Positions 1-64,000 of a DNA stretch of 64,000 nt are shown piece after piece (position 1 is the first letter of the stretch; each line of letters opens with the position of its first letter). The notes below the pieces were generated by a model. It saw only the letters and a list, made by a program, of their open reading frames with translations, made no database searches and was not told the DNA's origin. This stretch comes from Bifidobacterium gallicum DSM 20093 = LMG 11596 (lineage in GTDB: Bacteria > Actinomycetota > Actinomycetes > Actinomycetales > Bifidobacteriaceae): positions 62,001 through 126,000 of the forward strand of contig NZ_JGYW01000002.1 in NCBI RefSeq assembly GCF_000741205.1. The letters run 5' to 3'. A program made the position numbers and the translations under genes.

Positions 1-614
1 CCGAATTTGGCACTGCGCTCCCCTTTGGGATGCAAAGCCGCTTGAGCGTAGCCCCACGGGTATTTGACAGCCGCATCCAACGCGGCGCGCGTCAAGTTGA
101 CTCCGGCGCTGCGTCCCGTAACAGTGATCGTGTCCCCTTCACGATGATCAGGGAAGAACACTTTGGGTTCCAGCCGCGTGAGCACGCGCAACGTTTGCGC
201 GTTGCCTTCAAATCCGCCAATATCGGTGGCCAGTTCGGCGAGCGCCGCCTCCCCGATGTGTCCGAACGGCGGGTGGCCCAGATCGTGGGCCAGGCATGCG
301 CAGTCGACCACGTCGGGGTCGAGGGCGAGCATGCGCGCCATTTGCCGGCCGATTTGCGCGACTTCCAGCGTGTGGGTCAGGCGCGTTCGCGCAAAATCGT
401 CCGTGCCGGCCACGAGTACCTGGCTTTTGGCGCCCAACCTGCGTAACGCTGACGAGTGGATCAGCCGCGCCCGGTCGCGCGCGAATGCTGAGCGTTGCTC
501 GGATTTGGGTCCTTCCGGCGCCCAGCGTGCCACGTCATGCTCGTTGTAGCCCTGTTCAATTTGGCGCGGTGTGGGCCGTTCACTGCTGCGTCGCTGTGCA
601 AAGATTTCGTTCAT
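1..614 (-). CDS. dgt: Deoxyguanosinetriphosphate triphosphohydrolase-like protein (3' end outside window)
   Basis: HD-domain enzyme that hydrolyses dGTP, and probably other dNTPs, to the nucleoside and triphosphate. The first 204 codons are visible; the gene runs off the left edge. After an N-terminal region rich in Arg and Glu, the metal-binding HD pattern is clear: [13 protein letters not shown] (about residues 78-90, His81) and [13 protein letters not shown] (His110-Asp111), as in the dGTPase subfamily. The start is the ATG at 612-614, preceded by a purine-rich GGGGGAAAT. It lies 121 bp downstream of alr on the same strand. Assignment follows from the HD motif spacing and the N-terminal segment; exact substrate is inference. 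Confidence 0.93.
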
Positions 615-735
615 GCTGATTTCCCCCGCGCCCACTGGAAGCACTCACGTTTGCAAGTGCCTCCCCGTGCATACGCTGGCTGGCGCCTTCGCGGAAGGTC
701 TCCAGCGCATGCACGATGTTCGTTGCTATTGGAGC

Positions 736-2127
736 TTAGATTAGGGCGTTTTGGTCAAGCATGGCAAGGTCATCGGCGTCCAATACGCTCGCCGCGTTGC
801 GGTAGAGCCTGGGCACGCGGTTGCGCAAGCAGGTGAAAATCTCGTAGCTGATCGTGTCCGCGGCTTTCGCCCAGTCGTCGGCTGTGGGTTCGCCGTAGGC
901 TTCGCCACGGCCCGGTCCGAACAGTTGCACAGTGTCACCAATGTCAATGCCAAGTTCCTTCGCATCACCGTGAAGGTCCACAATGAACTGGTCCATGCAT
1001 ACGCGACCCGACACGTGGCGCACTTGCACGCCATCACGTGTCATGAACGCGACCGGACCGCCCTTACGGTCTTCGTGGCGTGAACCGCAGCGGTCGAATC
1101 CTGATGCGGAACGGTGGATGCCGTCGGCGTATCCGACGGGAACAATGGCGACTGAGGTGGGTGCGTCGGTCACATAGACACGGCCATAGCTTAATCCGGT
1201 GCCTTGTGGCACATGTTTGACGGAACTCAATTGCGCTTGCAACGTCATGGCTGGTGTCAGCCCGTAGTCTTGCGGTGTGCCCATGGCTGGATCTGGTTCA
1301 TAACCGTAGAGTGCAACGCCTGGGCGTACGAGGTCGTAATGGATTTCAGGGCGGCTCAACGTGGCGGCCGTATTGGCCAGATGGCGGATGCGCGGCTCAA
1401 TGCCGGCTTCCTGCATATGACGCGTGAACTCTTCAAACCGTGCGACTTGTTCGTCGGTTTCATGCACGAATTCGGGCACGTCAGGCGCGTCGGCCACAGC
1501 CAGATGGCTCCACTGCCCGGTGATTTCAAACAGACCGGCATCCTGCAATTGTTTGAGCCGCGGAGCTATGAGGTCAAGCTGGTTGAGTGTGAAGCCGTTG
1601 CGTCCAAATCCCGTGTCGACTTTGACATGCACATGCGCCACAATCGGATCTGCGCCGCGTACGAACCGTTGTACGGCTTCGGCCGCTTTGGCGAGCTGTT
1701 CCACCGCATCCGGTGTGCCGACCGACACATCAATGTGCTGGCGCAGCAGCTCATCGTATGGCACTTCATACGGGTCGTTGACCCAGGTCAGGATGCGTGC
1801 ACGTTCAGGACCGATGCCGGCACGGCGCAGTTCCAACGCTTCATGGGCTTGAGCCGTGCCGAGCCACGTGGCTCCTCCGGCCAATGCGGCGAGCGCGGCA
1901 GGAACCAGACCATGGCCATAGGCGTCGGCTTTGACGACACCCATCACCTCGGTACGATGCGGTTTGGCGGGGTCGGCGTTGACGATCTCAACGAGATGGC
2001 GCATGTTGTCGCGCAATGCGGCCAGGTCAACGATGGCTTGTGCCGGGTATCGGCGGCATGCGCGCTCATAGTTCGCTTGAAGGTTCGGATGGTCGAAGCG
2101 GGTCAGGCCCGCGGCGTCTACAGTCAT
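736..2127 (-). CDS. alr: Alanine racemase
   Basis: PLP-dependent enzyme converting L-alanine to D-alanine for peptidoglycan. The PLP lysine lies in MGVVKADAYGHG (about Lys66) at the N-terminal edge of the TIM barrel. The second catalytic base, Tyr, is in GLSYGRVYVT of the C-terminal beta domain, which also has VCMDQFIVDL. At about 463 aa it is longer than most Alr proteins (360-390), partly through a 20-residue N-terminal lead and C-terminal inserts. I chose ATG 2127; an ATG three codons upstream (2136) is equally possible. There is no strong Shine-Dalgarno, only GTGGGC directly before the ATG. It follows the acetyltransferase gene by about 60 bp and may be co-transcribed with it and luxS. 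Confidence 0.95.
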   Translation of the reverse strand: MTVDAAGLTRFDHPNLQANYERACRRYPAQAIVDLAALRDNMRHLVEIVNADPAKPHRTEVMGVVKADAYGHGLVPAALAALAGGATWLGTAQAHEALELRRAGIGPERARILTWVNDPYEVPYDELLRQHIDVSVGTPDAVEQLAKAAEAVQRFVRGADPIVAHVHVKVDTGFGRNGFTLNQLDLIAPRLKQLQDAGLFEITGQWSHLAVADAPDVPEFVHETDEQVARFEEFTRHMQEAGIEPRIRHLANTAATLSRPEIHYDLVRPGVALYGYEPDPAMGTPQDYGLTPAMTLQAQLSSVKHVPQGTGLSYGRVYVTDAPTSVAIVPVGYADGIHRSASGFDRCGSRHEDRKGGPVAFMTRDGVQVRHVSGRVCMDQFIVDLHGDAKELGIDIGDTVQLFGPGRGEAYGEPTADDWAKAADTISYEIFTCLRNRVPRLYRNAASVLDADDLAMLDQNALI

Positions 2128-2189
2128 GCCCACCATTGTTGTCCGCTTCAATGACAGGCATGTGACAAACCGGGGGCCTGCCATGCAAT

Positions 2190-2795
2190 TCACCATTCAT
2201 GACGCTGGTAGGCGATGCGTGTGGCATCATACTCGCGGTCCGACACCTGGATGAGGCCGCAGCGTGCAAAACCCATGGTTTCCAACGTATGTTGCATCGC
2301 ATGGTTGTTCGGATGCGTGTCGACGCGCACGTTGCCGTGATGCTCCACAACCCAGGCGATTGCGTCACGCGCCGCATGTCGCACCAGCCCTGCGGACGCC
2401 ACGCGATGGATTGCCACATACGGGTCGTCGTCCAGCCATGCGCCTTCAATGTGCGCATAATCCGGGTCGGGTCCTGGGCACAGTGCGAATTGGGCGAGGA
2501 TGCGTTCCTGTGGCACGGCATGCGGCATGGTGCCGTCGCTGTCCGCACCATTAGATGCGCTGGAGCCGGCATTATCAATCACATCGTCGACGAACAGCAT
2601 GACCTGATGATGGCGAATGTCCTGTTCAATCACGTCACGCGTCGGATAGGACATCCCCCATTGTGTGGGATTGCCTCGTGCACTCATCAGTTCACGCGCA
2701 CGAGCATAGATACGCTGCATGGCATCAATATCGTGGATTGTGGCCAAGCGGAACCGGCGCAAACTGGCTGCCGGCGTTACCGGTTCACACGACAT
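2190..2795 (-). CDS. GNAT-family N-acetyltransferase
   Basis: Probable acetyl-CoA-dependent N-acetyltransferase of about 201 aa. The fold is recognisable from a first helix ([18 protein letters not shown]), a central strand region ([36 protein letters not shown], an acetyl-CoA-binding segment), and a typical C-terminal [26 protein letters not shown], where GNAT proteins commonly read N..M...LEK.GF. I chose ATG 2795 because it overlaps the last codons of luxS by 11 bases, a translational-coupling arrangement; longer readings run back into luxS. Substrate unknown. Coupling to luxS suggests co-expression, not a proven AI-2 role. Confidence 0.85.
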
Positions 2796-3273
2796 GGCGT
2801 TCAAACGGGTCGGAGCTGATGCCCTGGGCCAGAATGTCACGGCACCACTGCTTGGCCGTAAACAGGCTATGGTCGCGGTAATTGCCGCAACTTTCCACTG
2901 TGGTGGCCGGCACATCATCCCATGTGGCTTCTTCGGCGATGAACGTCAATGATTCTTTGAGCGCACGCGCCACGTCTTCGGTCGAATGTTCACCCCAGGT
3001 CAACAGGTGGAATCCCGTGCGGCATCCGAACGGGGAACAATCGATGTATCCGGGAATACGTTCGCGCAGCAGCACGGCGATCGTGTGCTCAATCGTGTGC
3101 AAGCCGCCCGTGGGAATGGCTTGCTCATTGGGTTGGACGAGACGCAAATCGTAATTGGAAATCACATCTCCGTTGGGGCCGGTTTGCGTGTCGATGAACC
3201 GCACGTACGGCGCTTTGACTTTCGTGTGGTCGAGCTCAAAACTTTCGGGCATGGGTCGTGCCTGGTCGCTCAT
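2785..3273 (-). CDS. luxS: S-ribosylhomocysteine lyase (AI-2 synthesis)
   Basis: Cleaves S-ribosylhomocysteine to homocysteine and DPD, the precursor of autoinducer-2; part of the activated methyl cycle. All signature residues are present: the metal-binding HTIEH (His59, His63), catalytic Cys84 in PFGCRTGF, and the third metal ligand Cys129 in ESCGNYRDH. Length (162 aa) is normal. ATG 3273 is preceded by AGGAAAGGA about 8 bases upstream, a strong ribosome-binding site. It lies downstream of recQ with a 147-bp gap that could hold its own promoter, and overlaps the acetyltransferase gene at its 3' end. Confidence 0.98.
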
Positions 3274-3420
3274 CTGATATTCCTTTCCTCAGCTGTTGTG
3301 CCAACGTGGAAAACCGTGCCTGTATGCGGGTCGCAATCAATGTAATACGCCATATGCCACACTAGCGCGGCGTGTGCTCGGATGAGTCAGGCGTCCGTGA
3401 TGGGTGCGACTTGCTGTTGT

Positions 3421-5343
3421 TCATTGTTCGAACGTGCGAATGGCCTCGAGGAATTCGTCGCCATAGCGTTCCAGTTTGGCCGCGCCCACGCCTGATACCT
3501 CAAGCATCGCATCGGGTGAATCAGGACGCCGATGGGCCATGTCATGCAAGGTTTTGTCGGAGAACACGATGTAGGGCGGTTTGCCCAGGCGGCGTGCGAT
3601 TCGCAACCGCAATTGCCGCAACACTTCAAACAACCCGTCGTCACCGGTTCCTTGAACGCCGAATACAGCCGTATGCTGCGCGGGCATGTGTTCTGGCGCG
3701 TTGGCCGAGGGTGCCGCTTTGCGCACCACACGCGTGGTTTTCATCACGTAATGGAAGTCGGGTGCCACGGTTTGCGCGGCTTTGGGGCCAAACATCACAA
3801 TGGGCAAGCGTCCGTCTGTAATCGTCAAATAGCCGTCGGACGCCATTTGGTTGAGCACGTCACGGATCATGGCTTCGGGCTTGTCGGCCAGCATGGCGAA
3901 AGTCGGTAAGCTTTGCGCACCCATCTGCACAATGTCTTGCGCTTGCGAACCGCGCAGGATGCGCACAATTTTGCCAGATCCCACACGTTGGCCCACATCA
4001 TGCACACACCGGCTGATCGCACGCGCAATGGCGCTCACATCACTACTATGCACATCACCATCACAGTTCACGCAGCCGCCTTGGCATGCCTGCGTACCTT
4101 CATCCGCAATGATGCTGTTTTCACCGAAATACGCGGTGATATACCGGTGCAAACAGGTGACCGTACGGCAGTAGCCGATCATCGTGTCGAGCAAATGCCG
4201 TTTGGCCGTGTGCACCACATCCATTTCTTCAGCGCTCAAACGTTCATTGTCAGGGCCCGTATCCAGCAGACGACGGCGCGTAACGACGTCACCGTCATTC
4301 CACAGCAATGTGCATCGGCTGGGCTCACCATCACGACCCGCTCGACCGGCTTCCTGATAATAAGCCTCGATACTTTCGGGCATGTTGTGGTGGATCACGA
4401 ACCGCACGTTCGATTTGTCAATGCCCATGCCGAACGCGTTCGTCGCCACAATCACAGGTGTGGCATCGTTGACGAACGCACGCTGTACCTCGTCACGCGC
4501 CTGCCCATCCATGCCGCCATGGTATGCGGCGGCCACAGGTTTGCCACTGGTGCTCAAGGCCGCGTTGATTGTGTCAGCCAACTGTTGCGTTTCTTTGCGC
4601 GTCGCACAATACACAATGCCTGACTGGTCCGCATGCGTGCGCAAATAGTCAATAATCCAAGCGGCTTTGTCTTTGTTGGCCAATCGCAGCACATCAAAAT
4701 ACAAGTTCGTACGATCAAAACCCGTCACCGTCACATGCGGATCATGAAGCCCCAACAGCCGCACAATATCAGCGCGCACACGCTGCGTGGCCGTAGCTGT
4801 CATCGCCGCCACCACAGGACGCGACGGCAACGAAGCGATGAATTCGCCAATGCCCAAATATGACGATCGGAAATCCTGACCCCATTGCGACACGCAATGC
4901 GCCTCATCCACAGCGACCAAAGCAATGTCACAACGCGTGGCGAACGCCTGGAACCGACTGGTTTCCAAGCGTTCAGGTGCCACATACAACAGTTTGATCT
5001 GGCCTGCCAAGGCTTGCTGGAACACGAGCGCCTGCTCATCGGGCGTCTGTGACGTGTTGATGAACGCCGCGGGAATGCCATTGTCGTTGGCCGCATCCAC
5101 TTGGTCGCGCATCAACGAAATCAACGGTGAGACCACAATCGTCACACCATGCAACAGCATGGCCGGAATCTGATAGCACACGGATTTGCCAGCGCCCGTA
5201 GGCATGACGCCCAACACGTCCTGACCTTGCAACAACGCGGTGATAATGCCCTGCTGGCCTGGACGGAATGACGGGTAACCAAACGTGGTGTGCAACATGC
5301 GTTGCGCATCGTCAATCGTCGCATCAGGAATCATCACGCTCAT
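3421..5343 (-). CDS. recQ: ATP-dependent DNA helicase RecQ
   Basis: 3'-5' superfamily 2 helicase for recombination and fork repair. Motif I MPTGAGKS is at about residues 47-54 and the DEAH box VDEAHCVSQWGQDFR at about 145. Motif VI AYYQEAGRAGRDG follows. The RQC zinc site is seen as Cys residues in CRTVTCLHRYITAYFGE and CQGGCVNCDGD, and an HRDC domain closes the protein (GKPPYIVFSDKTLHDMA through VSGVGAAKLERYG). About 640 aa, family-typical. ATG 5343 is chosen; two GTG codons lie 6 and 9 bases upstream. No Shine-Dalgarno is present, but TACAGT sits exactly 7 bases before the ATG (see separate entry). Confidence 0.97.
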   Translation of the reverse strand: MSVMIPDATIDDAQRMLHTTFGYPSFRPGQQGIITALLQGQDVLGVMPTGAGKSVCYQIPAMLLHGVTIVVSPLISLMRDQVDAANDNGIPAAFINTSQTPDEQALVFQQALAGQIKLLYVAPERLETSRFQAFATRCDIALVAVDEAHCVSQWGQDFRSSYLGIGEFIASLPSRPVVAAMTATATQRVRADIVRLLGLHDPHVTVTGFDRTNLYFDVLRLANKDKAAWIIDYLRTHADQSGIVYCATRKETQQLADTINAALSTSGKPVAAAYHGGMDGQARDEVQRAFVNDATPVIVATNAFGMGIDKSNVRFVIHHNMPESIEAYYQEAGRAGRDGEPSRCTLLWNDGDVVTRRRLLDTGPDNERLSAEEMDVVHTAKRHLLDTMIGYCRTVTCLHRYITAYFGENSIIADEGTQACQGGCVNCDGDVHSSDVSAIARAISRCVHDVGQRVGSGKIVRILRGSQAQDIVQMGAQSLPTFAMLADKPEAMIRDVLNQMASDGYLTITDGRLPIVMFGPKAAQTVAPDFHYVMKTTRVVRKAAPSANAPEHMPAQHTAVFGVQGTGDDGLFEVLRQLRLRIARRLGKPPYIVFSDKTLHDMAHRRPDSPDAMLEVSGVGAAKLERYGDEFLEAIRTFEQ

Positions 5344-5350
5344 GCCCACC

Positions 5351-5356
5351 ACTGTA
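5351..5356 (-). promoter_or_regulatory. Candidate -10 box of a leaderless recQ mRNA
   Basis: On the minus strand TACAGT (pattern TANNNT) is followed by GGTGGGC and then the recQ ATG at 5343. A -10 box 7 bases from the start codon would place transcription initiation at or next to the A of ATG. No Shine-Dalgarno with normal spacing is seen. No convincing -35 is visible, so this is inference from position and motif. Confidence 0.4.
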
Positions 5357-5449
5357 GCGTGCGCCCAGCGTCATGAACATACCGTTACAGCAAGCCGTGA
5401 CGATTTGACCACATATGCGTATGCGCGCTCGCGCCTGCACCATCCGCAT

Positions 5450-6250
5450 TCAGAGTGTGGCGGCCGCAATCAGTTCACGCGTGTACGCATGCTGCGGATT
5501 GTGAATCACCTCATCAGTGGGACCTTGCTCCACGATGGCACCATCCACCATCACCACAATGCGGTCAGCCAATTGCTGCACCACGCCCAAATCATGCGAC
5601 ACCATGACGATGGCCATACGCGGATTGCGGGCGCGGGCCGCTTGCAACGCGTCAATAATCTGCAAACGGGCCGCCACATCAATCGCACTCATCGGCTCAT
5701 CAGCCAACAACACCTCGGGATGTTTAACAATGGCACGTGCAATCGCCGCCCGCTGGGCCTGGCCACCAGACATATCCACAGGGTATCGCCATACGAATTC
5801 ATCAGGATCCAATGCCACGGTGCGCAATGCTTGCGCCACCGCCTCATCCACAGCAGCATCAGTCACACGATCCGCATCCAAACGATGCAACAGCCGCAAC
5901 GGTTCAGCCACTGATTTACCCACCGTCCAACGCGGATCAAGCGAATCAAACGGATTTTGGTACACAATGCCCGACTCGGCACGCAACTGGCGCAACGCGT
6001 CACGACCAGCCCTACCCAGCACGCTGCGGCCACGATAGCGCACATCCATGCCTGCCACGGACGCATCAGGCTCATCCAAACCGAACACGATGCGCGTCAA
6101 CGTGGTTTTACCCGACCCTGATTGACCGACCACAGCCACGCATTCACCCTCATGCACACGCACATCCACGCCATGCAACACTTCACTACGATGGCGTCCA
6201 CGACCATAGGAGCGCACAATCCCCGTCGCTTCCAACACCACATCAGCCAT
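5450..6250 (-). CDS. Peptide-type ABC transporter ATP-binding protein (DppF/OppF-like)
   Basis: Second ATPase of the importer, about 266 aa. Walker A GQSGSGKTT, the Q-loop VYQNPFDSLDPR, the signature MSGGQAQR, Walker B VLLADEPMSAID and the switch histidine in SHDLGVV are all present. The Q-loop wording and the layout match the OppF/DppF subfamily. The Cys-rich OppF C-terminal extension is short here, ending VIHNPQHAYTRELIAAATL. I start at ATG 6250, which overlaps the stop of the upstream ATPase gene by 8 bases; the longer reading back to 6304 would overlap it much more. Last gene of the five-gene operon. Confidence 0.93.
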   Translation of the reverse strand: MADVVLEATGIVRSYGRGRHRSEVLHGVDVRVHEGECVAVVGQSGSGKTTLTRIVFGLDEPDASVAGMDVRYRGRSVLGRAGRDALRQLRAESGIVYQNPFDSLDPRWTVGKSVAEPLRLLHRLDADRVTDAAVDEAVAQALRTVALDPDEFVWRYPVDMSGGQAQRAAIARAIVKHPEVLLADEPMSAIDVAARLQIIDALQAARARNPRMAIVMVSHDLGVVQQLADRIVVMVDGAIVEQGPTDEVIHNPQHAYTRELIAAATL

Positions 6251-7067
6251 CGATACCGCCCTCCTCGCTACGCACGCGGTCAACTGACGCTTCAGCAGTA
6301 CCATGCAAGCTCAACGCTTGCGCCGCTTGCACCAGCGAGCGTGTTTGCTCATGCGCAGGATAATCCAACAATGCGCGCGTGGAACCTTGCTCCACCACAC
6401 GACCCGCATCCAATACGACACACCGCGTCGTCACATGCGCCAACACCGAAAAATCATGCGTAATGAACAACATTGCGGCACCCAAATCATCGACGAGCGA
6501 CGTCAACAACCGGCAGATTTGCCATTGCGTCGTCGAATCCAACGCCGTCGTCGGCTCATCAGCAATAATCAGCCGTGGAGAGGTAATCAACGCCGTCGCA
6601 ATGGCCACACGCTGCTGCTGGCCGCCAGACAGCTCACCAGTACTACGGGCAAACACGTCTTGCGGCAGTTCCACCCGTTCGAGCATTGCGCGCACACGGC
6701 GCTCGCGGTCCTCACGCGACAACGCATAATGCAACTTCAACGGCAATGCGATTTGCTGGCCCACCGTCAGCACAGGATTCAACGCATTACGCGGATTTTG
6801 AAACACCATGCTCATCGTGGAACCACGCAACGCGGCCATCTCATGGTCGTTCAAGTCCACCAGTTCATGTCCCGCCAGTTGTATGGATCCGCTCACTGTG
6901 GCGTCCACAGGTAGCAATCCCATGACGGCACGCGAAATCATCGATTTGCCCGAACCTGAGGAACCGATCAGACCAACGCGCGCGCCCGCATCAATCGTCA
7001 TCGACACGTCGTGAATGATTTGGCGGTTGCCAATCGTGATATTGAGATCGCGGATATCGAGCATCAT
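6243..7067 (-). CDS. Peptide-type ABC transporter ATP-binding protein (DppD/OppD-like)
   Basis: First ATPase of the importer, 274 aa. Walker A GSSGSGKSM, Q-loop VFQNPRNALNPV, signature LSGGQQQR, Walker B LIIADEPTTALD and THDFSVL for the H-loop are intact. It pairs with the following DppF-like ATPase to power the two permeases. The start ATG (7065-7067) overlaps the permease stop in an ATGA arrangement, showing tight translational coupling. A second ATG follows immediately. Substrate is not fixed by sequence; oligopeptides or dipeptides are most likely from the subfamily. Confidence 0.93.
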   Translation of the reverse strand: MMLDIRDLNITIGNRQIIHDVSMTIDAGARVGLIGSSGSGKSMISRAVMGLLPVDATVSGSIQLAGHELVDLNDHEMAALRGSTMSMVFQNPRNALNPVLTVGQQIALPLKLHYALSREDRERRVRAMLERVELPQDVFARSTGELSGGQQQRVAIATALITSPRLIIADEPTTALDSTTQWQICRLLTSLVDDLGAAMLFITHDFSVLAHVTTRCVVLDAGRVVEQGSTRALLDYPAHEQTRSLVQAAQALSLHGTAEASVDRVRSEEGGIDG

Positions 7068-8005
7068 GCCTCCCGCTCTGGTGCCGCATCGGACGACTGC
7101 ACCGCATGGCCCAACTGTCGCAACGCCGGATTACGCAATGGATCAATCGCATCACGAAGGTTGTCGCCAAGCAGGTTCAATGCCACCACAAGGATCGTGG
7201 CTGTAAGTCCGGGCCAGATGACTGTGGTGGGATGGACCGTAATGAGCGACACGGAAGTAGCAATTGATCGACCCAAACTGGGTGTGCCGGACGGAACACC
7301 GATACCCAAATATGTCAAGCCGGCCTCCGCAAGCAGCGCCGTGCCGGCGGACAGTGAGAGCTGCACTATCATGACGGGCATGCAGTTGGGCACGATGTGC
7401 GTGAAGAACACACGCACAGCCGACGCGCCGTTCGCGCGCGCCGATTCCACATACGCGCTGCGGGCGGCCAACAAAGCAGCTGGGCGTGCCACACGCGCCA
7501 AATTGAGTCCGTAGCCGATACCGCACGCCAGAATCACGCCAATGACCGTGGCACCCAACGGAGCGGCCAGCATCAGCGCGATCAGCATTGTCGGAATCGA
7601 AATCAACGCGTCGACCGTCACTATTGAACCTTGCGACAACGCGACCGAACGTGACACCATCAACGACTCAACAAGCAATCCCAAGGCTGCTGTCAGTGCA
7701 ACAGTCACGATCACGATGAACAGGTCGGTGCCCATGCCGGCGATCAGCCAGCTGAACATGTCAGCTCCCGTGCCATCGGTACCCATGATGTGCGTTAAGC
7801 TCGGAGCCGCCCAAACGTTGAAGCCGTCCGTCAAGCCGAGCGGGACCGGAGTCCAAAACAACGACACCAGTGCAATGGCCGTCCACAAGGCCATGACGAC
7901 CAACGCGAAGCGGCCGGTACCATGCGCCCACATCGTGGCGAGCACCACGCGCCAAACGGCACGCGAACGCCCCGATCCAGGTTGGGACGAGCGAGATAGT
8001 TGCAT
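7064..8005 (-). CDS. Peptide-type ABC transporter permease (DppC/OppC-like)
   Basis: Membrane subunit of 313 aa. A first transmembrane helix (FALVVMALWTAIALVSLFW) is followed by a periplasm-side stretch and a five-helix BPD_transp_1 domain. The cytoplasmic EAA loop is seen at YVESARANGASAVRVFFTHIVPNCMP, the usual ATPase contact of DppC proteins. Position between the DppB-like permease (6-bp gap) and the ATPase (overlap) supports the assignment. Confidence 0.92.
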   Translation of the reverse strand: MQLSRSSQPGSGRSRAVWRVVLATMWAHGTGRFALVVMALWTAIALVSLFWTPVPLGLTDGFNVWAAPSLTHIMGTDGTGADMFSWLIAGMGTDLFIVIVTVALTAALGLLVESLMVSRSVALSQGSIVTVDALISIPTMLIALMLAAPLGATVIGVILACGIGYGLNLARVARPAALLAARSAYVESARANGASAVRVFFTHIVPNCMPVMIVQLSLSAGTALLAEAGLTYLGIGVPSGTPSLGRSIATSVSLITVHPTTVIWPGLTATILVVALNLLGDNLRDAIDPLRNPALRQLGHAVQSSDAAPEREA

Positions 8006-8011
8006 GTCAAC

Positions 8012-8965
8012 TCATCCTTTCAATCTCGGGTCGAGCACACGGTGTGTCACGTCGACTAGCAGGCCGATCACGAGGAAGAACGCAGCCAGCATGAACAACT
8101 CCCCTTGCACAGCCAGCAAATCACGATGGCCCACATCGTTGATCAATCCAGTGCCGATGCCGGGCAGCGCGAACAGGTTCTCAATGACCATGACACCCGT
8201 GATCATCTCCGCGAACGTCAAACCGATGACTGAAACGAGCTGCGGCAGAGCCAACCGAAGTCCCACATGCAGCACAGCCTGGGTGCGCGTGTATCCGCAC
8301 GCCATCGCCATGGCGATCACATCGGACTGCATCTGCTCAGCCAAAGCGGAACGCGTGTAGCGCATGATTGACGCGCCCACAATCAAACCGACCGTCAAAG
8401 CCGGCAAAATCAGCGACATGAACGCCGCTCCTGGATTGTGCCAAGCGTTGAGCGGGAAACCTTGGCTCGGAAACAGAGGAAGCAGTCCTGAACCTTTGGC
8501 GAACAGCACAATGAGCACAAGACCCGCCCATAACGCCGGTACGGCGCCGCCGATTACAGCAATGGTCTGGAATACCGCGCGCACGCGGCGTGACCGCGCC
8601 AACACAGCGGCACAACCCAACGGTATGCCTACCACAAGCGCCACCAGCAACCCTAAACCAATCAACGGGAAGGTGATAGCGGCGCGCGTGGCCACAAGTG
8701 ACGCCACAGGACGGCCTGTAAGTTGGGACGCACCCAGATCGCCATGCAACAGTGACCCTAGCCAGTGCAGGTATTGCATGCCCAGCGGCTCATCAAGACC
8801 AAGTTGTGTACGCAACGCCTCCACGCGGGAAGCGGGCGCGTTCACACCGGCCATGACGAGCGCAAGGTCACCGGGAAGCACGCGCAGCAGCAGAAAAATC
8901 ACGATTGAAATGGCCACGAGTGCCACAAGAAGCGTGATAATGCGGCGTGCAAGAAAGCGGATCAT
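8012..8965 (-). CDS. Peptide-type ABC transporter permease (DppB/OppB-like)
   Basis: Membrane subunit of 317 aa beginning MIRFLARRIITLLVALVAISIVIF, the characteristic DppB N-terminal helix with downstream LRVLPGD. The EAA loop is AMACGYTRTQAVLHVGLRLALPQL, and the C-terminal helix pair ends in VTHRVLDPRLKG, typical for the family. It follows the binding-protein gene by 15 bp and precedes the DppC-like gene by 6 bp. Confidence 0.93.
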   Translation of the reverse strand: MIRFLARRIITLLVALVAISIVIFLLLRVLPGDLALVMAGVNAPASRVEALRTQLGLDEPLGMQYLHWLGSLLHGDLGASQLTGRPVASLVATRAAITFPLIGLGLLVALVVGIPLGCAAVLARSRRVRAVFQTIAVIGGAVPALWAGLVLIVLFAKGSGLLPLFPSQGFPLNAWHNPGAAFMSLILPALTVGLIVGASIMRYTRSALAEQMQSDVIAMAMACGYTRTQAVLHVGLRLALPQLVSVIGLTFAEMITGVMVIENLFALPGIGTGLINDVGHRDLLAVQGELFMLAAFFLVIGLLVDVTHRVLDPRLKG

Positions 8966-8980
8966 GGGTGCGAGCTCACC

Positions 8981-10684
8981 TCACTGCTTGGTATAGGTGA
9001 AGTCCACCAGCGGCATGAACGACTGGTTCATATTGACTGGGAAACCTTCAACGCCCTTGGCCATGGCCGTGGTAACACGGTAGTTGAACAGCCAGTCGGC
9101 GGCCGCATCCTCGGAGATGATGCGAGCGGCCTGCTTGAGCTTGGCTTCGGATTCCTGTTCCGTGGGCGCTGTGCGGGCGTCGTTAATCAGCTGCTGGACT
9201 TGCTTGTTGTTGTAGTTGAAGTAATAGTCGGGATTGGCCCAGCTGCCAATGTCATGGCTCTCGTTGTGGTCCACGAGCGAAAGGTCATACTGCTTGTTCG
9301 TGTACACCTGCTCAAGCCACGTGGAGAACTCAACTTCCTGCACGTCCAGATCAATGCCGGCTTGCGCCAGCTGCGAGCGCAGCATGTCGCCGATTTCCGA
9401 GCCGTAAATGTTCGGGTAGGTCAACGTCAGTTTCAGCGGATGCTGCTCGTTGTAGCCCGCTTCAGCCAGCAACTGCTTGGCTTTGGCCACATCATGCGGG
9501 TAGAGCGCGCTCAGGTCCTCGTAGCCGGGGTCAAGTTCGGGAATGGGACCGTAGAGCGGCAGGTCGACGCCACCGCGGGCTGCAATGAGTTCATCATGGT
9601 CAATGGCGTAACGGATGGCTTGGCGCACGCGTTTGTCGTTGGTGGCATGGCCGTCGCCATTGTTCATGGCCAATGTGTATTTGTCGGTGTCATCGCCCGG
9701 TTGCACGTCATAATGTTCGGGGTCGTCAGCGAATGTTTGCATGACGTTGGGCATGATCGGGGCGAGCAGCGCCACGTCTCCCGACTTCAACGCGTTGACG
9801 GCCGCATTGTTGTCGGTGAAATATTTGATGGTGATCTGCTCGGTTTTCGCCTTGTTTTTGCCCCAGTATTCGTCGTTGCGCTTGAGTGTGATTGAGTCGT
9901 CGGCCGTGAACTGCTCCACGGTGAACGGGCCTGACCCCAGTGCTTGCGTCTTGGGATCGTAGCTGCCTTCGGCCTCTTCGTCGTAGATCAGGCCGGCACG
10001 GCCCGTCAGATTCCACAGCAGGTCGGCGTCAGGCTCCTTGAGTGTGATGATGACTGTGCTGCTGTCGGAAGCGGTAACTGTGTCGACGGCTGAGAGGAAT
10101 TCCGAGCCGTGATAGCCCTGCTTGATGGCTTCGTTGAGCGACCACACCACATCTTGCGAGTCGAGCGTGTCGCCGTTGGAGAATGTCATGCCGTCGGCCA
10201 GTTCGAACGTGTAGGTTTTGCCGTCATCACTGACGTCCCAGCTTTGCGCGATGCCGGGTTGTACGCCGTTGTCGGCGCCGCGGTCGAGCAGGCCTTCGTA
10301 CACATTGTCAATCAGCACCTGGTCGAGTGCCGATCCGGCCGTGTTGCGGATGTCAAGGTTTGTGGGTGCCAGTTTGACGCCAATTGTTACGTTGGATTCC
10401 TTATGGCCGGCTGGCGTGTCATTGGACGAGGTCAGTGTGCGGATTGCCGCGATGCTGCCGATGATGACGGCAAGCACTGCGAGCACCGCCAATATGATGG
10501 CCCAGACTGGCGGTTTGTTGCGCGTGGCGGCAGTGGAGGCCGCTTGTAGCGTGGGGTCAAGGCTGCCGGTTGCGCCAGGCATGTTTGACGTGCCATTGGT
10601 GGTGGCGTTGGGGTTGTTGGTGGAAGTTGGTGCCTCATGGCCGGTTGCGCCGTGTGGTTCGTGCGCTCCGTTGGAATCGGTCAT
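8981..10684 (-). CDS. Peptide-type ABC transporter substrate-binding protein, membrane-anchored
   Basis: SBP_bac_5 family binding protein, about 567 aa, first gene of the importer operon. Instead of a signal peptide with lipobox, the N-terminus is a roughly 58-residue Asn/Thr-rich hydrophilic segment followed by a single hydrophobic helix (VWAIILAVLAVLAVIIGSIAA, about residues 60-80). The binding domain then follows, with typical features such as LIDNVYEGLL and a C-terminal segment with YFNYNNKQVQQLINDA. It therefore appears tethered by a transmembrane helix with the N-terminus inside. ATG 10684 is used (preceded by GCGAGAAGACG); the extension back to 10741 lacks a ribosome-binding site. Confidence 0.9.
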   Translation of the reverse strand: MTDSNGAHEPHGATGHEAPTSTNNPNATTNGTSNMPGATGSLDPTLQAASTAATRNKPPVWAIILAVLAVLAVIIGSIAAIRTLTSSNDTPAGHKESNVTIGVKLAPTNLDIRNTAGSALDQVLIDNVYEGLLDRGADNGVQPGIAQSWDVSDDGKTYTFELADGMTFSNGDTLDSQDVVWSLNEAIKQGYHGSEFLSAVDTVTASDSSTVIITLKEPDADLLWNLTGRAGLIYDEEAEGSYDPKTQALGSGPFTVEQFTADDSITLKRNDEYWGKNKAKTEQITIKYFTDNNAAVNALKSGDVALLAPIMPNVMQTFADDPEHYDVQPGDDTDKYTLAMNNGDGHATNDKRVRQAIRYAIDHDELIAARGGVDLPLYGPIPELDPGYEDLSALYPHDVAKAKQLLAEAGYNEQHPLKLTLTYPNIYGSEIGDMLRSQLAQAGIDLDVQEVEFSTWLEQVYTNKQYDLSLVDHNESHDIGSWANPDYYFNYNNKQVQQLINDARTAPTEQESEAKLKQAARIISEDAAADWLFNYRVTTAMAKGVEGFPVNMNQSFMPLVDFTYTKQ

Positions 10685-11021
10685 CGTCTTCTCGCGATCT
10701 TTCTTCTGTTGTGTTGTTGGGGCAGACAATGGTGGCTGCAACTCGCGTCGGCCTGTATGGCAACCCAGCCAAGTACCGTATGCGGTCCAACCTGCATCCC
10801 CTGCGGGGGTTCATAATCGGCTTACTGCCCGTTGAGTCAGTTGCCATGCGTTATTGTAAAGTCAAGACGATACTTATGGCTAGGGCTCATTCACGCCATA
10901 TCCATAAGTGTGACCAATGAATGGACTCAAGAAACCGGCGAATGGCTCGGCGAAGCGCCCGGTTGAACGGCGGCATAGGCTAAGAAGCCATGCCAGCGGC
11001 AGGCACCCGGCAGGAGGCATG
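10685..11021. other. Divergent intergenic region between the peptide importer and coaX
   Basis: About 337 bp between two divergently transcribed genes, so promoters for both should lie here. It contains an 8-bp inverted repeat (ACTTATGG at 10872-10879 and CCATAAGT at 10902-10909, 22 bp apart) and, on the minus strand, TTGACT followed by TACAAT-like sequence near 10850-10865. No open frame here looks coding. Confidence 0.5.
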
Positions 11022-11786
11022 ATGATTATTGCGATGGATATCGGCAACACGAATATTCTGTGGGGTTTCCTTGAGGGCGACACCATCACAGGACGCTATC
11101 GCATCGCTACCAAAACCGCCCATACGGCTGATGAATACGGATTGATGCTTCGCCAATTCCTGGCCATGAGCGGCTACCACATGTCTGATGTGGAAGATGT
11201 GATCATAGCTTCCGTGGTGCCCAAAGTGCAGCAGACGATGATAACGATGCTCGTCAAGTATCTTGATATTGATCCGATGGTTGGGGGGCCGGGCATCCGT
11301 ACGGGCATCAATGTGCGCATTGATGAACCCAAAACGTTGGGAGCTGATTGTCTTGTGGATTGCGTGGGCGCTTACTATGAGCATGGTGGCCCGCTGCTCG
11401 TGCTTGATTTGGGTACGGCCACGACGTTCAATTATGTGACGGCTGACGCCACGATCACTTGCGGTCTGATCATGGCCGGTATTCGCGCGCAGGCCCAAGC
11501 CATGTCAAGTTCCACCGCGGCATTGCCGGAAATCGAGATTGCACAACCCAAGTCCGTGCTGGCCCGCAACACGAGGGACGCCATGCAGGCTGGTGCCTAC
11601 TACAGTTTCATTGGCGGCGTTGAGTACACGATCACGCAGTTCCGCCGCGAAATCGACGAGGATTTCAAGGTCATTGCCACAGGTGGCATGTGCCATATCC
11701 TCGAACAAGGCACCACAATGATCGACATCGTCGACCCCGACCTGATTCTCAAAGGCCTACGCACCATCTACCGCAAAAACAGTTGA
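11022..11786 (+). CDS. coaX: Type III pantothenate kinase
   Basis: Phosphorylates pantothenate in the first step of coenzyme A synthesis. The ASKHA-type phosphate motif MDIGNTNILWG opens the protein. DCLVDCVGAYYEHGGPLLVLDLGTATTFNYV gives the second phosphate loop, ITCGLIMAGI the substrate region, NTRDAMQAGAYYSFIGGVEYTI the dimer region, and VIATGGM the adenosine motif. Length (254-255 aa) is normal. AGGAGG at 11012-11017 sets the start: ATG 11022 has the better spacing, though ATG 11019 directly before it cannot be excluded. It is a lone plus-strand gene between minus-strand neighbours. NYVTADATI replaces the more usual FDVV wording but the aspartates are kept. Confidence 0.93.
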   Translation: MIIAMDIGNTNILWGFLEGDTITGRYRIATKTAHTADEYGLMLRQFLAMSGYHMSDVEDVIIASVVPKVQQTMITMLVKYLDIDPMVGGPGIRTGINVRIDEPKTLGADCLVDCVGAYYEHGGPLLVLDLGTATTFNYVTADATITCGLIMAGIRAQAQAMSSSTAALPEIEIAQPKSVLARNTRDAMQAGAYYSFIGGVEYTITQFRREIDEDFKVIATGGMCHILEQGTTMIDIVDPDLILKGLRTIYRKNS

Positions 11787-12029
11787 TTGCCATACCGCTG
11801 CGCTCGTCTGCTAACGGTGCCAGACCAATCGCAGCCCGTGCATCCAACGCGTCATGGGGTCTGCGCTGACAGGACCTATGACAGTTTTGACGCGTGGGCT
11901 GCAAGCGTGGTGCGGGGCCTCCTTGTTATGCAAGGATTCACAAGCAAAGCAACCCTACAGCATAATTCCGCTATGGCACAGTGCAGCGTTATTGCCTGAG
12001 ATTGCACCCAGTGCGCCCATGGCATGGGT

Positions 12030-13457
12030 TTAATTGTCGGTGACGGTGAAACCTTGGTTGATGCCGTATTCGCGTAGGTTTTGTTGCCACTGCGACAAGC
12101 CGTCTTCAATCGTGACCATGAGGCCTGGGGATTGGGGATTGCGTGCGTTCCCGGTTTTTCCAGCGAGCATACGCTGATATTCCATGCGATAACGTTGCCA
12201 ATTATTGGCCCACGTATACGCTTTGCCCACCGTAGAGCGGAAGTCGGAACGGGCATACACTTCAAACGGCAAGTACTGGTACTGCGTGGACACATGTTTG
12301 GCCGCTTCCGACAGCACACGATTGAACTGTTGTCCGCCAAAATACGGCACTTGCACTCCGTGACTGTCGGTCACGGTGGTGCGCGAAAGAAACTCTGGAC
12401 TGTCCAACGTGGCCACATCGGCCGGGAATGCACCGCCTTTGACACGCGTATCAATACCCGTGCGCGAATGACATACGTAGTCAATGAACCGCCATGACGC
12501 ATCGGGTTTGCGGCTCGATGTCAACACCGACAACGCCGATCCGCCATTCTCCGCGTTTGTAGCGTTGCCATTTGGTGTGGGCATTGACGCTACACGCCAC
12601 AATCCGGCCGTGCCGGGCACGTCGGCAAGCAGCAATGACGGCATCCAAGCTCCGGCGAACACCGATGCGATGGTGCCATCCCCCACGGCTTTCTTCCACG
12701 CATCCGACCACATCGTGGTAGACGTGTCAATCAGGTCCTCGTCAACCATGCGCTGCCAGAATCGTGCGAACTCTTGCGTTCCCGCATCGCCAAGCAAATC
12801 AATGCCAACGTCATGCCCATCACGCGACGTGGTGAACGGTTTTCCACCCGCCAACCAGACCATCGCATCGAAGAAACTGGCCTCCCCCGCATCTGACGTG
12901 ATATTCACACCGATTGTTTTCAGCTTGCGTGCCGCATCATAGTAATCCTGCCAGGTGCGAATCTTGCTTGCGTCCACACCGGCTTGTTTGAACACGGTGT
13001 CATTGTAGAAAAACGCCATGGGACCCGAATCCATCGGCAGCCCGTACACGTTGCCATCCATGCCCACGGAAGCCCATGATCCTGGCGTATAGAACGCTTC
13101 GTATCCATCGGTTCGCGTGGTCAGATTGCGAATCTGTCCGGAGACGGCATACTGCGGCAGCGCGAAATACTCGAGCTGCATGATGTCGGGCATGCCATAG
13201 CCATCCTGAATCGCCGAATTCAGCTCCTCGTAGCGCGCATTGGTCACCAACGTGATATGCACGTCCGGATTGTCGTGTTCAAAACCTTTGACCAGCTGGG
13301 GCATGCTGGGTTCCCACGACCACACGGTCAGTTGCGTGCGGCCATACGAACGCGCACTACCGCAGCCCGCTGTCAACGCCACCAGCGCCAGCACGCTCAG
13401 GCATGCGAGCAGAGCCGTCCATGCCCGGCTGACACGAGTACGCATGATGCTGGTCAT
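12030..13457 (-). CDS. Sugar-type ABC transporter substrate-binding lipoprotein (orphan)
   Basis: Extracellular solute-binding protein family 1, about 475 aa. The signal peptide ends in the lipobox LTAGC (lipid Cys about 32). Conserved features include LTVWSWEPSMPQLVKGFEHDNPDVHI, PDIMQLEYFALPQY, GNVYGLPMDSGPMAFFYND and VFKQAGVDASKIRTWQDYYDAARKLK. These match carbohydrate-binding proteins of bifidobacterial importers. ATG 13457 has AAGGAG 7-8 bases upstream; the longer frame to 13487 is discarded. No permease or ATPase gene is adjacent, so its partners must be elsewhere or it serves a shared importer. Sugar specificity cannot be read from sequence. Confidence 0.92.
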   Translation of the reverse strand: MTSIMRTRVSRAWTALLACLSVLALVALTAGCGSARSYGRTQLTVWSWEPSMPQLVKGFEHDNPDVHITLVTNARYEELNSAIQDGYGMPDIMQLEYFALPQYAVSGQIRNLTTRTDGYEAFYTPGSWASVGMDGNVYGLPMDSGPMAFFYNDTVFKQAGVDASKIRTWQDYYDAARKLKTIGVNITSDAGEASFFDAMVWLAGGKPFTTSRDGHDVGIDLLGDAGTQEFARFWQRMVDEDLIDTSTTMWSDAWKKAVGDGTIASVFAGAWMPSLLLADVPGTAGLWRVASMPTPNGNATNAENGGSALSVLTSSRKPDASWRFIDYVCHSRTGIDTRVKGGAFPADVATLDSPEFLSRTTVTDSHGVQVPYFGGQQFNRVLSEAAKHVSTQYQYLPFEVYARSDFRSTVGKAYTWANNWQRYRMEYQRMLAGKTGNARNPQSPGLMVTIEDGLSQWQQNLREYGINQGFTVTDN

Positions 13458-13561
13458 TGCGGCTCCTTTCTCGTCAAGTCTCATCAAGCTGTTGTTCCAG
13501 TGTAAATTTGGTGGCCGCCCTTACCGTGTGTCGCGACGAGTTCGGCAGAAACGCAACGGTT

Positions 13562-14338
13562 TCAGGTGCGGTTGGCCAAGAGCGGTTGCTCGGAAATGAA
13601 CATTTTTGTCTCACCGGAAACGGGGTCAACGAACTGTAATTCGCGCGCGACCAAAGCCAGCGGACGTGAGAAATCATCGTAAGGCACGTCCAGTACGCGC
13701 GGATACCACGGATCGTTGAGCATCGGCAACCCCAAACTGTTCATATGCACGCGCAGTTGGTGTGTCTTTCCCGTGCACGGATGCAACCGGTACCGGGCTA
13801 CGGCGCGGCCATCCGCAACGGTGATACCGGGCGCAAGTTCCTCGCGTTCAATCAACGTCACTGCGTTGACTTGCCCACGCTGCTCGCGCGCTTGCAGCAC
13901 ACCGCGCATTTTGACGATGCGCGAGCGCCGTTCGAGCGGGAACGACCGCGGCGGCTCCAACGCACGCACGGTGCCTGTAGGCGGACGGCGTGCCGGTTTG
14001 AGCGGCGCGAGACATTCATATATTTTTGTGGTGCGACGTTGCTCAAACAACGTTTGATACGCCCCACGAAACTGCGGGTCACGCACGAGCACAAGCACGC
14101 CGGCTGTCAAGCGGTCAAGCCGATGAGCCAGCGTGACTTGTTCACCAAACTGTTGCCGAGCGCGCATGAGCACGGTCTGCCGATACCACATGCCGCGCGG
14201 CATCGACGCAAGAAAATGCGGCTTGTCCACCACGATGATGCGCTCATCCTCGTACAGCACTGGTAGTGTGAACGGAATGTCGGGCTCGTCAGTGACAAAC
14301 CGGTGGCAGCGAGCGCTGGCAGCCAAACCGTTACTCAA
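13562..14338 (-). CDS. RluA-family pseudouridine synthase
   Basis: RNA pseudouridine synthase, 258 aa, without an S4 domain. The catalytic motif is AHRLDRLTAGVLVLVRD, with the nucleophile at about Asp75, preceded by YEDERIIVVDKPHFL. C-terminal RYRLHPCTGKTHQLRVHMNSLGLPMLND is the family's conserved binding segment. The frame begins at a TTG (14338) that overlaps the end of glmS by 8 bases, suggesting coupling; no clear Shine-Dalgarno is seen and a later start is possible. Which tRNA or rRNA uridine it modifies cannot be stated. Confidence 0.88.
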   Translation of the reverse strand: MSNGLAASARCHRFVTDEPDIPFTLPVLYEDERIIVVDKPHFLASMPRGMWYRQTVLMRARQQFGEQVTLAHRLDRLTAGVLVLVRDPQFRGAYQTLFEQRRTTKIYECLAPLKPARRPPTGTVRALEPPRSFPLERRSRIVKMRGVLQAREQRGQVNAVTLIEREELAPGITVADGRAVARYRLHPCTGKTHQLRVHMNSLGLPMLNDPWYPRVLDVPYDDFSRPLALVARELQFVDPVSGETKMFISEQPLLANRT

Positions 14339-16223
14339 CAGTCACGGATTTGGCGAGATTGCGAGGCTTGTCCACGTCATAGCCCTTCTGCTTGGCCATA
14401 TCCATGGCGAACAACTGCAGTGGGACCACGTCGACGAGCGGACTCATCAACGTCGGACATTCGGGACGCCAGAAGATGACGTCGGCGTAACGTTCCACAT
14501 CCTTGTCGCCCACCTCGGCCACGGCAATGATATAGGCGCCACGGGCCTTGACTTCCTCAATGCCGGACAGCACTTTGGCATGCAGCACGTTGCGGCCGCG
14601 GGCCGGAGGCACGATGAATACGATCGGCTCGCCTTCGTCGACCAGCGCGATCGGGCCGTGCTTAAGCTCGCCGGCAGCAAAACCTTCAGTGAACGTGTAG
14701 GCGATTTCCTTGAGTTTGAGCGCGCCTTCCATGGCCACGGGATAGCCCACGTGACGGCCCAGGAACAGGAACGACCGTGCGTCAGCCAACTGCACAGCGG
14801 CCTGCTCAATGGTGCTCGGCTGTGTGTCGAGCACCCACTGGATCTTGCGCGGCATGGCCTGCAACTGGTCGAACGTGTTGCGAATCTCGTCGCGGAACAC
14901 GGTGCCCTTAAGCTGGGCCAGATACAACCCCAGAATATAGGCGGCCGTAATCTGCGCGACGAACGCCTTCGTGGATGCCACGGCGACCTCGGGACCGGCG
15001 TGCGTGTAAAGCACGGCATCCGACTCACGGGCGATGCTGGCACCCTGCGTGTTGCAGATGGCAAGCACCTTCGAACCCTGTTCACGGGCGTGACGCAACG
15101 CCATGAGCGTGTCCATCGTCTCACCTGACTGTGAGATGGCGACAACGAGCGTACGCGGCGTCAGGATTGGATCACGGTAGCGGAACTCATGGGCCAACTC
15201 GACTTCCACAGGCACGCGTACCCAATGTTCAATCGCGTACTTGGCGACCATGCCCGCGTAAGAAGCCGTGCCGCAAGCCACCACGATAATTTTGTCAACA
15301 GCCTTGAGTTCATGCTCGTCGATGTGCACTTCATCAAGATGGATTGTGCCATCATCACTCATGCGGCCGATCAACGTGCGCTGCACGGCCGCCGGATCCT
15401 CATGGATTTCCTTGTCCATGAACGAATCCCAGCCGCCTTTTTCCGCGGCGGAAGCATCCCAATCCACCGTGTAGGTTTTCGGATGCTCCACAATCGTGCC
15501 ATTGAAATCAGCGACAATGACCTCATCGGCTGTCACCTTGACGGTCTGGTCCTGGTCGATTTCCATGGCTTGCTTCGTGTAGGCCACGAACGCCGCCACG
15601 TCGGAACCAAGGAAGTTCTCTCCCTCACCCAAGCCCACAACGAGCGGGGAATCATGCCGAGCGCCCACCACCACGTCAGGCTCACGCGAATCAATGGCCA
15701 GAATGGTAAACGCGCCTTCCAACATGCGGCCCAAACGCTGGACCGCTTCAAACAGATCGGAATGGCCTTTTTCTTCGATGACGGCATCCACAATCTTGCC
15801 GAGCAGTTTGGCCGCGACTTCCGTGTCGGTGGCCGAGGAGAACCGGTAGCCTTGCGCTTGCAAATCGAGGCGCAACTGGGATGCATTTTCAATGATGCCG
15901 TTGTGGATGAGCGCCACGTTGCCATCCTGGCTTGTATGCGGATGCGCGTTCACATCCGAGGGCACGCCGTTCGTTGCCCAACGCGTGTGGCCAATGGCCA
16001 CCGTGGCCGGCGGCAGCGGCTGCTGTTCAAGACTGCTGACGAGATTCGACAAGCGTCCGGCCTTTTTGCGCACAACGATATGCCCCATGCCTGGCGCAGT
16101 TTCCGCCACGCCGGCCGAGTCATATCCGCGATATTCGAGTCGTTCCAACCCTTGCAAGCACACTTCCAGAGGCTTGCCACATGCCGTGTTCGGGTTTCCT
16201 GCATATCCTACGATTCCGCACAT
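14331..16223 (-). CDS. glmS: Glutamine--fructose-6-phosphate aminotransferase (isomerizing)
   Basis: Makes glucosamine-6-phosphate from fructose-6-phosphate and glutamine, the entry to amino-sugar and peptidoglycan synthesis. The N-terminal glutaminase begins MCGIVGYAG, with Cys2 as nucleophile after Met removal, and shows HTRWATNG. Two SIS sugar-isomerase domains follow (SQSGETMDTL; HVGYPVAMEGALKLKEIAY), ending NLAKSVTVE. Length 630 aa. ATG 16223 is fixed by the need for Cys2. There is no Shine-Dalgarno; TATGCT lies 7 bases before the ATG. No glmS ribozyme is visible, and only 5 bases separate it from the pseudogene upstream. Confidence 0.97.
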   Translation of the reverse strand: MCGIVGYAGNPNTACGKPLEVCLQGLERLEYRGYDSAGVAETAPGMGHIVVRKKAGRLSNLVSSLEQQPLPPATVAIGHTRWATNGVPSDVNAHPHTSQDGNVALIHNGIIENASQLRLDLQAQGYRFSSATDTEVAAKLLGKIVDAVIEEKGHSDLFEAVQRLGRMLEGAFTILAIDSREPDVVVGARHDSPLVVGLGEGENFLGSDVAAFVAYTKQAMEIDQDQTVKVTADEVIVADFNGTIVEHPKTYTVDWDASAAEKGGWDSFMDKEIHEDPAAVQRTLIGRMSDDGTIHLDEVHIDEHELKAVDKIIVVACGTASYAGMVAKYAIEHWVRVPVEVELAHEFRYRDPILTPRTLVVAISQSGETMDTLMALRHAREQGSKVLAICNTQGASIARESDAVLYTHAGPEVAVASTKAFVAQITAAYILGLYLAQLKGTVFRDEIRNTFDQLQAMPRKIQWVLDTQPSTIEQAAVQLADARSFLFLGRHVGYPVAMEGALKLKEIAYTFTEGFAAGELKHGPIALVDEGEPIVFIVPPARGRNVLHAKVLSGIEEVKARGAYIIAVAEVGDKDVERYADVIFWRPECPTLMSPLVDVVPLQLFAMDMAKQKGYDVDKPRNLAKSVTVE

Positions 16224-16228
16224 GGGCA

Positions 16229-16576
16229 CTAGCATAGCTTAGATAGCGCGTGTTTGCGGCAAGCAATGGAGCAGCTGGAGCCGCATGGCCGGGGAGCTGC
16301 GGACGGGAATGCGCAGCAAATCCAGCTGTCGGCATCACGTTGCACATAGCCTTGGGTGGGTTGGGTCCATCCGGCAATGATTGACAACAACGTTGATTTT
16401 CCTGAGCCAGAAGGTCCGGTTAACGTATACACATGACCCGCATACAATGGTGCCGTAACGTGCTGGAACAGCAGGTTGGAGCCAGGAAACTGATGGCTGA
16501 CATCATGCAGTAGCACGCGCGGTTCATCGACAGGTGCGGCAACCGGTTCGTGCAACAGCTCACTCAGCGCAGGCAT
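16229..16576 (-). pseudogene. ABC transporter ATP-binding protein, truncated remnant
   Basis: A frame of 115 codons that starts as a normal ABC ATPase (VLLHDVSHQFPGSNLLFQHVTAPLYAGHVYTLTG) with an intact Walker [18 protein letters not shown]. After about residue 87 (DADSWI) it loses all family resemblance: the Q-loop, signature, Walker B and H-loop are missing, and it stops against glmS. A frameshift near that point would instead read LRIPVRSSPAMRLQLLHC up to a stop just before glmS, which could be a residual C-terminus after an internal deletion. Its ATG overlaps the tail of the neighbouring disrupted frame, as in a former operon. Not expected to be a working ATPase. Confidence 0.75.
16231..16236 (-). 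promoter_or_regulatory. Candidate -10 box of a leaderless glmS mRNA
   Basis: Minus-strand TATGCT, then AGTGCCC, then the glmS ATG at 16223. The TANNNT hexamer 7 bases before the ATG and the absence of a Shine-Dalgarno point to a transcript starting at the initiation codon. This box lies inside the tail of the degraded ABC ATPase frame. The -35 is not convincing. Confidence 0.4.
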
Positions 16577-17020
16577 GATGACCGACCCTGCACGTTCGTA
16601 ACCACTTGGGTCAACGGTGCATTATCCACTGGCTGAACCATGGTGTGCCCCAGTCGGGAGTCGACAATCACTATTTCACGCGGTCCAGTATCGCCAACCA
16701 CACAACCATGATCGCTTTGTCCAATATGCGGTGTCACCGCGCGCGTCATCATAGACTTCCGGTTCAGTTGCAATGTAAGACTCCTGGGATGCCGACACAT
16801 ATTCACGTGGCGTTATTGCTCCGATTACAACGAACGCAAGAACGGCTCCCAGCGCTAGCGCCATGACGAAAAGCAGAGCCACGACCGGAAGCGTCACGCT
16901 ACCGCCCCGGCTGTGCCGCACACCGCGATTACGGTCGGCAGCTACCGGATTTTCGGACTGTTGCGTGTCATCACGTTCATCGTGTCTGTTACGTTTTCGC
17001 AATCCCCCAAAGAATTTCAC
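16564..17020 (-). pseudogene. Single-span membrane protein gene, apparently frameshifted
   Basis: The frame from GTG 17020 encodes a basic cytoplasmic start, one transmembrane helix (TLPVVALLFVMALALGAVLAFVVIG) and an outward segment, then ends early at 16676 with unlikely sequence (KRSWLCGWRYWTA). In the next frame the same DNA continues as HIGQSDHGCVVGDTGPREIVIVD and onward to 16564, where it overlaps the ATG of the truncated ABC ATPase. One indel near 16710-16760 would join the two into a protein of about 150 aa. The layout, a single-span extracytoplasmic protein next to an ABC ATPase, suggests a former efflux or surface-protein system. The frameshift is inferred, not proven, as I have no homologue to align. 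Confidence 0.5.
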
Positions 17021-17049
17021 TGCACCATCCCCATTTCATAGTGTCGAGT

Positions 17050-17418
17050 TCACGAATTTGGATCAGCATTGCACTGTTCCATATCCTTGTCTGTGGAATC
17101 AACCAATTCAGGCGGAGACGACACACTTCCCGAACCGTCTTCATTAAAGGTCGGCGCATATCCTTTGTCAATCAAACATTGACCATAGGCTTGCTGAATC
17201 GCACTGAATTCTATTTCCGCAATCTTCTCATCCCGAATTACGCGGCGCACCAAATCAGAAGAAGTTTCCTTATAGAGCTTCTCATATCATTCCGCATGCA
17301 CACTAGAAAATTGTGGTTCAGCATCAAGAATTGACCCTTCAGTATGTCCACAACCAGCACATGCAATTCCCACCATTGCAGCTACCGTAACAATTACAGC
17401 ACAATCAAAACCCTTCAT
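17050..17418 (-). pseudogene. Putative lipoprotein gene split by an in-frame TGA
   Basis: ATG 17418 has an excellent ribosome-binding site (GGAGG, 7 bases). It opens a signal-peptide-like stretch MKGFDCAVIVTVAAMVGIACAGC, then 20 residues to a TGA at 17287-17289. Reading straight on in the same frame gives YEKLYKETSSDLVRRVIRDEK and a sensible acidic ending (DKDMEQCNADPNS) at 17050. The full frame is 122 codons with two Cys in the mature part. The uninterrupted character on both sides of the stop indicates a recent nonsense mutation. Function unknown; it heads the decayed locus with the membrane protein and ABC ATPase remnants. Confidence 0.65.
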
Positions 17419-17529
17419 TGCGCAACCTCCACGGCTTGCGCCACACTCCCAGTACTGCACAATCCCATTATGCGCAGTGATATAAGGAGTGATTTTTCTA
17501 CCCTTCTCATCCTCATTTCCCATCAAAAT

Positions 17530-17558
17530 AATATGTCACCGCGTTGTGACATATTCAA
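17530..17558 (-). promoter_or_regulatory. Promoter with embedded 10-bp inverted repeat (candidate repressor operator)
   Basis: A perfect dyad, AATATGTCAC (17530-17539) and GTGACATATT (17546-17555), with a 6-bp spacer. On the minus strand TTGAAT (17553-17558) and CATATT (17530-17535) are 17 bp apart and could be -35 and -10, with the dyad filling the space between. This is a classic repressor-site geometry (TetR-like in spacing). It lies about 110 bp before the decayed lipoprotein gene. No regulator gene is adjacent. Confidence 0.55.
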
Positions 17559-17642
17559 CAATATATCTTGATAAAAATTAGTCAATTGAGAGAGAAACGA
17601 ACCATCAATCCCTAATCATTTGTCGAGAAACAATTCTGCACG

Positions 17643-18449
17643 TCACAGCACATGCTGCAGGAAGTCCTGGAATCGCGGTTCCTGCGGGTGGTCAATGATG
17701 TCCGGACCACCTTGTTCCACGACTTTGCCGCCGTCCATGAAGACAATTTGGTCGGCAACCTCTCGTGCGAAGCCGATTTCGTGTGTCACCACGACCATCG
17801 TCATACCACCGTCCGCCAACGAACGCATGACTGTGAGCACTTCACCCACCAGTTCAGGATCCAGTGCCGAGGTGGGCTCATCAAACAGCATGATTTCCGG
17901 CTGCATAGCTAGCGCTCTTGCGATGGCCACGCGCTGCTGCTGTCCGCCCGACAGCTGCGCCGGATAATAGTCAAGGCGCTCCCCCAGTCCCACACGTTCC
18001 AGCTCGCGGATCGCCAATGTGCGAGCCTCTTTCTTATCCATGCGCTTGACGTGCACCGGGGCTTCCATCACATTTTCGAGCGCCGTCATATGCGGGAACA
18101 GGTTGAATTTCTGAAACACCATGCCAAGTTTGGCGCGCTGTGCCGCCACTTGCTTATCGTTGAGCGTTTGCAGATGGCGCTTGGCTCCCTCACCTTCCCA
18201 GCGGTAGCCGATCATCTCGCCGTCCACGTCGATTTCACCGCCCGTCAACGTCTCCAGCTGGTTGATCAGACGCAGGAACGTCGATTTTCCCGATCCTGAG
18301 GGGCCGAGAATCACCGTCACCGTGCCGGGTTGCACAGTCAGGTCCACGCCCTTGAGCACATGCAGGTCTCCGAAGGCTTTATGCACTTGCTTGGCTTCAA
18401 TGGCTGGCGTGCCTGCGCTCTGGCTTTGAGTGCTCGTTGCTTGCGTCAT
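17643..18449 (-). CDS. Polar amino-acid ABC transporter ATP-binding protein (GlnQ-like)
   Basis: ATPase of the amino-acid importer, 268 aa. Walker [10 protein letters not shown] (about 49-57), Q-loop [17 protein letters not shown], signature [15 protein letters not shown], Walker [15 protein letters not shown] and THEIGFA for the H-loop. The FNLFPH wording is diagnostic of the PAAT (GlnQ/HisP) subfamily. ATG 18449 has GAAGGA 6 bases upstream. A short Gln/Ser-rich N-terminal lead precedes the domain. Last gene of the cluster SBP2-SBP1-permease-ATPase. Confidence 0.95.
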
Positions 18450-18578
18450 GTTGCGTCCTTCATCGTTCACGGGTTTCGTTACCGCGTGTACTTTCAAGTT
18501 GTATTGTTATTTCCGCCTGCTGCTCATACCACCGAGTGCCCCATCAGCTTGTCGAAACTGCTGGGGCCTTGCACGGGG

Positions 18579-19562
18579 TCAGGCATTTAGACCAGTGAAT
18601 ATCGCTTCGTTCGTCTTGGCCACATCGTCCTTGGGTTCGCCATCAGTTTTGCCCGGTAACGGGGTTTTGGCTGAGGAACCGACTGGGCGGGCTTCATATC
18701 CTTTACCGAAGTGCTTCTCCAGACGTGATTGCAGCACCATCATGATTGATGTGATGAACAGGTACCAGATCGCAGCCACCAGCAGCAACGGGATCGGCTT
18801 GTAAATACGGTTGGCGATGGCGTTCGTGGCGAACTGCAGTTCCAATGTGAACGGTACCGCCAAAACCAGTGACGTGGTCTTGAGCATGCCGATGGTTTCA
18901 TTGCCTGTGGGAGGGATGATGATGCGCATGGCTTGCGGCAACACCACTCGACGCATGATTTGCGCACGCTTCATGCCCAACGCCTGGGCGGCTTCGGTCT
19001 GTCCAGGATCGACAGCCTCCAGACCGGCGCGCACAATCTCGGAAAGATAGGCGGCTTCATTCAACGCCAAACCGATCCATGCGGCGTTGAATGCCGTGAT
19101 GACCGTTTTTGAATCGACACTCCAAAATTCGATTGATGTGAATGGAATGCCAAGGCTGAGCTTGGGAATCAGCACGGCGAACAGACCCCAGAACACCAAC
19201 TGCGTATAGACAGGGGTGCCACGGAAGAACCAGATGAAGAACCAGCTGACACCGCGCAGCACAGGATTGACCGACTTGCGCATGATGGCCAGGATTACAG
19301 CCAGAATAATGGCTACGACCATCGAGATGACCGTGAGCAACAGCGTGTATCCAACGCCGCTGAGCACACGTTCATTAAACAGATACTTCCAAACGACGTT
19401 CCATTCAAAACGCGGATTGGTAATCAACCCATGAAGCAGCATCGCGGCCAACAGCGCCACAATGACAGCCGCCACAATCTGGCCCGTTTTGCGCACAGGC
19501 TTGGCGACAATGCGATTCGGCACAGGCAAGCCTTCGCCGTCCTCCATAACATGATGTGGCAT
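18579..19562 (-). CDS. Polar amino-acid ABC transporter permease
   Basis: HisM/GlnP-type permease, 327 aa. Hydrophobic spans include IVAAVIVALLAAMLLHGLI, YTLLLTVISMVVAIILAVILAIM, FFRGTPVYTQLVFWGLF and WIGLALNEAAYLSEIVRAGLEAVD. The EAA motif reads AAQALGMKRAQIMRRVVLPQA, standard for the family. A roughly 40-residue hydrophilic C-terminal tail (LEKHFGKGYEARP onward) is longer than usual. ATG 19562 is preceded by GAGGAGAG at good spacing. With a single permease gene, the transporter probably uses a homodimer. Confidence 0.94.
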   Translation of the reverse strand: MPHHVMEDGEGLPVPNRIVAKPVRKTGQIVAAVIVALLAAMLLHGLITNPRFEWNVVWKYLFNERVLSGVGYTLLLTVISMVVAIILAVILAIMRKSVNPVLRGVSWFFIWFFRGTPVYTQLVFWGLFAVLIPKLSLGIPFTSIEFWSVDSKTVITAFNAAWIGLALNEAAYLSEIVRAGLEAVDPGQTEAAQALGMKRAQIMRRVVLPQAMRIIIPPTGNETIGMLKTTSLVLAVPFTLELQFATNAIANRIYKPIPLLLVAAIWYLFITSIMMVLQSRLEKHFGKGYEARPVGSSAKTPLPGKTDGEPKDDVAKTNEAIFTGLNA

Positions 19563-19722
19563 CGTGTTCTCTCCTCTACTCTGCACAGCCGTGCTGCACA
19601 AGATGCGTAAAATCGCTATCGGTATTGTTGCATGACGTTGTGGGCACATGTGTCATGCGCCCACAACGTGGGTGGATTCGACGCGGCAAGCATGTAAAAC
19701 CGCCGCGCCGGGACTACTGCGG

Positions 19723-20646
19723 TCAGTCCAGTTCCTTCGGATTAATCTGAGCTTTGTCAATAGCGCCCGATTCCACGCCCCAGGCCTTCAGGATCTTCAT
19801 GTAGTCGCCGTCATCCATGAGCTTTTGCATGGCGGCTTGCACAGCCTTGGCCAGTTCGGTATCGCCCTTCTTGATTGCGATGCCTTGCAGCACGGTACCC
19901 GCGTTCTCACCCAGCTGTTCCAGTTGACCATCGGTCTGGGAGATCGCATAACCGCCAATCGGCGAATCGGCATAGAACACGTCGGCCTTGCCCATGACCA
20001 CATTGGTGGCAGCATCGGTCTGCTGCTTCATCGATTGCACTTCCACAGCCTTGTTGCCGTCAGCAGCACACTGTTCTTTGATGCTGTTGGCTTCCTCTTC
20101 CTGCACGGTGCCTGTCTGCACGGCAATGATGTCGCCGCACAGGTCCTTCGTATCGACCTTCTCAGGATTGCCCTTCTTGACCACCCACATGGAACCGGCC
20201 TTGTAGTAGCTCACAAAGTCCACGGAATCCATCCGTTCTTGCGTGATTGTCATGGCCGTGATGCCCAAATCGAACTTGCTGCCCACCGATGGCACAATCG
20301 TGTCGAACGTGGTGGAAACAATCTTGGTCTCCAAACCGAACAAACGACCCAATGCTTGGGAAAGCTGCACATCATAGCCTGTTGGCGTCTTGCCGTCCTC
20401 AGCCAGGAACTCGGCAGGGGCATAGCTCAATTCCATACCCACGGTCAACTCGCCAGAGTCACGCACCGATGCTGGCAGCATCTTGGCCAGCGCATCATCC
20501 TTGACGATTGCCGACACATCAAACTTGGCGGCGTCCTGCGCCGAATCCGACGTGGTCTCATCGGTGGTGCCGCACGCAGCGGCACCCGCACACAGACCGG
20601 CAGCCAGCACAAATGCCGCGAACTTCTTGAACGGGTTGGCAATCAT
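19723..20646 (-). CDS. Polar amino-acid ABC transporter substrate-binding lipoprotein 1
   Basis: SBP family 3, about 307 aa. The signal peptide ends AGAAAC (lipid Cys about 25). The family sequence GELTVGMELSYAPAEFLAEDGKTPTGYDVQL is followed by FDTIVPSVGSKFDLGITAMTITQERMDSVDFVSYYKAGS and the hinge region CGDIIAVQTGTVQEEE. Two mature cysteines (DLCGD, KEQCA) may pair. It is closely similar along its whole length to the next gene upstream, so the two arose by tandem duplication. The 689-bp gap upstream holds a pair of GCATAWTATGC sites and six palindromic repeats. Ligand unknown. Confidence 0.94.
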   Translation of the reverse strand: MIANPFKKFAAFVLAAGLCAGAAACGTTDETTSDSAQDAAKFDVSAIVKDDALAKMLPASVRDSGELTVGMELSYAPAEFLAEDGKTPTGYDVQLSQALGRLFGLETKIVSTTFDTIVPSVGSKFDLGITAMTITQERMDSVDFVSYYKAGSMWVVKKGNPEKVDTKDLCGDIIAVQTGTVQEEEANSIKEQCAADGNKAVEVQSMKQQTDAATNVVMGKADVFYADSPIGGYAISQTDGQLEQLGENAGTVLQGIAIKKGDTELAKAVQAAMQKLMDDGDYMKILKAWGVESGAIDKAQINPKELD

Positions 20647-20713
20647 CGCTTTCCTTCCACACAATATGATGTGCCGTCCCACATGCTACGGAACGGCGAA
20701 ATGGCTACATAGC

Positions 20714-20743
20714 GCATATTATGCACAAGCAAGCATAATATGC
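20714..20743 (-). promoter_or_regulatory. Paired palindromic sites before amino-acid-binding protein 1
   Basis: GCATATTATGC (20714-20724) and GCATAATATGC (20733-20743) are exact reverse complements separated by 8 bp. Each is also an odd palindrome on its own (GCATA, centre, TATGC), with centres 19 bp apart, close to two helical turns. They lie 68-98 bp before the start of the binding-protein gene, a typical operator position. They may bind a regulator as two dimers or form a hairpin in the leader. Confidence 0.5.
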
Positions 20744-20814
20744 ACCCCCGTGATATCCCATGCCATCCGTCCTCACTCACGACACGCCGTCCCAAGGGTG
20801 CATCGCCTTCCTTC

Positions 20815-21271
20815 CCGCACGTAAGGCAATTGCGTTACGTGCGGCCATGAGGGTTCCTACAGAAATCAATACAATCTCAACGTTTCCATAACCGCACGTA
20901 ACGTAACTGGCTTACGTGCGGGAGAAAGGAGCACGGAGAGCGACGGTCGCCCTATCCCCAATCCGCACGTAACGCAATTACGTTACGTGCGGCCATCAAC
21001 TTGAACAGCCCAAAGGAAACCCCGAAAACCACGGAAACCCGGAAACCACCATCCCCCTTCCCCGCACGTAAGCTAGTTACCTTACGTGCGGAGAGAGGTG
21101 TGAAGAAAACGGGACCGGCAAAACCGGACCTTCTTTCCCGCACGTAACGTAACTGGCTTACGTGCGGGAAAGAAATCCCAACACCCCCCAAAAAAACCTA
21201 GAAAGCTCAAGGACTCTAGAAAAACGGCACCCCTCCCCTATCCGCACGTAAACTAGTTGGCTTACGTGCGG
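20815..21271. repeat. Palindromic repeat cluster A (six copies)
   Basis: Six 30-bp elements at 20815-20844, 20892-20921, 20963-20992, 21062-21091, 21138-21167 and 21242-21271. Each has arms CCGCACGTAA and TTACGTGCGG around a 10-bp centre (for example GGCAATTGCG, CGTAACTGGC, GCTAGTTACC). Start-to-start spacing is irregular (77, 71, 99, 76, 104). Orientation of the centre varies. The copy at 21138 extends to 17-bp perfect arms (21131-21174). The cluster lies between the two binding-protein genes. No coding frame is credible here. Confidence 0.97.
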
Positions 21272-21335
21272 GAGGAAGGCGCAACGACAGCGAAGGGCGA
21301 ACGGTGATGGGGCTGAGGTAGTAGAGGAGTGTGGA

Positions 21336-22271
21336 TCAGTTGGTCTTGGGGTTGATCTCGGACTTGTCGATGGCGCCGGACTTCACGCCCCACGTCGTCA
21401 GGATCTCTTCATACGTACCGTCATCCATGAGCTTCTGGATTGCGGCTTGCACAGCCTTGTCCATGGCTTCGTCGCCCTTCTTGACGACGACGCCCTGCAC
21501 AGCCACGCCTTCATTTTCACCCAAAGGCTCGAGCACATCACCGGTCTGAGCGATCGCGTATTCACCAACCGGCGAATCGGCGAAGAACGCGACGGCCTTG
21601 CCGGTGGCCACATTCGTGGTCACATCGGTCTGCTGGGCGCTCGAGAGCACTTCCATTTCCTTCTTGCCGTCAGCCACGCACTGCTTGTTCATTTCGGTGA
21701 CTTCCTCTTCCTGCGTGGTGCCCGTCTGCACAGCAACGGTCAGACCACACAGGTCAGCGGTATCGACCTTGTCGGGATTGCCCTTGCGCGTCACCCACAG
21801 CGATCCGGCCTTGTAATAGGTTACAAAATCAACGGCTTCCATACGTTCCGGAGACACGGTAAACGAGGAAACGCCAATATCGTACTTATCGCCAACAGAC
21901 GGGATGATCAGGTCGAACTTGCTCGTCGTGGGCTCAGCTTCCAGACCCATGACAGCGGCCATGGCCTTGACCAGATCCACGTCATAGCCGACCGGCGTCT
22001 TGCCGTCCTCATTCAGGAACTCAGCGGGGGCATACGTCGTATCCATGCCGACGATGAGCTTGCCGTCCTTGGCATAAGCCTCGGGCACCATGGCCGCAAT
22101 CTCATCGTCCTTGGCAATCTTGGACGCATCAAACGACGACGTGGAAGCCGATGAGGAAGACTCCGACTTCGCTTCATCACTCGTACCACAAGCGGCGGAG
22201 GTCACACACAGGAATGCGGCAAGCACGGCGGCTGCGCATGTGGTCAAGGATCGGGTATCACTATGCTTCAT
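21336..22271 (-). CDS. Polar amino-acid ABC transporter substrate-binding lipoprotein 2
   Basis: SBP family 3, 311 aa, tandem paralogue of the gene at 19723. The signal peptide leads to TSAAC (lipid Cys about 28), followed by a Ser-rich linker (SESSSSASTSSF). Matching blocks include KLIVGMDTTYAPAEFLNEDG, DLIIPSVGDKYDIGVSSFTVSPERMEAVDFVTYYKAGS, GLTVAVQTGTTQEEE and GVKSGAIDKSEINPK. Both mature cysteines are kept. ATG 22271 is used. It is the promoter-proximal gene of the importer but is cut off from the rest by the repeat cluster, so it may have its own expression level. Confidence 0.94.
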   Translation of the reverse strand: MKHSDTRSLTTCAAAVLAAFLCVTSAACGTSDEAKSESSSSASTSSFDASKIAKDDEIAAMVPEAYAKDGKLIVGMDTTYAPAEFLNEDGKTPVGYDVDLVKAMAAVMGLEAEPTTSKFDLIIPSVGDKYDIGVSSFTVSPERMEAVDFVTYYKAGSLWVTRKGNPDKVDTADLCGLTVAVQTGTTQEEEVTEMNKQCVADGKKEMEVLSSAQQTDVTTNVATGKAVAFFADSPVGEYAIAQTGDVLEPLGENEGVAVQGVVVKKGDEAMDKAVQAAIQKLMDDGTYEEILTTWGVKSGAIDKSEINPKTN

Positions 22272-22474
22272 GGAATGATTCCTCTCATCTCTTCAATGTG
22301 ACGGCAAACCGCCAACTGCCCCGAAGCATAAGAACGCAGTGCTACGAAACGGTATCGAACCCCCAATTCATTCCGTCATATGAGATAGAAATACCGTCCC
22401 GACCACACCTTGAGATGAAGTACAGCCGCAGACGCAGGCGCAGTAGGCAACCTCACCAGGGTCGCAGGTACAAC

Positions 22475-22508
22475 GATGGGCCGGCGGAATCATTCCCGCC
22501 GACCCATC
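22475..22508 (-). terminator. Hairpin downstream of smpB
   Basis: GATGGGCCGGCGG (22475-22487) pairs with CCGCCGACCCATC (22496-22508), 12 of 13 bases, around an 8-nt loop. It lies about 35 bp past the smpB stop. No uridine run follows on the minus strand, so termination strength is uncertain. Confidence 0.5.
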
Positions 22509-22544
22509 GTCCGCAGCGCCCTACTACGTGCACCGCAACTATGC

Positions 22545-23039
22545 TTAAATACCACGCGCCACTTTGTTGCGGTATCGCATCACGCGCAACGCTTCACGCT
22601 TGTCTTGTTCTTCACGCAACGCCTGGCGCTTGTCGAATTCCTTCTTGCCTCGGGCCAACGCGATCTTGACTTTGACACGACCGTCTTTGAAATACAGGCT
22701 CAACGGCACAATCGTGTAGCCTTTGGCTTGGGTCTGGCGTGCAAGCTTCTCAATTTGTGCGCCATGCAGCAGCAACTTGCGTTTGCGTTTGGGCGCATGG
22801 TTGTTCCATGTGCCATTGAGGTATTCAGGAATGTTGGCGCCTTCAAGCCAAATCTCGCCGCGCCGGTCAATCGAGATGAACGCTTCCGCCAGGGACGCGC
22901 GTCCTTCGCGCAATGATTTCACTTCCGTGCCGGTCAGTACAATGCCCGCCTCATATTCATCTTCCAAGGCATAGTCGTGCCGGGCTTTTTTGTTTTGCGC
23001 AATGATGCCATCACGCACGCCTGACGATTTTTTCGCCAT
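22545..23039 (-). CDS. smpB: SsrA-binding protein SmpB
   Basis: tmRNA partner in trans-translation, 164 aa. The N-terminus [33 protein letters not shown] and the core [33 protein letters not shown] are diagnostic. The C-terminal tail is basic ([15 protein letters not shown]), as needed for the ribosome A site. ATG 23039 has AAGGAG 8 bases upstream. It closes the prfB-ftsE-ftsX-hydrolase-smpB block, an order conserved in many actinobacteria. I do not see an ssrA gene beside it. Confidence 0.97.
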
Positions 23040-23064
23040 GCTGTGTTCTCCTTATGAACATTGA

Positions 23065-24540
23065 TCAGTGCACATACCAGAACTGGCCCGCTCCAGCCAG
23101 CGTACGCGTCGATGTGATGTAAGGGCCTTTCACATTCATTTCAGAAATAAGAATCGTATCGCCATACACAGCTTCCACCACAGCCACATGGCCATAGGTC
23201 AGATCAGCCCAAGCCTGTCCTGGCAGGAACGAGACGGCGGCGCCCACTTGCGGCACATGGTCCACGCGCAACCCGTAGCTCGGGGCGGTGGCCCACCATT
23301 GGCCGCCATTGCCCAGATACGAAGGCGTGTTGATGCCCATTTCCTTACGGCGGTTGTAGGCGTACCACGTACATTGGCCGGGTACATAACCGTTGCCGTA
23401 ATCACCATTGGATGTGCCCTGCCCCGTGGGCGAAGGCGCCACGGGCGTTGGTGTCGGTGTCACGGGAGTCACGGGTGTCACTGGCGTCACCGGAGCCGCG
23501 GGTGTCACTGGCGTCACCGGAGCCGCGGGTGTTACCGGTTGCGCGGGTGTGGCCGGAGTCGAAGGCTGCGACGGGGTTGACGGAGTGGCTGGAGTTGAAG
23601 TTTGGGAGGATGTCGGACGCGTCGTACCCTGGGCTTGGTTGATTGTGACCTGTGCGGCGGCAGCGGCCTGTTCCTTCTGATACTGGCGGTTATAGGAGTC
23701 GACTTGGGACGAGAGCATCACCGTTTTCGCGGCTTGCTTCGCGGCATCGGACTTCAACTGGTCCTGCTTGGATTCCAGTTCGGCACGGGCCGCTTCACCT
23801 TGTACACGCAACTTATCCAACGCATCGCGCTCAGCTTGGGCTTTGGCTGCTGTGCTTTGCGCTTGCGCGGCTTTCTCGTCGGCGGTCTGCTTGAGCGTTT
23901 CGATACGCTTTTCAATGGCCTTGAGTCGCTCCCCACGATTCATCGACGTGTTGAGCTCGTCAGCGGCATCCGAAGCGGCGTTCGCTTCGTTACGAGAGAT
24001 GGCGTCACGCGACTGCATCGACTGGATGAAATCTTTGGTGTCTTTGGACCCCGTCATCACGCTCATCATGTCTGACGTGTCGGAACCATGCATTGATTCA
24101 CGCGCCACTTGGGCCACGGCGGCATGCGCGTCATCATAATCCTCGCCTGTCTGGGCGATCTTATGCTCAAGGTCTTCCTTGTCTTTGCGCGCGGCCTGCA
24201 AACGGTTGGCCGCCGCATCAGCCTCGCTTTGGGCAGCCGCAGCCGCATCGTTGGCGGCTGTCACCTTGCTTTGGGCCTCAGGAATTTGATTGTTCGTCAG
24301 ATCATCAAGTTCCACAATCTTGTCGGCCAATGACGACTCGACACCCGACAGCTGGCTACGCAACTGCGCTTCCCTCGCCTTGCTGGCCGCGTGCTGGTTT
24401 TGCGCATTGACCAAGTTGTCGTAGGTGTCAGCATAAGCCACCGGCGTGATGGTGCCGGTGGAAGCCAGAACCAGCGGCATTCCCATGGACAAAACAGCAC
24501 ATGCCGTGACAATAGGCTTGATCAGTCTGACTCGAGGCAT
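23065..24540 (-). CDS. Secreted CHAP-domain peptidoglycan hydrolase with coiled coil, probable FtsEX partner
   Basis: About 491 aa. The signal peptide ends near VAYA-D (residue about 37). Residues 40-290 form a long coiled coil rich in Ala, Gln, Glu and Lys (for example [22 protein letters not shown]). A proline/threonine/valine linker built from repeats of PVTP and PAAPVTP follows (about 300-375). The C-terminal CHAP domain has the catalytic Cys in [12 protein letters not shown] and His in [13 protein letters not shown]. This is the architecture of PcsB and similar hydrolases that FtsEX activates through their coiled coil. Its position directly downstream of ftsX supports the same role in daughter-cell separation; that role is inference. 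ATG 24540 has AAGGGA 5-6 bases upstream. Confidence 0.92.
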
Positions 24541-24764
24541 GATTCCCTTTCCATTGACTTCACTTGGCAATGCGGCTTACACATCACTCATTGTAGCGGG
24601 CTGGTTACGCCACAGCTGCAAACAGTTCCACGCTACCACCCCTGGCAGGCTGGGGCTCCAGGTTGTGCGCAGCGGCAACAACAGTTTTCACAAACCCTAC
24701 AAAATCCATCCGTAATACGCAGGCACTCCGGCAGCCATTTCGGTCCGACAGCCCGGCGGTTTCG

Positions 24765-25688
24765 TCAAGCTTTCAGATAACGCCGCAATGCCACGCTCGA
24801 AGCGATAATCGACAGCACCACTGCTCCGGCAATCAGGATCGGCGAGACAATCCACACATCACGCTGGCCCACGTAAGGAATCCAGGTGATTGATTGCGCG
24901 AGCCAATCAGTAATGAACACTTTGACGAGCACGCCCAACGACACGCACGACAGCACGGATCCCAGCAGTGAAGCGATTACTCCTTCAAGGATGAACGGCA
25001 GTCGGATCGTCCAGTTTGACGCGCCGACCAGTCGCATGATTTCCGTTTCTTCACTGCGTGACGCAGCGGACATGCGGATCGTGGTGCCCGTCAACATGAT
25101 CGCGACGAGCACCATCACAGCGGCCAGCCCGGCCGTGGCCACGGTCGCCCTGTTCAGCACGGCGAATACGGGCTCGAAGATCTGGCGTTGATCCACGACT
25201 TCCTCGACGCCTTCCTGCCCCGACAACACTTCGGACACGACCTTGTATTTTTCAGGATTCTTGAGTTTGAGCCATAGCGAATCCTGCATGTCGTCCGCCG
25301 TCAGCGTGCGGCCTTGGTATTGTCCGCCCGGATATTGCTTGAGGAACGAATCGTTATAGAACTGTTCCTTGCTCATGAACGTGACTTCCGACACGTCATC
25401 GGCCAGTTCAGTATTGATGACTTTCTGCAGATCGTTGATCTGCGCGGCCGTCGCCGCCGTTCCCGCCGCACAGTTCGCGGATGCGCTTGTTCCATCCGGG
25501 CACAGCCAGACAACCACCTCGACTTTGTCATACCAGTCACCTTTGGCCTTGGTGATCTGCGCCTGGGTCAGCAGGGATGCACCGATGAACAGGAATGAGA
25601 TGAACGTGACGAGCATGACCGACAACAACATCGGGACGTTGCGACGCAAGCCCGTAGCCGTTTCGGACATTACGAACCGGAATCTCAT
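24765..25688 (-). CDS. ftsX: Cell division protein FtsX
   Basis: Membrane subunit of FtsEX, 307 aa. One N-terminal helix (MLLSVMLVTFISFLFIGASLL) is followed by a large extracytoplasmic loop (about 45-175) that contacts the hydrolase. Three C-terminal helices follow, around AGLAAVMVLVAIMLTG, GVIASLLGSVLSCVSLGVLV and VSPILIAGAVVLSIIASSVA. Two cysteines in the loop (WLCPDG, ANCAAG) may form a disulfide. The start overlaps the ftsE stop by 4 bases (ATGA). Confidence 0.96.
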   Translation of the reverse strand: MRFRFVMSETATGLRRNVPMLLSVMLVTFISFLFIGASLLTQAQITKAKGDWYDKVEVVVWLCPDGTSASANCAAGTAATAAQINDLQKVINTELADDVSEVTFMSKEQFYNDSFLKQYPGGQYQGRTLTADDMQDSLWLKLKNPEKYKVVSEVLSGQEGVEEVVDQRQIFEPVFAVLNRATVATAGLAAVMVLVAIMLTGTTIRMSAASRSEETEIMRLVGASNWTIRLPFILEGVIASLLGSVLSCVSLGVLVKVFITDWLAQSITWIPYVGQRDVWIVSPILIAGAVVLSIIASSVALRRYLKA

Positions 25689-27073
25689 CGTGCATCCTCC
25701 TGACCGGTCGTCTGACCGGCATCCTCATGTGGTGTGGTATCTGTTGCGCTGGTTGGGTTGTCCGTCGCCGTTTTCTTACGGCGAGCACGGTGGCGGCCGC
25801 GTGCGGCCGGTGGTGCCGGAGGTGTCGGCGGAGCCGGAGGCGCCGGACGTGACTGCGGGTCTTCCGCCTGCTCAGTACCACCCTGGGCTTGGGTTTGTTC
25901 GGTAGCCTGCTCACTGACGGCATCAGGCTCGGTCACCTGCGCGGTTTCGCTGGTGCGGTCCGTCTGCCCATCGTTATGTTCCGGCAGTGACGCGTCGGCT
26001 TGGGGTTCAGTATCGCTCGCGTCGCTGGGTGAGGAATCAGCATGATCTTTTTTATTTATGCTGTCCAAATCGAGACCTTTACCCCACGTAAACGTCTGTT
26101 CCACGGGAGCGAATGCTTCACCATAGCGGCCAGTATTGCCCGCATGGACGGACCGTGCGAGGCGGGCGATACCTTCATCGGTGTGACCGCTGGTAAGCGC
26201 TTCGGACACGGCCTGCACCATGACGGCCGCATTGCGCTCCCCCAGTGAGGCGACTTGCAAACCTTGCTGCGGCATGGCAATGGGCTGTGTGACGCCACGC
26301 ACCACATCCGTCGCGTCACCGTCGTACGGATTCGTGATGGCCTCATGGGAACGCGCCTGCACTTGGGCGTCGGGGAAGAACAACGTCGAATCATAGGAAC
26401 CGTGCTGCTCGTCGCGCACAATCTTGCCGTTATGCAACTCGACCACGCGCTTGCGCATCGAATTGACGATCTCTTCGTTGTGCGTGGCCATGACAATCGT
26501 GGTGCCCGTACGGTTGATGGCCTCGAGCACTTCCATAATGCCCAACGATGTGGTCGGATCAAGATTGCCGGTGGGCTCGTCGGCCAGCAGGATCTGCGGA
26601 TGGTTCACATACGCGCGCGCGATGGCCACGCGCTGCTGCTCACCACCCGACAATTCCTGCGGCATGCTTTTTTCTTTGCCCGTCAAGCCCACGGTCTGCA
26701 GCACACGCGGCACCAGCGAACGGATGGCCGAACGCGGGGTGCCGATGACCTCGAGCGTGAACGCGACGTTCTCCCACACCGTTTTGTTGGACAACAGCTT
26801 GTAATCCTGGAACACGGTGCCCACGGAACGGCGATACTGCGGCACCTGCTTGTTGGGCAAGCGGCGCAAGTCATAGCCGCCAATGCGGATCTCGCCGTCC
26901 GTGGCCTCTTCCTCACGCAACATCAGACGCAGCAGCGTCGTCTTGCCTGAGCCCGAGGCCCCCACGAGGAACACGAAGTCACCCCGGTCAATATGCAGGT
27001 CGATGCTGTCCAACGCGCGACGGGTCGCACGCGGATACACCTTGTTCACCTTGTCCAACGAAATCAAAGCCAT
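25685..27073 (-). CDS. ftsE: Cell division ATP-binding protein FtsE with long C-terminal extension
   Basis: ABC ATPase of FtsEX. Walker A GASGSGKTT (about 38-46), Q-loop VFQDYKLLSNKTVWENV (a typical FtsE wording), signature LSGGEQQR, Walker B ILLADEPTGNLD, and ATHNEEIV for the H-loop. The canonical domain ends near residue 225. About 235 further residues follow: a moderately ordered part to about 345, then a low-complexity Asp/Glu/Thr/Gln tail, a proline cluster and a basic patch (RGRHRARRKK). ATG 27073 has GGAG 8-9 bases upstream. It follows prfB by 43 bp. Confidence 0.95.
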   Translation of the reverse strand: MALISLDKVNKVYPRATRRALDSIDLHIDRGDFVFLVGASGSGKTTLLRLMLREEEATDGEIRIGGYDLRRLPNKQVPQYRRSVGTVFQDYKLLSNKTVWENVAFTLEVIGTPRSAIRSLVPRVLQTVGLTGKEKSMPQELSGGEQQRVAIARAYVNHPQILLADEPTGNLDPTTSLGIMEVLEAINRTGTTIVMATHNEEIVNSMRKRVVELHNGKIVRDEQHGSYDSTLFFPDAQVQARSHEAITNPYDGDATDVVRGVTQPIAMPQQGLQVASLGERNAAVMVQAVSEALTSGHTDEGIARLARSVHAGNTGRYGEAFAPVEQTFTWGKGLDLDSINKKDHADSSPSDASDTEPQADASLPEHNDGQTDRTSETAQVTEPDAVSEQATEQTQAQGGTEQAEDPQSRPAPPAPPTPPAPPAARGRHRARRKKTATDNPTSATDTTPHEDAGQTTGQEDAR

Positions 27074-27116
27074 GATTCATGCTCCGTTCTTGGTGCTGCG
27101 AGCCTGGTAGCGACGA

Positions 27117-28247
27117 TTAATCCTCGCCGTTTTCGGCGCTTTCGCGGCGCTGCTCATGACGCCAGCGGATGCCGGCCTGGATGAAGGCGTCGATGTCACC
27201 ATCGAACACGGCTTGTGTCTGGCTTGTTTCCTCACCCGTGCGCAAATCTTTGACCATCTGATACGGGTGAAGCACGTAGGAGCGCATCTGGTCGCCCCAA
27301 CTGGCCTTGATGTCGCCAGCGAGTTCCTTCTTCTTCTTGGCTTCTTCCTCATGGCGCAGCACCAGCAGACGCGACTGCAACACAGCCATGGCCGCGGCAC
27401 GGTTCTGGATCTGCGAGCGCTCATCCTGCATCGTCACAACGATGCCGGTAGGGATGTGCGTGATGCGCACAGCCGAATAGGTCGTGTTGACGCCCTGGCC
27501 GCCCGGGCCTGACGCGCAGTAGGTGTCGACGCGGATTTCACTTTCGGGCACTTCAATATGGTCGGTTGCCTCGACGAGCGGCACCACTTCGACGGCGGCG
27601 AAGCTGGTTTGGCGGCGTCCCTGGTTGTCGAATGGCGAGATGCGCACGAGACGGTGCGTGCCGCCTTCCACGGACAGGCGTCCATACGCATATGGGGCGT
27701 CGACTTGGAAGGTGGCCGATTTGATGCCGGCTTCTTCGGCGTATGAGGTGTCCATGACTTTCGCTTTGTAGCCGTTGCGTTCAGCCCAGCGCAAGTACAT
27801 ACGCAACAGCATTTGGGCGAAGTCGGCGGCGTCGACGCCACCGGCGCCGGAGCGGATCGTCACGACGGCGGATCGCTCATCATACTCACCGTCCATGAGC
27901 GTCTGGATTTCCATGTCGCGCAAATCGTTGGTGATCGATTCCACTTCGGATTGCGCTTCGTCGAGCGTATCCTGGTCGGCTTCCTCACGGCCAAGCTCGA
28001 CGAGCGTTTCCACATCGTCAATACGTGACGCTGCGGAAGCCAGATGCTTGAGCTGCGACTGCACAGCCGACAGTTTGCTCGTCACTTTCTGGGCGTGTTC
28101 AGGGTCGTCCCACAAGCCGGGTTCCGCAGCTTCCTGTTCGAGCTGGGCGGCTTGGGATTGCAAACGGTTGACATCAAGAGCCAGCGCGATCTCTTCATAC
28201 TTGGCACGGGCTTCAGAGATGGCCTGCGAAAAATCAAATTCTGCCAT
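27117..28247 (-). CDS. prfB: Peptide chain release factor 2
   Basis: Releases peptides at UGA and UAA. The GGQ catalytic motif is in [20 protein letters not shown]. The RF2 stop-codon tripeptide SPF is in [15 protein letters not shown], which separates it from the RF1 gene in this window. 376 aa. The frame runs from ATG 28247 without interruption, so the programmed +1 frameshift used by many prfB genes is absent. The ribosome-binding site is weak, with GGAAGAG lying about 14 bases upstream. Confidence 0.97.
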
Positions 28248-28855
28248 GATTAACGAATATTCTCTTCCATTACTTCAACTAAGGACTCATACGGATAGGC
28301 GCATCAGGCCGGTTCATGCATAATGCCGTGCTGTGACCTGCTCAATGGCTGCATGCCTCTGTGCACAGGGCCTCTGGCACGGGCGTGGGGCGGCATGTTC
28401 GCCAACCGCCAGCGGCAAATGCCTCAATCACGCGTCAAGACATTCGCAAACACGGTCACCTGATTGAATTGCACACTTTTGCATGATGCAACAACGGCCA
28501 TCATGCGCGTCAAAGTCCCGCATGGTTCATATAAGCGCTCATATTGGGTTAGTGTACGCCACACGGTAGTCGCGCGCACGGGCGTTCGTTGCATGGCGCA
28601 CGGCTTTACACGGTGGTTGACGATGTTCCACCACCCCCGTCACCTGAACAACGAACTGTGAGACCATATGCATGTCGCGGTCGCATGCCGAACAACACTT
28701 TGCATTACAGTAGTGGCGGAATACGCATTTGCATATGCAGACATAGGGACTTGAAGCTACTGGCGCATGGCTCTGGCCTGCGTTGCTGCAAATGCGACCA
28801 GCACCGCATACATCGCTGGCTCTTGGCCAGTGATCATTGATACAAGGAGCTATCC
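28248..28855. other. 608-bp divergent intergenic region between prfB and dapD
   Basis: Holds the promoters of two divergent genes. I see an AAGGAG ribosome-binding site for dapD at 28844-28849, but no coding frame, tRNA or recognisable RNA gene. The short frames inside have no ribosome-binding site and no family resemblance. Its length is unusual for this dense region. Confidence 0.5.
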
Positions 28856-29839
28856 ATGAGCGAACAACGAACTGCATGGGGATGGGGTTTGGCCAGCATT
28901 GACGCCGCCGAACGCACCCTTGACGTATGGTATCCCGAACTCACCTTGGGCCCAGCCCCCGCGCAGCGGCCCAACCACGGGTTTGGCGACCTGATGCATG
29001 ATGGGCCGGACCTACGTGGCGTGCGCCGCGTGCCCGTGTTCACGGTCAGTGATCTGGACGCCCCGATTGCCGACGCCGCTGACGCCTACTTGCGTTTGCA
29101 TCTGCTGAGCATGCGTCTGGCCAAGCCGAATACGCTCAACTTGGATGGCATCTTCGGCAAACTCACGAATGTGGTGTGGACGAATTACGGTCCGTTCGCC
29201 GTTGAGGATTTTGCGATGCGCAAGATTGCTGTGGAATCAGCCAATATGCAAGACGGCTTGCCCGGCATATCCACGCCGGTGGAAGTGCGTGCCATCGACA
29301 AGATTCCGCGCATGCTCGACTATGTGGTGCCCACTGGCGTACGTATTGCCGACGCCAACCGTGTGCGCCTCGGCGCCTACCTGTCGGAAGGCACCACCGT
29401 GATGCACGCGGGCTTCGTCAACTTCAACGCCGGCACACTTGGCGTCTCGATGGTTGAAGGCCGCATTTCACAAGGTGTGGTCGTTGGCGATGGTTCCGAC
29501 ATTGGCGGCGGCGCCTCAATCATGGGTACGCTGTCCGGTGGCGGCAAGCTGCGCAATTCGATTGGCGAACACTCGCTGCTGGGCGCCAACGCGGGCATCG
29601 GCATCTCCCTGGGCGACCACTGCGTTGTTGAAGCGGGCCTGTATGTCACGGCTGGCACCAAGGTGGAAATCGTCGACAAAGAAAAGCTCAACGCCGGCGA
29701 AGACCTGGACGTGGTCAAGGCTTCCGAACTGTCGGGCAAAGACAACATCCTGTTCATCCGCAATTCCATTACGGGCGCCATCCAAGCCCGCCACCGCAAG
29801 GTTGGCATCGAACTCAACTCGGACTTGCATAAGAACTAA
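28856..29839 (+). CDS. dapD: 2,3,4,5-tetrahydropyridine-2,6-dicarboxylate N-succinyltransferase
   Basis: Lysine and diaminopimelate biosynthesis, succinylase branch. 327 aa of the actinobacterial DapD type. The N-terminal domain ([20 protein letters not shown]) leads to a left-handed beta-helix with hexapeptide character: [35 protein letters not shown], then [35 protein letters not shown] at 28844-28849 fits ATG 28856. A strong terminator follows. DAP supplies the cell wall as well as lysine. Confidence 0.95.
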
Positions 29840-29861
29840 TTGAGTCCCAACCATGCGTCCC

Positions 29862-29894
29862 ACAACGCCTGCCATCATCATGGCAGGCGTTGTT
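29862..29894 (+). terminator. Rho-independent terminator after dapD
   Basis: Perfect 14-bp stem, ACAACGCCTGCCAT (29862-29875) with its complement at 29880-29893, and a 4-nt loop. It starts 23 bp past the dapD stop. The trailing T stretch is short (TGTTAC). Confidence 0.8.
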
Positions 29895-29952
29895 ACGTGA
29901 GGCGTCCGTCATGGCATGATCGAACGCGATTGGAACGAAACGGGAAATACCA

Positions 29953-30432
29953 ATGAATATCACGATTCTTACCGTCGGCAAAATCAAGGAACGCTACCTG
30001 CGTGACGCGATTGACGAATACGCCAAACGGATGTCACGGTTTTGCAAGCTGCAGATTATGCAAGTCAACGACGAGAAAACGCCAGAGCATGCGAGCGCGG
30101 CCGAAGAACTGCAGATCAAACAGCGTGAAGGCGAACGCCTGATGGCCCATATCAAACCGCAGTCAACGGTCATTGCGCTCGCGATTGAAGGCCGCATGCT
30201 GACGAGTGAACAGCTCGCCCACGAAATTGAGGAATTCGGGCTGCGCGGGCATAGCAACCTCGTGTTCGTAATCGGAGGATCACTGGGCCTTGACCCGCGC
30301 ATCCTCAAGCGTGCCGACATGCTGTTGAGCTTCTCACGCATGACGTTCCCGCACCAGCTCATGCGCGTGATTTTGCTTGAACAATTATATCGGGCATACA
30401 AAATCAATGCGGGTGAACCGTACCATAAATGA
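29953..30432 (+). CDS. rlmH: 23S rRNA (pseudouridine-1915-N3)-methyltransferase RlmH
   Basis: SPOUT-class methyltransferase, 159 aa, acting on position 1915 of 23S rRNA in 70S ribosomes. Begins [26 protein letters not shown]. The SAM-binding knot region is [48 protein letters not shown], ending GEPYHK, the invariant C-terminus of the family. ATG 29953 follows GGGAAATACC, a modest ribosome-binding site. It converges with gltA. Confidence 0.97.
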
Positions 30433-30499
30433 TAATGTGCAAGTGTATGCACCCACAGCGGTAGCGCCTACGCTTGCACCATCATCGATTCCCATGTGT

Positions 30500-31795
30500 T
30501 CAGGAACGTTCGCTAAACGGGATGTAGTCACGCTTGCCGCTGCCCACATAGACTTGGCGAGGGCGGCCGATTTTGGTCATCGGGTCATTGAGCATTTCGG
30601 TATACTGGGCGATCCAACCCGGAATACGGCCCAATGCGAACAGCGGTGTGAACATCGATTCGTCAAAACCGATGGCGCGATAAATCAGACCCGTATAAAA
30701 ATCGACGTTCGGATACAGATTACGTGAGACGAAATACTCATCGTGCAATGCAATGTCTTCAAGCTCGGTCGCCACCTTGAACAACCGGATTTCATCGTCG
30801 CTGAGCATGAGTTGCTGCGGTTGCTCCATGATTTTCGTCAAATACTGCTTGGCGATGGCTGCGCGTGGATCATACGATTTATAGACACGATGCCCAAGAC
30901 CGGAAATGCGACGGCCTTCCGATTTCGCCTGTTCCACATATTGTTTCACGGTCAATCCTGATGAAGCGATGTCACGCAGCTGACGCAATGCGCGTTCATT
31001 GGCGCCACCATGCAACGGACCCGAGAGCGCATTGATACCGGCTGCAACTGCGGAATACAAGTTTGCGTGGGCGGAACCGGCGATACGCACGACCGATGTG
31101 GAACAGTTTTGCTCATGGTCGGCATGAATAATCAGCAAACGTCCCAACGCATGCACGTGCAGCGGATCGGGATTGTAGCTTTCATAAGGAATGGCGAAGC
31201 ACATGCGCAAGAAATCATCAATGTATCCGCGTGAATAGTCGGGATACATCATGGGTTCATCCAGACGACGCCGCATCACATAACTGACAATCGTACGGGC
31301 TTTCGCCATGATGATTGTGGCGGCTTCCGCCAACTGTTCAGGGTCGGACACATCAGTGGTTTCCGGATAAAACGCAGCCAGACCGTTGATTGCTGAGGCA
31401 AGCACGCTCATAGGGTGCGCAGTGTGAGGGAAAGATCCCATCAGCGTACGAAAATCCTCGCCAACCATCGTGCGATGGTTGATTTTCGTGACGAAATCAT
31501 CATACTGTTCACGCGAAGGCAGTTCACCGTATCGCAGCAACCAGGCGACTTCAAGGAAATCGGACTGGTCGCACAATTGTTCAATCGGATAACCGCGATA
31601 ACGCAGAATTGAATTCTTGCCATCAATATACGTGATGGCTGACGTGCACTGCGCCGTGGTCAGGAATCCCGGATCAAGCGAAACAACGTCGTCATTGCGC
31701 ATGGACGACATGAGCACACCATTGGGACCTTCAGTTGATTCAATAACCGGCAGTTCCAAGTCCCTGGAGTCCAGTTCCAGATGTGCATATGTCAT
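30500..31795 (-). CDS. gltA: Citrate synthase
   Basis: Condenses acetyl-CoA and oxaloacetate; in bifidobacteria it feeds 2-oxoglutarate and glutamate synthesis rather than a full TCA cycle. Catalytic residues appear in GSAHANLYSAVAAGINALSGPLHGGANERAL, in RISGLGHRVY, and in the aspartate of NLYPNVDFYTGLIYRAIG. About 431 aa from ATG 31795, which has GGAGAGGG about 10 bases upstream and gives an N-terminus (MTYAHLELDSRDLELPVIE) typical of the family. An alternative ATG at 31828 would add 11 residues; it has no Shine-Dalgarno but a TATGGT 6 bases before it. Confidence 0.95.
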   Translation of the reverse strand: MTYAHLELDSRDLELPVIESTEGPNGVLMSSMRNDDVVSLDPGFLTTAQCTSAITYIDGKNSILRYRGYPIEQLCDQSDFLEVAWLLRYGELPSREQYDDFVTKINHRTMVGEDFRTLMGSFPHTAHPMSVLASAINGLAAFYPETTDVSDPEQLAEAATIIMAKARTIVSYVMRRRLDEPMMYPDYSRGYIDDFLRMCFAIPYESYNPDPLHVHALGRLLIIHADHEQNCSTSVVRIAGSAHANLYSAVAAGINALSGPLHGGANERALRQLRDIASSGLTVKQYVEQAKSEGRRISGLGHRVYKSYDPRAAIAKQYLTKIMEQPQQLMLSDDEIRLFKVATELEDIALHDEYFVSRNLYPNVDFYTGLIYRAIGFDESMFTPLFALGRIPGWIAQYTEMLNDPMTKIGRPRQVYVGSGKRDYIPFSERS

Positions 31796-32151
31796 AGCGC
31801 CATACCCTCTCCGCTCATCCTGCATCATGCAACAACCATACGTTTCCTAGGCCATTGGTGATGCCATGTGCAGCTCCTCCACATGATTGCGCTGTCGGTA
31901 GGTGATCCCGATCAATCGGGCACAACCTGCCATCATGGCGCAATATGCCAAACATTGTGCCCACTATACGAGTGGCGCGTCACACTAGCCGCAAGCGTCT
32001 CATTTTGTGCGAGCACAGCTGAGTTGACAGCGCCACAACGCATGAATGCCCAACGGCATCAAGCGTTGGGCATTCATGATCATGCACCAGTGGTCGTGCC
32101 GTTTCCGATCCGTTGACTCCTGTATGGCAACGGGAGGAAACGGCCCATCCA
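31796..32151. other. Intergenic region between gltA and map with dyad structures
   Basis: About 356 bp upstream of gltA and downstream of map. It holds CCCGAT/ATCGGG (31907-31920, 2-bp spacer), overlapping a wider 8-bp inverted repeat GGGCACAA (31918-31925) and TTGTGCCC (31955-31962). These sit 112-167 bp before the gltA start and could be operator or leader structures. The strong map terminator (32041-32078) is listed separately. No coding frame is credible. Confidence 0.5.
32041..32078 (-). terminator. Long perfect hairpin downstream of map
   Basis: CATGAATGCCCAACG (32041-32055) pairs perfectly with CGTTGGGCATTCATG (32064-32078) around an 8-nt loop: a 15-bp stem about 75 bp past the map stop. 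No uridine run follows, so it may act as terminator, mRNA end protector or both. Confidence 0.7.
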
Positions 32152-32928
32152 CTAGTCGCGCACCGTCAAAATTTCCGGTCCATGTTCGGTGATCGCGATC
32201 GTGTGCTCACTATGTGCGCCACGGGAGCCGTCTTCACTCTTGAGCGTCCAACCGTCGTCAGGATCCTGGTAAATCTCATCCGTGGTCTTGAGGAACCAAG
32301 GCTCAATCGCGATGACCAGGCCTTCACGCAGCTTATAGCCGTGATGTGCCTTGCCGTCATTGGGCACGTGCGGATCGCCGTGCATGATGTGGCCCACACC
32401 ATGGCCGCCAAAATCAAGGTTGATCGGATAGCCGTATGCACGAGCCACCTCACCGATGGCGTGCGACACGTCACCCAAACGGTTGCCAGCGCGCGCGGCG
32501 TCAATACCGGCTTCAAGCGCCTCTTCCGTGCATTTGATGATGCGCAGATCTTCCGGGTCCTGATGTTCACCGACCACGAAGCTGATGGCCGAGTCGGCGA
32601 CCCAACCGTCAACGTTGATGGCCAAATCAAGGCTGACCAGATCGCCATCTTTGAGCGCATAGTCGAATGGCACGCCATGCAACACGGCATCATTGACCGA
32701 GGTGCAAATGTAATGGGCGAACGGACCCGTGCCGAAATCAGGCGCATAGTCGACATAGCACGACGTGGCACCCTTGCGGTCGACAATCTTCTTGTGCACA
32801 AACTCATCGATTTCCAGCAGGTTCGTGCCGACTGTGGTCGTTTCACGCAATTCCCGCAGAATACCGCCAACAAAGCGGCCTGCAGGCTTCATTTCTTCGA
32901 TTTCCTTATGGGTTTTCAGTTCGATCAT
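32152..32928 (-). CDS. map: Methionine aminopeptidase, type I
   Basis: Removes the initiator methionine. 258 aa, pita-bread fold. Metal ligands are seen in SLDLAINVDGWVADSAISF (two Asp), GGHGVGHIMHGDPHVP (His), VIAIEPWF (Glu) and HSEHTIAI (Glu). Begins MIELKTHKEIEEMKPAGRFV, without the N-terminal zinc-finger extension some actinobacterial forms carry. ATG 32928 with GAAAGACC upstream. Standalone gene. Confidence 0.96.
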   Translation of the reverse strand: MIELKTHKEIEEMKPAGRFVGGILRELRETTTVGTNLLEIDEFVHKKIVDRKGATSCYVDYAPDFGTGPFAHYICTSVNDAVLHGVPFDYALKDGDLVSLDLAINVDGWVADSAISFVVGEHQDPEDLRIIKCTEEALEAGIDAARAGNRLGDVSHAIGEVARAYGYPINLDFGGHGVGHIMHGDPHVPNDGKAHHGYKLREGLVIAIEPWFLKTTDEIYQDPDDGWTLKSEDGSRGAHSEHTIAITEHGPEILTVRD

Positions 32929-33055
32929 CGTACGGTCTTTCTACCTTCGGATTGGTGGTTCCCAACCTACCACCGAGCTTGCCCGTGGCATCCTCCAAGT
33001 CCGCCACGCTTTCTCGGTTCATCAGCGTTGGGATGATTATTGCGATATCTATGCA

Positions 33056-33093
33056 ACAAGGTCCTTACGGCACGTATGCAGTAAGGACCTTGT
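33056..33093 (-). terminator. Terminator hairpin after the HdeD-like gene
   Basis: ACAAGGTCCTTAC (33056-33068) and its exact complement (33081-33093) form a 13-bp stem with a 12-nt loop, about 39 bp downstream of the HdeD-like stop codon and upstream of map. Confidence 0.7.
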
Positions 33094-33131
33094 ATGGCAA
33101 TGATGCAAGATCAGAAATAACTGTTCCTTGA

Positions 33132-33761
33132 TCAGGCGTTCTTGGAGGCGCGGCCGAACGTGAAGGCACGCACTACCGAGAAGATGCCCATGACCACCAA
33201 AGCGCAGCCGCCGAAGATGATAAGCCACACAGTGGAGGCCAACGGCATGCACAGCAGCACGAAACCGGCCAGAATCGAGATGATGGCGTATGCGATGGCC
33301 CAACCCGAGCTCGGCATGCTCCACGATTCGGTCAAAGCCATGACACCCTCAAGAATCCAGCCGATGCCGACAATCAACGTGAACATGATGGCCAATAAAC
33401 CTTCGGACAGCGTGGCGTTCTTGAGCACCACAATGCCGCCGATGACCAGCAAGATGCCGATGATCACGCCAAGCACGCGCCAACCGGCAGGAAGTCCGAG
33501 CTCAACAATGGAGCTGACGATGCGCACCACGCCGGAAACAAGGAAGTAGATACCCAAAATAATGGTGGCCACGAACAGTGTCTTGCCTGGCCAAACCAGC
33601 AGGCAGATACCGCAGGCCACTGCAGCCAAGCCGATGATGCCGTATGCGGCGCGCACCAGGTTCTTCGCGCCAGTAGGCAGATGCTCTTCTACCAGGCGGA
33701 ACGGGCCGTAGCCCATGTACTGATCCTGATAGCCCGCATTGTTGTAGTTACGGTCAGACAT
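33132..33761 (-). CDS. HdeD/DUF308-family membrane protein
   Basis: About 209 aa. After a 30-residue hydrophilic lead rich in Tyr and Asn, six hydrophobic spans follow in three pairs, for example AAYGIIGLAAVACGICLLVW, LFVATIILGIYFLVSGVVRIV and VLGVIIGILLVIGGIVVL. The repeat of G-I-L...P.T...I.LG. is typical of HdeD-like proteins. ATG 33761 has a strong GGAGGAAT ribosome-binding site; the longer frame to 33803 is unneeded. The E. coli namesake is linked to acid resistance; function here is unknown. Confidence 0.85.
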   Translation of the reverse strand: MSDRNYNNAGYQDQYMGYGPFRLVEEHLPTGAKNLVRAAYGIIGLAAVACGICLLVWPGKTLFVATIILGIYFLVSGVVRIVSSIVELGLPAGWRVLGVIIGILLVIGGIVVLKNATLSEGLLAIMFTLIVGIGWILEGVMALTESWSMPSSGWAIAYAIISILAGFVLLCMPLASTVWLIIFGGCALVVMGIFSVVRAFTFGRASKNA

Positions 33762-34035
33762 GCTGATTCCTCCACTCTCATTAAGGTGCATTCCCATGGC
33801 CAACCATATGGCGGCATCGGCAATACCCTCGGATGTTCACATGGCGGCCGCTGCTTGCCACAAACACTGGTCACCACAAAAGCATTACAAATCAACCCTA
33901 GGCAGCGCTTTCTGGATGTATGCTGAATGCCTCGTCCGAACACGCCTAGGACACGGGGGTATGCGATGAAGCGCGCTGTTCGCCATCAGGGAGCGCGCCA
34001 ATAACCATGTCAATAAAAATGGATAGGGTGGTGCC

Positions 34036-36117
34036 ATGAGTGCTGATTTGAAGTCCGGCCTTGATCCGGCATCATTCTCGTCCGTTACTACGGCCAATAC
34101 CGATTTATTCCGTTACGTCAATGGTCCTTGGATTGACACGTATCGCTTGCCCGATGACCGCTCCCGCTACGGTTCGTTTGACCGCTTGGCGGAAAATGCC
34201 GAGGATCAAATCCGCGACATCCTCGAATCTGACGATGATGTGGCAACCAAATCCAAAGCGTTGTACCGTTCATTCCTTGATGAGCAGGCCGTCCAGGATG
34301 CCGGCATGGAACCCATTCGCGTTGATTTGGGCATGATTGACGCTGCCGGCACGAAAGCTGAACTGACGCGCGCGTTGGGCACGCTGAGCCCTACGGGGGG
34401 CCCCGATCTGATTGATTTCAGCATCTATGGCGACCCCAAGGACCCTGATATCAACGTTTTGCATGTGGGACAAGGCGGCTTGGGCCTGCCGGATGAAGCC
34501 TACTATCGGCAAGATCATTATGCGCCTATTCGCGAAGCGTATGTGGCCATGGTCGCCAAGCAATTGCAGCATGCAGGCTACGCTGATGATGATGAATCGG
34601 CTGCTGCCATGGCGCAACGCTATCTGGCAGTAGAAACGGCTATCGCCGCTCATCATTGGGACAATGTGGCCACGCGAGACCCGCAAAAAACGAACAATCC
34701 CATGACATTCGACGAGTTGAATGCGAAACTCTCCCATTTCGATCTGGCTGCATGGATTGATGCGATGCAACAGTCCTATGATGCGGCACCAGCATCCCAA
34801 GCACAGCCTGTGGATGTGCGCGGCGCGTTCAACCGTTCGATTGTGCATGAGCCGTCCTTCATTGAAGGGCTCGACGCCTATTGGAATGATGCCGAATTGG
34901 ACGACTTGAAGCTTTGGGCTCGCGTGCATGTGATTATCGGCCGCGCCAGCATGTTGAGCTCCGATTTTGACACCACGAACTTTGAGTTCTATGGCAAAGT
35001 GCTGTCGGGCGCCAAGGAACAGCGTGCTCGCTGGAAGCGTGGCGTATCGCTCGTCAACGGCATTTGTGGTGAGGATGTGGGCCAAGTCTATGTGCACAAG
35101 CATTTCCCCGAGTCTTCCAAAGCCCACGTGACCAAGCTCGTGCACAACCTTATTGAGGCGTATCACGTGTCGATTCTCAACAGCCCCTGGCTGGGCGACG
35201 ACACGAAGCGCAAGGCCCTTGACAAACTCGACAAGTTCGGCGTGCGCATCGGCTACCCCGACCAGTGGCGCGACTACGCGGCGTTGGACGTGCACGACAC
35301 CCAAGGCCTTGTGGACAATATGCGTGCAGCCGCATTGTATGAGTTCGGTTTCCAGTTGGCCAAGTGCGGCAAGCCGGTTGACAAGAACGAATGGCTGATG
35401 AATCCGCAGACCGTGAACGCCTATTATGAACCGTCACTCAACATCATTGTGTTCCCAGCGGCTATTTTGCAGCCTCCGTTCTTCGACCCCGATGTTGAGG
35501 ATGCGGCCAACTACGGCGGCATCGGCTGCGTGATCGGCCATGAGATCGGCCACGGGTTTGACGATCAGGGCTCGCAGTACGACGGTGAAGGCAAACTTAA
35601 CGACTGGTGGACCGCCGAAGACAAGGCACGCTTCCAGGAGCTCACCGCCGCGCTTATCGGCCAGTACAACGAGTTCGTGCCGCAGCAGCTGCGTGACAAA
35701 TATGCCGATGATCCGGAACATATGCCACATGTCAATGGCGCATTGACCATCGGTGAGAACATTGGTGATCTGTCTGGGGTGAACATCGCGCTCAAGGCCT
35801 ATGCGTTCGCGTTGGATGAGCGCGATGGACGGCCGATTGATGGCGATCCACGTGCTGTGGAAGCCTCGCTGGACACCGCCCCGGTCATTGACGGATTCAC
35901 TGGTTTGCAGCGGTTCTTCTTGAGCTATGCGTCGATTTGGCGCAGCAAGAATCGTGACGAACTGGCAGAGCAGTATCTGCAGATCGACCCGCATTCCCCG
36001 GCAGAGCATCGCGTCAACGGCATCGCCCGCAACGTGGACTTGTTCTACAAGGCGTTTGGCGTTACCGCTGACGACCGCATGTGGCTCGAGCCTGAAGCGC
36101 GTGTGCATATCTGGTAA
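34036..36117 (+). CDS. pepO: M13-family metalloendopeptidase (PepO-like)
   Basis: Zinc endopeptidase of the neprilysin family, 693 aa, no signal peptide, so likely cytoplasmic and acting on imported oligopeptides. The N-terminal M13 domain includes DLFRYVNGPWIDTYRLP. The catalytic domain has NAYYEPSLNIIVFPAAILQPPFF, the zinc motif HEIGHGFDDQGSQYD (His about 502 and 506) and GENIGDLSGV with the third ligand Glu (about 574). It ends EARVHIW, as the family does. ATG 34036 follows GGATAGGGTGG. A peptide importer lies at 5-11 kb, though not linked. Confidence 0.96.
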   Translation: MSADLKSGLDPASFSSVTTANTDLFRYVNGPWIDTYRLPDDRSRYGSFDRLAENAEDQIRDILESDDDVATKSKALYRSFLDEQAVQDAGMEPIRVDLGMIDAAGTKAELTRALGTLSPTGGPDLIDFSIYGDPKDPDINVLHVGQGGLGLPDEAYYRQDHYAPIREAYVAMVAKQLQHAGYADDDESAAAMAQRYLAVETAIAAHHWDNVATRDPQKTNNPMTFDELNAKLSHFDLAAWIDAMQQSYDAAPASQAQPVDVRGAFNRSIVHEPSFIEGLDAYWNDAELDDLKLWARVHVIIGRASMLSSDFDTTNFEFYGKVLSGAKEQRARWKRGVSLVNGICGEDVGQVYVHKHFPESSKAHVTKLVHNLIEAYHVSILNSPWLGDDTKRKALDKLDKFGVRIGYPDQWRDYAALDVHDTQGLVDNMRAAALYEFGFQLAKCGKPVDKNEWLMNPQTVNAYYEPSLNIIVFPAAILQPPFFDPDVEDAANYGGIGCVIGHEIGHGFDDQGSQYDGEGKLNDWWTAEDKARFQELTAALIGQYNEFVPQQLRDKYADDPEHMPHVNGALTIGENIGDLSGVNIALKAYAFALDERDGRPIDGDPRAVEASLDTAPVIDGFTGLQRFFLSYASIWRSKNRDELAEQYLQIDPHSPAEHRVNGIARNVDLFYKAFGVTADDRMWLEPEARVHIW

Positions 36118-36200
36118 CCAGACGCTTGGCACCAAGGTGGCCGTGGCCAGCCTAAGACGGTGGGCATGGTAGGCATGTACCCGCCTGCCGGATTGACAAG

Positions 36201-36243
36201 TACAGGGATGCCAATGAGCGATGTGCTCGGCGGCATCCCTGTA
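36201..36243. terminator. Bidirectional terminator between pepO and ssb
   Basis: TACAGGGATGCC (36201-36212) and its exact complement (36232-36243) form a 12-bp stem between two convergent genes, followed by TTTGTTG on the plus strand. Confidence 0.75.
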
Positions 36244-36268
36244 TTTGTTGTCACTGGCGCGCGAACCG

Positions 36269-37018
36269 TCACATGTTGGTTGGCGCGGCAAACTCTTCTT
36301 CGACGATTTCACCAGTGCGCGGTTCCACAGTCACGGTGGACGGCACCGCCACCGGTTCAGGTGTTGTTACCGGTGTTGTTGCCGCTGCTGACGCCACTGA
36401 CGTTGTCGGTGCCGAGATGGTTGCCGGGGCTGTGGCAGGGGCAGATGATGGCGCATTCAGGACTGTTGTGCCCGCATTCGCTGCTGCTGTTGGTGCTACA
36501 GGCTGTGAATTTGTGGCCGTCGTGCTTCCCAGACTGACTAGCGAGGCCGGATCGGTACGCCCATCCACAGTTGCTGGCATTCCTGGACGCGAACCAGCAG
36601 CGCCTTCGTCACGACTCTGCGGTCTTGCATCGGTGGCATGTGGTGCTTCTTTGGTACCAGGACGCTTGAAGTTGGAAATGCCAAAACTCAAATCATGACC
36701 AATGATTTGGGCATCTAATACCATGCGTGAGCGTCCGCTACCATCCGGTCCTTGCCAGTTTTCCGTACTCAATAATCCGGTCACCACCACGGGGTCGCCT
36801 TTGCGCAACGACATGGCTGCGTTCTGGCCCAACGTGCGGAACGCCTTGACCGTGATCCATGTTGTGGGCAGGTTGCGCCACTCCCCGCTTTTGTCTTGAT
36901 ACCGGCGTGTGCTGCCCAATCGGAACATGCTGCCGCTATGCGACGGCTCATTGCCAAACTCCTGCACATCGGAACCCAGAAAACCGTTGATTGTCACCAA
37001 CGCTTGCTGCAATGCCAT
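36269..37018 (-). CDS. ssb: Single-stranded DNA-binding protein, long-tailed type
   Basis: 249 aa. The OB fold occupies about residues 1-115: MALQQALVTINGFLGSD, RLGSTRRYQDKSGEWRNLPTTWITVKAFRTLGQNAAMSLRKGDPVVVTGLL and RMVLDAQIIGHDLSFG. The remaining 130 residues are a disordered Ala/Pro/Thr/Val tail. The usual acidic-aromatic tip (DDDIPF-like) that recruits partner proteins is not present; the end reads EIVEEEFAAPTNM. This and the genomic setting (not between rpsF and rpsR) suggest a second SSB rather than the main replicative one. ATG 37018 has AAGGGGA upstream. Confidence 0.9.
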   Translation of the reverse strand: MALQQALVTINGFLGSDVQEFGNEPSHSGSMFRLGSTRRYQDKSGEWRNLPTTWITVKAFRTLGQNAAMSLRKGDPVVVTGLLSTENWQGPDGSGRSRMVLDAQIIGHDLSFGISNFKRPGTKEAPHATDARPQSRDEGAAGSRPGMPATVDGRTDPASLVSLGSTTATNSQPVAPTAAANAGTTVLNAPSSAPATAPATISAPTTSVASAAATTPVTTPEPVAVPSTVTVEPRTGEIVEEEFAAPTNM

Positions 37019-37297
37019 GATTATCCCCTTCCCATAGAGTGTCCGTTGGTTTACGGTTGGTCTACGGCGTGTTTTTCCGCGCCGTCATTGCATCCACCGC
37101 ATGGTGTTGGTACTGCTCCGATGCAGTGTCTACAACTACGTGCCTCACTATGACGTATGGCGTTACCCCCGTGCAACTCCACCCGATCATTGTGGAGAAC
37201 TCAGTTGCGCAACCTTGACAATGTGGATAACTCATTCAGAAACGCGCATCATCCAGTGGCATGACATGCCACTGCCCGTAGCATGCGGAAATACAAA

Positions 37298-37348
37298 AAA
37301 CTCCCGTTCCGTAGGCACTTCATTGAAGTACCCACAGAACGGGAGTTT
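37298..37348 (-). terminator. Rho-independent terminator after proS
   Basis: AAACTCCCGTTC (37298-37309) pairs perfectly with GAACGGGAGTTT (37337-37348), with further pairing (ACTTC/GAAGT) inside. On the minus strand the stem is followed by a run of T (TTTTTTGTATTT), a canonical intrinsic terminator, about 60 bp downstream of the proS stop. The rest of the 389-bp ssb-proS gap shows nothing I can assign. Confidence 0.9.
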
Positions 37349-37407
37349 GATACATAAGGAGTCAGTCAGTAACGGGTCAGCTCAGTGACGGGCCGACCCA
37401 GCGCAAC

Positions 37408-39216
<1,809 letters not shown>

Positions 39217-39223
39217 GTGTCCC

Positions 39224-39229
39224 AAACTA
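39224..39229 (-). promoter_or_regulatory. Candidate -10 box of a leaderless proS mRNA
   Basis: Minus-strand TAGTTT, then GGGACAC, then the proS ATG at 39216. Same TANNNT-plus-7 geometry as at recQ and glmS. Confidence 0.35.
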
Positions 39230-39326
39230 CTCAGCTGAGCAGACGTGCTTCACGCGCGCAAAACCGTCACCATTGCCACCACTGGCTTCTGGTGTTATGT
39301 GTTGCGCCAGATTATTCCTGCCGTGG

Positions 39327-39758
39327 TTAGTGACGCGCGCTGTCTTCCTGCACGTCGTCGTCCACCTGATCTTCGATCATGGCTTGTTCGGCCGCGTTGA
39401 TCGGATAGAACGGTATCAGCAGCAACAGCAGCACGCCAACAAGATAGAAGCAGTCAGGCAGCGTGAACAAGCCCCAGACGGACGGTCCGTTGGGCAGCAG
39501 CAAACCCACCACAATGAGTACCATGCCTACGGCTGGCAGTCCTTGCCAAATCCAGGCGTTGGCCACGCCATCCTTGCGTTTGCGGCGCACCGATGCCGCA
39601 TACAGCGGCCACACAAACATCAGTCCGCCAATAATGGTCAGCAAGTCGGTGGCTTTGACGGTTCCCCACGATGCGTTCCATGCGGTGCCGTACACAAGGA
39701 ACGCCACGAACAGCACGAGTATGCCCAGTGCCGAGACAATCGTCTCCCAAACTTTCAT
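39327..39758 (-). CDS. Small membrane protein of unknown function
   Basis: 143 aa with four predicted spans: ETIVSALGILVLFVAFLVYG, DLLTIIGGLMFVWPLYAAS, GLPAVGMVLIVVGLLLP and DCFYLVGVLLLLLIPFYP. A basic loop (RRKRKDG) lies after span 2 and the tail is acidic (EDQVDDDVQED). ATG 39758 has an excellent GAGGAGG site upstream, which supports a real gene. I do not recognise the family. Confidence 0.75.
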   Translation of the reverse strand: MKVWETIVSALGILVLFVAFLVYGTAWNASWGTVKATDLLTIIGGLMFVWPLYAASVRRKRKDGVANAWIWQGLPAVGMVLIVVGLLLPNGPSVWGLFTLPDCFYLVGVLLLLLIPFYPINAAEQAMIEDQVDDDVQEDSARH

Positions 39759-40092
39759 GATGAACTCCCATCCTCCTCACGGCTATCAGCATCGGTCCGG
39801 TGGCCGCCGGTTGGTTGCCCTGCCGTAGACCGCCGTGTGGCAACGCGTTCGTCCGCCCCGCCTGCTGCCGCCTGCTGCCGCTTGTTCCAGTACTGCAGCC
39901 CAGTCTAGCCACGGCCGCAAGGTCATGACTGCGTGTCGGCGCGTTTCGCGCGGTTGGCGGAAGAGGATCGAAAATGGCACGGTGGGTAGCACAGAAATAA
40001 CAATCGTCAACTGAGCCCGCAATGCGGAACAGCACCGTTCAGAACAACGCAACAACCTGGCCGTTCAAATGACGTGGGGCCGCTCAACAATT
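39759..40092. other. 334-bp intergenic region
   Basis: Upstream region of the small membrane protein and downstream of the helicase gene. It includes a short direct duplication (GCCTGCTGCC twice, near 39858-39880). I see no gene, RNA or clear terminator. Confidence 0.4.
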
Positions 40093-41586
40093 TCAGAATA
40101 GTTCGTCGATACCCAAATCAAACTCGTCAACAACCCCACCGCCAGAAAGCCCACTTTTTTCTGCTGTATTATTACTTGCCGACTGTGGAGACCTCGAGTT
40201 GTGTGGGTCACGCTGGCGCGTCCGTTCGAGCGGATCGAACGCTATCGCACCACTCTCAGTGAGCTGACGGGCGGCTTCCTGAGAGGCGAGCTGCAGCTGG
40301 CCGTCCGTCACCACCGCTTCAGGTGAGATCATGAACATGCGGTTGCTGACGCCTTGCAAATACAGGCCGTCCATCGTTCCCACGCGTGAGAGGGCCACGT
40401 ATCCCATACCAGGCGCGAACGTGCGACGCAAATCCATGACGGCCCGATCAATTGTCATGCCTTGCGATTTATGAATCGTGATAGCCCACGCACACCGTAA
40501 CGGCACTTGGTTGACGGCGGCCAGCGGCGTGTCGCCATCGAGCATTTCCCACCCCGCGGGGCGAATCGTGACCCGATTGCCGTTCTCAAACTGCACTTTC
40601 GGCCAACCGCCACGCGCTTCACGTTCGAATCCCACCACAGTGCCGATCGAACCGTTCGCATACTGCCGTTCCGCATCGTTACGCACAGCCATGACCACGG
40701 CGCCTTTTTTGAGCGTGAGCGTTTCGGGAGCCAACATCGTACGCAACAGCCGGTCGACGAGCATTTTCGGACCCGACGTTTGCGCAACAAACACGTGCTC
40801 ATCCTCGTCGATACCCGCCAACTCGCGATCATTGAGCACGTCAGACTGCTTGTTGGTCGGAAACAGGTGCACTGCGGGCTCCTCAGCGTCCGGCAGCTGG
40901 CCCAGACGCGTGACGAGCAAATCTTTATCAGCTTGCGTCACTTTGCTCATCCGGATATCCGTCAAAATATTGAGCAGCTTGCCGTCATCTTGACGATGCT
41001 GCTCCGTCAAATAACAGATGACGGGATCAAGCTCGTCCCAAGCGAACGATTCGGTGACGAACCCCTCGGGATTGTGATGTGCGTTCGTATATCGGGCGCG
41101 TTCAGCTAGCAATTCCGGACTTGGCATCACATCACGCGATCCCGCGCCGCCCTTGCTCACGGGAGGAAGCTGGAACAAATCTCCCGACATGACCACTTGC
41201 AGTCCACCAAATGGACGCGGATCTCGCCGGACGGCACGGCATACCTGGTCAACAAGGTCGAACAGCCACGCGTGCATCATGGAAATCTCGTCAATGACCA
41301 GCACGTCAGCGTAACGCAACTGCCGTCCGCGACGTTTGCGAATCTGCTCAATCATCTTGTCAGTCAGCACGTTCGCCAGACCCACGCCACTCCACGCATG
41401 AATCGTCTGGCCGTTGATATGTGTGGCGGCGATGCCCGTCGAAGCTGTTGCGGCCACCACGCGCCCCTCCTGGCGAGACTGCTGAATAAACTCACTCAAC
41501 ACGTATGTTTTTCCCGCACCTGGCGCGCCTGTCAAGAACACGCTCGCTCCAGCCTTCATGATGGCAAGGGCTTGAGTTTGCAGCAT
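40093..41586 (-). CDS. PIF1-like superfamily 1 DNA helicase
   Basis: 497 aa. Walker A FLTGAPGAGKTYVL (about 18-31), TASTGIAATHINGQTIHAWSGVG (motif Ia, as in PIF1 proteins), DEISM Walker B in VLVIDEISMMHAWLFDLVDQVCRAVR, GDLFQLPPV (motif III) and EQHRQ. Near the C-terminus, WAITIHKSQGMTIDRAVMDL and GMGYVALSRV are motifs V-VI. The last 70 residues are a disordered Ser/Asn/Arg tail ending in an acidic DEFDLGIDELF, which could be an interaction tip. Likely acts on G-quadruplex or stalled-fork DNA, by family. ATG 41586. Confidence 0.9.
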   Translation of the reverse strand: MLQTQALAIMKAGASVFLTGAPGAGKTYVLSEFIQQSRQEGRVVAATASTGIAATHINGQTIHAWSGVGLANVLTDKMIEQIRKRRGRQLRYADVLVIDEISMMHAWLFDLVDQVCRAVRRDPRPFGGLQVVMSGDLFQLPPVSKGGAGSRDVMPSPELLAERARYTNAHHNPEGFVTESFAWDELDPVICYLTEQHRQDDGKLLNILTDIRMSKVTQADKDLLVTRLGQLPDAEEPAVHLFPTNKQSDVLNDRELAGIDEDEHVFVAQTSGPKMLVDRLLRTMLAPETLTLKKGAVVMAVRNDAERQYANGSIGTVVGFEREARGGWPKVQFENGNRVTIRPAGWEMLDGDTPLAAVNQVPLRCAWAITIHKSQGMTIDRAVMDLRRTFAPGMGYVALSRVGTMDGLYLQGVSNRMFMISPEAVVTDGQLQLASQEAARQLTESGAIAFDPLERTRQRDPHNSRSPQSASNNTAEKSGLSGGGVVDEFDLGIDELF

Positions 41587-41676
41587 TGTTGCGTTCCAAT
41601 CTCGTGACGTGCCGTGAGATTACGGTACGACCATATCCCTGCTGTAGTCGGGAATATTGTTACTATGTATTTCCGC

Positions 41677-42573
41677 TTACGCGACCAGACGATCCACAAC
41701 CTTCATCACGCCCTCCTCAGTGTTGGCCGGGGCGAGATAGTGAGCGGTCTGTTTGACCTGATTGTGACCGTTGGCCATGGCGAACGACCACGTAGCCGAT
41801 TCAAGAATACCCAAATCGTTGAGATAGTCGCCAAACGCCATCGTCTGATCGGCAGTGATATGCATGGCGCGCTGAATCGCCTCCACTCCCGTGCGTTTGT
41901 CAGTGTCGGCACGCATGATGTCAACCCAATGCTTGGCTGACACTTGCGCCACATACTGATCGGGCAAATCAGTGAACAGAGCGTGGGCCATGCTCTCCGC
42001 GTCGGTGAAATCAAAAATGGCGAGTTTGAGGATGGTTTCCGAATCATCCTCAAGCACCTCATGCAAATCATCCACAATGCGCAACGCATGGTAATACTTG
42101 GCGCATTCATCAAGAAACTCCTGATCAGTGCGCTGCACGTAAGCCGATTGCAAACCACAGATCACGAGGCCGATATTGAAATACGGTGAGTTTGCGGGAT
42201 TCGAAGCCTTATCCACAATATCAATGATGCGACGGGCGAAGTTGAAATCAATGCCTTTCACATCAATGATGTCGCCATGATAGCTGACCACGTTGCCGTT
42301 CTCGGCAATCAAACTCAGCGAATCGGAACGGTCCACACCATCAGCTGCGCCCCGACCAAACATGTCCTCGAGTGTCTGGAACTGACGGCCACTCGCCGGA
42401 ACGAACGCGATGCCCCGCTGCTCAAGACGTGCCAGCATCGGCCAGAAGGAAGACGGAATATTCGAGTCGCCATCCAGCAACGTGCCATCCATGTCGGCCA
42501 CAATCAATCGAATATCAGGCCGTTGACGATCCTGACCTCCAAGTTCAATCTCGTCCCATTGCTGCTTGGCCAT
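41677..42573 (-). CDS. HAD-superfamily hydrolase, Cof type
   Basis: Phosphatase of the Cof/IIB class, 298 aa. Motif I VADMDGTLLDGD (nucleophile Asp), motif II PASGRQFQTL, motif III Lys in the C-terminal half, and motif IV MAFGDYLNDLGILE. Probable substrates are sugar phosphates or flavin nucleotides; not resolvable. ATG 42573 has AAGGAA about 8 bases upstream; the frame upstream to 42639 is not needed. Confidence 0.92.
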   Translation of the reverse strand: MAKQQWDEIELGGQDRQRPDIRLIVADMDGTLLDGDSNIPSSFWPMLARLEQRGIAFVPASGRQFQTLEDMFGRGAADGVDRSDSLSLIAENGNVVSYHGDIIDVKGIDFNFARRIIDIVDKASNPANSPYFNIGLVICGLQSAYVQRTDQEFLDECAKYYHALRIVDDLHEVLEDDSETILKLAIFDFTDAESMAHALFTDLPDQYVAQVSAKHWVDIMRADTDKRTGVEAIQRAMHITADQTMAFGDYLNDLGILESATWSFAMANGHNQVKQTAHYLAPANTEEGVMKVVDRLVA

Positions 42574-42652
42574 GCAGAATTTCCTTTCACGATTCATATT
42601 GATGGTGTTGCCATTGCTGAAGGTATTGATATTGCCCAATAGTGCCGATGTT

Positions 42653-42717
42653 GCCGGAAATCGGTGACCGAAATTAGTGCCGGAAACCGGTACTAGAAAC
42701 CGGTACCGGAAACCGGT
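42653..42717. repeat. Five tandem 13-bp units
   Basis: Five head-to-tail 13-mers: GCCGGAAATCGGT, GACCGAAATTAGT, GCCGGAAACCGGT, ACTAGAAACCGGT and ACCGGAAACCGGT. The last three are nearly identical. They fill the gap between orn (stop at 42733) and the HAD gene (start 42573). The ACCGG and CCGGT ends give each unit partial dyad symmetry. Confidence 0.85.
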
Positions 42718-42732
42718 GAGATGTAGAGCCGT

Positions 42733-43392
42733 TCAGGCGTTGCTGTCCTTGTTCAGTAGGCTGGTGCGCTCAATCTGCTCAGCCAACGCCTTGGCCTGTT
42801 CAGCATCAGGTCCCGGTTCGGGAGCCATGAACGCCTCACGGTAATAGCGCAATTCATCCAACGATTCAATAATGTCGGCAAGCGCGCGATGGCCACCATT
42901 CTTGGCCGGACGGTTCATATACACCTGCGGATACCAGCGGCGTGCGAGTTCTTTAAGCGTGCTCACGTCGACCACGCGGTAGTGCAGATGCTCCATGAGG
43001 CCAGGCATATAGCGGTCCAGGAACTTCTTGTCGGAACCGATCGAGTTTCCAGCCAGCAACGGCTTGACCCCTTCAGGCGTGAACTTCTTGACATAGTCAA
43101 TGACCGCCAATTCGGCTTCCTTGACGTCCATGCCCGTTTCCCATTCGGTAATCAGTCCCGAACGCGTATGCATGGCACGCACAAAATCATTCATGTGATC
43201 CACGGCATCCTTGCTTGGCTTGATCACGAAATCAATGCCCTCATCGAGCACATTGAGTTCAAAATCCGTGGGCACCACCGAGACTTCACACAGCTCATCA
43301 TGGAAAATATCAAGCCCGGTCATCTCGCAGTCAATCCAAATCAACCTCGACTGTTGTGCCGAATACGTCAAATCATCATGTGCGTCGACCAT
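42733..43392 (-). CDS. orn: Oligoribonuclease
   Basis: 3'-5' exonuclease degrading 2-5 nt RNAs, including pGpG. DEDDh motifs: [12 protein letters not shown] (Exo I), [16 protein letters not shown] (Exo II) and [14 protein letters not shown] (Exo III, His and Asp). About 219 aa from ATG 43392, with AAGGAAGAG upstream. The longer frame to 43422 would remove that site. A short Glu/Ala-rich tail follows the domain. Confidence 0.96.
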
Positions 43393-43472
43393 GCCAACCA
43401 CTCTTCCTTGTTGTAAACACACTCGTCAATTCCTCATTGCCCCACCCTACTCCCCTCACCCAACCCGTCTTC

Positions 43473-43816
43473 CCGCACGTAAGCTAGTTGCGTTACGTGC
43501 GGGAAGGGTAGCAAGGAACAACAGCACCTCACTCAGTTCCTAAGTTCCCGTACAGCCGCACTCGCCTTCCCGCACGTAAGCCAGTTGCGTTACGTGCGGG
43601 ATAAGCAGGACGGAAAGCATGGTCGTCATAGTTATCGGGCCCTATCCACCTCTCCTCACCTTCCGCACCGCTCCCCGCACGTAACGCAACTGGCTTACGT
43701 GCGGGATACGTAGGAACGTTGGGCACGATTATTATGCCTATCCCGCGCCCGTAACCACACCTGCGCCAGCAGCACCCCCCTCTTTCCCGCACGTAACGCA
43801 ATTGCGTTACGTGCGG
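43473..43816. repeat. Palindromic repeat cluster B (four copies)
   Basis: Elements at 43473-43502, 43570-43599, 43675-43704 and 43787-43816, with the same arms as cluster A and centres GCTAGTTGCG, GCCAGTTGCG, CGCAACTGGC and CGCAATTGCG. The last centre is itself palindromic, and its flanks extend to a perfect 54-bp palindrome (43775-43828). The first extends to CTTCCC/GGGAAG flanks. Lies between the orn start and the guaB terminator. Confidence 0.97.
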
Positions 43817-43887
43817 GAAAGAGGGGGGGTGAGGGAGCACGAGGGCAACGGCGACAACTCTAGAAATAGCAACTCCAGAAATATGAA

Positions 43888-43917
43888 AAGGCCCAAACCG
43901 TTTCAGGTTCGGGCCTT
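43888..43917 (-). terminator. Rho-independent terminator after guaB
   Basis: AAGGCCCAAACC (43888-43899) and GGTTCGGGCCTT (43906-43917) pair at 11 of 12 positions with a 6-nt loop. On the minus strand the stem runs into TTTTCATATTT. It is 29 bp past the guaB stop. Confidence 0.85.
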
Positions 43918-43945
43918 ACGGAGTTGCTCGCTGGGGAGCGGAACG

Positions 43946-45526
<1,581 letters not shown>

Positions 45527-45667
45527 CTATCTCAGAAACGCCGGCAGCCATCTCACGTTACAGTCCCAGTCGTCCCACTTACTGAACATCGCCACTCGAC
45601 TGCCGGGGCGCCCCTCATTCCCGCACACCGCCCTTCCTTTTATATTTATTTCCGCAGCCGTGCCCTA

Positions 45668-46825
45668 TCACTTGCGCCGACGCATATGCTGCGCCACGGC
45701 CGTAATCGTGGCCTTGTCGGCGTCATCAAAATCACCTTCGTTCCAACGGCGCCGGAAGTACGGATACAACGTGGCAATCGTGAGCAACGTTCCCGCCACC
45801 ACGAAACCGATGAGCACGTTGACAGGCGGATAAAACAGCAATAGCACGGAACAGAACGCAATCAGCGCGGCCCAACCCCATAAAATCAGCACAGCCCCCT
45901 GCACACTGTGCCCGATACGCAACATGCGGTGATGCAAATGCATGCGGTCGGGATGCATCGGCGACTGGCCCTTCGAAAGCCGGCGCGTGATTGCCAAAAT
46001 CATGTCGAGCACCGGCAAAAACAGCACCAGAATCGGCAGCAGAATCGGCATGAACGCAGGCAAGTAAATGGAAGCATGCACGGAAGCAGGATCAATGCGA
46101 CCGGTCATCACAATGGATGCGCACGTGATGAGGTAGCCGAGCAGCATCGAACCCGAGTCTCCCATAAACAGTTTGGCCGGATGCCAGTTGTGCAGCAGAA
46201 AACCGCAGCAGATACCGACCATGGCAATGTCGATGAGCGTGGCCAGCGACGCGTATGACGGGGACGTACGCGCCAATATATATGAGTAAATGCCGAACGC
46301 GATACCGCCAATAGCCACGATGCCTGCGGCGAGGCCATCCAGACCGTCCACAAAGTTGACGGCGTTGATCGACACCACAATCAACAATGCCGTGATGGCG
46401 ATGGACAACGTTGGCGAGGCCGTGATCAGCGTGCCCAACGGCAACGTGATGATTTGCAAACCGCCCCATGCCACAAAAACTGCGATCAGAAGTTGTCCGG
46501 CGAGCTTGAGCATCCAGTCCAGATCCCACACGTCATCAGCCACGCCTAGCAGACAGATCAGCACGCCGCCAGCCAACACCACCCATGCTTGCGCATTGGC
46601 ATGGAACACCGATTTAAGGAATGGGATGTGGGATGCGAACAACATCGACACCACGTAACCGCAGAGCATGGCGACGCCGCCCATGCGGGGCGTCGGAATC
46701 GTGTGCACATCCCTTTTGCGTACTTGGCCCACAGCACCCAGCCGAATGGCCAGATGCCTGATGAGCGGTGTGAACAAATAGGTGGCACACGCGGCTACGG
46801 CCGCAATGAACAGATAGATTCGCAC
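45668..46825 (-). CDS. Undecaprenyl-phosphate N-acetylhexosamine-1-phosphate transferase (WecA/TagO-like)
   Basis: Polyprenyl-phosphate glycosyl-1-phosphate transferase of the MraY/WecA superfamily, 385 aa, about 11 membrane spans. Catalytic aspartates appear in GVADDVWDLDW, NAVNFVDGLDGLAAG and LFMGDSGSMLLGY. The WecA-type substrate loop is HPDRMHLHHRML, which sets it apart from MraY. The PTPRMGG motif is present (HTIPTPRMGGVAML). It starts polysaccharide or wall-glycopolymer synthesis on the lipid carrier. The start is GTG 46825, 37 bp after tsaC, with TACACT 6 bases before it and no Shine-Dalgarno. Confidence 0.92.
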   Translation of the reverse strand: MRIYLFIAAVAACATYLFTPLIRHLAIRLGAVGQVRKRDVHTIPTPRMGGVAMLCGYVVSMLFASHIPFLKSVFHANAQAWVVLAGGVLICLLGVADDVWDLDWMLKLAGQLLIAVFVAWGGLQIITLPLGTLITASPTLSIAITALLIVVSINAVNFVDGLDGLAAGIVAIGGIAFGIYSYILARTSPSYASLATLIDIAMVGICCGFLLHNWHPAKLFMGDSGSMLLGYLITCASIVMTGRIDPASVHASIYLPAFMPILLPILVLFLPVLDMILAITRRLSKGQSPMHPDRMHLHHRMLRIGHSVQGAVLILWGWAALIAFCSVLLLFYPPVNVLIGFVVAGTLLTIATLYPYFRRRWNEGDFDDADKATITAVAQHMRRRK

Positions 46826-46831
46826 ATCTTG

Positions 46832-46837
46832 AGTGTA
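46832..46837 (-). promoter_or_regulatory. Candidate -10 box of a leaderless WecA-like mRNA
   Basis: Minus-strand TACACT, then CAAGAT, then the GTG start codon at 46825. Lies in the 37-bp gap after tsaC, so a leaderless transcript or coupling to tsaC are both possible. Confidence 0.3.
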
Positions 46838-46862
46838 GCGCTGAGCCTATGCAGCAGCCGGC

Positions 46863-47498
46863 TCACCGCAACGCGGCGCGCACACTCGCCTCGTCAAGGC
46901 GCCCTTCACGGATGATCCGGATGCCATCCGCGTCGTTTGGATCGGCTTCAACCACCGTACTGGCCACATGGCTGACCGTAGGACCGCCATCTACATACAA
47001 GTCCACCTCGTCACCAAATGCCGCAACCGCTTCTTGCACGCTGTGCGCGCTTTGCTGGCCTGATTTGTTGGCACTCGAACATGCCAAGGGACCCGTGACA
47101 CGCAATATGGCGCGGCATGCGTCACTGTCCGGCACACGCACCCCTTGCGTCAGCACACCGTCTGATGTTTGTTTGAGTGTTTTGAGGCCGCGATCGTGCA
47201 CCATCACAGCAATCGGCGAGAAAGCACCAGGCAAGAAGCGCTCACCCAAGCGGTCCAGCGGAGTCGGCAATGCCAAGCCAAGCTCGTCAAGAGCCTGCAC
47301 ATCAGCCATTAGGATTTGCAAGGATTTCGTTGCTGGCCGCTGCTTGACAGCAAAAATGCGTGCGATGGCCTGTTCGTCATGCGGGTTGCATGCCACGCCA
47401 TACACGGTATCCGTCGGAACCACGACTATGCCGCCGCGGCTGACCACATCAGCCACCAGCGTCAAGGATTCTTCATTGATTGGCAGTATCTGCACCAT
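46863..47498 (-). CDS. tsaC: L-threonylcarbamoyladenylate synthase
   Basis: Sua5/YrdC/TsaC family, about 211 aa, making the activated intermediate for tRNA t6A37. Key segments: GGIVVVPTDTVYGVACNPHDEQAIARIFAVKQRPATKSLQILM, LPGAFSPIAVMV (normally WPGPLT), GVRVPDSDACRAIL and GPLACSSANKSGQQSAHS. The Sua5 C-terminal domain is absent. AAGGAG at 6 bases fits ATG 47498 rather than the GTG just upstream. Sits in the prfA-prmC-tsaC-wecA-like run common in actinobacteria. Confidence 0.95.
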   Translation of the reverse strand: MVQILPINEESLTLVADVVSRGGIVVVPTDTVYGVACNPHDEQAIARIFAVKQRPATKSLQILMADVQALDELGLALPTPLDRLGERFLPGAFSPIAVMVHDRGLKTLKQTSDGVLTQGVRVPDSDACRAILRVTGPLACSSANKSGQQSAHSVQEAVAAFGDEVDLYVDGGPTVSHVASTVVEADPNDADGIRIIREGRLDEASVRAALR

Positions 47499-47624
47499 CA
47501 CGTTCTCCTTGTATCAGCACTTTGTATGAGCACGTGTCTCAACACTTGCCATTGCGCCGACATCCAACTCGTCCAATTCGTCCAACTCGTATTATCGTGT
47601 CCCTTGAGCCATCAACCAGGGCTA

Positions 47625-48674
47625 CTACTTTGGTTTGATCGCCGTGAGGAACCGTGGACGTCCTGTCAAATCCTCATGTGTGGCGGCTTGACTAAACCCG
47701 ATCGCCGTCGCAAACGCCCGTGTGCGCACAGGTTGTGAGATGTCGTGTTCCATGACGAGCAAACCGCCTGGTTTCAGCAATGCCCACGCGCGTGAGATGA
47801 TGCGTTCAGGAATCATCATGCCATCCGCAGAACCGCCATACAATGCCATATCAGGGTCGTACTCGCGCACTTCGGTCTGCTCAGGCACATCATGTTCAGG
47901 AATATACGGCGGATTGGAAATAACTACATCCACAGTGCCATCCAAATCAGCCAATGTCAGCTCACAGGTGGCATCCGCGCGCATCAGGCGATAGCGCGAA
48001 GCCAGGTCCGGCATTGTTGCGCCAACCCGGTCAAGGTTGCGGCGCGTCCATGATGCGGCCGTCGCGTCCATCTCCACTGCCCATACGCAGCTATCGGGCA
48101 CTTCCGTAGCCACAGACAATCCGATAGCCCCACTTCCCGCGCACAAATCGACCACACGCGGCGATTTCATGCCATGCTGATCCATCCAGTCCAACGCCGC
48201 CTGCACCACGCTTTCCGTTTCAGGACGCGGGACGAACACACCGGGACCGACCAGCAGATCAAGATACCGAAACGGCGCATGTCCCGTAATGTGCTGCAGC
48301 GGCTCCCTGGCTTCACGCCTTGCCAGCATCGCGGTGAATTGTGCGGCTGCGTCGGGCTCGTGGGGTGTTGAGCAATCAGTATTGAATGCCGCAGCAGTGT
48401 TGTCTGATGAAACCGTAACGTTGCGCTGGGACTGAAGCTGCGCCAACGTGCGCCCCATAAGCCGCGCCATGTCCACGTCAGAAAGCGACACTTGGGCAGC
48501 ATGAGCAAGCAACAGCTTGGCGTCGTTGAACGGCGTGTCAATACCGGCCGCCTGCAGACGAGCCTCAGCATTGTCAAGCAGCTCAGCCACGGATGAGTCA
48601 ACTGTGAACCGCATGGCGGAATCGAATGCCGGCGAGAGACCGGTCGCACATGCAGGCATAACAGATACTGTCAC
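47625..48674 (-). CDS. prmC: Peptide chain release factor N5-glutamine methyltransferase
   Basis: Methylates the GGQ glutamine of release factors. About 349 aa. The helical N-domain (SSVAELLDNAEARLQAAG) is followed by a SAM-binding Rossmann fold: PRPETESVVQAALDW, VVDLCAGSGAIGLSVA and the catalytic VVISNPPYIPEHD. An Asn/Ser/Thr-rich insert (QSQRNVTVSSDN, about residues 80-110) lengthens it beyond the usual 280. I choose the second GTG (48674), placed 5 bases after GAGGAGG at 48680-48686; the later ATG 48659 is too far from that site. Directly downstream of prfA. Confidence 0.94.
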   Translation of the reverse strand: MTVSVMPACATGLSPAFDSAMRFTVDSSVAELLDNAEARLQAAGIDTPFNDAKLLLAHAAQVSLSDVDMARLMGRTLAQLQSQRNVTVSSDNTAAAFNTDCSTPHEPDAAAQFTAMLARREAREPLQHITGHAPFRYLDLLVGPGVFVPRPETESVVQAALDWMDQHGMKSPRVVDLCAGSGAIGLSVATEVPDSCVWAVEMDATAASWTRRNLDRVGATMPDLASRYRLMRADATCELTLADLDGTVDVVISNPPYIPEHDVPEQTEVREYDPDMALYGGSADGMMIPERIISRAWALLKPGGLLVMEHDISQPVRTRAFATAIGFSQAATHEDLTGRPRFLTAIKPK

Positions 48675-48690
48675 CACAGCCTCCTCACGC

Positions 48691-49779
48691 TTACTGCTGA
48701 CGGGCGAGACGATCAGCCTCATCAGCCTGCACATCGCTGTCAATCACAGCCTGCAGATCACCATCGAGCACAGCGTCGAGATTGTAAGCCTTGTAATTCG
48801 TACGATGATCAACAATACGATTTTCCGGGAAGTTGTAGGTGCGGATACGTTCGGAACGGTCGAGCGAACGCACCTGGGAATGACGCATGTCAGCGGCCTC
48901 AGCGGCCTCCTGCTCATGCTTCATCGCAAGCAAACGGCTCTTGAGCACGCGCAACGCGGCCGCACGGTTCTGAATCTGCGACTTCTCATCCTGCATACTG
49001 ACCACAATGCCCGTCGGAATATGCGTCATACGCACAGCCGAATAGGTTGTGTTCACCGACTGTCCACCCGGACCGGAAGACATGAAAATATCAATCTTGA
49101 GATCTTTCGGATCAATCTCGATCTCATCATCGTCTTCATCGGCTTCCGGAAACACGATGACGCCAGCGGCCGAAGTCTGGATGCGACCCTGCGACTCGGT
49201 GACGGGGATGCGCTGCACGCGGTGCACGCCGCCCTCATACTTCAAACTTGCCCACACGCCATCTTCAGGCGCAACCGTACCCTTGGCACGGATGGCGAGT
49301 TGCACATCCTTGACTCCGCCAAGTTCCGTGGAATTCTCACTCTGGATAGTCACGCTCCAGCCGCGCTTTTCCGCGTAACGCGTGTACATGCGCAACAAAT
49401 CCCCGGCAAACAGTGCGGCTTCCTCGCCACCAGTACCAGCCTTGATTTCCATAATCATGTCACGGGCATCGTCAGGGTCGCGCGGAATCAACGCCGTACG
49501 CAACGCTTCGGCAGCGTCATCAAGCTGCGTTTCCAAACGCTTAGCTTCCTCAGCGAAATCAGGATCCTCAGCCGCCATCTCACGCGCCGCTTCAAGATCG
49601 TCAATCATGCTGCGGTAACGCTGATAGGGACCCACGATACCGGCAAGCTCGGCATGACGACGCCCCAACTTGCGCATGGCGTTCGGGTCGGAAGCCACAT
49701 CCGGCTGTGCCATGCGCTGCTCGATGTTCCGATATTCTTCCAACGCCGTCTGGGCCGCAGGAAACTGTTCGTCTGCCAC
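48691..49779 (-). CDS. prfA: Peptide chain release factor 1
   Basis: Reads UAG and UAA. 362 aa. The GGQ motif is in [20 protein letters not shown], and the RF1 tripeptide PVT in [18 protein letters not shown], which distinguishes it from prfB at 27 kb. [30 protein letters not shown] is the conserved domain-2 start. The start codon is GTG 49779 with AGGA 8 bases upstream. Followed after 16 bp by prmC, which modifies its product. Confidence 0.97.
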
Positions 49780-49952
49780 TGCTTCGTCCTACTCTAACTG
49801 TCTCTTACTGTTGTACTGCTCACGCCTGTTGCGGTCGAATCCGGACGCACCGCGCCCGACCCGTCATTCTACCGCCGCATCCCTACACCCCACCGGCCTA
49901 CACCCTCCTCCTACCGCTTCCTCACCTCACCTTCCTCACCTCGCCTTCCTTC

Positions 49953-50327
49953 CCGCACGTAAGGCAGTTGCGTTACGTGCGGGAAGAAACAGCAGTCCCC
50001 CCACTACTCCCGCACGTAAGCCAGTTACGTTACGTGCATGGAGCACGACAAGCCAAGGGCAATAATCAAAATTCCGGCCATCCTACGCAAACACCGATGC
50101 CCACCTCGCGCCGCATCCCCTTCCTCTTTCCCGCACGTAAGGCAGTTACATTACGTGCGGGGAAAGAAAGTATCGTCACTCTCCCCTCGCCGCACGTAAG
50201 CCAGTTACCTTACGTGCGGAAACCAAGACGAATGGAAGATCAAAACCCGACCATCCTACGTAAACTTCCGCGACCACCTCCGCCCCACTGCTCCTTCCCG
50301 CACGTAAGGCAGTTGCGTTACGTGCGG
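49953..50327. repeat. Palindromic repeat cluster C (five copies)
   Basis: Elements at 49953-49982, 50010-50039, 50131-50160, 50190-50219 and 50298-50327, with centres GGCAGTTGCG, GCCAGTTACG, GGCAGTTACA, GCCAGTTACC and GGCAGTTGCG, all in one orientation. Start spacings alternate 57, 121, 59, 108, indicating duplication of a two-element block. The second copy ends TTACGTGCAT, a decayed arm. Lies in the 743-bp gap between prfA and rpmE; a long open frame here is only translated repeat. Confidence 0.97.
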
Positions 50328-50461
50328 GAAGAAGAGAATGGGAATCATTATCAAAAACAATCAAAGTCAATCAAGGACCAGCAGAAACCAGCAAGAGCCA
50401 GCAGGAACATTGATATGGCAGCAATTACAACGACGCTGTCTGCCCCACTCCAGCATAAAAA

Positions 50462-50493
50462 ACAGGCGCCGACCTCTTAAGGTCGACGCCTGT
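50462..50493 (-). terminator. Rho-independent terminator after rpmE
   Basis: ACAGGCGCCGACC (50462-50474) and GGTCGACGCCTGT (50481-50493) pair at 12 of 13 positions. On the minus strand the stem runs directly into TTTTTTATG. About 30 bp past the rpmE stop. Confidence 0.9.
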
Positions 50494-50522
50494 CCAGCAA
50501 TATGCTTACGCGAGACTTACGC

Positions 50523-50735
50523 TCACTTGGCCTTCTTGCCGTAACGCTTCTCGAAACGAGCCACGCGGCCGCCGGTGTCAAGAATCTTCTGCTTGCCGGT
50601 GTAGAACGGGTGGCACTTGGAGCACACGTCCACAGTCATATGGTCCTTGGAGGACGTGGAACGGGTGACGAATGTGTTGCCGCACGAGCAGGTGACCTGC
50701 ACGGGCTGATAGTTAGGATGGATATCCTGCTTCAT
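50523..50735 (-). CDS. rpmE: 50S ribosomal protein L31
   Basis: 70 aa, the zinc-binding (C+) form of L31: cysteines in VTCSCGNTF and [14 protein letters not shown]. Starts [14 protein letters not shown] with AGGAGA upstream of ATG 50735, and ends [14 protein letters not shown]. Single gene with its own terminator. Confidence 0.97.
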
Positions 50736-50946
50736 GGTTTGTCTCCTAAAGATACAGGCGACCCGGGTCGCCTCGCCCCAATGGCGGACGTGAACCGGAC
50801 CTCAAGGAGTATACCGTACGCAGCAGACAGCGCGAGTCTTCAACTTCCGCCATCGCCGCGCACGTGCGCTCCACTGGATTCAACAGAACAGCGCCACCGT
50901 TATTCCCGATCGGACACGCTGGTGCAACTTCAGTTTGCGTCTCGTA

Positions 50947-52845
50947 TTATTGATTTCCGCCTGATGCGACACTGGCTTTCCACACCGCCGCATACTCATC
51001 CATCATGGCTGTCAAATGGGTGCCAATCGTTTCATAGTCATCGATGTAGAGGTTGGCAAGCGACACGCGCACACTCCACTCCGGAGCGTCGAAGCCGCCG
51101 CCGTCCATCAACACAATGCCCGTGTCTTGGGCCAAACGCACCACAAAATCCAGCGGGTCGTAATGCTGCTGCAGCCACTGCGCAAAATCCTCACCCACAC
51201 GTTGACGCGCCCACAAGCCCAGGTCGATCACAGCATAATAGCCGGCACGCAGGGGATCAGGGTCCGGTTTGATGTCCATGCTCTCCCATAGTGCGTCATA
51301 ACGATCAGTGATGAGCTGCTGCATCTTGGTCTGATACACACCATGCGTATCAAGCAATGACGAAAGCGCAAACAAGCTCATCTGCACCTGTTGCGGAGTG
51401 CTCAAGCCCGCAGTGCCGTTGAGGGCCACCAAGCGCGAATCGGCAACCATGCGGTCACAGAACTTGATTGCTGAAACATCGGGGCCCAGCGACGAGTAAC
51501 GGGCAGCCAGCACTGATTTCTTGTCTTCAGGTAGTGCAGCGATCAATTCGTCGAACACATTGCGCGGAGCCGTGGCTGTTACAGCCAAACGCCAGCCCGT
51601 GGCACCAAAGTATTTGGAGAAGGAATACAGACTGATTGTGTTATAAGGCAAATCATGCAGAATCGAGTGGTATCCCGGCACAAAAGTGCCATACACATCA
51701 TCAGTGATGATCATGAGGTTTGGATTGATGTTGTGCACAATGTTAATGAGCTTGGCACGGTCATCCTCACACATCGCATAGGACGGCGGATTGGACGGAT
51801 TGACCAGGCACAGCAGCTTGACCTTGGGATCAGCGAGTTTCTCAAGCTCCTCATCAGGATACTGCCATGTATGGGTACCATCGCCGTCCGTGGTGGAAGC
51901 GTTAACATTGATGACATTGAGCCCATAATCATCGAGATGCGGAATCTCCAAGTATGGCGTGAAAATCGGTGTCATCAGCGCCATCGTGTCACCAGGCTGA
52001 ATCAGGAAGTTCGACTTGAGGCAGTAGAAGATGTAGCACATGGCAGCCGTGCCGCCTTCAGTAGCGAACAGGTCGAACGGACCATACGGCGCGTCCGGTT
52101 CCCTGCCGCCGCACAGTTGCGTCGACAAATAATCGTTCACAATGCGCTGCGTGTAATCCAAAATGCGTTCCGGCATCGGATACAAGCAGCCGGTAATGCC
52201 TTCAGTCCATTCATGCACGAGCGCGTCGGCATCCCATCCTCGCCCATGTGCGTATTGCAGGCACGACTCCAAGAACCGTGCCGCGCGTTGCGTCTCATCA
52301 TTGAGATTGTTCTCATGCTCGCTGCCGCCCGTATGGGCCGCGTGATGGTGCAAAAACATGCGGAAACGTTCTGCGCAACCGCGTTGGCTCGGCATGCCGC
52401 CCAACGAAATGCCCGGTTCGTTCAACGTGCTGCGCGACTCGGTCATTGCAAACAATCCCAACAAGAAAAACGCTTCACGTGGCAACGTCGCCACCCAGTT
52501 TGGATTACCGCGGCCAGCGTTGAGCAACGCGTGCGTAGTACCCTCGTCACCTTTACGAGCAAATTGCATCAACAAATTTTTCCGCTCGAACGGTGACATC
52601 TTTCCTATGGACTGTTCATATGAACGCTCACCATTGCGCTCAATTTGCAGTTCCTGTGGGTTCAATATCATCGGCTGCGACATGTTTGCGGCTGCCGGCG
52701 CGACAACCGGCATCGTTGCCGATTCAGTTGCATTGCCCTGTGCCGGGAGCGTCGGCTGCGCCGTCTGATCTGACGTTGTGCCCTGTGCTGCGTTCGATGG
52801 AGCGGATGGAGTGGATGGAGCGGTGGTTGATGGTTGAGTAGCCAT
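50947..52845 (-). CDS. L-aspartate 4-decarboxylase / bifunctional aspartate aminotransferase
   Basis: PLP fold-type I enzyme converting aspartate to alanine and CO2. Signature segments of this family: LNAGRGNPNWVATLPREAFFLLG, FDLFATEGGTAAMCYIFYCLKSN, TPIFTPYLEIPHLDDYGLNVI, LVNPSNPPSYAM and the PLP lysine in SLYSFSKYFGATGWRLAV. 632 aa, about 100 longer than usual, because of an N-terminal Pro/Thr/Ser/Ala/Gln-rich stretch of about 65 residues. A strong GAGGGGGA before ATG 52845 shows the extension is probably translated. No aspartate:alanine antiporter gene lies nearby. Likely helps pH control or alanine supply. Confidence 0.9.
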   Translation of the reverse strand: MATQPSTTAPSTPSAPSNAAQGTTSDQTAQPTLPAQGNATESATMPVVAPAAANMSQPMILNPQELQIERNGERSYEQSIGKMSPFERKNLLMQFARKGDEGTTHALLNAGRGNPNWVATLPREAFFLLGLFAMTESRSTLNEPGISLGGMPSQRGCAERFRMFLHHHAAHTGGSEHENNLNDETQRAARFLESCLQYAHGRGWDADALVHEWTEGITGCLYPMPERILDYTQRIVNDYLSTQLCGGREPDAPYGPFDLFATEGGTAAMCYIFYCLKSNFLIQPGDTMALMTPIFTPYLEIPHLDDYGLNVINVNASTTDGDGTHTWQYPDEELEKLADPKVKLLCLVNPSNPPSYAMCEDDRAKLINIVHNINPNLMIITDDVYGTFVPGYHSILHDLPYNTISLYSFSKYFGATGWRLAVTATAPRNVFDELIAALPEDKKSVLAARYSSLGPDVSAIKFCDRMVADSRLVALNGTAGLSTPQQVQMSLFALSSLLDTHGVYQTKMQQLITDRYDALWESMDIKPDPDPLRAGYYAVIDLGLWARQRVGEDFAQWLQQHYDPLDFVVRLAQDTGIVLMDGGGFDAPEWSVRVSLANLYIDDYETIGTHLTAMMDEYAAVWKASVASGGNQ

Positions 52846-53158
52846 GAGTCCCCCTCAGTAACACATATCTCGACTATTTTCAATATCCGCGCTTATTGTC
52901 GATATGCAAACTGGAGGTTCGCTGGAATCCACGCTCTCGGTGAATTTGCAGCCGTCTGAAACTCTCTGCCACCCTCCCGCTTTTACAGATTCCAATCGCA
53001 CGCATCTCCTGTAGGCATGCTTCAACACCCACTGCGCCGCCTCGCAGCCTCGCCACCGCGACGCCCTTTTTCAGACAACCGCCCCAACCATCCGCACGCC
53101 GCACACAACGCACTATCGCGTCTCGCTCCAGCGAGTACCCGGCGATAGTGCTAATTAA
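52846..53158. other. Intergenic region with nested hairpin next to the tRNA
   Basis: 313 bp between the aspartate decarboxylase start and the tRNA. CACTATCGC (53111-53119) pairs with GCGATAGTG (53142-53150), and inside it CTCGC/GCGAG forms a second stem. This compound hairpin lies just past the tRNA 3' end and may end its transcript. No gene seen. Confidence 0.5.
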
Positions 53159-53235
53159 TGGTGGGACGGCAGGGGCTTGAACCCTGGACCGGCGGATTAT
53201 GAGTCCGATGCTCTAACCGACTGAGCTACCGTCCC
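53159..53235 (-). tRNA. tRNA with CAU anticodon (tRNA-Met, elongator type likely)
   Basis: A 77-nt cloverleaf on the minus strand. Acceptor GGGACGG pairs with CCGTCCC; the D arm is GCTCAGTCGGTTAGAGC; the anticodon arm is CGGACTCATAATCCG with loop CTCATAA and anticodon CAT; the T arm contains GGTTCAAGCC. The 3' ACCA (discriminator A plus CCA) is encoded at 53159-53162. A fully paired acceptor end argues against the initiator. A tRNA-Ile2 (lysidine-modified CAU) cannot be excluded by eye. Confidence 0.9.
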
Positions 53236-53526
53236 GTCTGTGCCGCATTCATAGTTGTGTTCATTGAGATCAAGTCATTACCCGGCTCAACACTCACGGA
53301 CATTCGATACAGCTTGGCCACTGTATCAGGTTTGGGCGACGTGCTTCAATAACGGCACTTCCACTGAGGCCGGTATATGGGCGGCACACAGCCGGCATGC
53401 GGCTCACGTGCGGTGGGCATGCGAGAGACACGCCGCTGTGTTGACTTTGGTTCGCGCATCCTTCTCAGCACTCTGCCTGCGGTCGCATTCCCCCATGAAG
53501 CAACGGCCAGTTAAGGAGCGTCCCGA
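53236..53526. other. Intergenic region upstream of the tRNA
   Basis: 291 bp. Contains a perfect 7-bp inverted repeat GATACAG (53306-53312) and CTGTATC (53321-53327), 8-bp loop, about 200 bp past the stop of the coiled-coil protein gene. A tRNA promoter should lie near 53240-53280 on the minus strand; only weak boxes are seen. The short plus-strand frame here has no support as a gene. Confidence 0.35.
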
Positions 53527-55278
53527 TTAAGCGCGGATTAGTCCTGGTTCACCTGATGGTGCGTCCTGCACACAATCATGGTACGCAGATTGGTGCTCGC
53601 GCTGCTTATTGGCTTCGTCTTTCTTCGCTTCCTCCTGTTTCTTTCTGGCTTCCTCCTGCTTTCTGGCCTGTTCTTCTTTTTGCTGTACCTCTTGCTGGGC
53701 GCGCCGTTGCGCTTCCTGCTCCTCCTGCAGCAACTTTTCGTCGCGCGAACTCGACACGGCACTTTCAGCCTCATCAAGATCGGTCTTCATGGCCGTGAGC
53801 TGGGCAAGGTCATCATCATTTTTGACGGCGTCGGCTTGCATGATCAACTGTTCAAGCTTGTTCCACAGGTTTTGGTCAGTCACATGCCCTTGCGCTAGCG
53901 CCAGTGTCGTCCTCGCCTTTTGCACCGACTGTGTGAGCGCATCTTGCGCATCCACAACGAGCATGGATTCGTTCGATGCTTTGACTTGCTGCACGCCATC
54001 CTGGAGACGCTTCAGTTGCGTCTCATACCATTTGGTTTGCGTGGACAAATCATCAGTCCGTTTTTCCATCGCGTCAATCGACGTGGCGTTGCAGCTGGCC
54101 AACGTGGGCTCTTCAACCTTCATCAATTTCGACAGGTTTGTGACCGTTTGCGCGTCTTGCACGTCATGGTCGGTCAGCACTGCCGCTTGAGCTGCGTCAC
54201 CCGACAAATATTCTGAATATTTCTGTTGTTGCTTCTTGGCTTTCTCAAGCTGACTTGTGCACGTCTGACGTGCTGTCTCAAGGTGTTGCTCCGCATTGGA
54301 ATGCACAATTGCCGCAATACCGAATGCGATGCCCACCACAGCCAGAAATGAGAGTGTACCAATAATGATCCACTTGAAATAGTTGCCGTCGAACGCTTCG
54401 TTGTTCTTATGGTTATTACGCGTCTGGCGCGTAGCCATGGCGCGCACATCATCGGGATTGATGATTTCAGTTTCACCAGCCACTGCAGCGGGTGTGCCCG
54501 GCGTTGAGAACTCATCACCAGGCAACGGTGCGGATTGTTGATCAGGAGGCACTAGCGGGGTGGCGAACGATATCGTTGACGGCCCATCATCAACGCTGGG
54601 AGCTATGGATGCCACGGCAGAGGGAGATGCCGGTGCGTCTAAAACCGATTGCGCAGGCTGAACCGTCGAAGCCTCGGCTGCTGGAACTGACGGCGCTGCT
54701 GGAACTGACGGAGCTGCTGGCGCTGTAGCCGAGGATGCCCCAGCTACAGGAGGAACGGTCATTGGACCCGGAACAATTGGCACTGGGATCCCTACGGATT
54801 CAGGCAGCTCAGGGCTTGGTTGCTGGCGCCTTGCAGAGGCGACAGTTGTTGGGATATCGACAGCCGACGGGGCTGGCGCTGTAGGCACCGTAGGAGCAGG
54901 GGCAGGCGTCGGCGCAGGAGCGCCCGGCCGTTGAACCACAGGTGGTTGAACCACAGGTGAATGGGCCACAGGAGGCTGGGCGGATGCGGATGCCGGAGCG
55001 TTGTGCAACGGCTCAGCCACTGGACTGTGGTCTCGTGCCGCAGGGTTCAACGGTTGCGCGATTGGCGCTGTGAACGCTTGTTGCGCACCACCCACAAATG
55101 GCGAACTCTGAGTGGACCATGCACTGTCAAGATCAACATCCAGCGCAGCGCCAGTACGGGGAGCATCCACTTGGGTATCCTCGGGCGCAGGCCATTGCGG
55201 CGATGCCGCTTGCCCACTATTGGCAGGGCCATTATCTGAAGCACGGTCAGTCTGGTAACCAGGGCCTTGTTCTTCCAA
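53527..55278 (-). CDS. Large proline-rich single-span coiled-coil protein of unknown function
   Basis: 583 aa. Residues 1-270 are low complexity, rich in Pro, Ala, Val, Ser and Thr (for example VVQPPVVQRPGAPAPTPAPA) and predicted cytoplasmic. A basic stretch (RQTRNNHKNN) precedes one transmembrane helix, WIIIGTLSFLAVVGIAFGIAAIV (about 304-326). The extracytoplasmic part is a long coiled coil with many Gln, Lys and Asp, ending in a Lys/Glu/Gln-rich segment (EEQARKQEEARKKQEEAKKDEAN) and a tail with one Cys. The start is TTG 55278 with GAGGA 7-8 bases upstream; an ATG a few bases earlier is in another frame. Could be a cell-envelope or division scaffold; no family recognised. Confidence 0.75.
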   Translation of the reverse strand: MEEQGPGYQTDRASDNGPANSGQAASPQWPAPEDTQVDAPRTGAALDVDLDSAWSTQSSPFVGGAQQAFTAPIAQPLNPAARDHSPVAEPLHNAPASASAQPPVAHSPVVQPPVVQRPGAPAPTPAPAPTVPTAPAPSAVDIPTTVASARRQQPSPELPESVGIPVPIVPGPMTVPPVAGASSATAPAAPSVPAAPSVPAAEASTVQPAQSVLDAPASPSAVASIAPSVDDGPSTISFATPLVPPDQQSAPLPGDEFSTPGTPAAVAGETEIINPDDVRAMATRQTRNNHKNNEAFDGNYFKWIIIGTLSFLAVVGIAFGIAAIVHSNAEQHLETARQTCTSQLEKAKKQQQKYSEYLSGDAAQAAVLTDHDVQDAQTVTNLSKLMKVEEPTLASCNATSIDAMEKRTDDLSTQTKWYETQLKRLQDGVQQVKASNESMLVVDAQDALTQSVQKARTTLALAQGHVTDQNLWNKLEQLIMQADAVKNDDDLAQLTAMKTDLDEAESAVSSSRDEKLLQEEQEAQRRAQQEVQQKEEQARKQEEARKKQEEAKKDEANKQREHQSAYHDCVQDAPSGEPGLIRA

Positions 55279-55417
55279 GGATCCATCCTCACTTCACAGG
55301 TCGTCACTGATTGAATGGTCATCGAACTGTATGCATGCTACCGTCAAGAGAATATCGATGCCATTGTCATGGTATTCCCAGTCTAATCGTTTATGGATAT
55401 AACTGTTCACCCAAGTC

Positions 55418-55431
55418 CAGCGACGTCGCTG
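55418..55431 (+). promoter_or_regulatory. Palindrome CAGCGACGTCGCTG, candidate operator 1 of nucleoside cluster
   Basis: A perfect 14-bp palindrome with central CG, directly followed by TATTCT, which could be a -10 box. It shares the sequence AGCGAYGTCGCT with a second site 275 bp closer to nupC. Even, CG-centred palindromes are common for LacI-family repressors; the regulator is unknown. Confidence 0.5.
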
Positions 55432-55691
55432 TATTCTCAAGAAACCCAATGCTAAAACGTTTTATTATAGCTCATTCCTGACGGGGGCGTGTCATCTTGT
55501 GCGGTGAACGCAAACCGGCCAAGACTACTAGCCTGATAGTGAAACAGGATGTGAAGGAATTGTGTAGTTCAGTTTCCCCACCTCCTGATTAGAGAAACAG
55601 AATGGAAATCCTCCTGCATCGGCAGGGTCGTGGCGATGATCGCAAGGTTGCAATCAACCGATTGCCACCGCCTTTACCGCAGGGTGGAAAC

Positions 55692-55709
55692 TGCAGCGAT
55701 GTCGCTGCA
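55692..55709 (+). promoter_or_regulatory. Palindrome TGCAGCGATGTCGCTGCA, candidate operator 2 of nucleoside cluster
   Basis: Two 8-bp half-sites, TGCAGCGA and TCGCTGCA, flank a TG centre. It lies 29 bp before the nupC ATG, in the 5' leader. It repeats the core of the palindrome at 55418. Two sites with the same core in one promoter region are consistent with looping or cooperative repression. Confidence 0.5.
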
Positions 55710-55737
55710 CAGCATATCAAGAGGAAAGAAGGTTCCC

Positions 55738-57069
55738 ATGTACCTCGTGGTCAATATCGTGGGCCTGCTCATATTCTTGGGGTTGGGTTGGGTGTTCTCG
55801 CACAACCGCAAGGAAATCGACTGGAAATCCGTCGGATGCATGGTGTTGCTCAATCTTGTGATTGCTTGGTTGCTCACCAGCTTTACCTGGGGACGCGCTG
55901 CCGTCCACGCCTTGGCGCAAGGCTTCACCTGGATTGTCAACGTCTCGTATCAGGGTATCAATTTCGCCATCGCCAACTGGGTTGGAGCCAATGGTGCCGA
56001 CCCGGCCCCGGTGAACTTCATCACGAGCGCACTGCTGCCAATCCTGCTGATTGTCCCAATGTTCGACATCCTGACCTACATCGGATTCTTGCCTTGGTTG
56101 ATTAAGTGGATTGGCCGCGGTTTGAGCTTCATTACGCGCCGCCCCAAGTTCGAAGCGTTCTTCGCTGTGGAAATGATGTTCCTGGGCAACACCGAAGCCT
56201 TGGCTATCTCGCAAATCCAGCTCAAGAAGATGAAAGCCGGCCGTGATTTGACGCTGGCCATGATGTCGATGAGCTGCATCACCGCCGCCATTGTTGGCGC
56301 ATACGTACAGATGGTACCTGGTGAATTCGTCATTACCGCAATTCCTCTGAACTGCATTAACGCGTTGATTGTGGCCCATATGCTTTACCCTGTCACCGTC
56401 ACGCCGGAAGAAGACAAGATTTACACGATTGCCGATTCCGCCGACGAAACCCCTGTGGAGGATGGCACTGCTGTGCAGCAGGCTGAATTGTCTACTGAAG
56501 TCAAGGAATACCAGGCGCTGCCTTGGTACAAGAAGATCATCACGCACGATCCGTCCAAGCCCAAGAAGGAACCATTCTTCTCGTTCCTGGGCGATTCGAT
56601 CCTCACCTCGGGTCGTCTGATCCTGATCATTACGGCCAACGTCATCGCGTTCGTTGCGCTTGCCGGTCTGATTGACAAGGTGCTTGGCCTGATTTGGGAC
56701 AAGTTGACGCTGGAAGCCATCCTTGGCGTGTTCATGTACATTCCGGCTTGGCTCATGGGCCTCGATCCCGGTACCGCATGGGATTTCTCGCAGCTGATGG
56801 GTCTCAAGCTCGTCACCAACGAATTCGTGGTCATGGGTCGCGTCACTGGAGATATCGCCAACTACGCCCCGCACTACAAGGCTGTGCTCACGGTGTTCCT
56901 GACTTCGTTCGCGAACATCTCCACGTTGGGCATGATCATCGGTACGTTCAAGGGCATGGTCAGCAAGGAGAAGAACGATCTGATCTCCAAGCAGGTTGGA
57001 CGTATCCTGCTCTCGGGTGTCCTCGTCTCGCTGCTCTCCGCCGCCATGGTCGGCCTGTTCGTCTGGTGA
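55738..57069 (+). CDS. nupC: Concentrative nucleoside transporter (NupC/CNT family)
   Basis: Cation-coupled nucleoside importer, 443 aa, with multiple membrane spans (first: MYLVVNIVGLLIFLGLGWVF). CNT features: FFAVEMMFLGNTEALAISQIQLKKM, MSMSCITAAIVGAYVQM, and the C-terminal GLKLVTNEFVVMGRVT and TSFANISTLGMIIGTFKGM, where T.EF and F.N.S are family motifs. A hydrophilic loop (about residues 225-285) contains many Glu and Asp. ATG 55738 has AGAAGG 5 bases upstream. First gene of a plus-strand nucleoside catabolic cluster. Confidence 0.95.
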   Translation: MYLVVNIVGLLIFLGLGWVFSHNRKEIDWKSVGCMVLLNLVIAWLLTSFTWGRAAVHALAQGFTWIVNVSYQGINFAIANWVGANGADPAPVNFITSALLPILLIVPMFDILTYIGFLPWLIKWIGRGLSFITRRPKFEAFFAVEMMFLGNTEALAISQIQLKKMKAGRDLTLAMMSMSCITAAIVGAYVQMVPGEFVITAIPLNCINALIVAHMLYPVTVTPEEDKIYTIADSADETPVEDGTAVQQAELSTEVKEYQALPWYKKIITHDPSKPKKEPFFSFLGDSILTSGRLILIITANVIAFVALAGLIDKVLGLIWDKLTLEAILGVFMYIPAWLMGLDPGTAWDFSQLMGLKLVTNEFVVMGRVTGDIANYAPHYKAVLTVFLTSFANISTLGMIIGTFKGMVSKEKNDLISKQVGRILLSGVLVSLLSAAMVGLFVW

Positions 57070-57118
57070 TCACAGATCACTTGATCACCTAGCGCATAGC
57101 GCCATATCACTATCAATG

Positions 57119-57169
57119 ACATGAGGGACCTCACAAGGATTGTATTGCTCGATCCCGCGGCCCCTCATG
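57119..57169 (+). terminator. Possible terminator or attenuator after nupC
   Basis: CATGAGGG near 57119-57126 can pair with CCCCTCATG near 57161-57169, with a large loop. The stem is moderate and no T run follows. It could reduce readthrough into deoC. Confidence 0.35.
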
Positions 57170-57223
57170 CCATATCAATCACCACACTTGCCCGAACAGT
57201 CCTGGAATTGTTCGCCAGCAACC

Positions 57224-57245
57224 TGGCTCACAGTGATGTGAGCCA
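57224..57245 (+). promoter_or_regulatory. Inverted repeat in the deoC leader
   Basis: TGGCTCAC (57224-57231) and GTGAGCCA (57238-57245) are exact complements with a 6-bp spacer, 31 bp before the deoC ATG. Could be an operator or a leader hairpin. It does not share the CAGCGA core of the nupC sites. Confidence 0.4.
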
Positions 57246-57275
57246 TTCCCTACCCCACCATCGAAAGGACACACG

Positions 57276-57953
57276 ATGACCCTCACCGTCGAGGAACTCG
57301 CCAAATACATGGACGCCACACTGCTCAAGGCCGATGCCACAGAAGAGCAAATTGATGAGCTGTGTGATGAAGCCAAGCAGTACGACACTGCATCCGTATG
57401 CGTCAACCCCTACTGGGTATCGCGCGCAGCCAAGAACCTGGCCGACACCGACGTCAAGGTGTGCACCGTAATCGGTTTCCCATTGGGAGCCAACACCACG
57501 GCCACCAAGGTCTTCGAAACGAATGACGCCATCAATAACGGCGCTGATGAAATCGATATGGTCATCAATATTGGCGAACTCAAATCTGGGCATGATCAAG
57601 TGGTGTTCGACGACATCAAGGCCGTGGCCGATGCGACCCATGCCCAACACAAACTGCTCAAAGTCATTATTGAAACCGCATTGCTCAATGATGATGAGAA
57701 AATCCGGGCCACCAAGATGACGCTGGATGCCGGTGCCGATTTCGTCAAGACGTCCACCGGTTTCTCCACTGCAGGCGCCACAGCACCCGATGTGGCATTG
57801 ATGCGCGAAACCGTCGGCCCCGACTTTGGCGTCAAAGCAGCTGGTGGCATCCACTCGCTCGAAGAGGCTTACGACATGATCAATGCGGGCGCTACGCGAC
57901 TTGGCGTATCCGCCCACGTGCAAATCCTTGAGGAAGCCAAGCAAAACGCCTGA
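57276..57953 (+). CDS. deoC: Deoxyribose-phosphate aldolase
   Basis: Splits 2-deoxyribose-5-phosphate to acetaldehyde and glyceraldehyde-3-phosphate. 225 aa TIM barrel. The Schiff-base lysine lies in [15 protein letters not shown] and the second lysine in [23 protein letters not shown] and [16 protein letters not shown] are the conserved N-terminal strands. ATG 57276 has GAAAGGA upstream. It receives the product of deoB from deoxynucleosides. Confidence 0.97.
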
Positions 57954-57973
57954 CTGATCCATTCACAGGCTGC

Positions 57974-58014
57974 GCCAGCTTAAGCATGCATTATCGCAGC
58001 ATTCTTAAGCTGGC
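57974..58014 (+). terminator. Hairpin after deoC
   Basis: GCCAGCTTAAG (57974-57984) pairs perfectly with CTTAAGCTGGC (58004-58014); GCATGC/GCA pairing inside lengthens it. It starts 21 bp after the deoC stop. There is no long T run. deoB downstream therefore probably has its own promoter as well. Confidence 0.6.
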
Positions 58015-58240
58015 ACGGCACGTGGACGCAATATCAGTAGCATCAATCGAACACCTACCAAACCTTTCCACTACTACACCACTACACCACCACAATCGGG
58101 GATTTTCACGCGCAAAGTCAGGGGATGACGTTGCACGTACCTAACCACTCTCAGCTGAGGCCTGTTCAACGGCATGGAAGCCGCATGGCCGCACACCATT
58201 GTGGACGTCCTGGTTCAACGACGAAATGGGGCATACCATC

Positions 58241-59449
58241 ATGACCAACACCAACTATCGTTTTCCTCGCGTATTCGCCATCGCGCTTGATTCCATCGGC
58301 ATCGGCGAAGCACCTGATGCAGCCAAATTCAATGATGTGGGAGCGGATACGCTCGGCCACATCGGCGCCTTCATGAAAGGCGGCCTGCACCTGCCTAACA
58401 TGCAACGGCTGGGATTGGGCAATATTCGCAGCGACAATCCCATTGAAGGTGTGGAGCCAATCGAACACCCTATCGGCTGCTATGGCAAGATGACTGTCAC
58501 AAGTTGGGGCAACGACTCATTGGATGGCCACTGGGAAATGATGTGCCTGCCCGTACGGTTCAACATGTCGTTCTTCCCCAACGGCTTCCCCCAACAAATC
58601 GTCGACAAGCTTGAAGCCTTCTCCGGGCGCAAAGTCATTGTCAACAAGCCCTATTCAGGCACTGAAGTCATCAAAGACTACGGTGAACACCAGATGGAAA
58701 CAGGCGACCTGATTCTGTACACCTCAGGTGATTCGGTGCTGCAAATCGCGGCCCATGAGGATGTGATTCCGCTCGAAGAGCTCTACCGCATCAGCGAATA
58801 TGCGCGCACATTGATCAACGGCCCTGAAATTGTGATGGGTCGCGTAATCGCGCGTCCTTATGTGGGACCCGACAAAGATCATTTCACACGCACGTCGAAC
58901 CGCCATGATTACGGATTGGAGCCCACTGCTCCGACCGCATTGGACTATCTGCATGGTGCAGGTCTCGATGTGCTTGCCGTCGGCAAGACGAATGACATTT
59001 TCTCCGGCCACGGCATCGACCGCGGATGGCGCAACAAGAGCAATATGGATGGCATGGACCATGTTGACGAAGCCATGGGACTCGACTTTACGGGCCTGTG
59101 CTTTGCCAACCTCGTGGATTTTGACGCGATGTACGGTCACCGTCGCAATGCCCAAGGTGATGCTGAAGCGCTTATGGATTTCGACCGTCGTCTCGGCACC
59201 GTATTGGATGCCATGCGTCCTGATGATTTGCTGATGATTACCGCCGACCACGGCAATGATCCGACCTATACGGGCACCGACCACACCCGCGAGTTCGTGC
59301 CACTGCTCGCGTATAGCCCTACAATGCACCATCCCGGCACCTCATTGGGGGTGCGCAGCACCTGCTCGGACATGGGAGCCACGATTCTCGACAACTTCCA
59401 CGTTGAGGGCAATGGCGAAGGCACCAGCTTCCTTGAAGCCATCAGCTGA
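58241..59449 (+). CDS. deoB: Phosphopentomutase
   Basis: Interconverts (deoxy)ribose-1-phosphate and -5-phosphate. About 402 aa, alkaline-phosphatase superfamily. [31 protein letters not shown] has the first metal Asp and the phosphorylated Thr; [29 protein letters not shown] has the remaining metal ligands (Asp, His, His). ATG 58241 gives [12 protein letters not shown]; a start 15 bases earlier is possible. No strong ribosome-binding site is seen. Confidence 0.96.
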
Positions 59450-59605
59450 CGGTCACATGCGTCAAGCGCATGCCCTTTGCGCCGAGGAACACCACTCCTA
59501 AACCAATACGTCAACATCCAATTCACATCAGCACATTGCGCCGGTCTGGAACGTCTTGGCATCCCAACCCATGACACGTCCAGCCGCGAAGAAAGGAAGA
59601 CCACC

Positions 59606-60313
59606 ATGGCCACTCCACACAATGAAGCCGCACCTGGCGATTATGCTCCAATCACATTATTGCCCGGAGACCCCTTGCGTGCACAATACATCGCCGAACA
59701 CTTCCTCGACGATGTTCGCCAAGTCAATGGTGTGCGCAACTGCCTCGGATTCACGGGTTCTTACCAAGGCCACCCCATTTCCGTGCAAGGCACGGGCATG
59801 GGCATTCCCAGCATGTCCATCTATGTGACCGAATTGGCGACCGTGTATGGCGTGACCACAATGTTGCGCGTCGGATCATGCGGAGGTGTCGACCCACGGG
59901 TCAATCTGCGCGACATCCTGCTCGCACAAGGTTCCTCCACGGATTCCAATGTTGTGGCAAACACGTTCCAGCCAGGCATCCACTATGCCCCGCTTGCCGA
60001 CTTCGAGCTGCTGAACACAGCCTATACAAAAGCGCAAGAGCTTGGGCTGCACGTGCGCGTGGGAGACATATTCGCCGCCGACCGGTTCTACAACGATGAA
60101 ATCGATATGCGCAAACTCGCCGATTATGGCGTGTTGGGCACAGAAATGGAATCCGCTGGATTCTACCTGTTGGGAGCCAAATACCACTTCCGTGCGCTGT
60201 CAATTCTGACAGTATCGGATTTGCTGCTGCGCGAAGGATCCACCACAAGCAAGGAACGCGAAACCGGATTCAACGACATGATCCATCTCGCGCTCGAAAC
60301 GGCTATCGCCTGA
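59606..60313 (+). CDS. deoD: Purine-nucleoside phosphorylase (DeoD type)
   Basis: Hexameric PNP cleaving purine (deoxy)nucleosides with phosphate. 235 aa. ITLLPGDPLRAQYIAEHFLDD, GMGIPSMSIYVTEL, TTMLRVGSCGGVDPRVNLRDI (phosphate site), LGTEMESAGFYLLG (ribose site) and ILTVSDLLLR (the catalytic Asp) all match the family. ATG 59606 has GAAAGGAAGA upstream. Releases ribose-1-phosphate, which deoB converts. Confidence 0.97.
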   Translation: MATPHNEAAPGDYAPITLLPGDPLRAQYIAEHFLDDVRQVNGVRNCLGFTGSYQGHPISVQGTGMGIPSMSIYVTELATVYGVTTMLRVGSCGGVDPRVNLRDILLAQGSSTDSNVVANTFQPGIHYAPLADFELLNTAYTKAQELGLHVRVGDIFAADRFYNDEIDMRKLADYGVLGTEMESAGFYLLGAKYHFRALSILTVSDLLLREGSTTSKERETGFNDMIHLALETAIA

Positions 60314-60473
60314 CGCAGGCAGCGGCCAGGAAGCAGCCACAGTAATACCAATACTCATTCTCTTCACCCCTACCGCCGCGCTGCCTGTCAACCTTGAACA
60401 CCCTCAAATCCGGGAGACAGGCAGCCTGCGGACCATTGCCGCGGCGTAACGCGGACCACAAAGGAGGCTCCCC

Positions 60474-61778
60474 ATGCGAATGGTGGACGTTATCGACACG
60501 AAACGCAACAACCAAGCGCTCAGTGACGAACAAATCGATTTCTTTATTGACGGATGTACGGACGGTTCGATTCCCGATTACCAGACGAGCGCACTGCTCA
60601 TGGCCATTTGGCTCAACGGAATGAACCAACGTGAGATGCAGCGATTGACGATGGACATGTTGCACTCAGGCGACGAACTCGACTTGAGCGACATTGACGG
60701 CATCAAAGTCGACAAGCATTCCACCGGAGGAGTTGGCGACAAAACCAGCATCCCGTTGGCACCGCTCGTGGCGTCACTGGGCATTGTGGTGCCGATGATT
60801 TCCGGACGCGGCCTGGGACACACAGGAGGCACGCTCGACAAGCTGGAAGCCATTCCGGGGTTCCAAGTGGAAATTGATGAGGACGCATTCAAACAACAAT
60901 TGCGCGACGTAGGTTGCATTATTGCAGGAGCTACTGGGAATATTGCACCTGCGGATAAGAAAATTTACGCACTGCGCGATGTTACCGACACAGTTGATTC
61001 GATTCCGCTGATTGCCGGGTCCATCATGAGCAAGAAAATCGCGAGCGGCACCGATGCGCTGGTCATGGATGTCAAAACAGGATCGGGCGCGTTCATGAAA
61101 AGCGAGGAGCAAGCGGCCGAACTGGCGCGCACGCTCGTCGACATCGGTAAAGGTGTAGGAATGAACGCGATGGCCGTCATCTCCGACATGAACCAGCCGC
61201 TCGGTAAAGCCATCGGCAACGCGTTGGAAATTCAAGAATCCATTGAACTGCTCAAAGGCAACGGACCGGCCGACCTGGAGGAGCTCGTGCTGACCATCGG
61301 CAGCCAAATGGTAGTCATGGCCGGCAAAGCCGACACACTCGACGAAGCGCGCGAACTGCTCAAAGCCCAGATTGCCAACGGCGAGGCTCTCGACACGTTC
61401 CAGCGCATGATTGAGGCACAAGGCGGTGACGGCAACGTCATCAACGACTACACACTCCTGCCGCAAGCCAAATACCATGTGCCGCTCACCGCCAAGCATG
61501 CGGGCGTCATCACGGGCATGAAAGCCGATGAGCTTGGCGTGGCATCGATGATGTTGGGCGGCGGACGCGCAGCCAAAGAGGACGAACTTGACTATGCAGT
61601 CGGCCTCGTGCTCGACAAGAAAGTCGGCGACCATGTCGACGAAGGCGAGCGCATCCTCACAATCCATACCGACCGTCCTGATGTCGACGATGTCATTGAA
61701 TTGCTCGAATCCAACATCACTATTGGAGATGCCGAGGATGTGCCTTCAATGCCGCTGATTCACCGCATTATCGAATGA
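60474..61778 (+). CDS. deoA: Pyrimidine-nucleoside / thymidine phosphorylase
   Basis: 434 aa. The phosphate-binding motif is [26 protein letters not shown], followed by [22 protein letters not shown] and [24 protein letters not shown], diagnostic of the thymidine phosphorylase family. The C-terminal domain has [37 protein letters not shown]. An AAAGGAGG stretch lies just before ATG 60474. Last gene of the nucleoside cluster. Whether it prefers uridine as well as thymidine cannot be told. Confidence 0.95.
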
Positions 61779-62279
61779 CCGGGAATGTGCGGTTCGCACC
61801 CGCGTGGCTCCCTCCAGTCTCCAGCCTCCAGTCTCCAGCCTCCAACTAGCCACCGCATACGCCGTGCCGGCGCGTCCATGGTGGAGCTGGTGACCGATTC
61901 AAGTCGTGGTTGCCGCATCCGACGAACTATCCGACTATCCCCATTGTCGGATACGGCAACCGCCCATCTCAAGCTCAAGTCGCGTCCGCTATGCGCATCA
62001 GGCGAATCACGCGCATCAGGCCACACGCATCGTGCCACATGCCGTCGCCCTGCACGGCCATGGACGCGACCACAGCAATCATCCATCATCAACCCGCCGC
62101 CGACACACAAGGAGCCGCACCCCCTAAAGCTTTGTTGACCCACTGATCCACAACCCAACCCAGCAATGGGCGCGGTGACGAGGCGCGATCATCTCGTCAC
62201 CGCGCCCACTTACTATTCCAGCCAACCAAACCAATCTCCTGAAATCCCCTAATTTATTGTGAAGAAAAGCAGTATCCCC
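61779..62279. other. 501-bp intergenic region with a 14-bp duplication
   Basis: Between deoA and the MFS gene. Contains two tandem copies of TCCAGTCTCCAGCC (61813-61826 and 61827-61840), a loose duplication around CGCATCAGGC (61995-62030) and the strong terminator at 62168. No credible gene. Confidence 0.6.
62168..62207 (+). terminator. Long perfect hairpin before the MFS gene
   Basis: GGGCGCGGTGACGAG (62168-62182) and its exact complement (62193-62207) form a 15-bp GC-rich stem with a 10-nt loop, followed by ACTTACTATT. It is far (390 bp) from the deoA stop, so a leader role for the MFS gene is also possible. Confidence 0.65.
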
Positions 62280-63761
62280 ATGACAACGAAATCCAATCCG
62301 GAGACGCAAACAGACGCGCAGGCGCGCACGGCAAACGGTTCATCCGTACGTTCCTTGGGTGCGCTACGCCCGGCAACTCAGCCTGGCACGCCGCAAACCA
62401 ATGGATCCGACGCTGCCGAGGTTGCCAGGCGCGCGCGTAAAACATTGTTCCCGTTGTTGGGTATCTATCTGCTTGGCGCGCTGTGTTTGCAGGCTTTCAA
62501 TATGGTGTTCGCCAAAATCGGTTCGGATTTGGGTGCCGCGACGAACGCTTCGCTGATTACAGCCATCCCTGGCGTCGTGCTTGCCATCGTGTGTTTCATT
62601 TACGGTTCACTCGGTGATTTCGCGAGCCTGAAAACAATGACCGTGTTTGGCATTGTGACGCTGGTTGTAGGGTCCGTTGGCGGATTCTTCCTGCACGGTT
62701 CGCTCGTGTTCGTCATCCTGTTCCGTATCATTCAAACGATCGGTTTTCAAACCGCCGGTTCCGTGTATCTGGTTGTTGTGGCCCGATATTTGACGGAGCG
62801 TGAGAAACTGCTGTATTTCGGCCTGTTCACGGCCGACTACCAGTTGGCTACCGCCATTGGCGTGGTGTCTGCCGGCGTGTTTTCGGCCATCGATTGGAAG
62901 TTCCTGTTCCTCATTCCGGTCATTGCTGTGGTCTTTATTGTGCCGCTGCTGAAGTATCTGCCTGGCAAAACCGGCGGCAAGACGCATATTGACGTGCCCG
63001 GTTTCGGTTTGTTTGGTGCGGCCATTTTGTTCTTGACGCTGTTCTTCTCGGTGTTGGACTGGTGGATGCTGGCTGTGAGCGCCGCGTTCCTCGTGCTGTT
63101 CGCCATATACATCACGAAGGCCGACAACCCGTTTGTCACGCCCGAGTTCTTCAAGAACACGGCCTGGCGTGAATCGGTGTTGCTGATTGTCATCTTCTAT
63201 TTCATCAACTTTGCGATTACTCCGTTGTGCAATGATTTCGGCGCGGGCCTGTTCGGCATGTCGAGCACCCAGGTGTCGCTCATGCTGCTGCCCGGCTTGA
63301 TTATCGCCACGATCACCGGTTGCTTCTCGGGACGTATCGTCACCAAGCTCGGCAAACGCTGGTCCATCACGCTGGGTGCCGGACTCATGGCTGTCGGTTT
63401 CATCGTCGGCGGTTTGTTGTTGCGTTTGGGCCCTGTGCTCATTGGCATTTGTGCCGCACTGATTTACGCTGGCATGGCCACGCTTTACTCCCCGACGGCC
63501 AACACGGTGCTCGGCACGCTGCCGCCTGAGCAGACAGGCCGCGGCGTGGGTATGAACGATCTGGCCATGCAGGGTTCCGGCGCCGTGGGCATCGCGCTGT
63601 TCGGCGGCCCGATCTCCACTCACGCGTTCGCTGGCAACACGATTCTCGGCCCCGAGGGCACCTACGCGAGTTCCGCCACGATGCTCATCATTTTCGGCGT
63701 CATCGTCGCCTCTGGCGTCTTGTGGCTACAACTGCACCACAAGAAGTTCTACCAAGCCTAG
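62280..63761 (+). CDS. Major facilitator superfamily transporter
   Basis: About 493 aa with 12-14 spans after a 55-residue hydrophilic N-terminal tail. The first span is LFPLLGIYLLGALCLQAFNMVF. Others include GVVLAIVCFIYGSLGDFASLK (motif A region), IIQTIGFQTAGSVYLVVVARYL and FGLFTADYQLATAIGVVSAG (motif C-like). The C-terminal half has LPPEQTGRGVGMNDLAMQGSGAVGIALFGG, which resembles drug/proton antiporters of the QacA/TetA(L) type. Substrate unknown. I start at ATG 62280; a GTG at 62259 would add seven residues. Neither has a strong ribosome-binding site. Confidence 0.87.
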   Translation: MTTKSNPETQTDAQARTANGSSVRSLGALRPATQPGTPQTNGSDAAEVARRARKTLFPLLGIYLLGALCLQAFNMVFAKIGSDLGAATNASLITAIPGVVLAIVCFIYGSLGDFASLKTMTVFGIVTLVVGSVGGFFLHGSLVFVILFRIIQTIGFQTAGSVYLVVVARYLTEREKLLYFGLFTADYQLATAIGVVSAGVFSAIDWKFLFLIPVIAVVFIVPLLKYLPGKTGGKTHIDVPGFGLFGAAILFLTLFFSVLDWWMLAVSAAFLVLFAIYITKADNPFVTPEFFKNTAWRESVLLIVIFYFINFAITPLCNDFGAGLFGMSSTQVSLMLLPGLIIATITGCFSGRIVTKLGKRWSITLGAGLMAVGFIVGGLLLRLGPVLIGICAALIYAGMATLYSPTANTVLGTLPPEQTGRGVGMNDLAMQGSGAVGIALFGGPISTHAFAGNTILGPEGTYASSATMLIIFGVIVASGVLWLQLHHKKFYQA

Positions 63762-63809
63762 CCTTTCCTCCCATTCCGCCCTTCGCCCCTCTCCCCTTTC
63801 CTCATCATC

Positions 63810-64000
63810 CCGCACGTAAGCTAGTTGCGTTACGTGCGGGATGATTCCAGCCAGTCTCATGCAACATCTTCAGTTACATCCCACCTTCCCGCACGTAAGC
63901 CAGTTGCGTTACGTGCGGGAACATCACCGGCACTCTTTTGCAATGTTCTTAGTTACATCACATTCCCGCCTCTTCCGCACGTAAGCTAGTTGCGTTACGT
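63810..64000. repeat. Palindromic repeat cluster D (three copies, continues past window)
   Basis: Elements at 63810-63839, 63889-63918 and 63975-64000 (cut by the window end), with centres GCTAGTTGCG, GCCAGTTGCG and GCTAGTTGCG in one orientation, 79 and 86 bp apart. The first has extended complementary flanks ATCAT/ATGAT (63804-63845). The spacers are related: GCAACATCTTCAGTTACATC versus GCAATGTTCTTAGTTACATC, so the unit of duplication includes the spacer. Downstream of the MFS gene. Confidence 0.96.

Follow-up and report, generated by a model that had tools for sequence, protein, structure and literature searches.

The window analysed here, a stretch of 64,000 nucleotides from contig C2 of Bifidobacterium gallicum, contains a family of palindromes of the form CCGCACGTAA-N10-TTACGTGCGG. 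A search allowing up to 3 mismatches recovered 17 full copies, 16 of them exact and one (at 50010) with 2 mismatches, against a mean of 0.01 copies and a maximum of 1 in 100 shuffles of the window. An 18th copy, at 63975, is truncated by the window edge and is whole in the genome at C2:125975-126004. These counts bear out the first-pass annotation, which had described 18 palindromic copies with shared arms, intact or cut only by the edge in 17 cases, falling in groups of 6, 4, 5 and at least 3 with a spacing of 57-121 bp and mixed centre orientation. It had also placed clusters A, B and C between genes on the same strand, which we confirmed; cluster D, which extends past the window edge to 5 copies, lies between converging genes.

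All six copies of cluster A have arms without mismatches. A1 (20815..20844, centre GGCAATTGCG) and A3 (20963..20992, centre CGCAATTACG) are of the AA/AA type and are assigned to neither strand; A2 (20892..20921) has its AACT half on the plus strand and A4 (21062..21091), with a GT centre, has it on the minus strand, while A5 (21138..21167, AC centre) and A6 (21242..21271, GT centre) are oriented on the plus and minus strands, respectively. The arms of cluster B are likewise exact: B1 (43473..43502) and B2 (43570..43599) are minus-strand copies with GT centres, B3 (43675..43704) is a plus-strand copy with an AC centre, and B4 (43787..43816) has the perfectly palindromic centre CGCAATTGCG and is assigned to neither strand. 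GT centres on the minus strand are found throughout clusters C and D. The former consists of C1 (49953..49982), C3 (50131..50160), C4 (50190..50219) and C5 (50298..50327), all without mismatches, and the second copy at 50010..50039, in which the last two right-arm bases are altered; the latter consists, within the window, of the mismatch-free D1 (63810..63839) and D2 (63889..63918) and the edge-cut D3 (63975..64000), with two further copies beyond.

A scan of the full 2.0-Mb genome, as the first-pass annotation had proposed, showed that the family extends well past the window, with 105 copies at up to 2 mismatches (84 exact, 17 with one and 4 with two). Every one of these lies on C2 at 82.8-262.3 kb, a single domain of ~180 kb that makes up about 9% of the genome, and the family is therefore not a genome-wide REP family. 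The copies form 34 clusters, with many single copies, and neighbours within 400 bp of each other are spaced by 57-264 bp.

The underlying unit was revealed by Bifidobacterium dolichotidis (G074), the closest relative that we found, in which 76 solitary asymmetric half-sites occur at C2:60-460 kb. Each palindrome consists of two overlapping inverted half-sites, which are asymmetric, about 20 bp long and have a consensus near GYAACTSGCTTAYGTGCGGGA. The orientation of the centre is constrained rather than free, with the middle dinucleotide of the 105 B. gallicum copies being GT in 48, AC in 44, AT in 12, TC in one and GC in none. One AG half is paired with one AA half in 92 of these copies and two AG halves are never combined; positions A14 and T17 are invariant in all 105. 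Helical phasing of the spacing gave no useful signal (p about 0.04 at 10.5 bp, 0.05 at 11 bp and 0.5 at 10 bp). Searches with the half-site showed the same confinement: 203 of the 206 exact genome matches to TTAYGTGCGG are on C2, compared to 14 genome-wide for a reversed control, and a matrix trained on B. dolichotidis half-sites, with a cut-off of 15 bits, gave 227 matches in C2, all within 80-280 kb, compared to 0-5 in shuffles. With the same matrix, one match was obtained in 200 kb of the relative G086, and none in 200 kb of G063 or in a 280-kb stretch of G010. The two main facts of this analysis, restriction to a single domain and the asymmetry of the half-site, both go beyond what can be seen in the window.

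The domain resembles neither origin nor terminus, given that one of its genes, lysS, lies roughly 0.36-0.8 Mb from dnaA in single-contig relatives (genome sizes rounded) and that GC skew in 20-kb windows shows no reversal across it. Origin-linked sites were set aside on the grounds of this distance in closed relatives and of the location of dnaA, which together with the single ParB locus is on a contig other than C2. The terminus was set aside on the lack of a skew reversal and of any good match on C2 to three dif-type consensus strings. An extra ParB system was also set aside, as one ParB locus was found per genome in five genomes, the locus being read in two pieces in three of them.

Diverged copies of the family are enriched in the corresponding domain of B. 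dolichotidis, across which gene order is colinear with that of B. gallicum. There are 56 copies at up to 3 mismatches and, among those listed, all are at C2:162-312 kb. Among 112 genomes of the genus, a comparison that the first-pass annotation had likewise suggested, exact matches were found in no others than these two, save for G010, which has a different palindrome with CCGCACGCAA arms and a 62-bp period (7 copies at three places, at up to 4 mismatches, in the 400 kb examined); we left this out of the family as unrelated or too distant. The two species often carry arrays in the same gaps: among 71 orthologous gaps, arrays are present in both species in 11, in one species only in 6 and 6, and in neither in 48, where 4.9 shared gaps would be expected (Fisher p=3e-5; length-stratified permutation p=1.5e-4). 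Confinement in B. dolichotidis is leaky: of its 167 exact half-sites, 40 fall beyond C2:60-460 kb (compared to 11 matches genome-wide for the control), and outlying clusters are seen at C2:463-493 kb and C1:936-942 kb. Of its 284 half-site matrix matches, 51 are inside called genes.

The intergenic placement seen in the window holds across the B. gallicum domain, where only 4 of 111 copies at up to 5 mismatches overlap genes called with a simple in-house caller (covering ~77% of the DNA), one of them by just 10 bp. An intergenic, strongly conserved site of two-fold symmetry would suit the operators of a local regulator controlling many genes of the region. However, the domain holds functionally unrelated housekeeping genes (guaB, lysS, serS, ftsH and xylA), arrays are also found between converging genes, and their median distance is 132 bp from gene ends as against 312 bp from gene starts (p=0.003). 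This last result disfavours placement at promoters for the regulator's site that the first-pass annotation had listed as a possibility, and we regard the local-regulator explanation as very unlikely.

Comparison of 25 homologous unit pairs, picked by spacer similarity and not independent of each other, revealed differences at 330 of 1661 spacer sites and only 38 of 1000 arm sites, a roughly fivefold better conservation of the arms than of the homologous spacers, in agreement with the contrast first drawn from the window. The centres vary more than the spacers (160 of 500 sites). Some flips of centre orientation between homologous units were also seen, at a threshold too lax for interpretation. 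Across the 105 copies the arms differ from the consensus at 25 of 2100 sites, or at 51 of 2220 if six copies with 4-5 mismatches are included.

Such inverted 10-bp arms, in clustered, REP-like intergenic sites with more than 100 copies, could also form hairpins as RNA or single strands, acting either as REP/BIME elements moved by a RAYT-like enzyme or as transcribed hairpins in termination or RNA stability. The positions of the arrays nearer to gene 3' ends and the presence of three Y1 transposase genes in B. gallicum are consistent with this, as is a modest complementarity of the six bases outside the arms relative to shuffled partners (307 vs 284+/-9.8, p=0.014, in B. gallicum; 143 vs 124.7+/-8.2, p=0.016, in B. 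dolichotidis), which persists when each cluster is reduced to a single copy (p=0.029 and 0.006, respectively), with shifted controls being null. This test, made after a wider one in B. gallicum over positions 2-10 that had shown no such signal (363 vs 351+/-13), hints at a stem or hairpin-templated copying. However, the arms do not covary, which counts against a hairpin: in 55 of the 64 B. dolichotidis palindromes, the remaining 9 carrying other bases, left A/G and right T/C combine as AT 24, AC 14, GT 9 and GC 8 (Fisher p=0.56), and the ten arm positions taken jointly pair no better than when shuffled (510 vs 505.8+/-5.7, p=0.26). Many half-sites are solitary, arrays are found whatever the orientation of the flanking genes, with divergent gaps bearing them as often as others (5/20 vs 17/76 and 6/20), and Rfam at gathering score detected tRNAs only, both in the window and in C2:100-240 kb. 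The Y1 genes are on C3 and C5, away from the palindromes, and no Y1 match was found in B. dolichotidis despite its palindromes; the search for a RAYT-like gene advised in the first-pass annotation thus produced no link to the copies. Taken together, we consider hairpins in either form unlikely.

The spacers carry a record of copying. Related spacers are shared between gaps 5-54 kb apart, in some cases inverted, which indicates that composite units have been copied, and the gaps sharing them are closer than random (mean 21 vs 49 kb, permutation p=0.015, post hoc). Tandem units are present in both species, with a 59-bp period in B. gallicum (8 spacings) and periods of 20-37 bp in B. dolichotidis, those of 20 bp being head-to-tail, and a second composite element, 'B', is found in the right part of the domain. 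Gaps bearing arrays are longer than their counterparts in array-free relatives (median 609 vs 188 bp against G086, 9 gaps; 660 vs 120 bp against G063, 6 gaps), and those without arrays differ less (190 vs 136 bp and 182 vs 104 bp, respectively). These observations, and the outlying clusters in B. dolichotidis, favour the main rival to a reading of the palindromes as binding sites, namely that they are selfish or neutral short repeats, in which a non-autonomous unit of ~20-50 bp is copied with its flank to nearby gaps and expanded in tandem. Confinement would then result from the copying of a founder over short distances, and conservation from recent or continuing turnover rather than use by the host. 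However, at the threshold used, 55 of 71 spacers could be matched to none of the spacers of similar length with which they were compared, despite the near-identity of the arms, suggesting that most copies are old. As old unselected copies would decay like the spacers, the conservation of the arms counts against neutral spread. Furthermore, the similarity of centres shows no gradient with distance (Mantel r=0.01, p=0.41), and no linked mobile gene was seen among Y1 transposases and tyrosine recombinases, B. gallicum having two of the latter, both on C4 and none on C2. We therefore treat spread as selfish repeats as possible, though doubtful.

Derivation from a mobile element, as tyrosine recombinase sites, plasmid-type iterons or abutted transposon ends, appears the most improbable of the alternatives. 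The solitary asymmetric unit of ~20 bp, found in B. dolichotidis in short direct arrays whose head-to-tail period can be as little as 20 bp, resembles iterons; the orientation flips of some centres would also fit. Nevertheless, colinear gene order with B. dolichotidis would not be expected had the sites recombined, and tyrosine recombinase sites were set aside as both recombinase genes are on C4. A phage, plasmid or viral origin was also set aside: sample arrays found nothing in one search of plasmids, a single 27-bp match (E=0.7) in another and no match in phages, and one pattern found no match in viral contigs.

No clear candidate for a binding protein was found within the domain. A DUF559 gene at C2:152847-153812 offers a weak lead as a putative binder, with an ortholog in B. 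dolichotidis (61%) and next-best full-length matches of 33-42%. Its last 136 aa gave no tblastn match in 200 kb of G086 or 200 kb of G063; members of the DUF559 family are found in 81 of the 112 genomes at E<=1e-6, including both palindrome-bearing species, and G086 has none.

With middling confidence, we favour the interpretation that the palindromes are double-stranded sites under selection, recognised by a putative DNA-binding protein, and that they mark a single domain on one chromosome arm. Each pair of overlapping half-sites would be read by this putative sequence-specific protein and the sites maintained by selection for binding. Local duplication of short composite units probably accounts in part for the origin of the copies, which would then have been retained. 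Once bound, the domain might serve an architectural role in looping, clustering or anchoring of the arm, by analogy with the matS/MatP system of Ter or the RacA sites found near ori. Among the interpretations listed in the first-pass annotation, a nucleoid-binding site fits best; REP/RAYT elements are not supported, and an RNA hairpin and a regulator's site at promoters are disfavoured. The restriction of the family to two species counts against the binding-site reading, as do the complementary flanks, the leaky confinement in B. dolichotidis, the copied composite units and the variable centres. More tentatively, the domain could be a mid-arm macrodomain, associated with neither origin nor terminus, in which a dense site array and a dedicated, fast-evolving binder arose in a small Bifidobacterium lineage.

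Domain-marking site families are known for few regions, namely Ter and Ori, in the literature consulted. If the present family is a true domain marker, a dense arm family in two sister species would show how such systems arise and offer a clean case in which to ask what the marking of a domain achieves. If selfish, a repeat family restricted to 9% of the genome without a linkable transposase would be odd in another way. Under either reading, the site is short and well defined and suited to a search for any protein that binds it. No title or abstract listed in searches of the open-access literature describes this element in Bifidobacterium.

Among known systems, CRISPR arrays share the ~30-bp repeats, and a few arrays here have 29-bp spacers (the 59-bp period) that are partly dissimilar, but the irregular spacing of most copies, the 34 clusters, the many single copies and the variable centres set this family apart. 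parS/ParB and RacA motifs are palindromes regionally concentrated around the origin, each with a dedicated protein, and RacA sites mark the region near ori; the present sites are similarly concentrated in one region, but not that of dnaA and ParB. REP, BIME and REPIN families with RAYT are short intergenic palindromes with a GT[AG]G or CGTC head, and most REP families are genome-wide, with T. roseum GTAG-23 as an exception, in the portions of PMC2817692, PMC3116915 and PMC3733652 used here (head: PMC2817692, PMC3733652; distribution: PMC3733652). Our family shares with them the copy number and clusters with mosaic spacers, and differs in its single domain, its non-covarying arms and its asymmetric half-site unit; the consensus of the 105 copies has neither head, and no RAYT gene was found between two inverted copies. 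A likeness to matS/MatP lies in short sites that recur inside a single domain and are confined to it. matS/MatP itself was set aside on site length and on the lack of a skew reversal across the domain. In the available text of PMC3330122, matS is a 13-bp site present 23 times over 800 kb at the terminus, in the enterobacterial Ter macrodomain; here, 105 copies of a 30-bp site are arranged in arrays over ~180 kb of one arm, and the binder is putative. As would be expected of a domain-confined binding-site system of the matS/MatP kind, the sites are conserved beyond the neighbouring non-coding DNA, and they are confined to one domain entirely in B. gallicum and, with outliers, mostly in B. dolichotidis.

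The window yielded 17 matches to CCGCACGTAA-N10-TTACGTGCGG with up to three mismatches, 16 of them exact, against 0.01 in shuffled sequence, and the eighteenth copy claimed by the first-pass annotation is also present, cut by the window edge. The intergenic palindrome family described there is thus real, and the genome-wide scan it called for extends it well beyond the window. A pattern search allowing two mismatches found 105 copies in the Bifidobacterium gallicum genome, where the window corresponds to C2:62001-126000, and scanning contig C2 locally from end to end under the same limit gave the same number (84 exact, 17 with one and 4 with two mismatches), so that no copy lies elsewhere. They form 34 clusters between 82.8 and 262.3 kb on C2, a domain comprising about 9% of the genome. 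Placement between genes holds almost throughout, with 4 of 111 copies (up to five mismatches) overlapping a gene in our own simple calls. Gaps of every orientation carry arrays: 17 of the 76 between co-directional genes, 6 of the 20 between convergent and 5 of the 20 between divergent ones. The median distance from an array is 132 bp to a gene's 3' end and 312 bp to a gene start (p=0.003).

The 30-bp site, two 10-bp arms around a 10-bp centre, has A at position 14 and T at position 17 in all 105 copies, and positions 13, 15, 16 and 18 complete a YARYTR pattern with one exception at position 15 and four at position 18. The middle dinucleotide is GT in 48 copies, AC in 44, AT in 12, TC in one and GC in none. 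The sister species B. dolichotidis makes clear that this bias stems from a half-site structure: among 127 exact occurrences of the arm TTAYGTGCGG at 60-460 kb on its contig C2, 76 have no recognisable partner arm, and these solitary sites share an asymmetric consensus near TGYAWCTSGCTTAYGTGCGGGA. On this sequence evidence, the palindrome is best described as one asymmetric half-site of about 20 bp plus an inverted second arm overlapping it in the centre. The B. gallicum flanks beyond the arms are pyrimidine-rich on the left and purine-rich on the right.

The arms do not covary as the strands of a hairpin would. Among 64 B. dolichotidis palindromes (up to four mismatches), 55 have A or G on the left against T or C on the right at the variable position, and the left base is independent of its partner (24 AT, 14 AC, 9 GT, 8 GC; p=0.56); the ten arm positions taken jointly score 510 against 505.8±5.7 with shuffled partners (p=0.26). 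The six bases outside the arms pair above shuffled expectation in both B. gallicum (307 versus 284±9.8, p=0.014) and B. dolichotidis (143 versus 124.7±8.2, p=0.016), with shifted controls null and no difference for pairing at positions 2-10 in B. gallicum (363 versus 351±13). We take the arms to be putative bound DNA; the signal in the flanks may be a weak outer stem or a trace of hairpin-templated copying.

The family has a narrow distribution. The exact degenerate arm pattern matched three of 112 genus genomes: B. gallicum itself, B. dolichotidis (its closest relative among them, at 91% by lysS; 56 copies with up to three mismatches) and G010. With up to three mismatches allowed, 59 genus and order genomes, B. 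gallicum included and B. dolichotidis not, gave only B. gallicum, G010 (five places) and G024 (one place). The few G010 copies, at C1:788765-788856, C1:1127664-1127817 and C3:168244-168335, were rejected as a different palindrome: its arms are CCGCACGCAA/TTGCGTGCGG, its outer arms are longer, and it repeats every 62 bp. The exact pattern retrieved from a contig database two stretches of B. dolichotidis and one match in each of two metagenome bins, both with unlike centres; plasmids, phages and viral contigs gave no convincing match to sample arrays or the pattern.

The region is colinear between the two species, and 71 domain gaps have both flanking genes adjacent in each. Of these, 11 carry arrays in both species, 6 in each species alone and 48 in neither (Fisher p=3e-5); when gaps were permuted within strata of similar length, 4.9 shared gaps were expected (p=1.5e-4). 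The median length of array-bearing gaps is 609 bp in B. gallicum versus 188 bp in G086 (9 gaps) and 660 versus 120 bp in G063 (6 gaps), the array-free medians being 190 versus 136 bp (32 gaps) and 182 versus 104 bp (27 gaps). Confinement is looser in B. dolichotidis: of its 167 exact half-sites (control 11 genome-wide), 40 fall outside C2:60-460 kb, and there are outlying clusters at C2:463-493 kb and, within the roughly 70 kb of C1 that was read, at C1:936-942 kb; 51 of 284 hits to a half-site matrix trained on that genome fall within called genes. One tandem half-site array outside the main domain, of 30-36 bp period (C1:936458-936644), lies inside a long reading frame resembling an ABC ATPase.

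Selection and copying each appear to have left traces in the copies. In 25 unit pairs with detectably homologous spacers, which involve 16 of the 71 spacers, were picked for spacer similarity and are not independent of one another, 330 of 1661 spacer sites differ, against 38 of 1000 in arms and 160 of 500 in centres. The other 55 spacers have no partner at the threshold used while the arms are almost identical, and therefore the spacers would be old or unrelated and the arms held. Some units were copied with their spacers from gap to gap, in some cases in inverted orientation, and the mean distance involved is 21 kb where 49 kb would be expected (p=0.015 in a post hoc test); centres do not become less alike as the distance between copies grows. 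A second composite element of about 50 bp, in which a short inverted stretch resembling CCTT...AAGG comes before one solitary half-site, recurs on C2 at 208441-209071, 224358-224943, 232642-233087 and 262243-262300; the longer matches between its copies are 76-94% alike, and the 224-kb array carries it inverted. Selfish spread at local scale, the main rival explanation, is a distinctly less probable account, at roughly one chance in four. We favor, at about even confidence, double-stranded DNA sites, confined to a single domain and retained in position by both species, that would most likely bind a putative architectural or domain-marking protein.

The domain looks to lie on one chromosome arm, at neither origin nor terminus, in an assembly of 12 unordered contigs, because dnaA is on C1, the single-contig genomes of the genus place lysS, a gene of the domain, some 0.36-0.8 Mb away from dnaA (examples are G059 at 474 kb, G063 at 538 kb and G024 at 608 kb), and the sign of GC skew in 20-kb windows (single 5-kb windows scatter around zero) and the majority gene strand are constant across the domain in both species. 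It includes guaB, xylA, ftsH, lysS and serS, and its right edge falls just ahead of a tightly packed series of short, strongly conserved genes (C2:268-284 kb), which we take to be ribosomal protein operons. Adjoining serS, C2:235000-240000 is AT-richer (47% versus about 57% GC), and its genes have no relatives in the fetched stretches of B. dolichotidis, G086 and G063.

No reader of the sites was found among Y1 transposases, ParB and tyrosine recombinases, and a DUF559 gene in the domain is a weak candidate. The IS200/IS605-type Y1 genes of B. gallicum (C3:31835, C3:138907, C5:408573) are on other contigs than the palindromes, and B. dolichotidis has none; ParB has one locus, near dnaA, and both tyrosine recombinases are on C4. 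The DUF559 family is common, though the domain gene (321-339 aa; C2:152847-153812, and C2:230538-231557 in B. dolichotidis) is shared by these two species and was not found in the stretches fetched from G086 and G063, where the matching gap is only about 230-245 bp. The gene's low score from our gene caller suggests unusual codon use.

As to known systems, the REP/BIME-like reading of the first-pass annotation loses its claim to family membership, which failed on three of the four features tested; on the fourth, a hairpin preserved by complementary mutations, the results were mixed, with no covariation in the arms and a modest excess of pairing in the flanks. The likeness of the palindromes to matS-type systems is one of function only, and carries no claim of membership.
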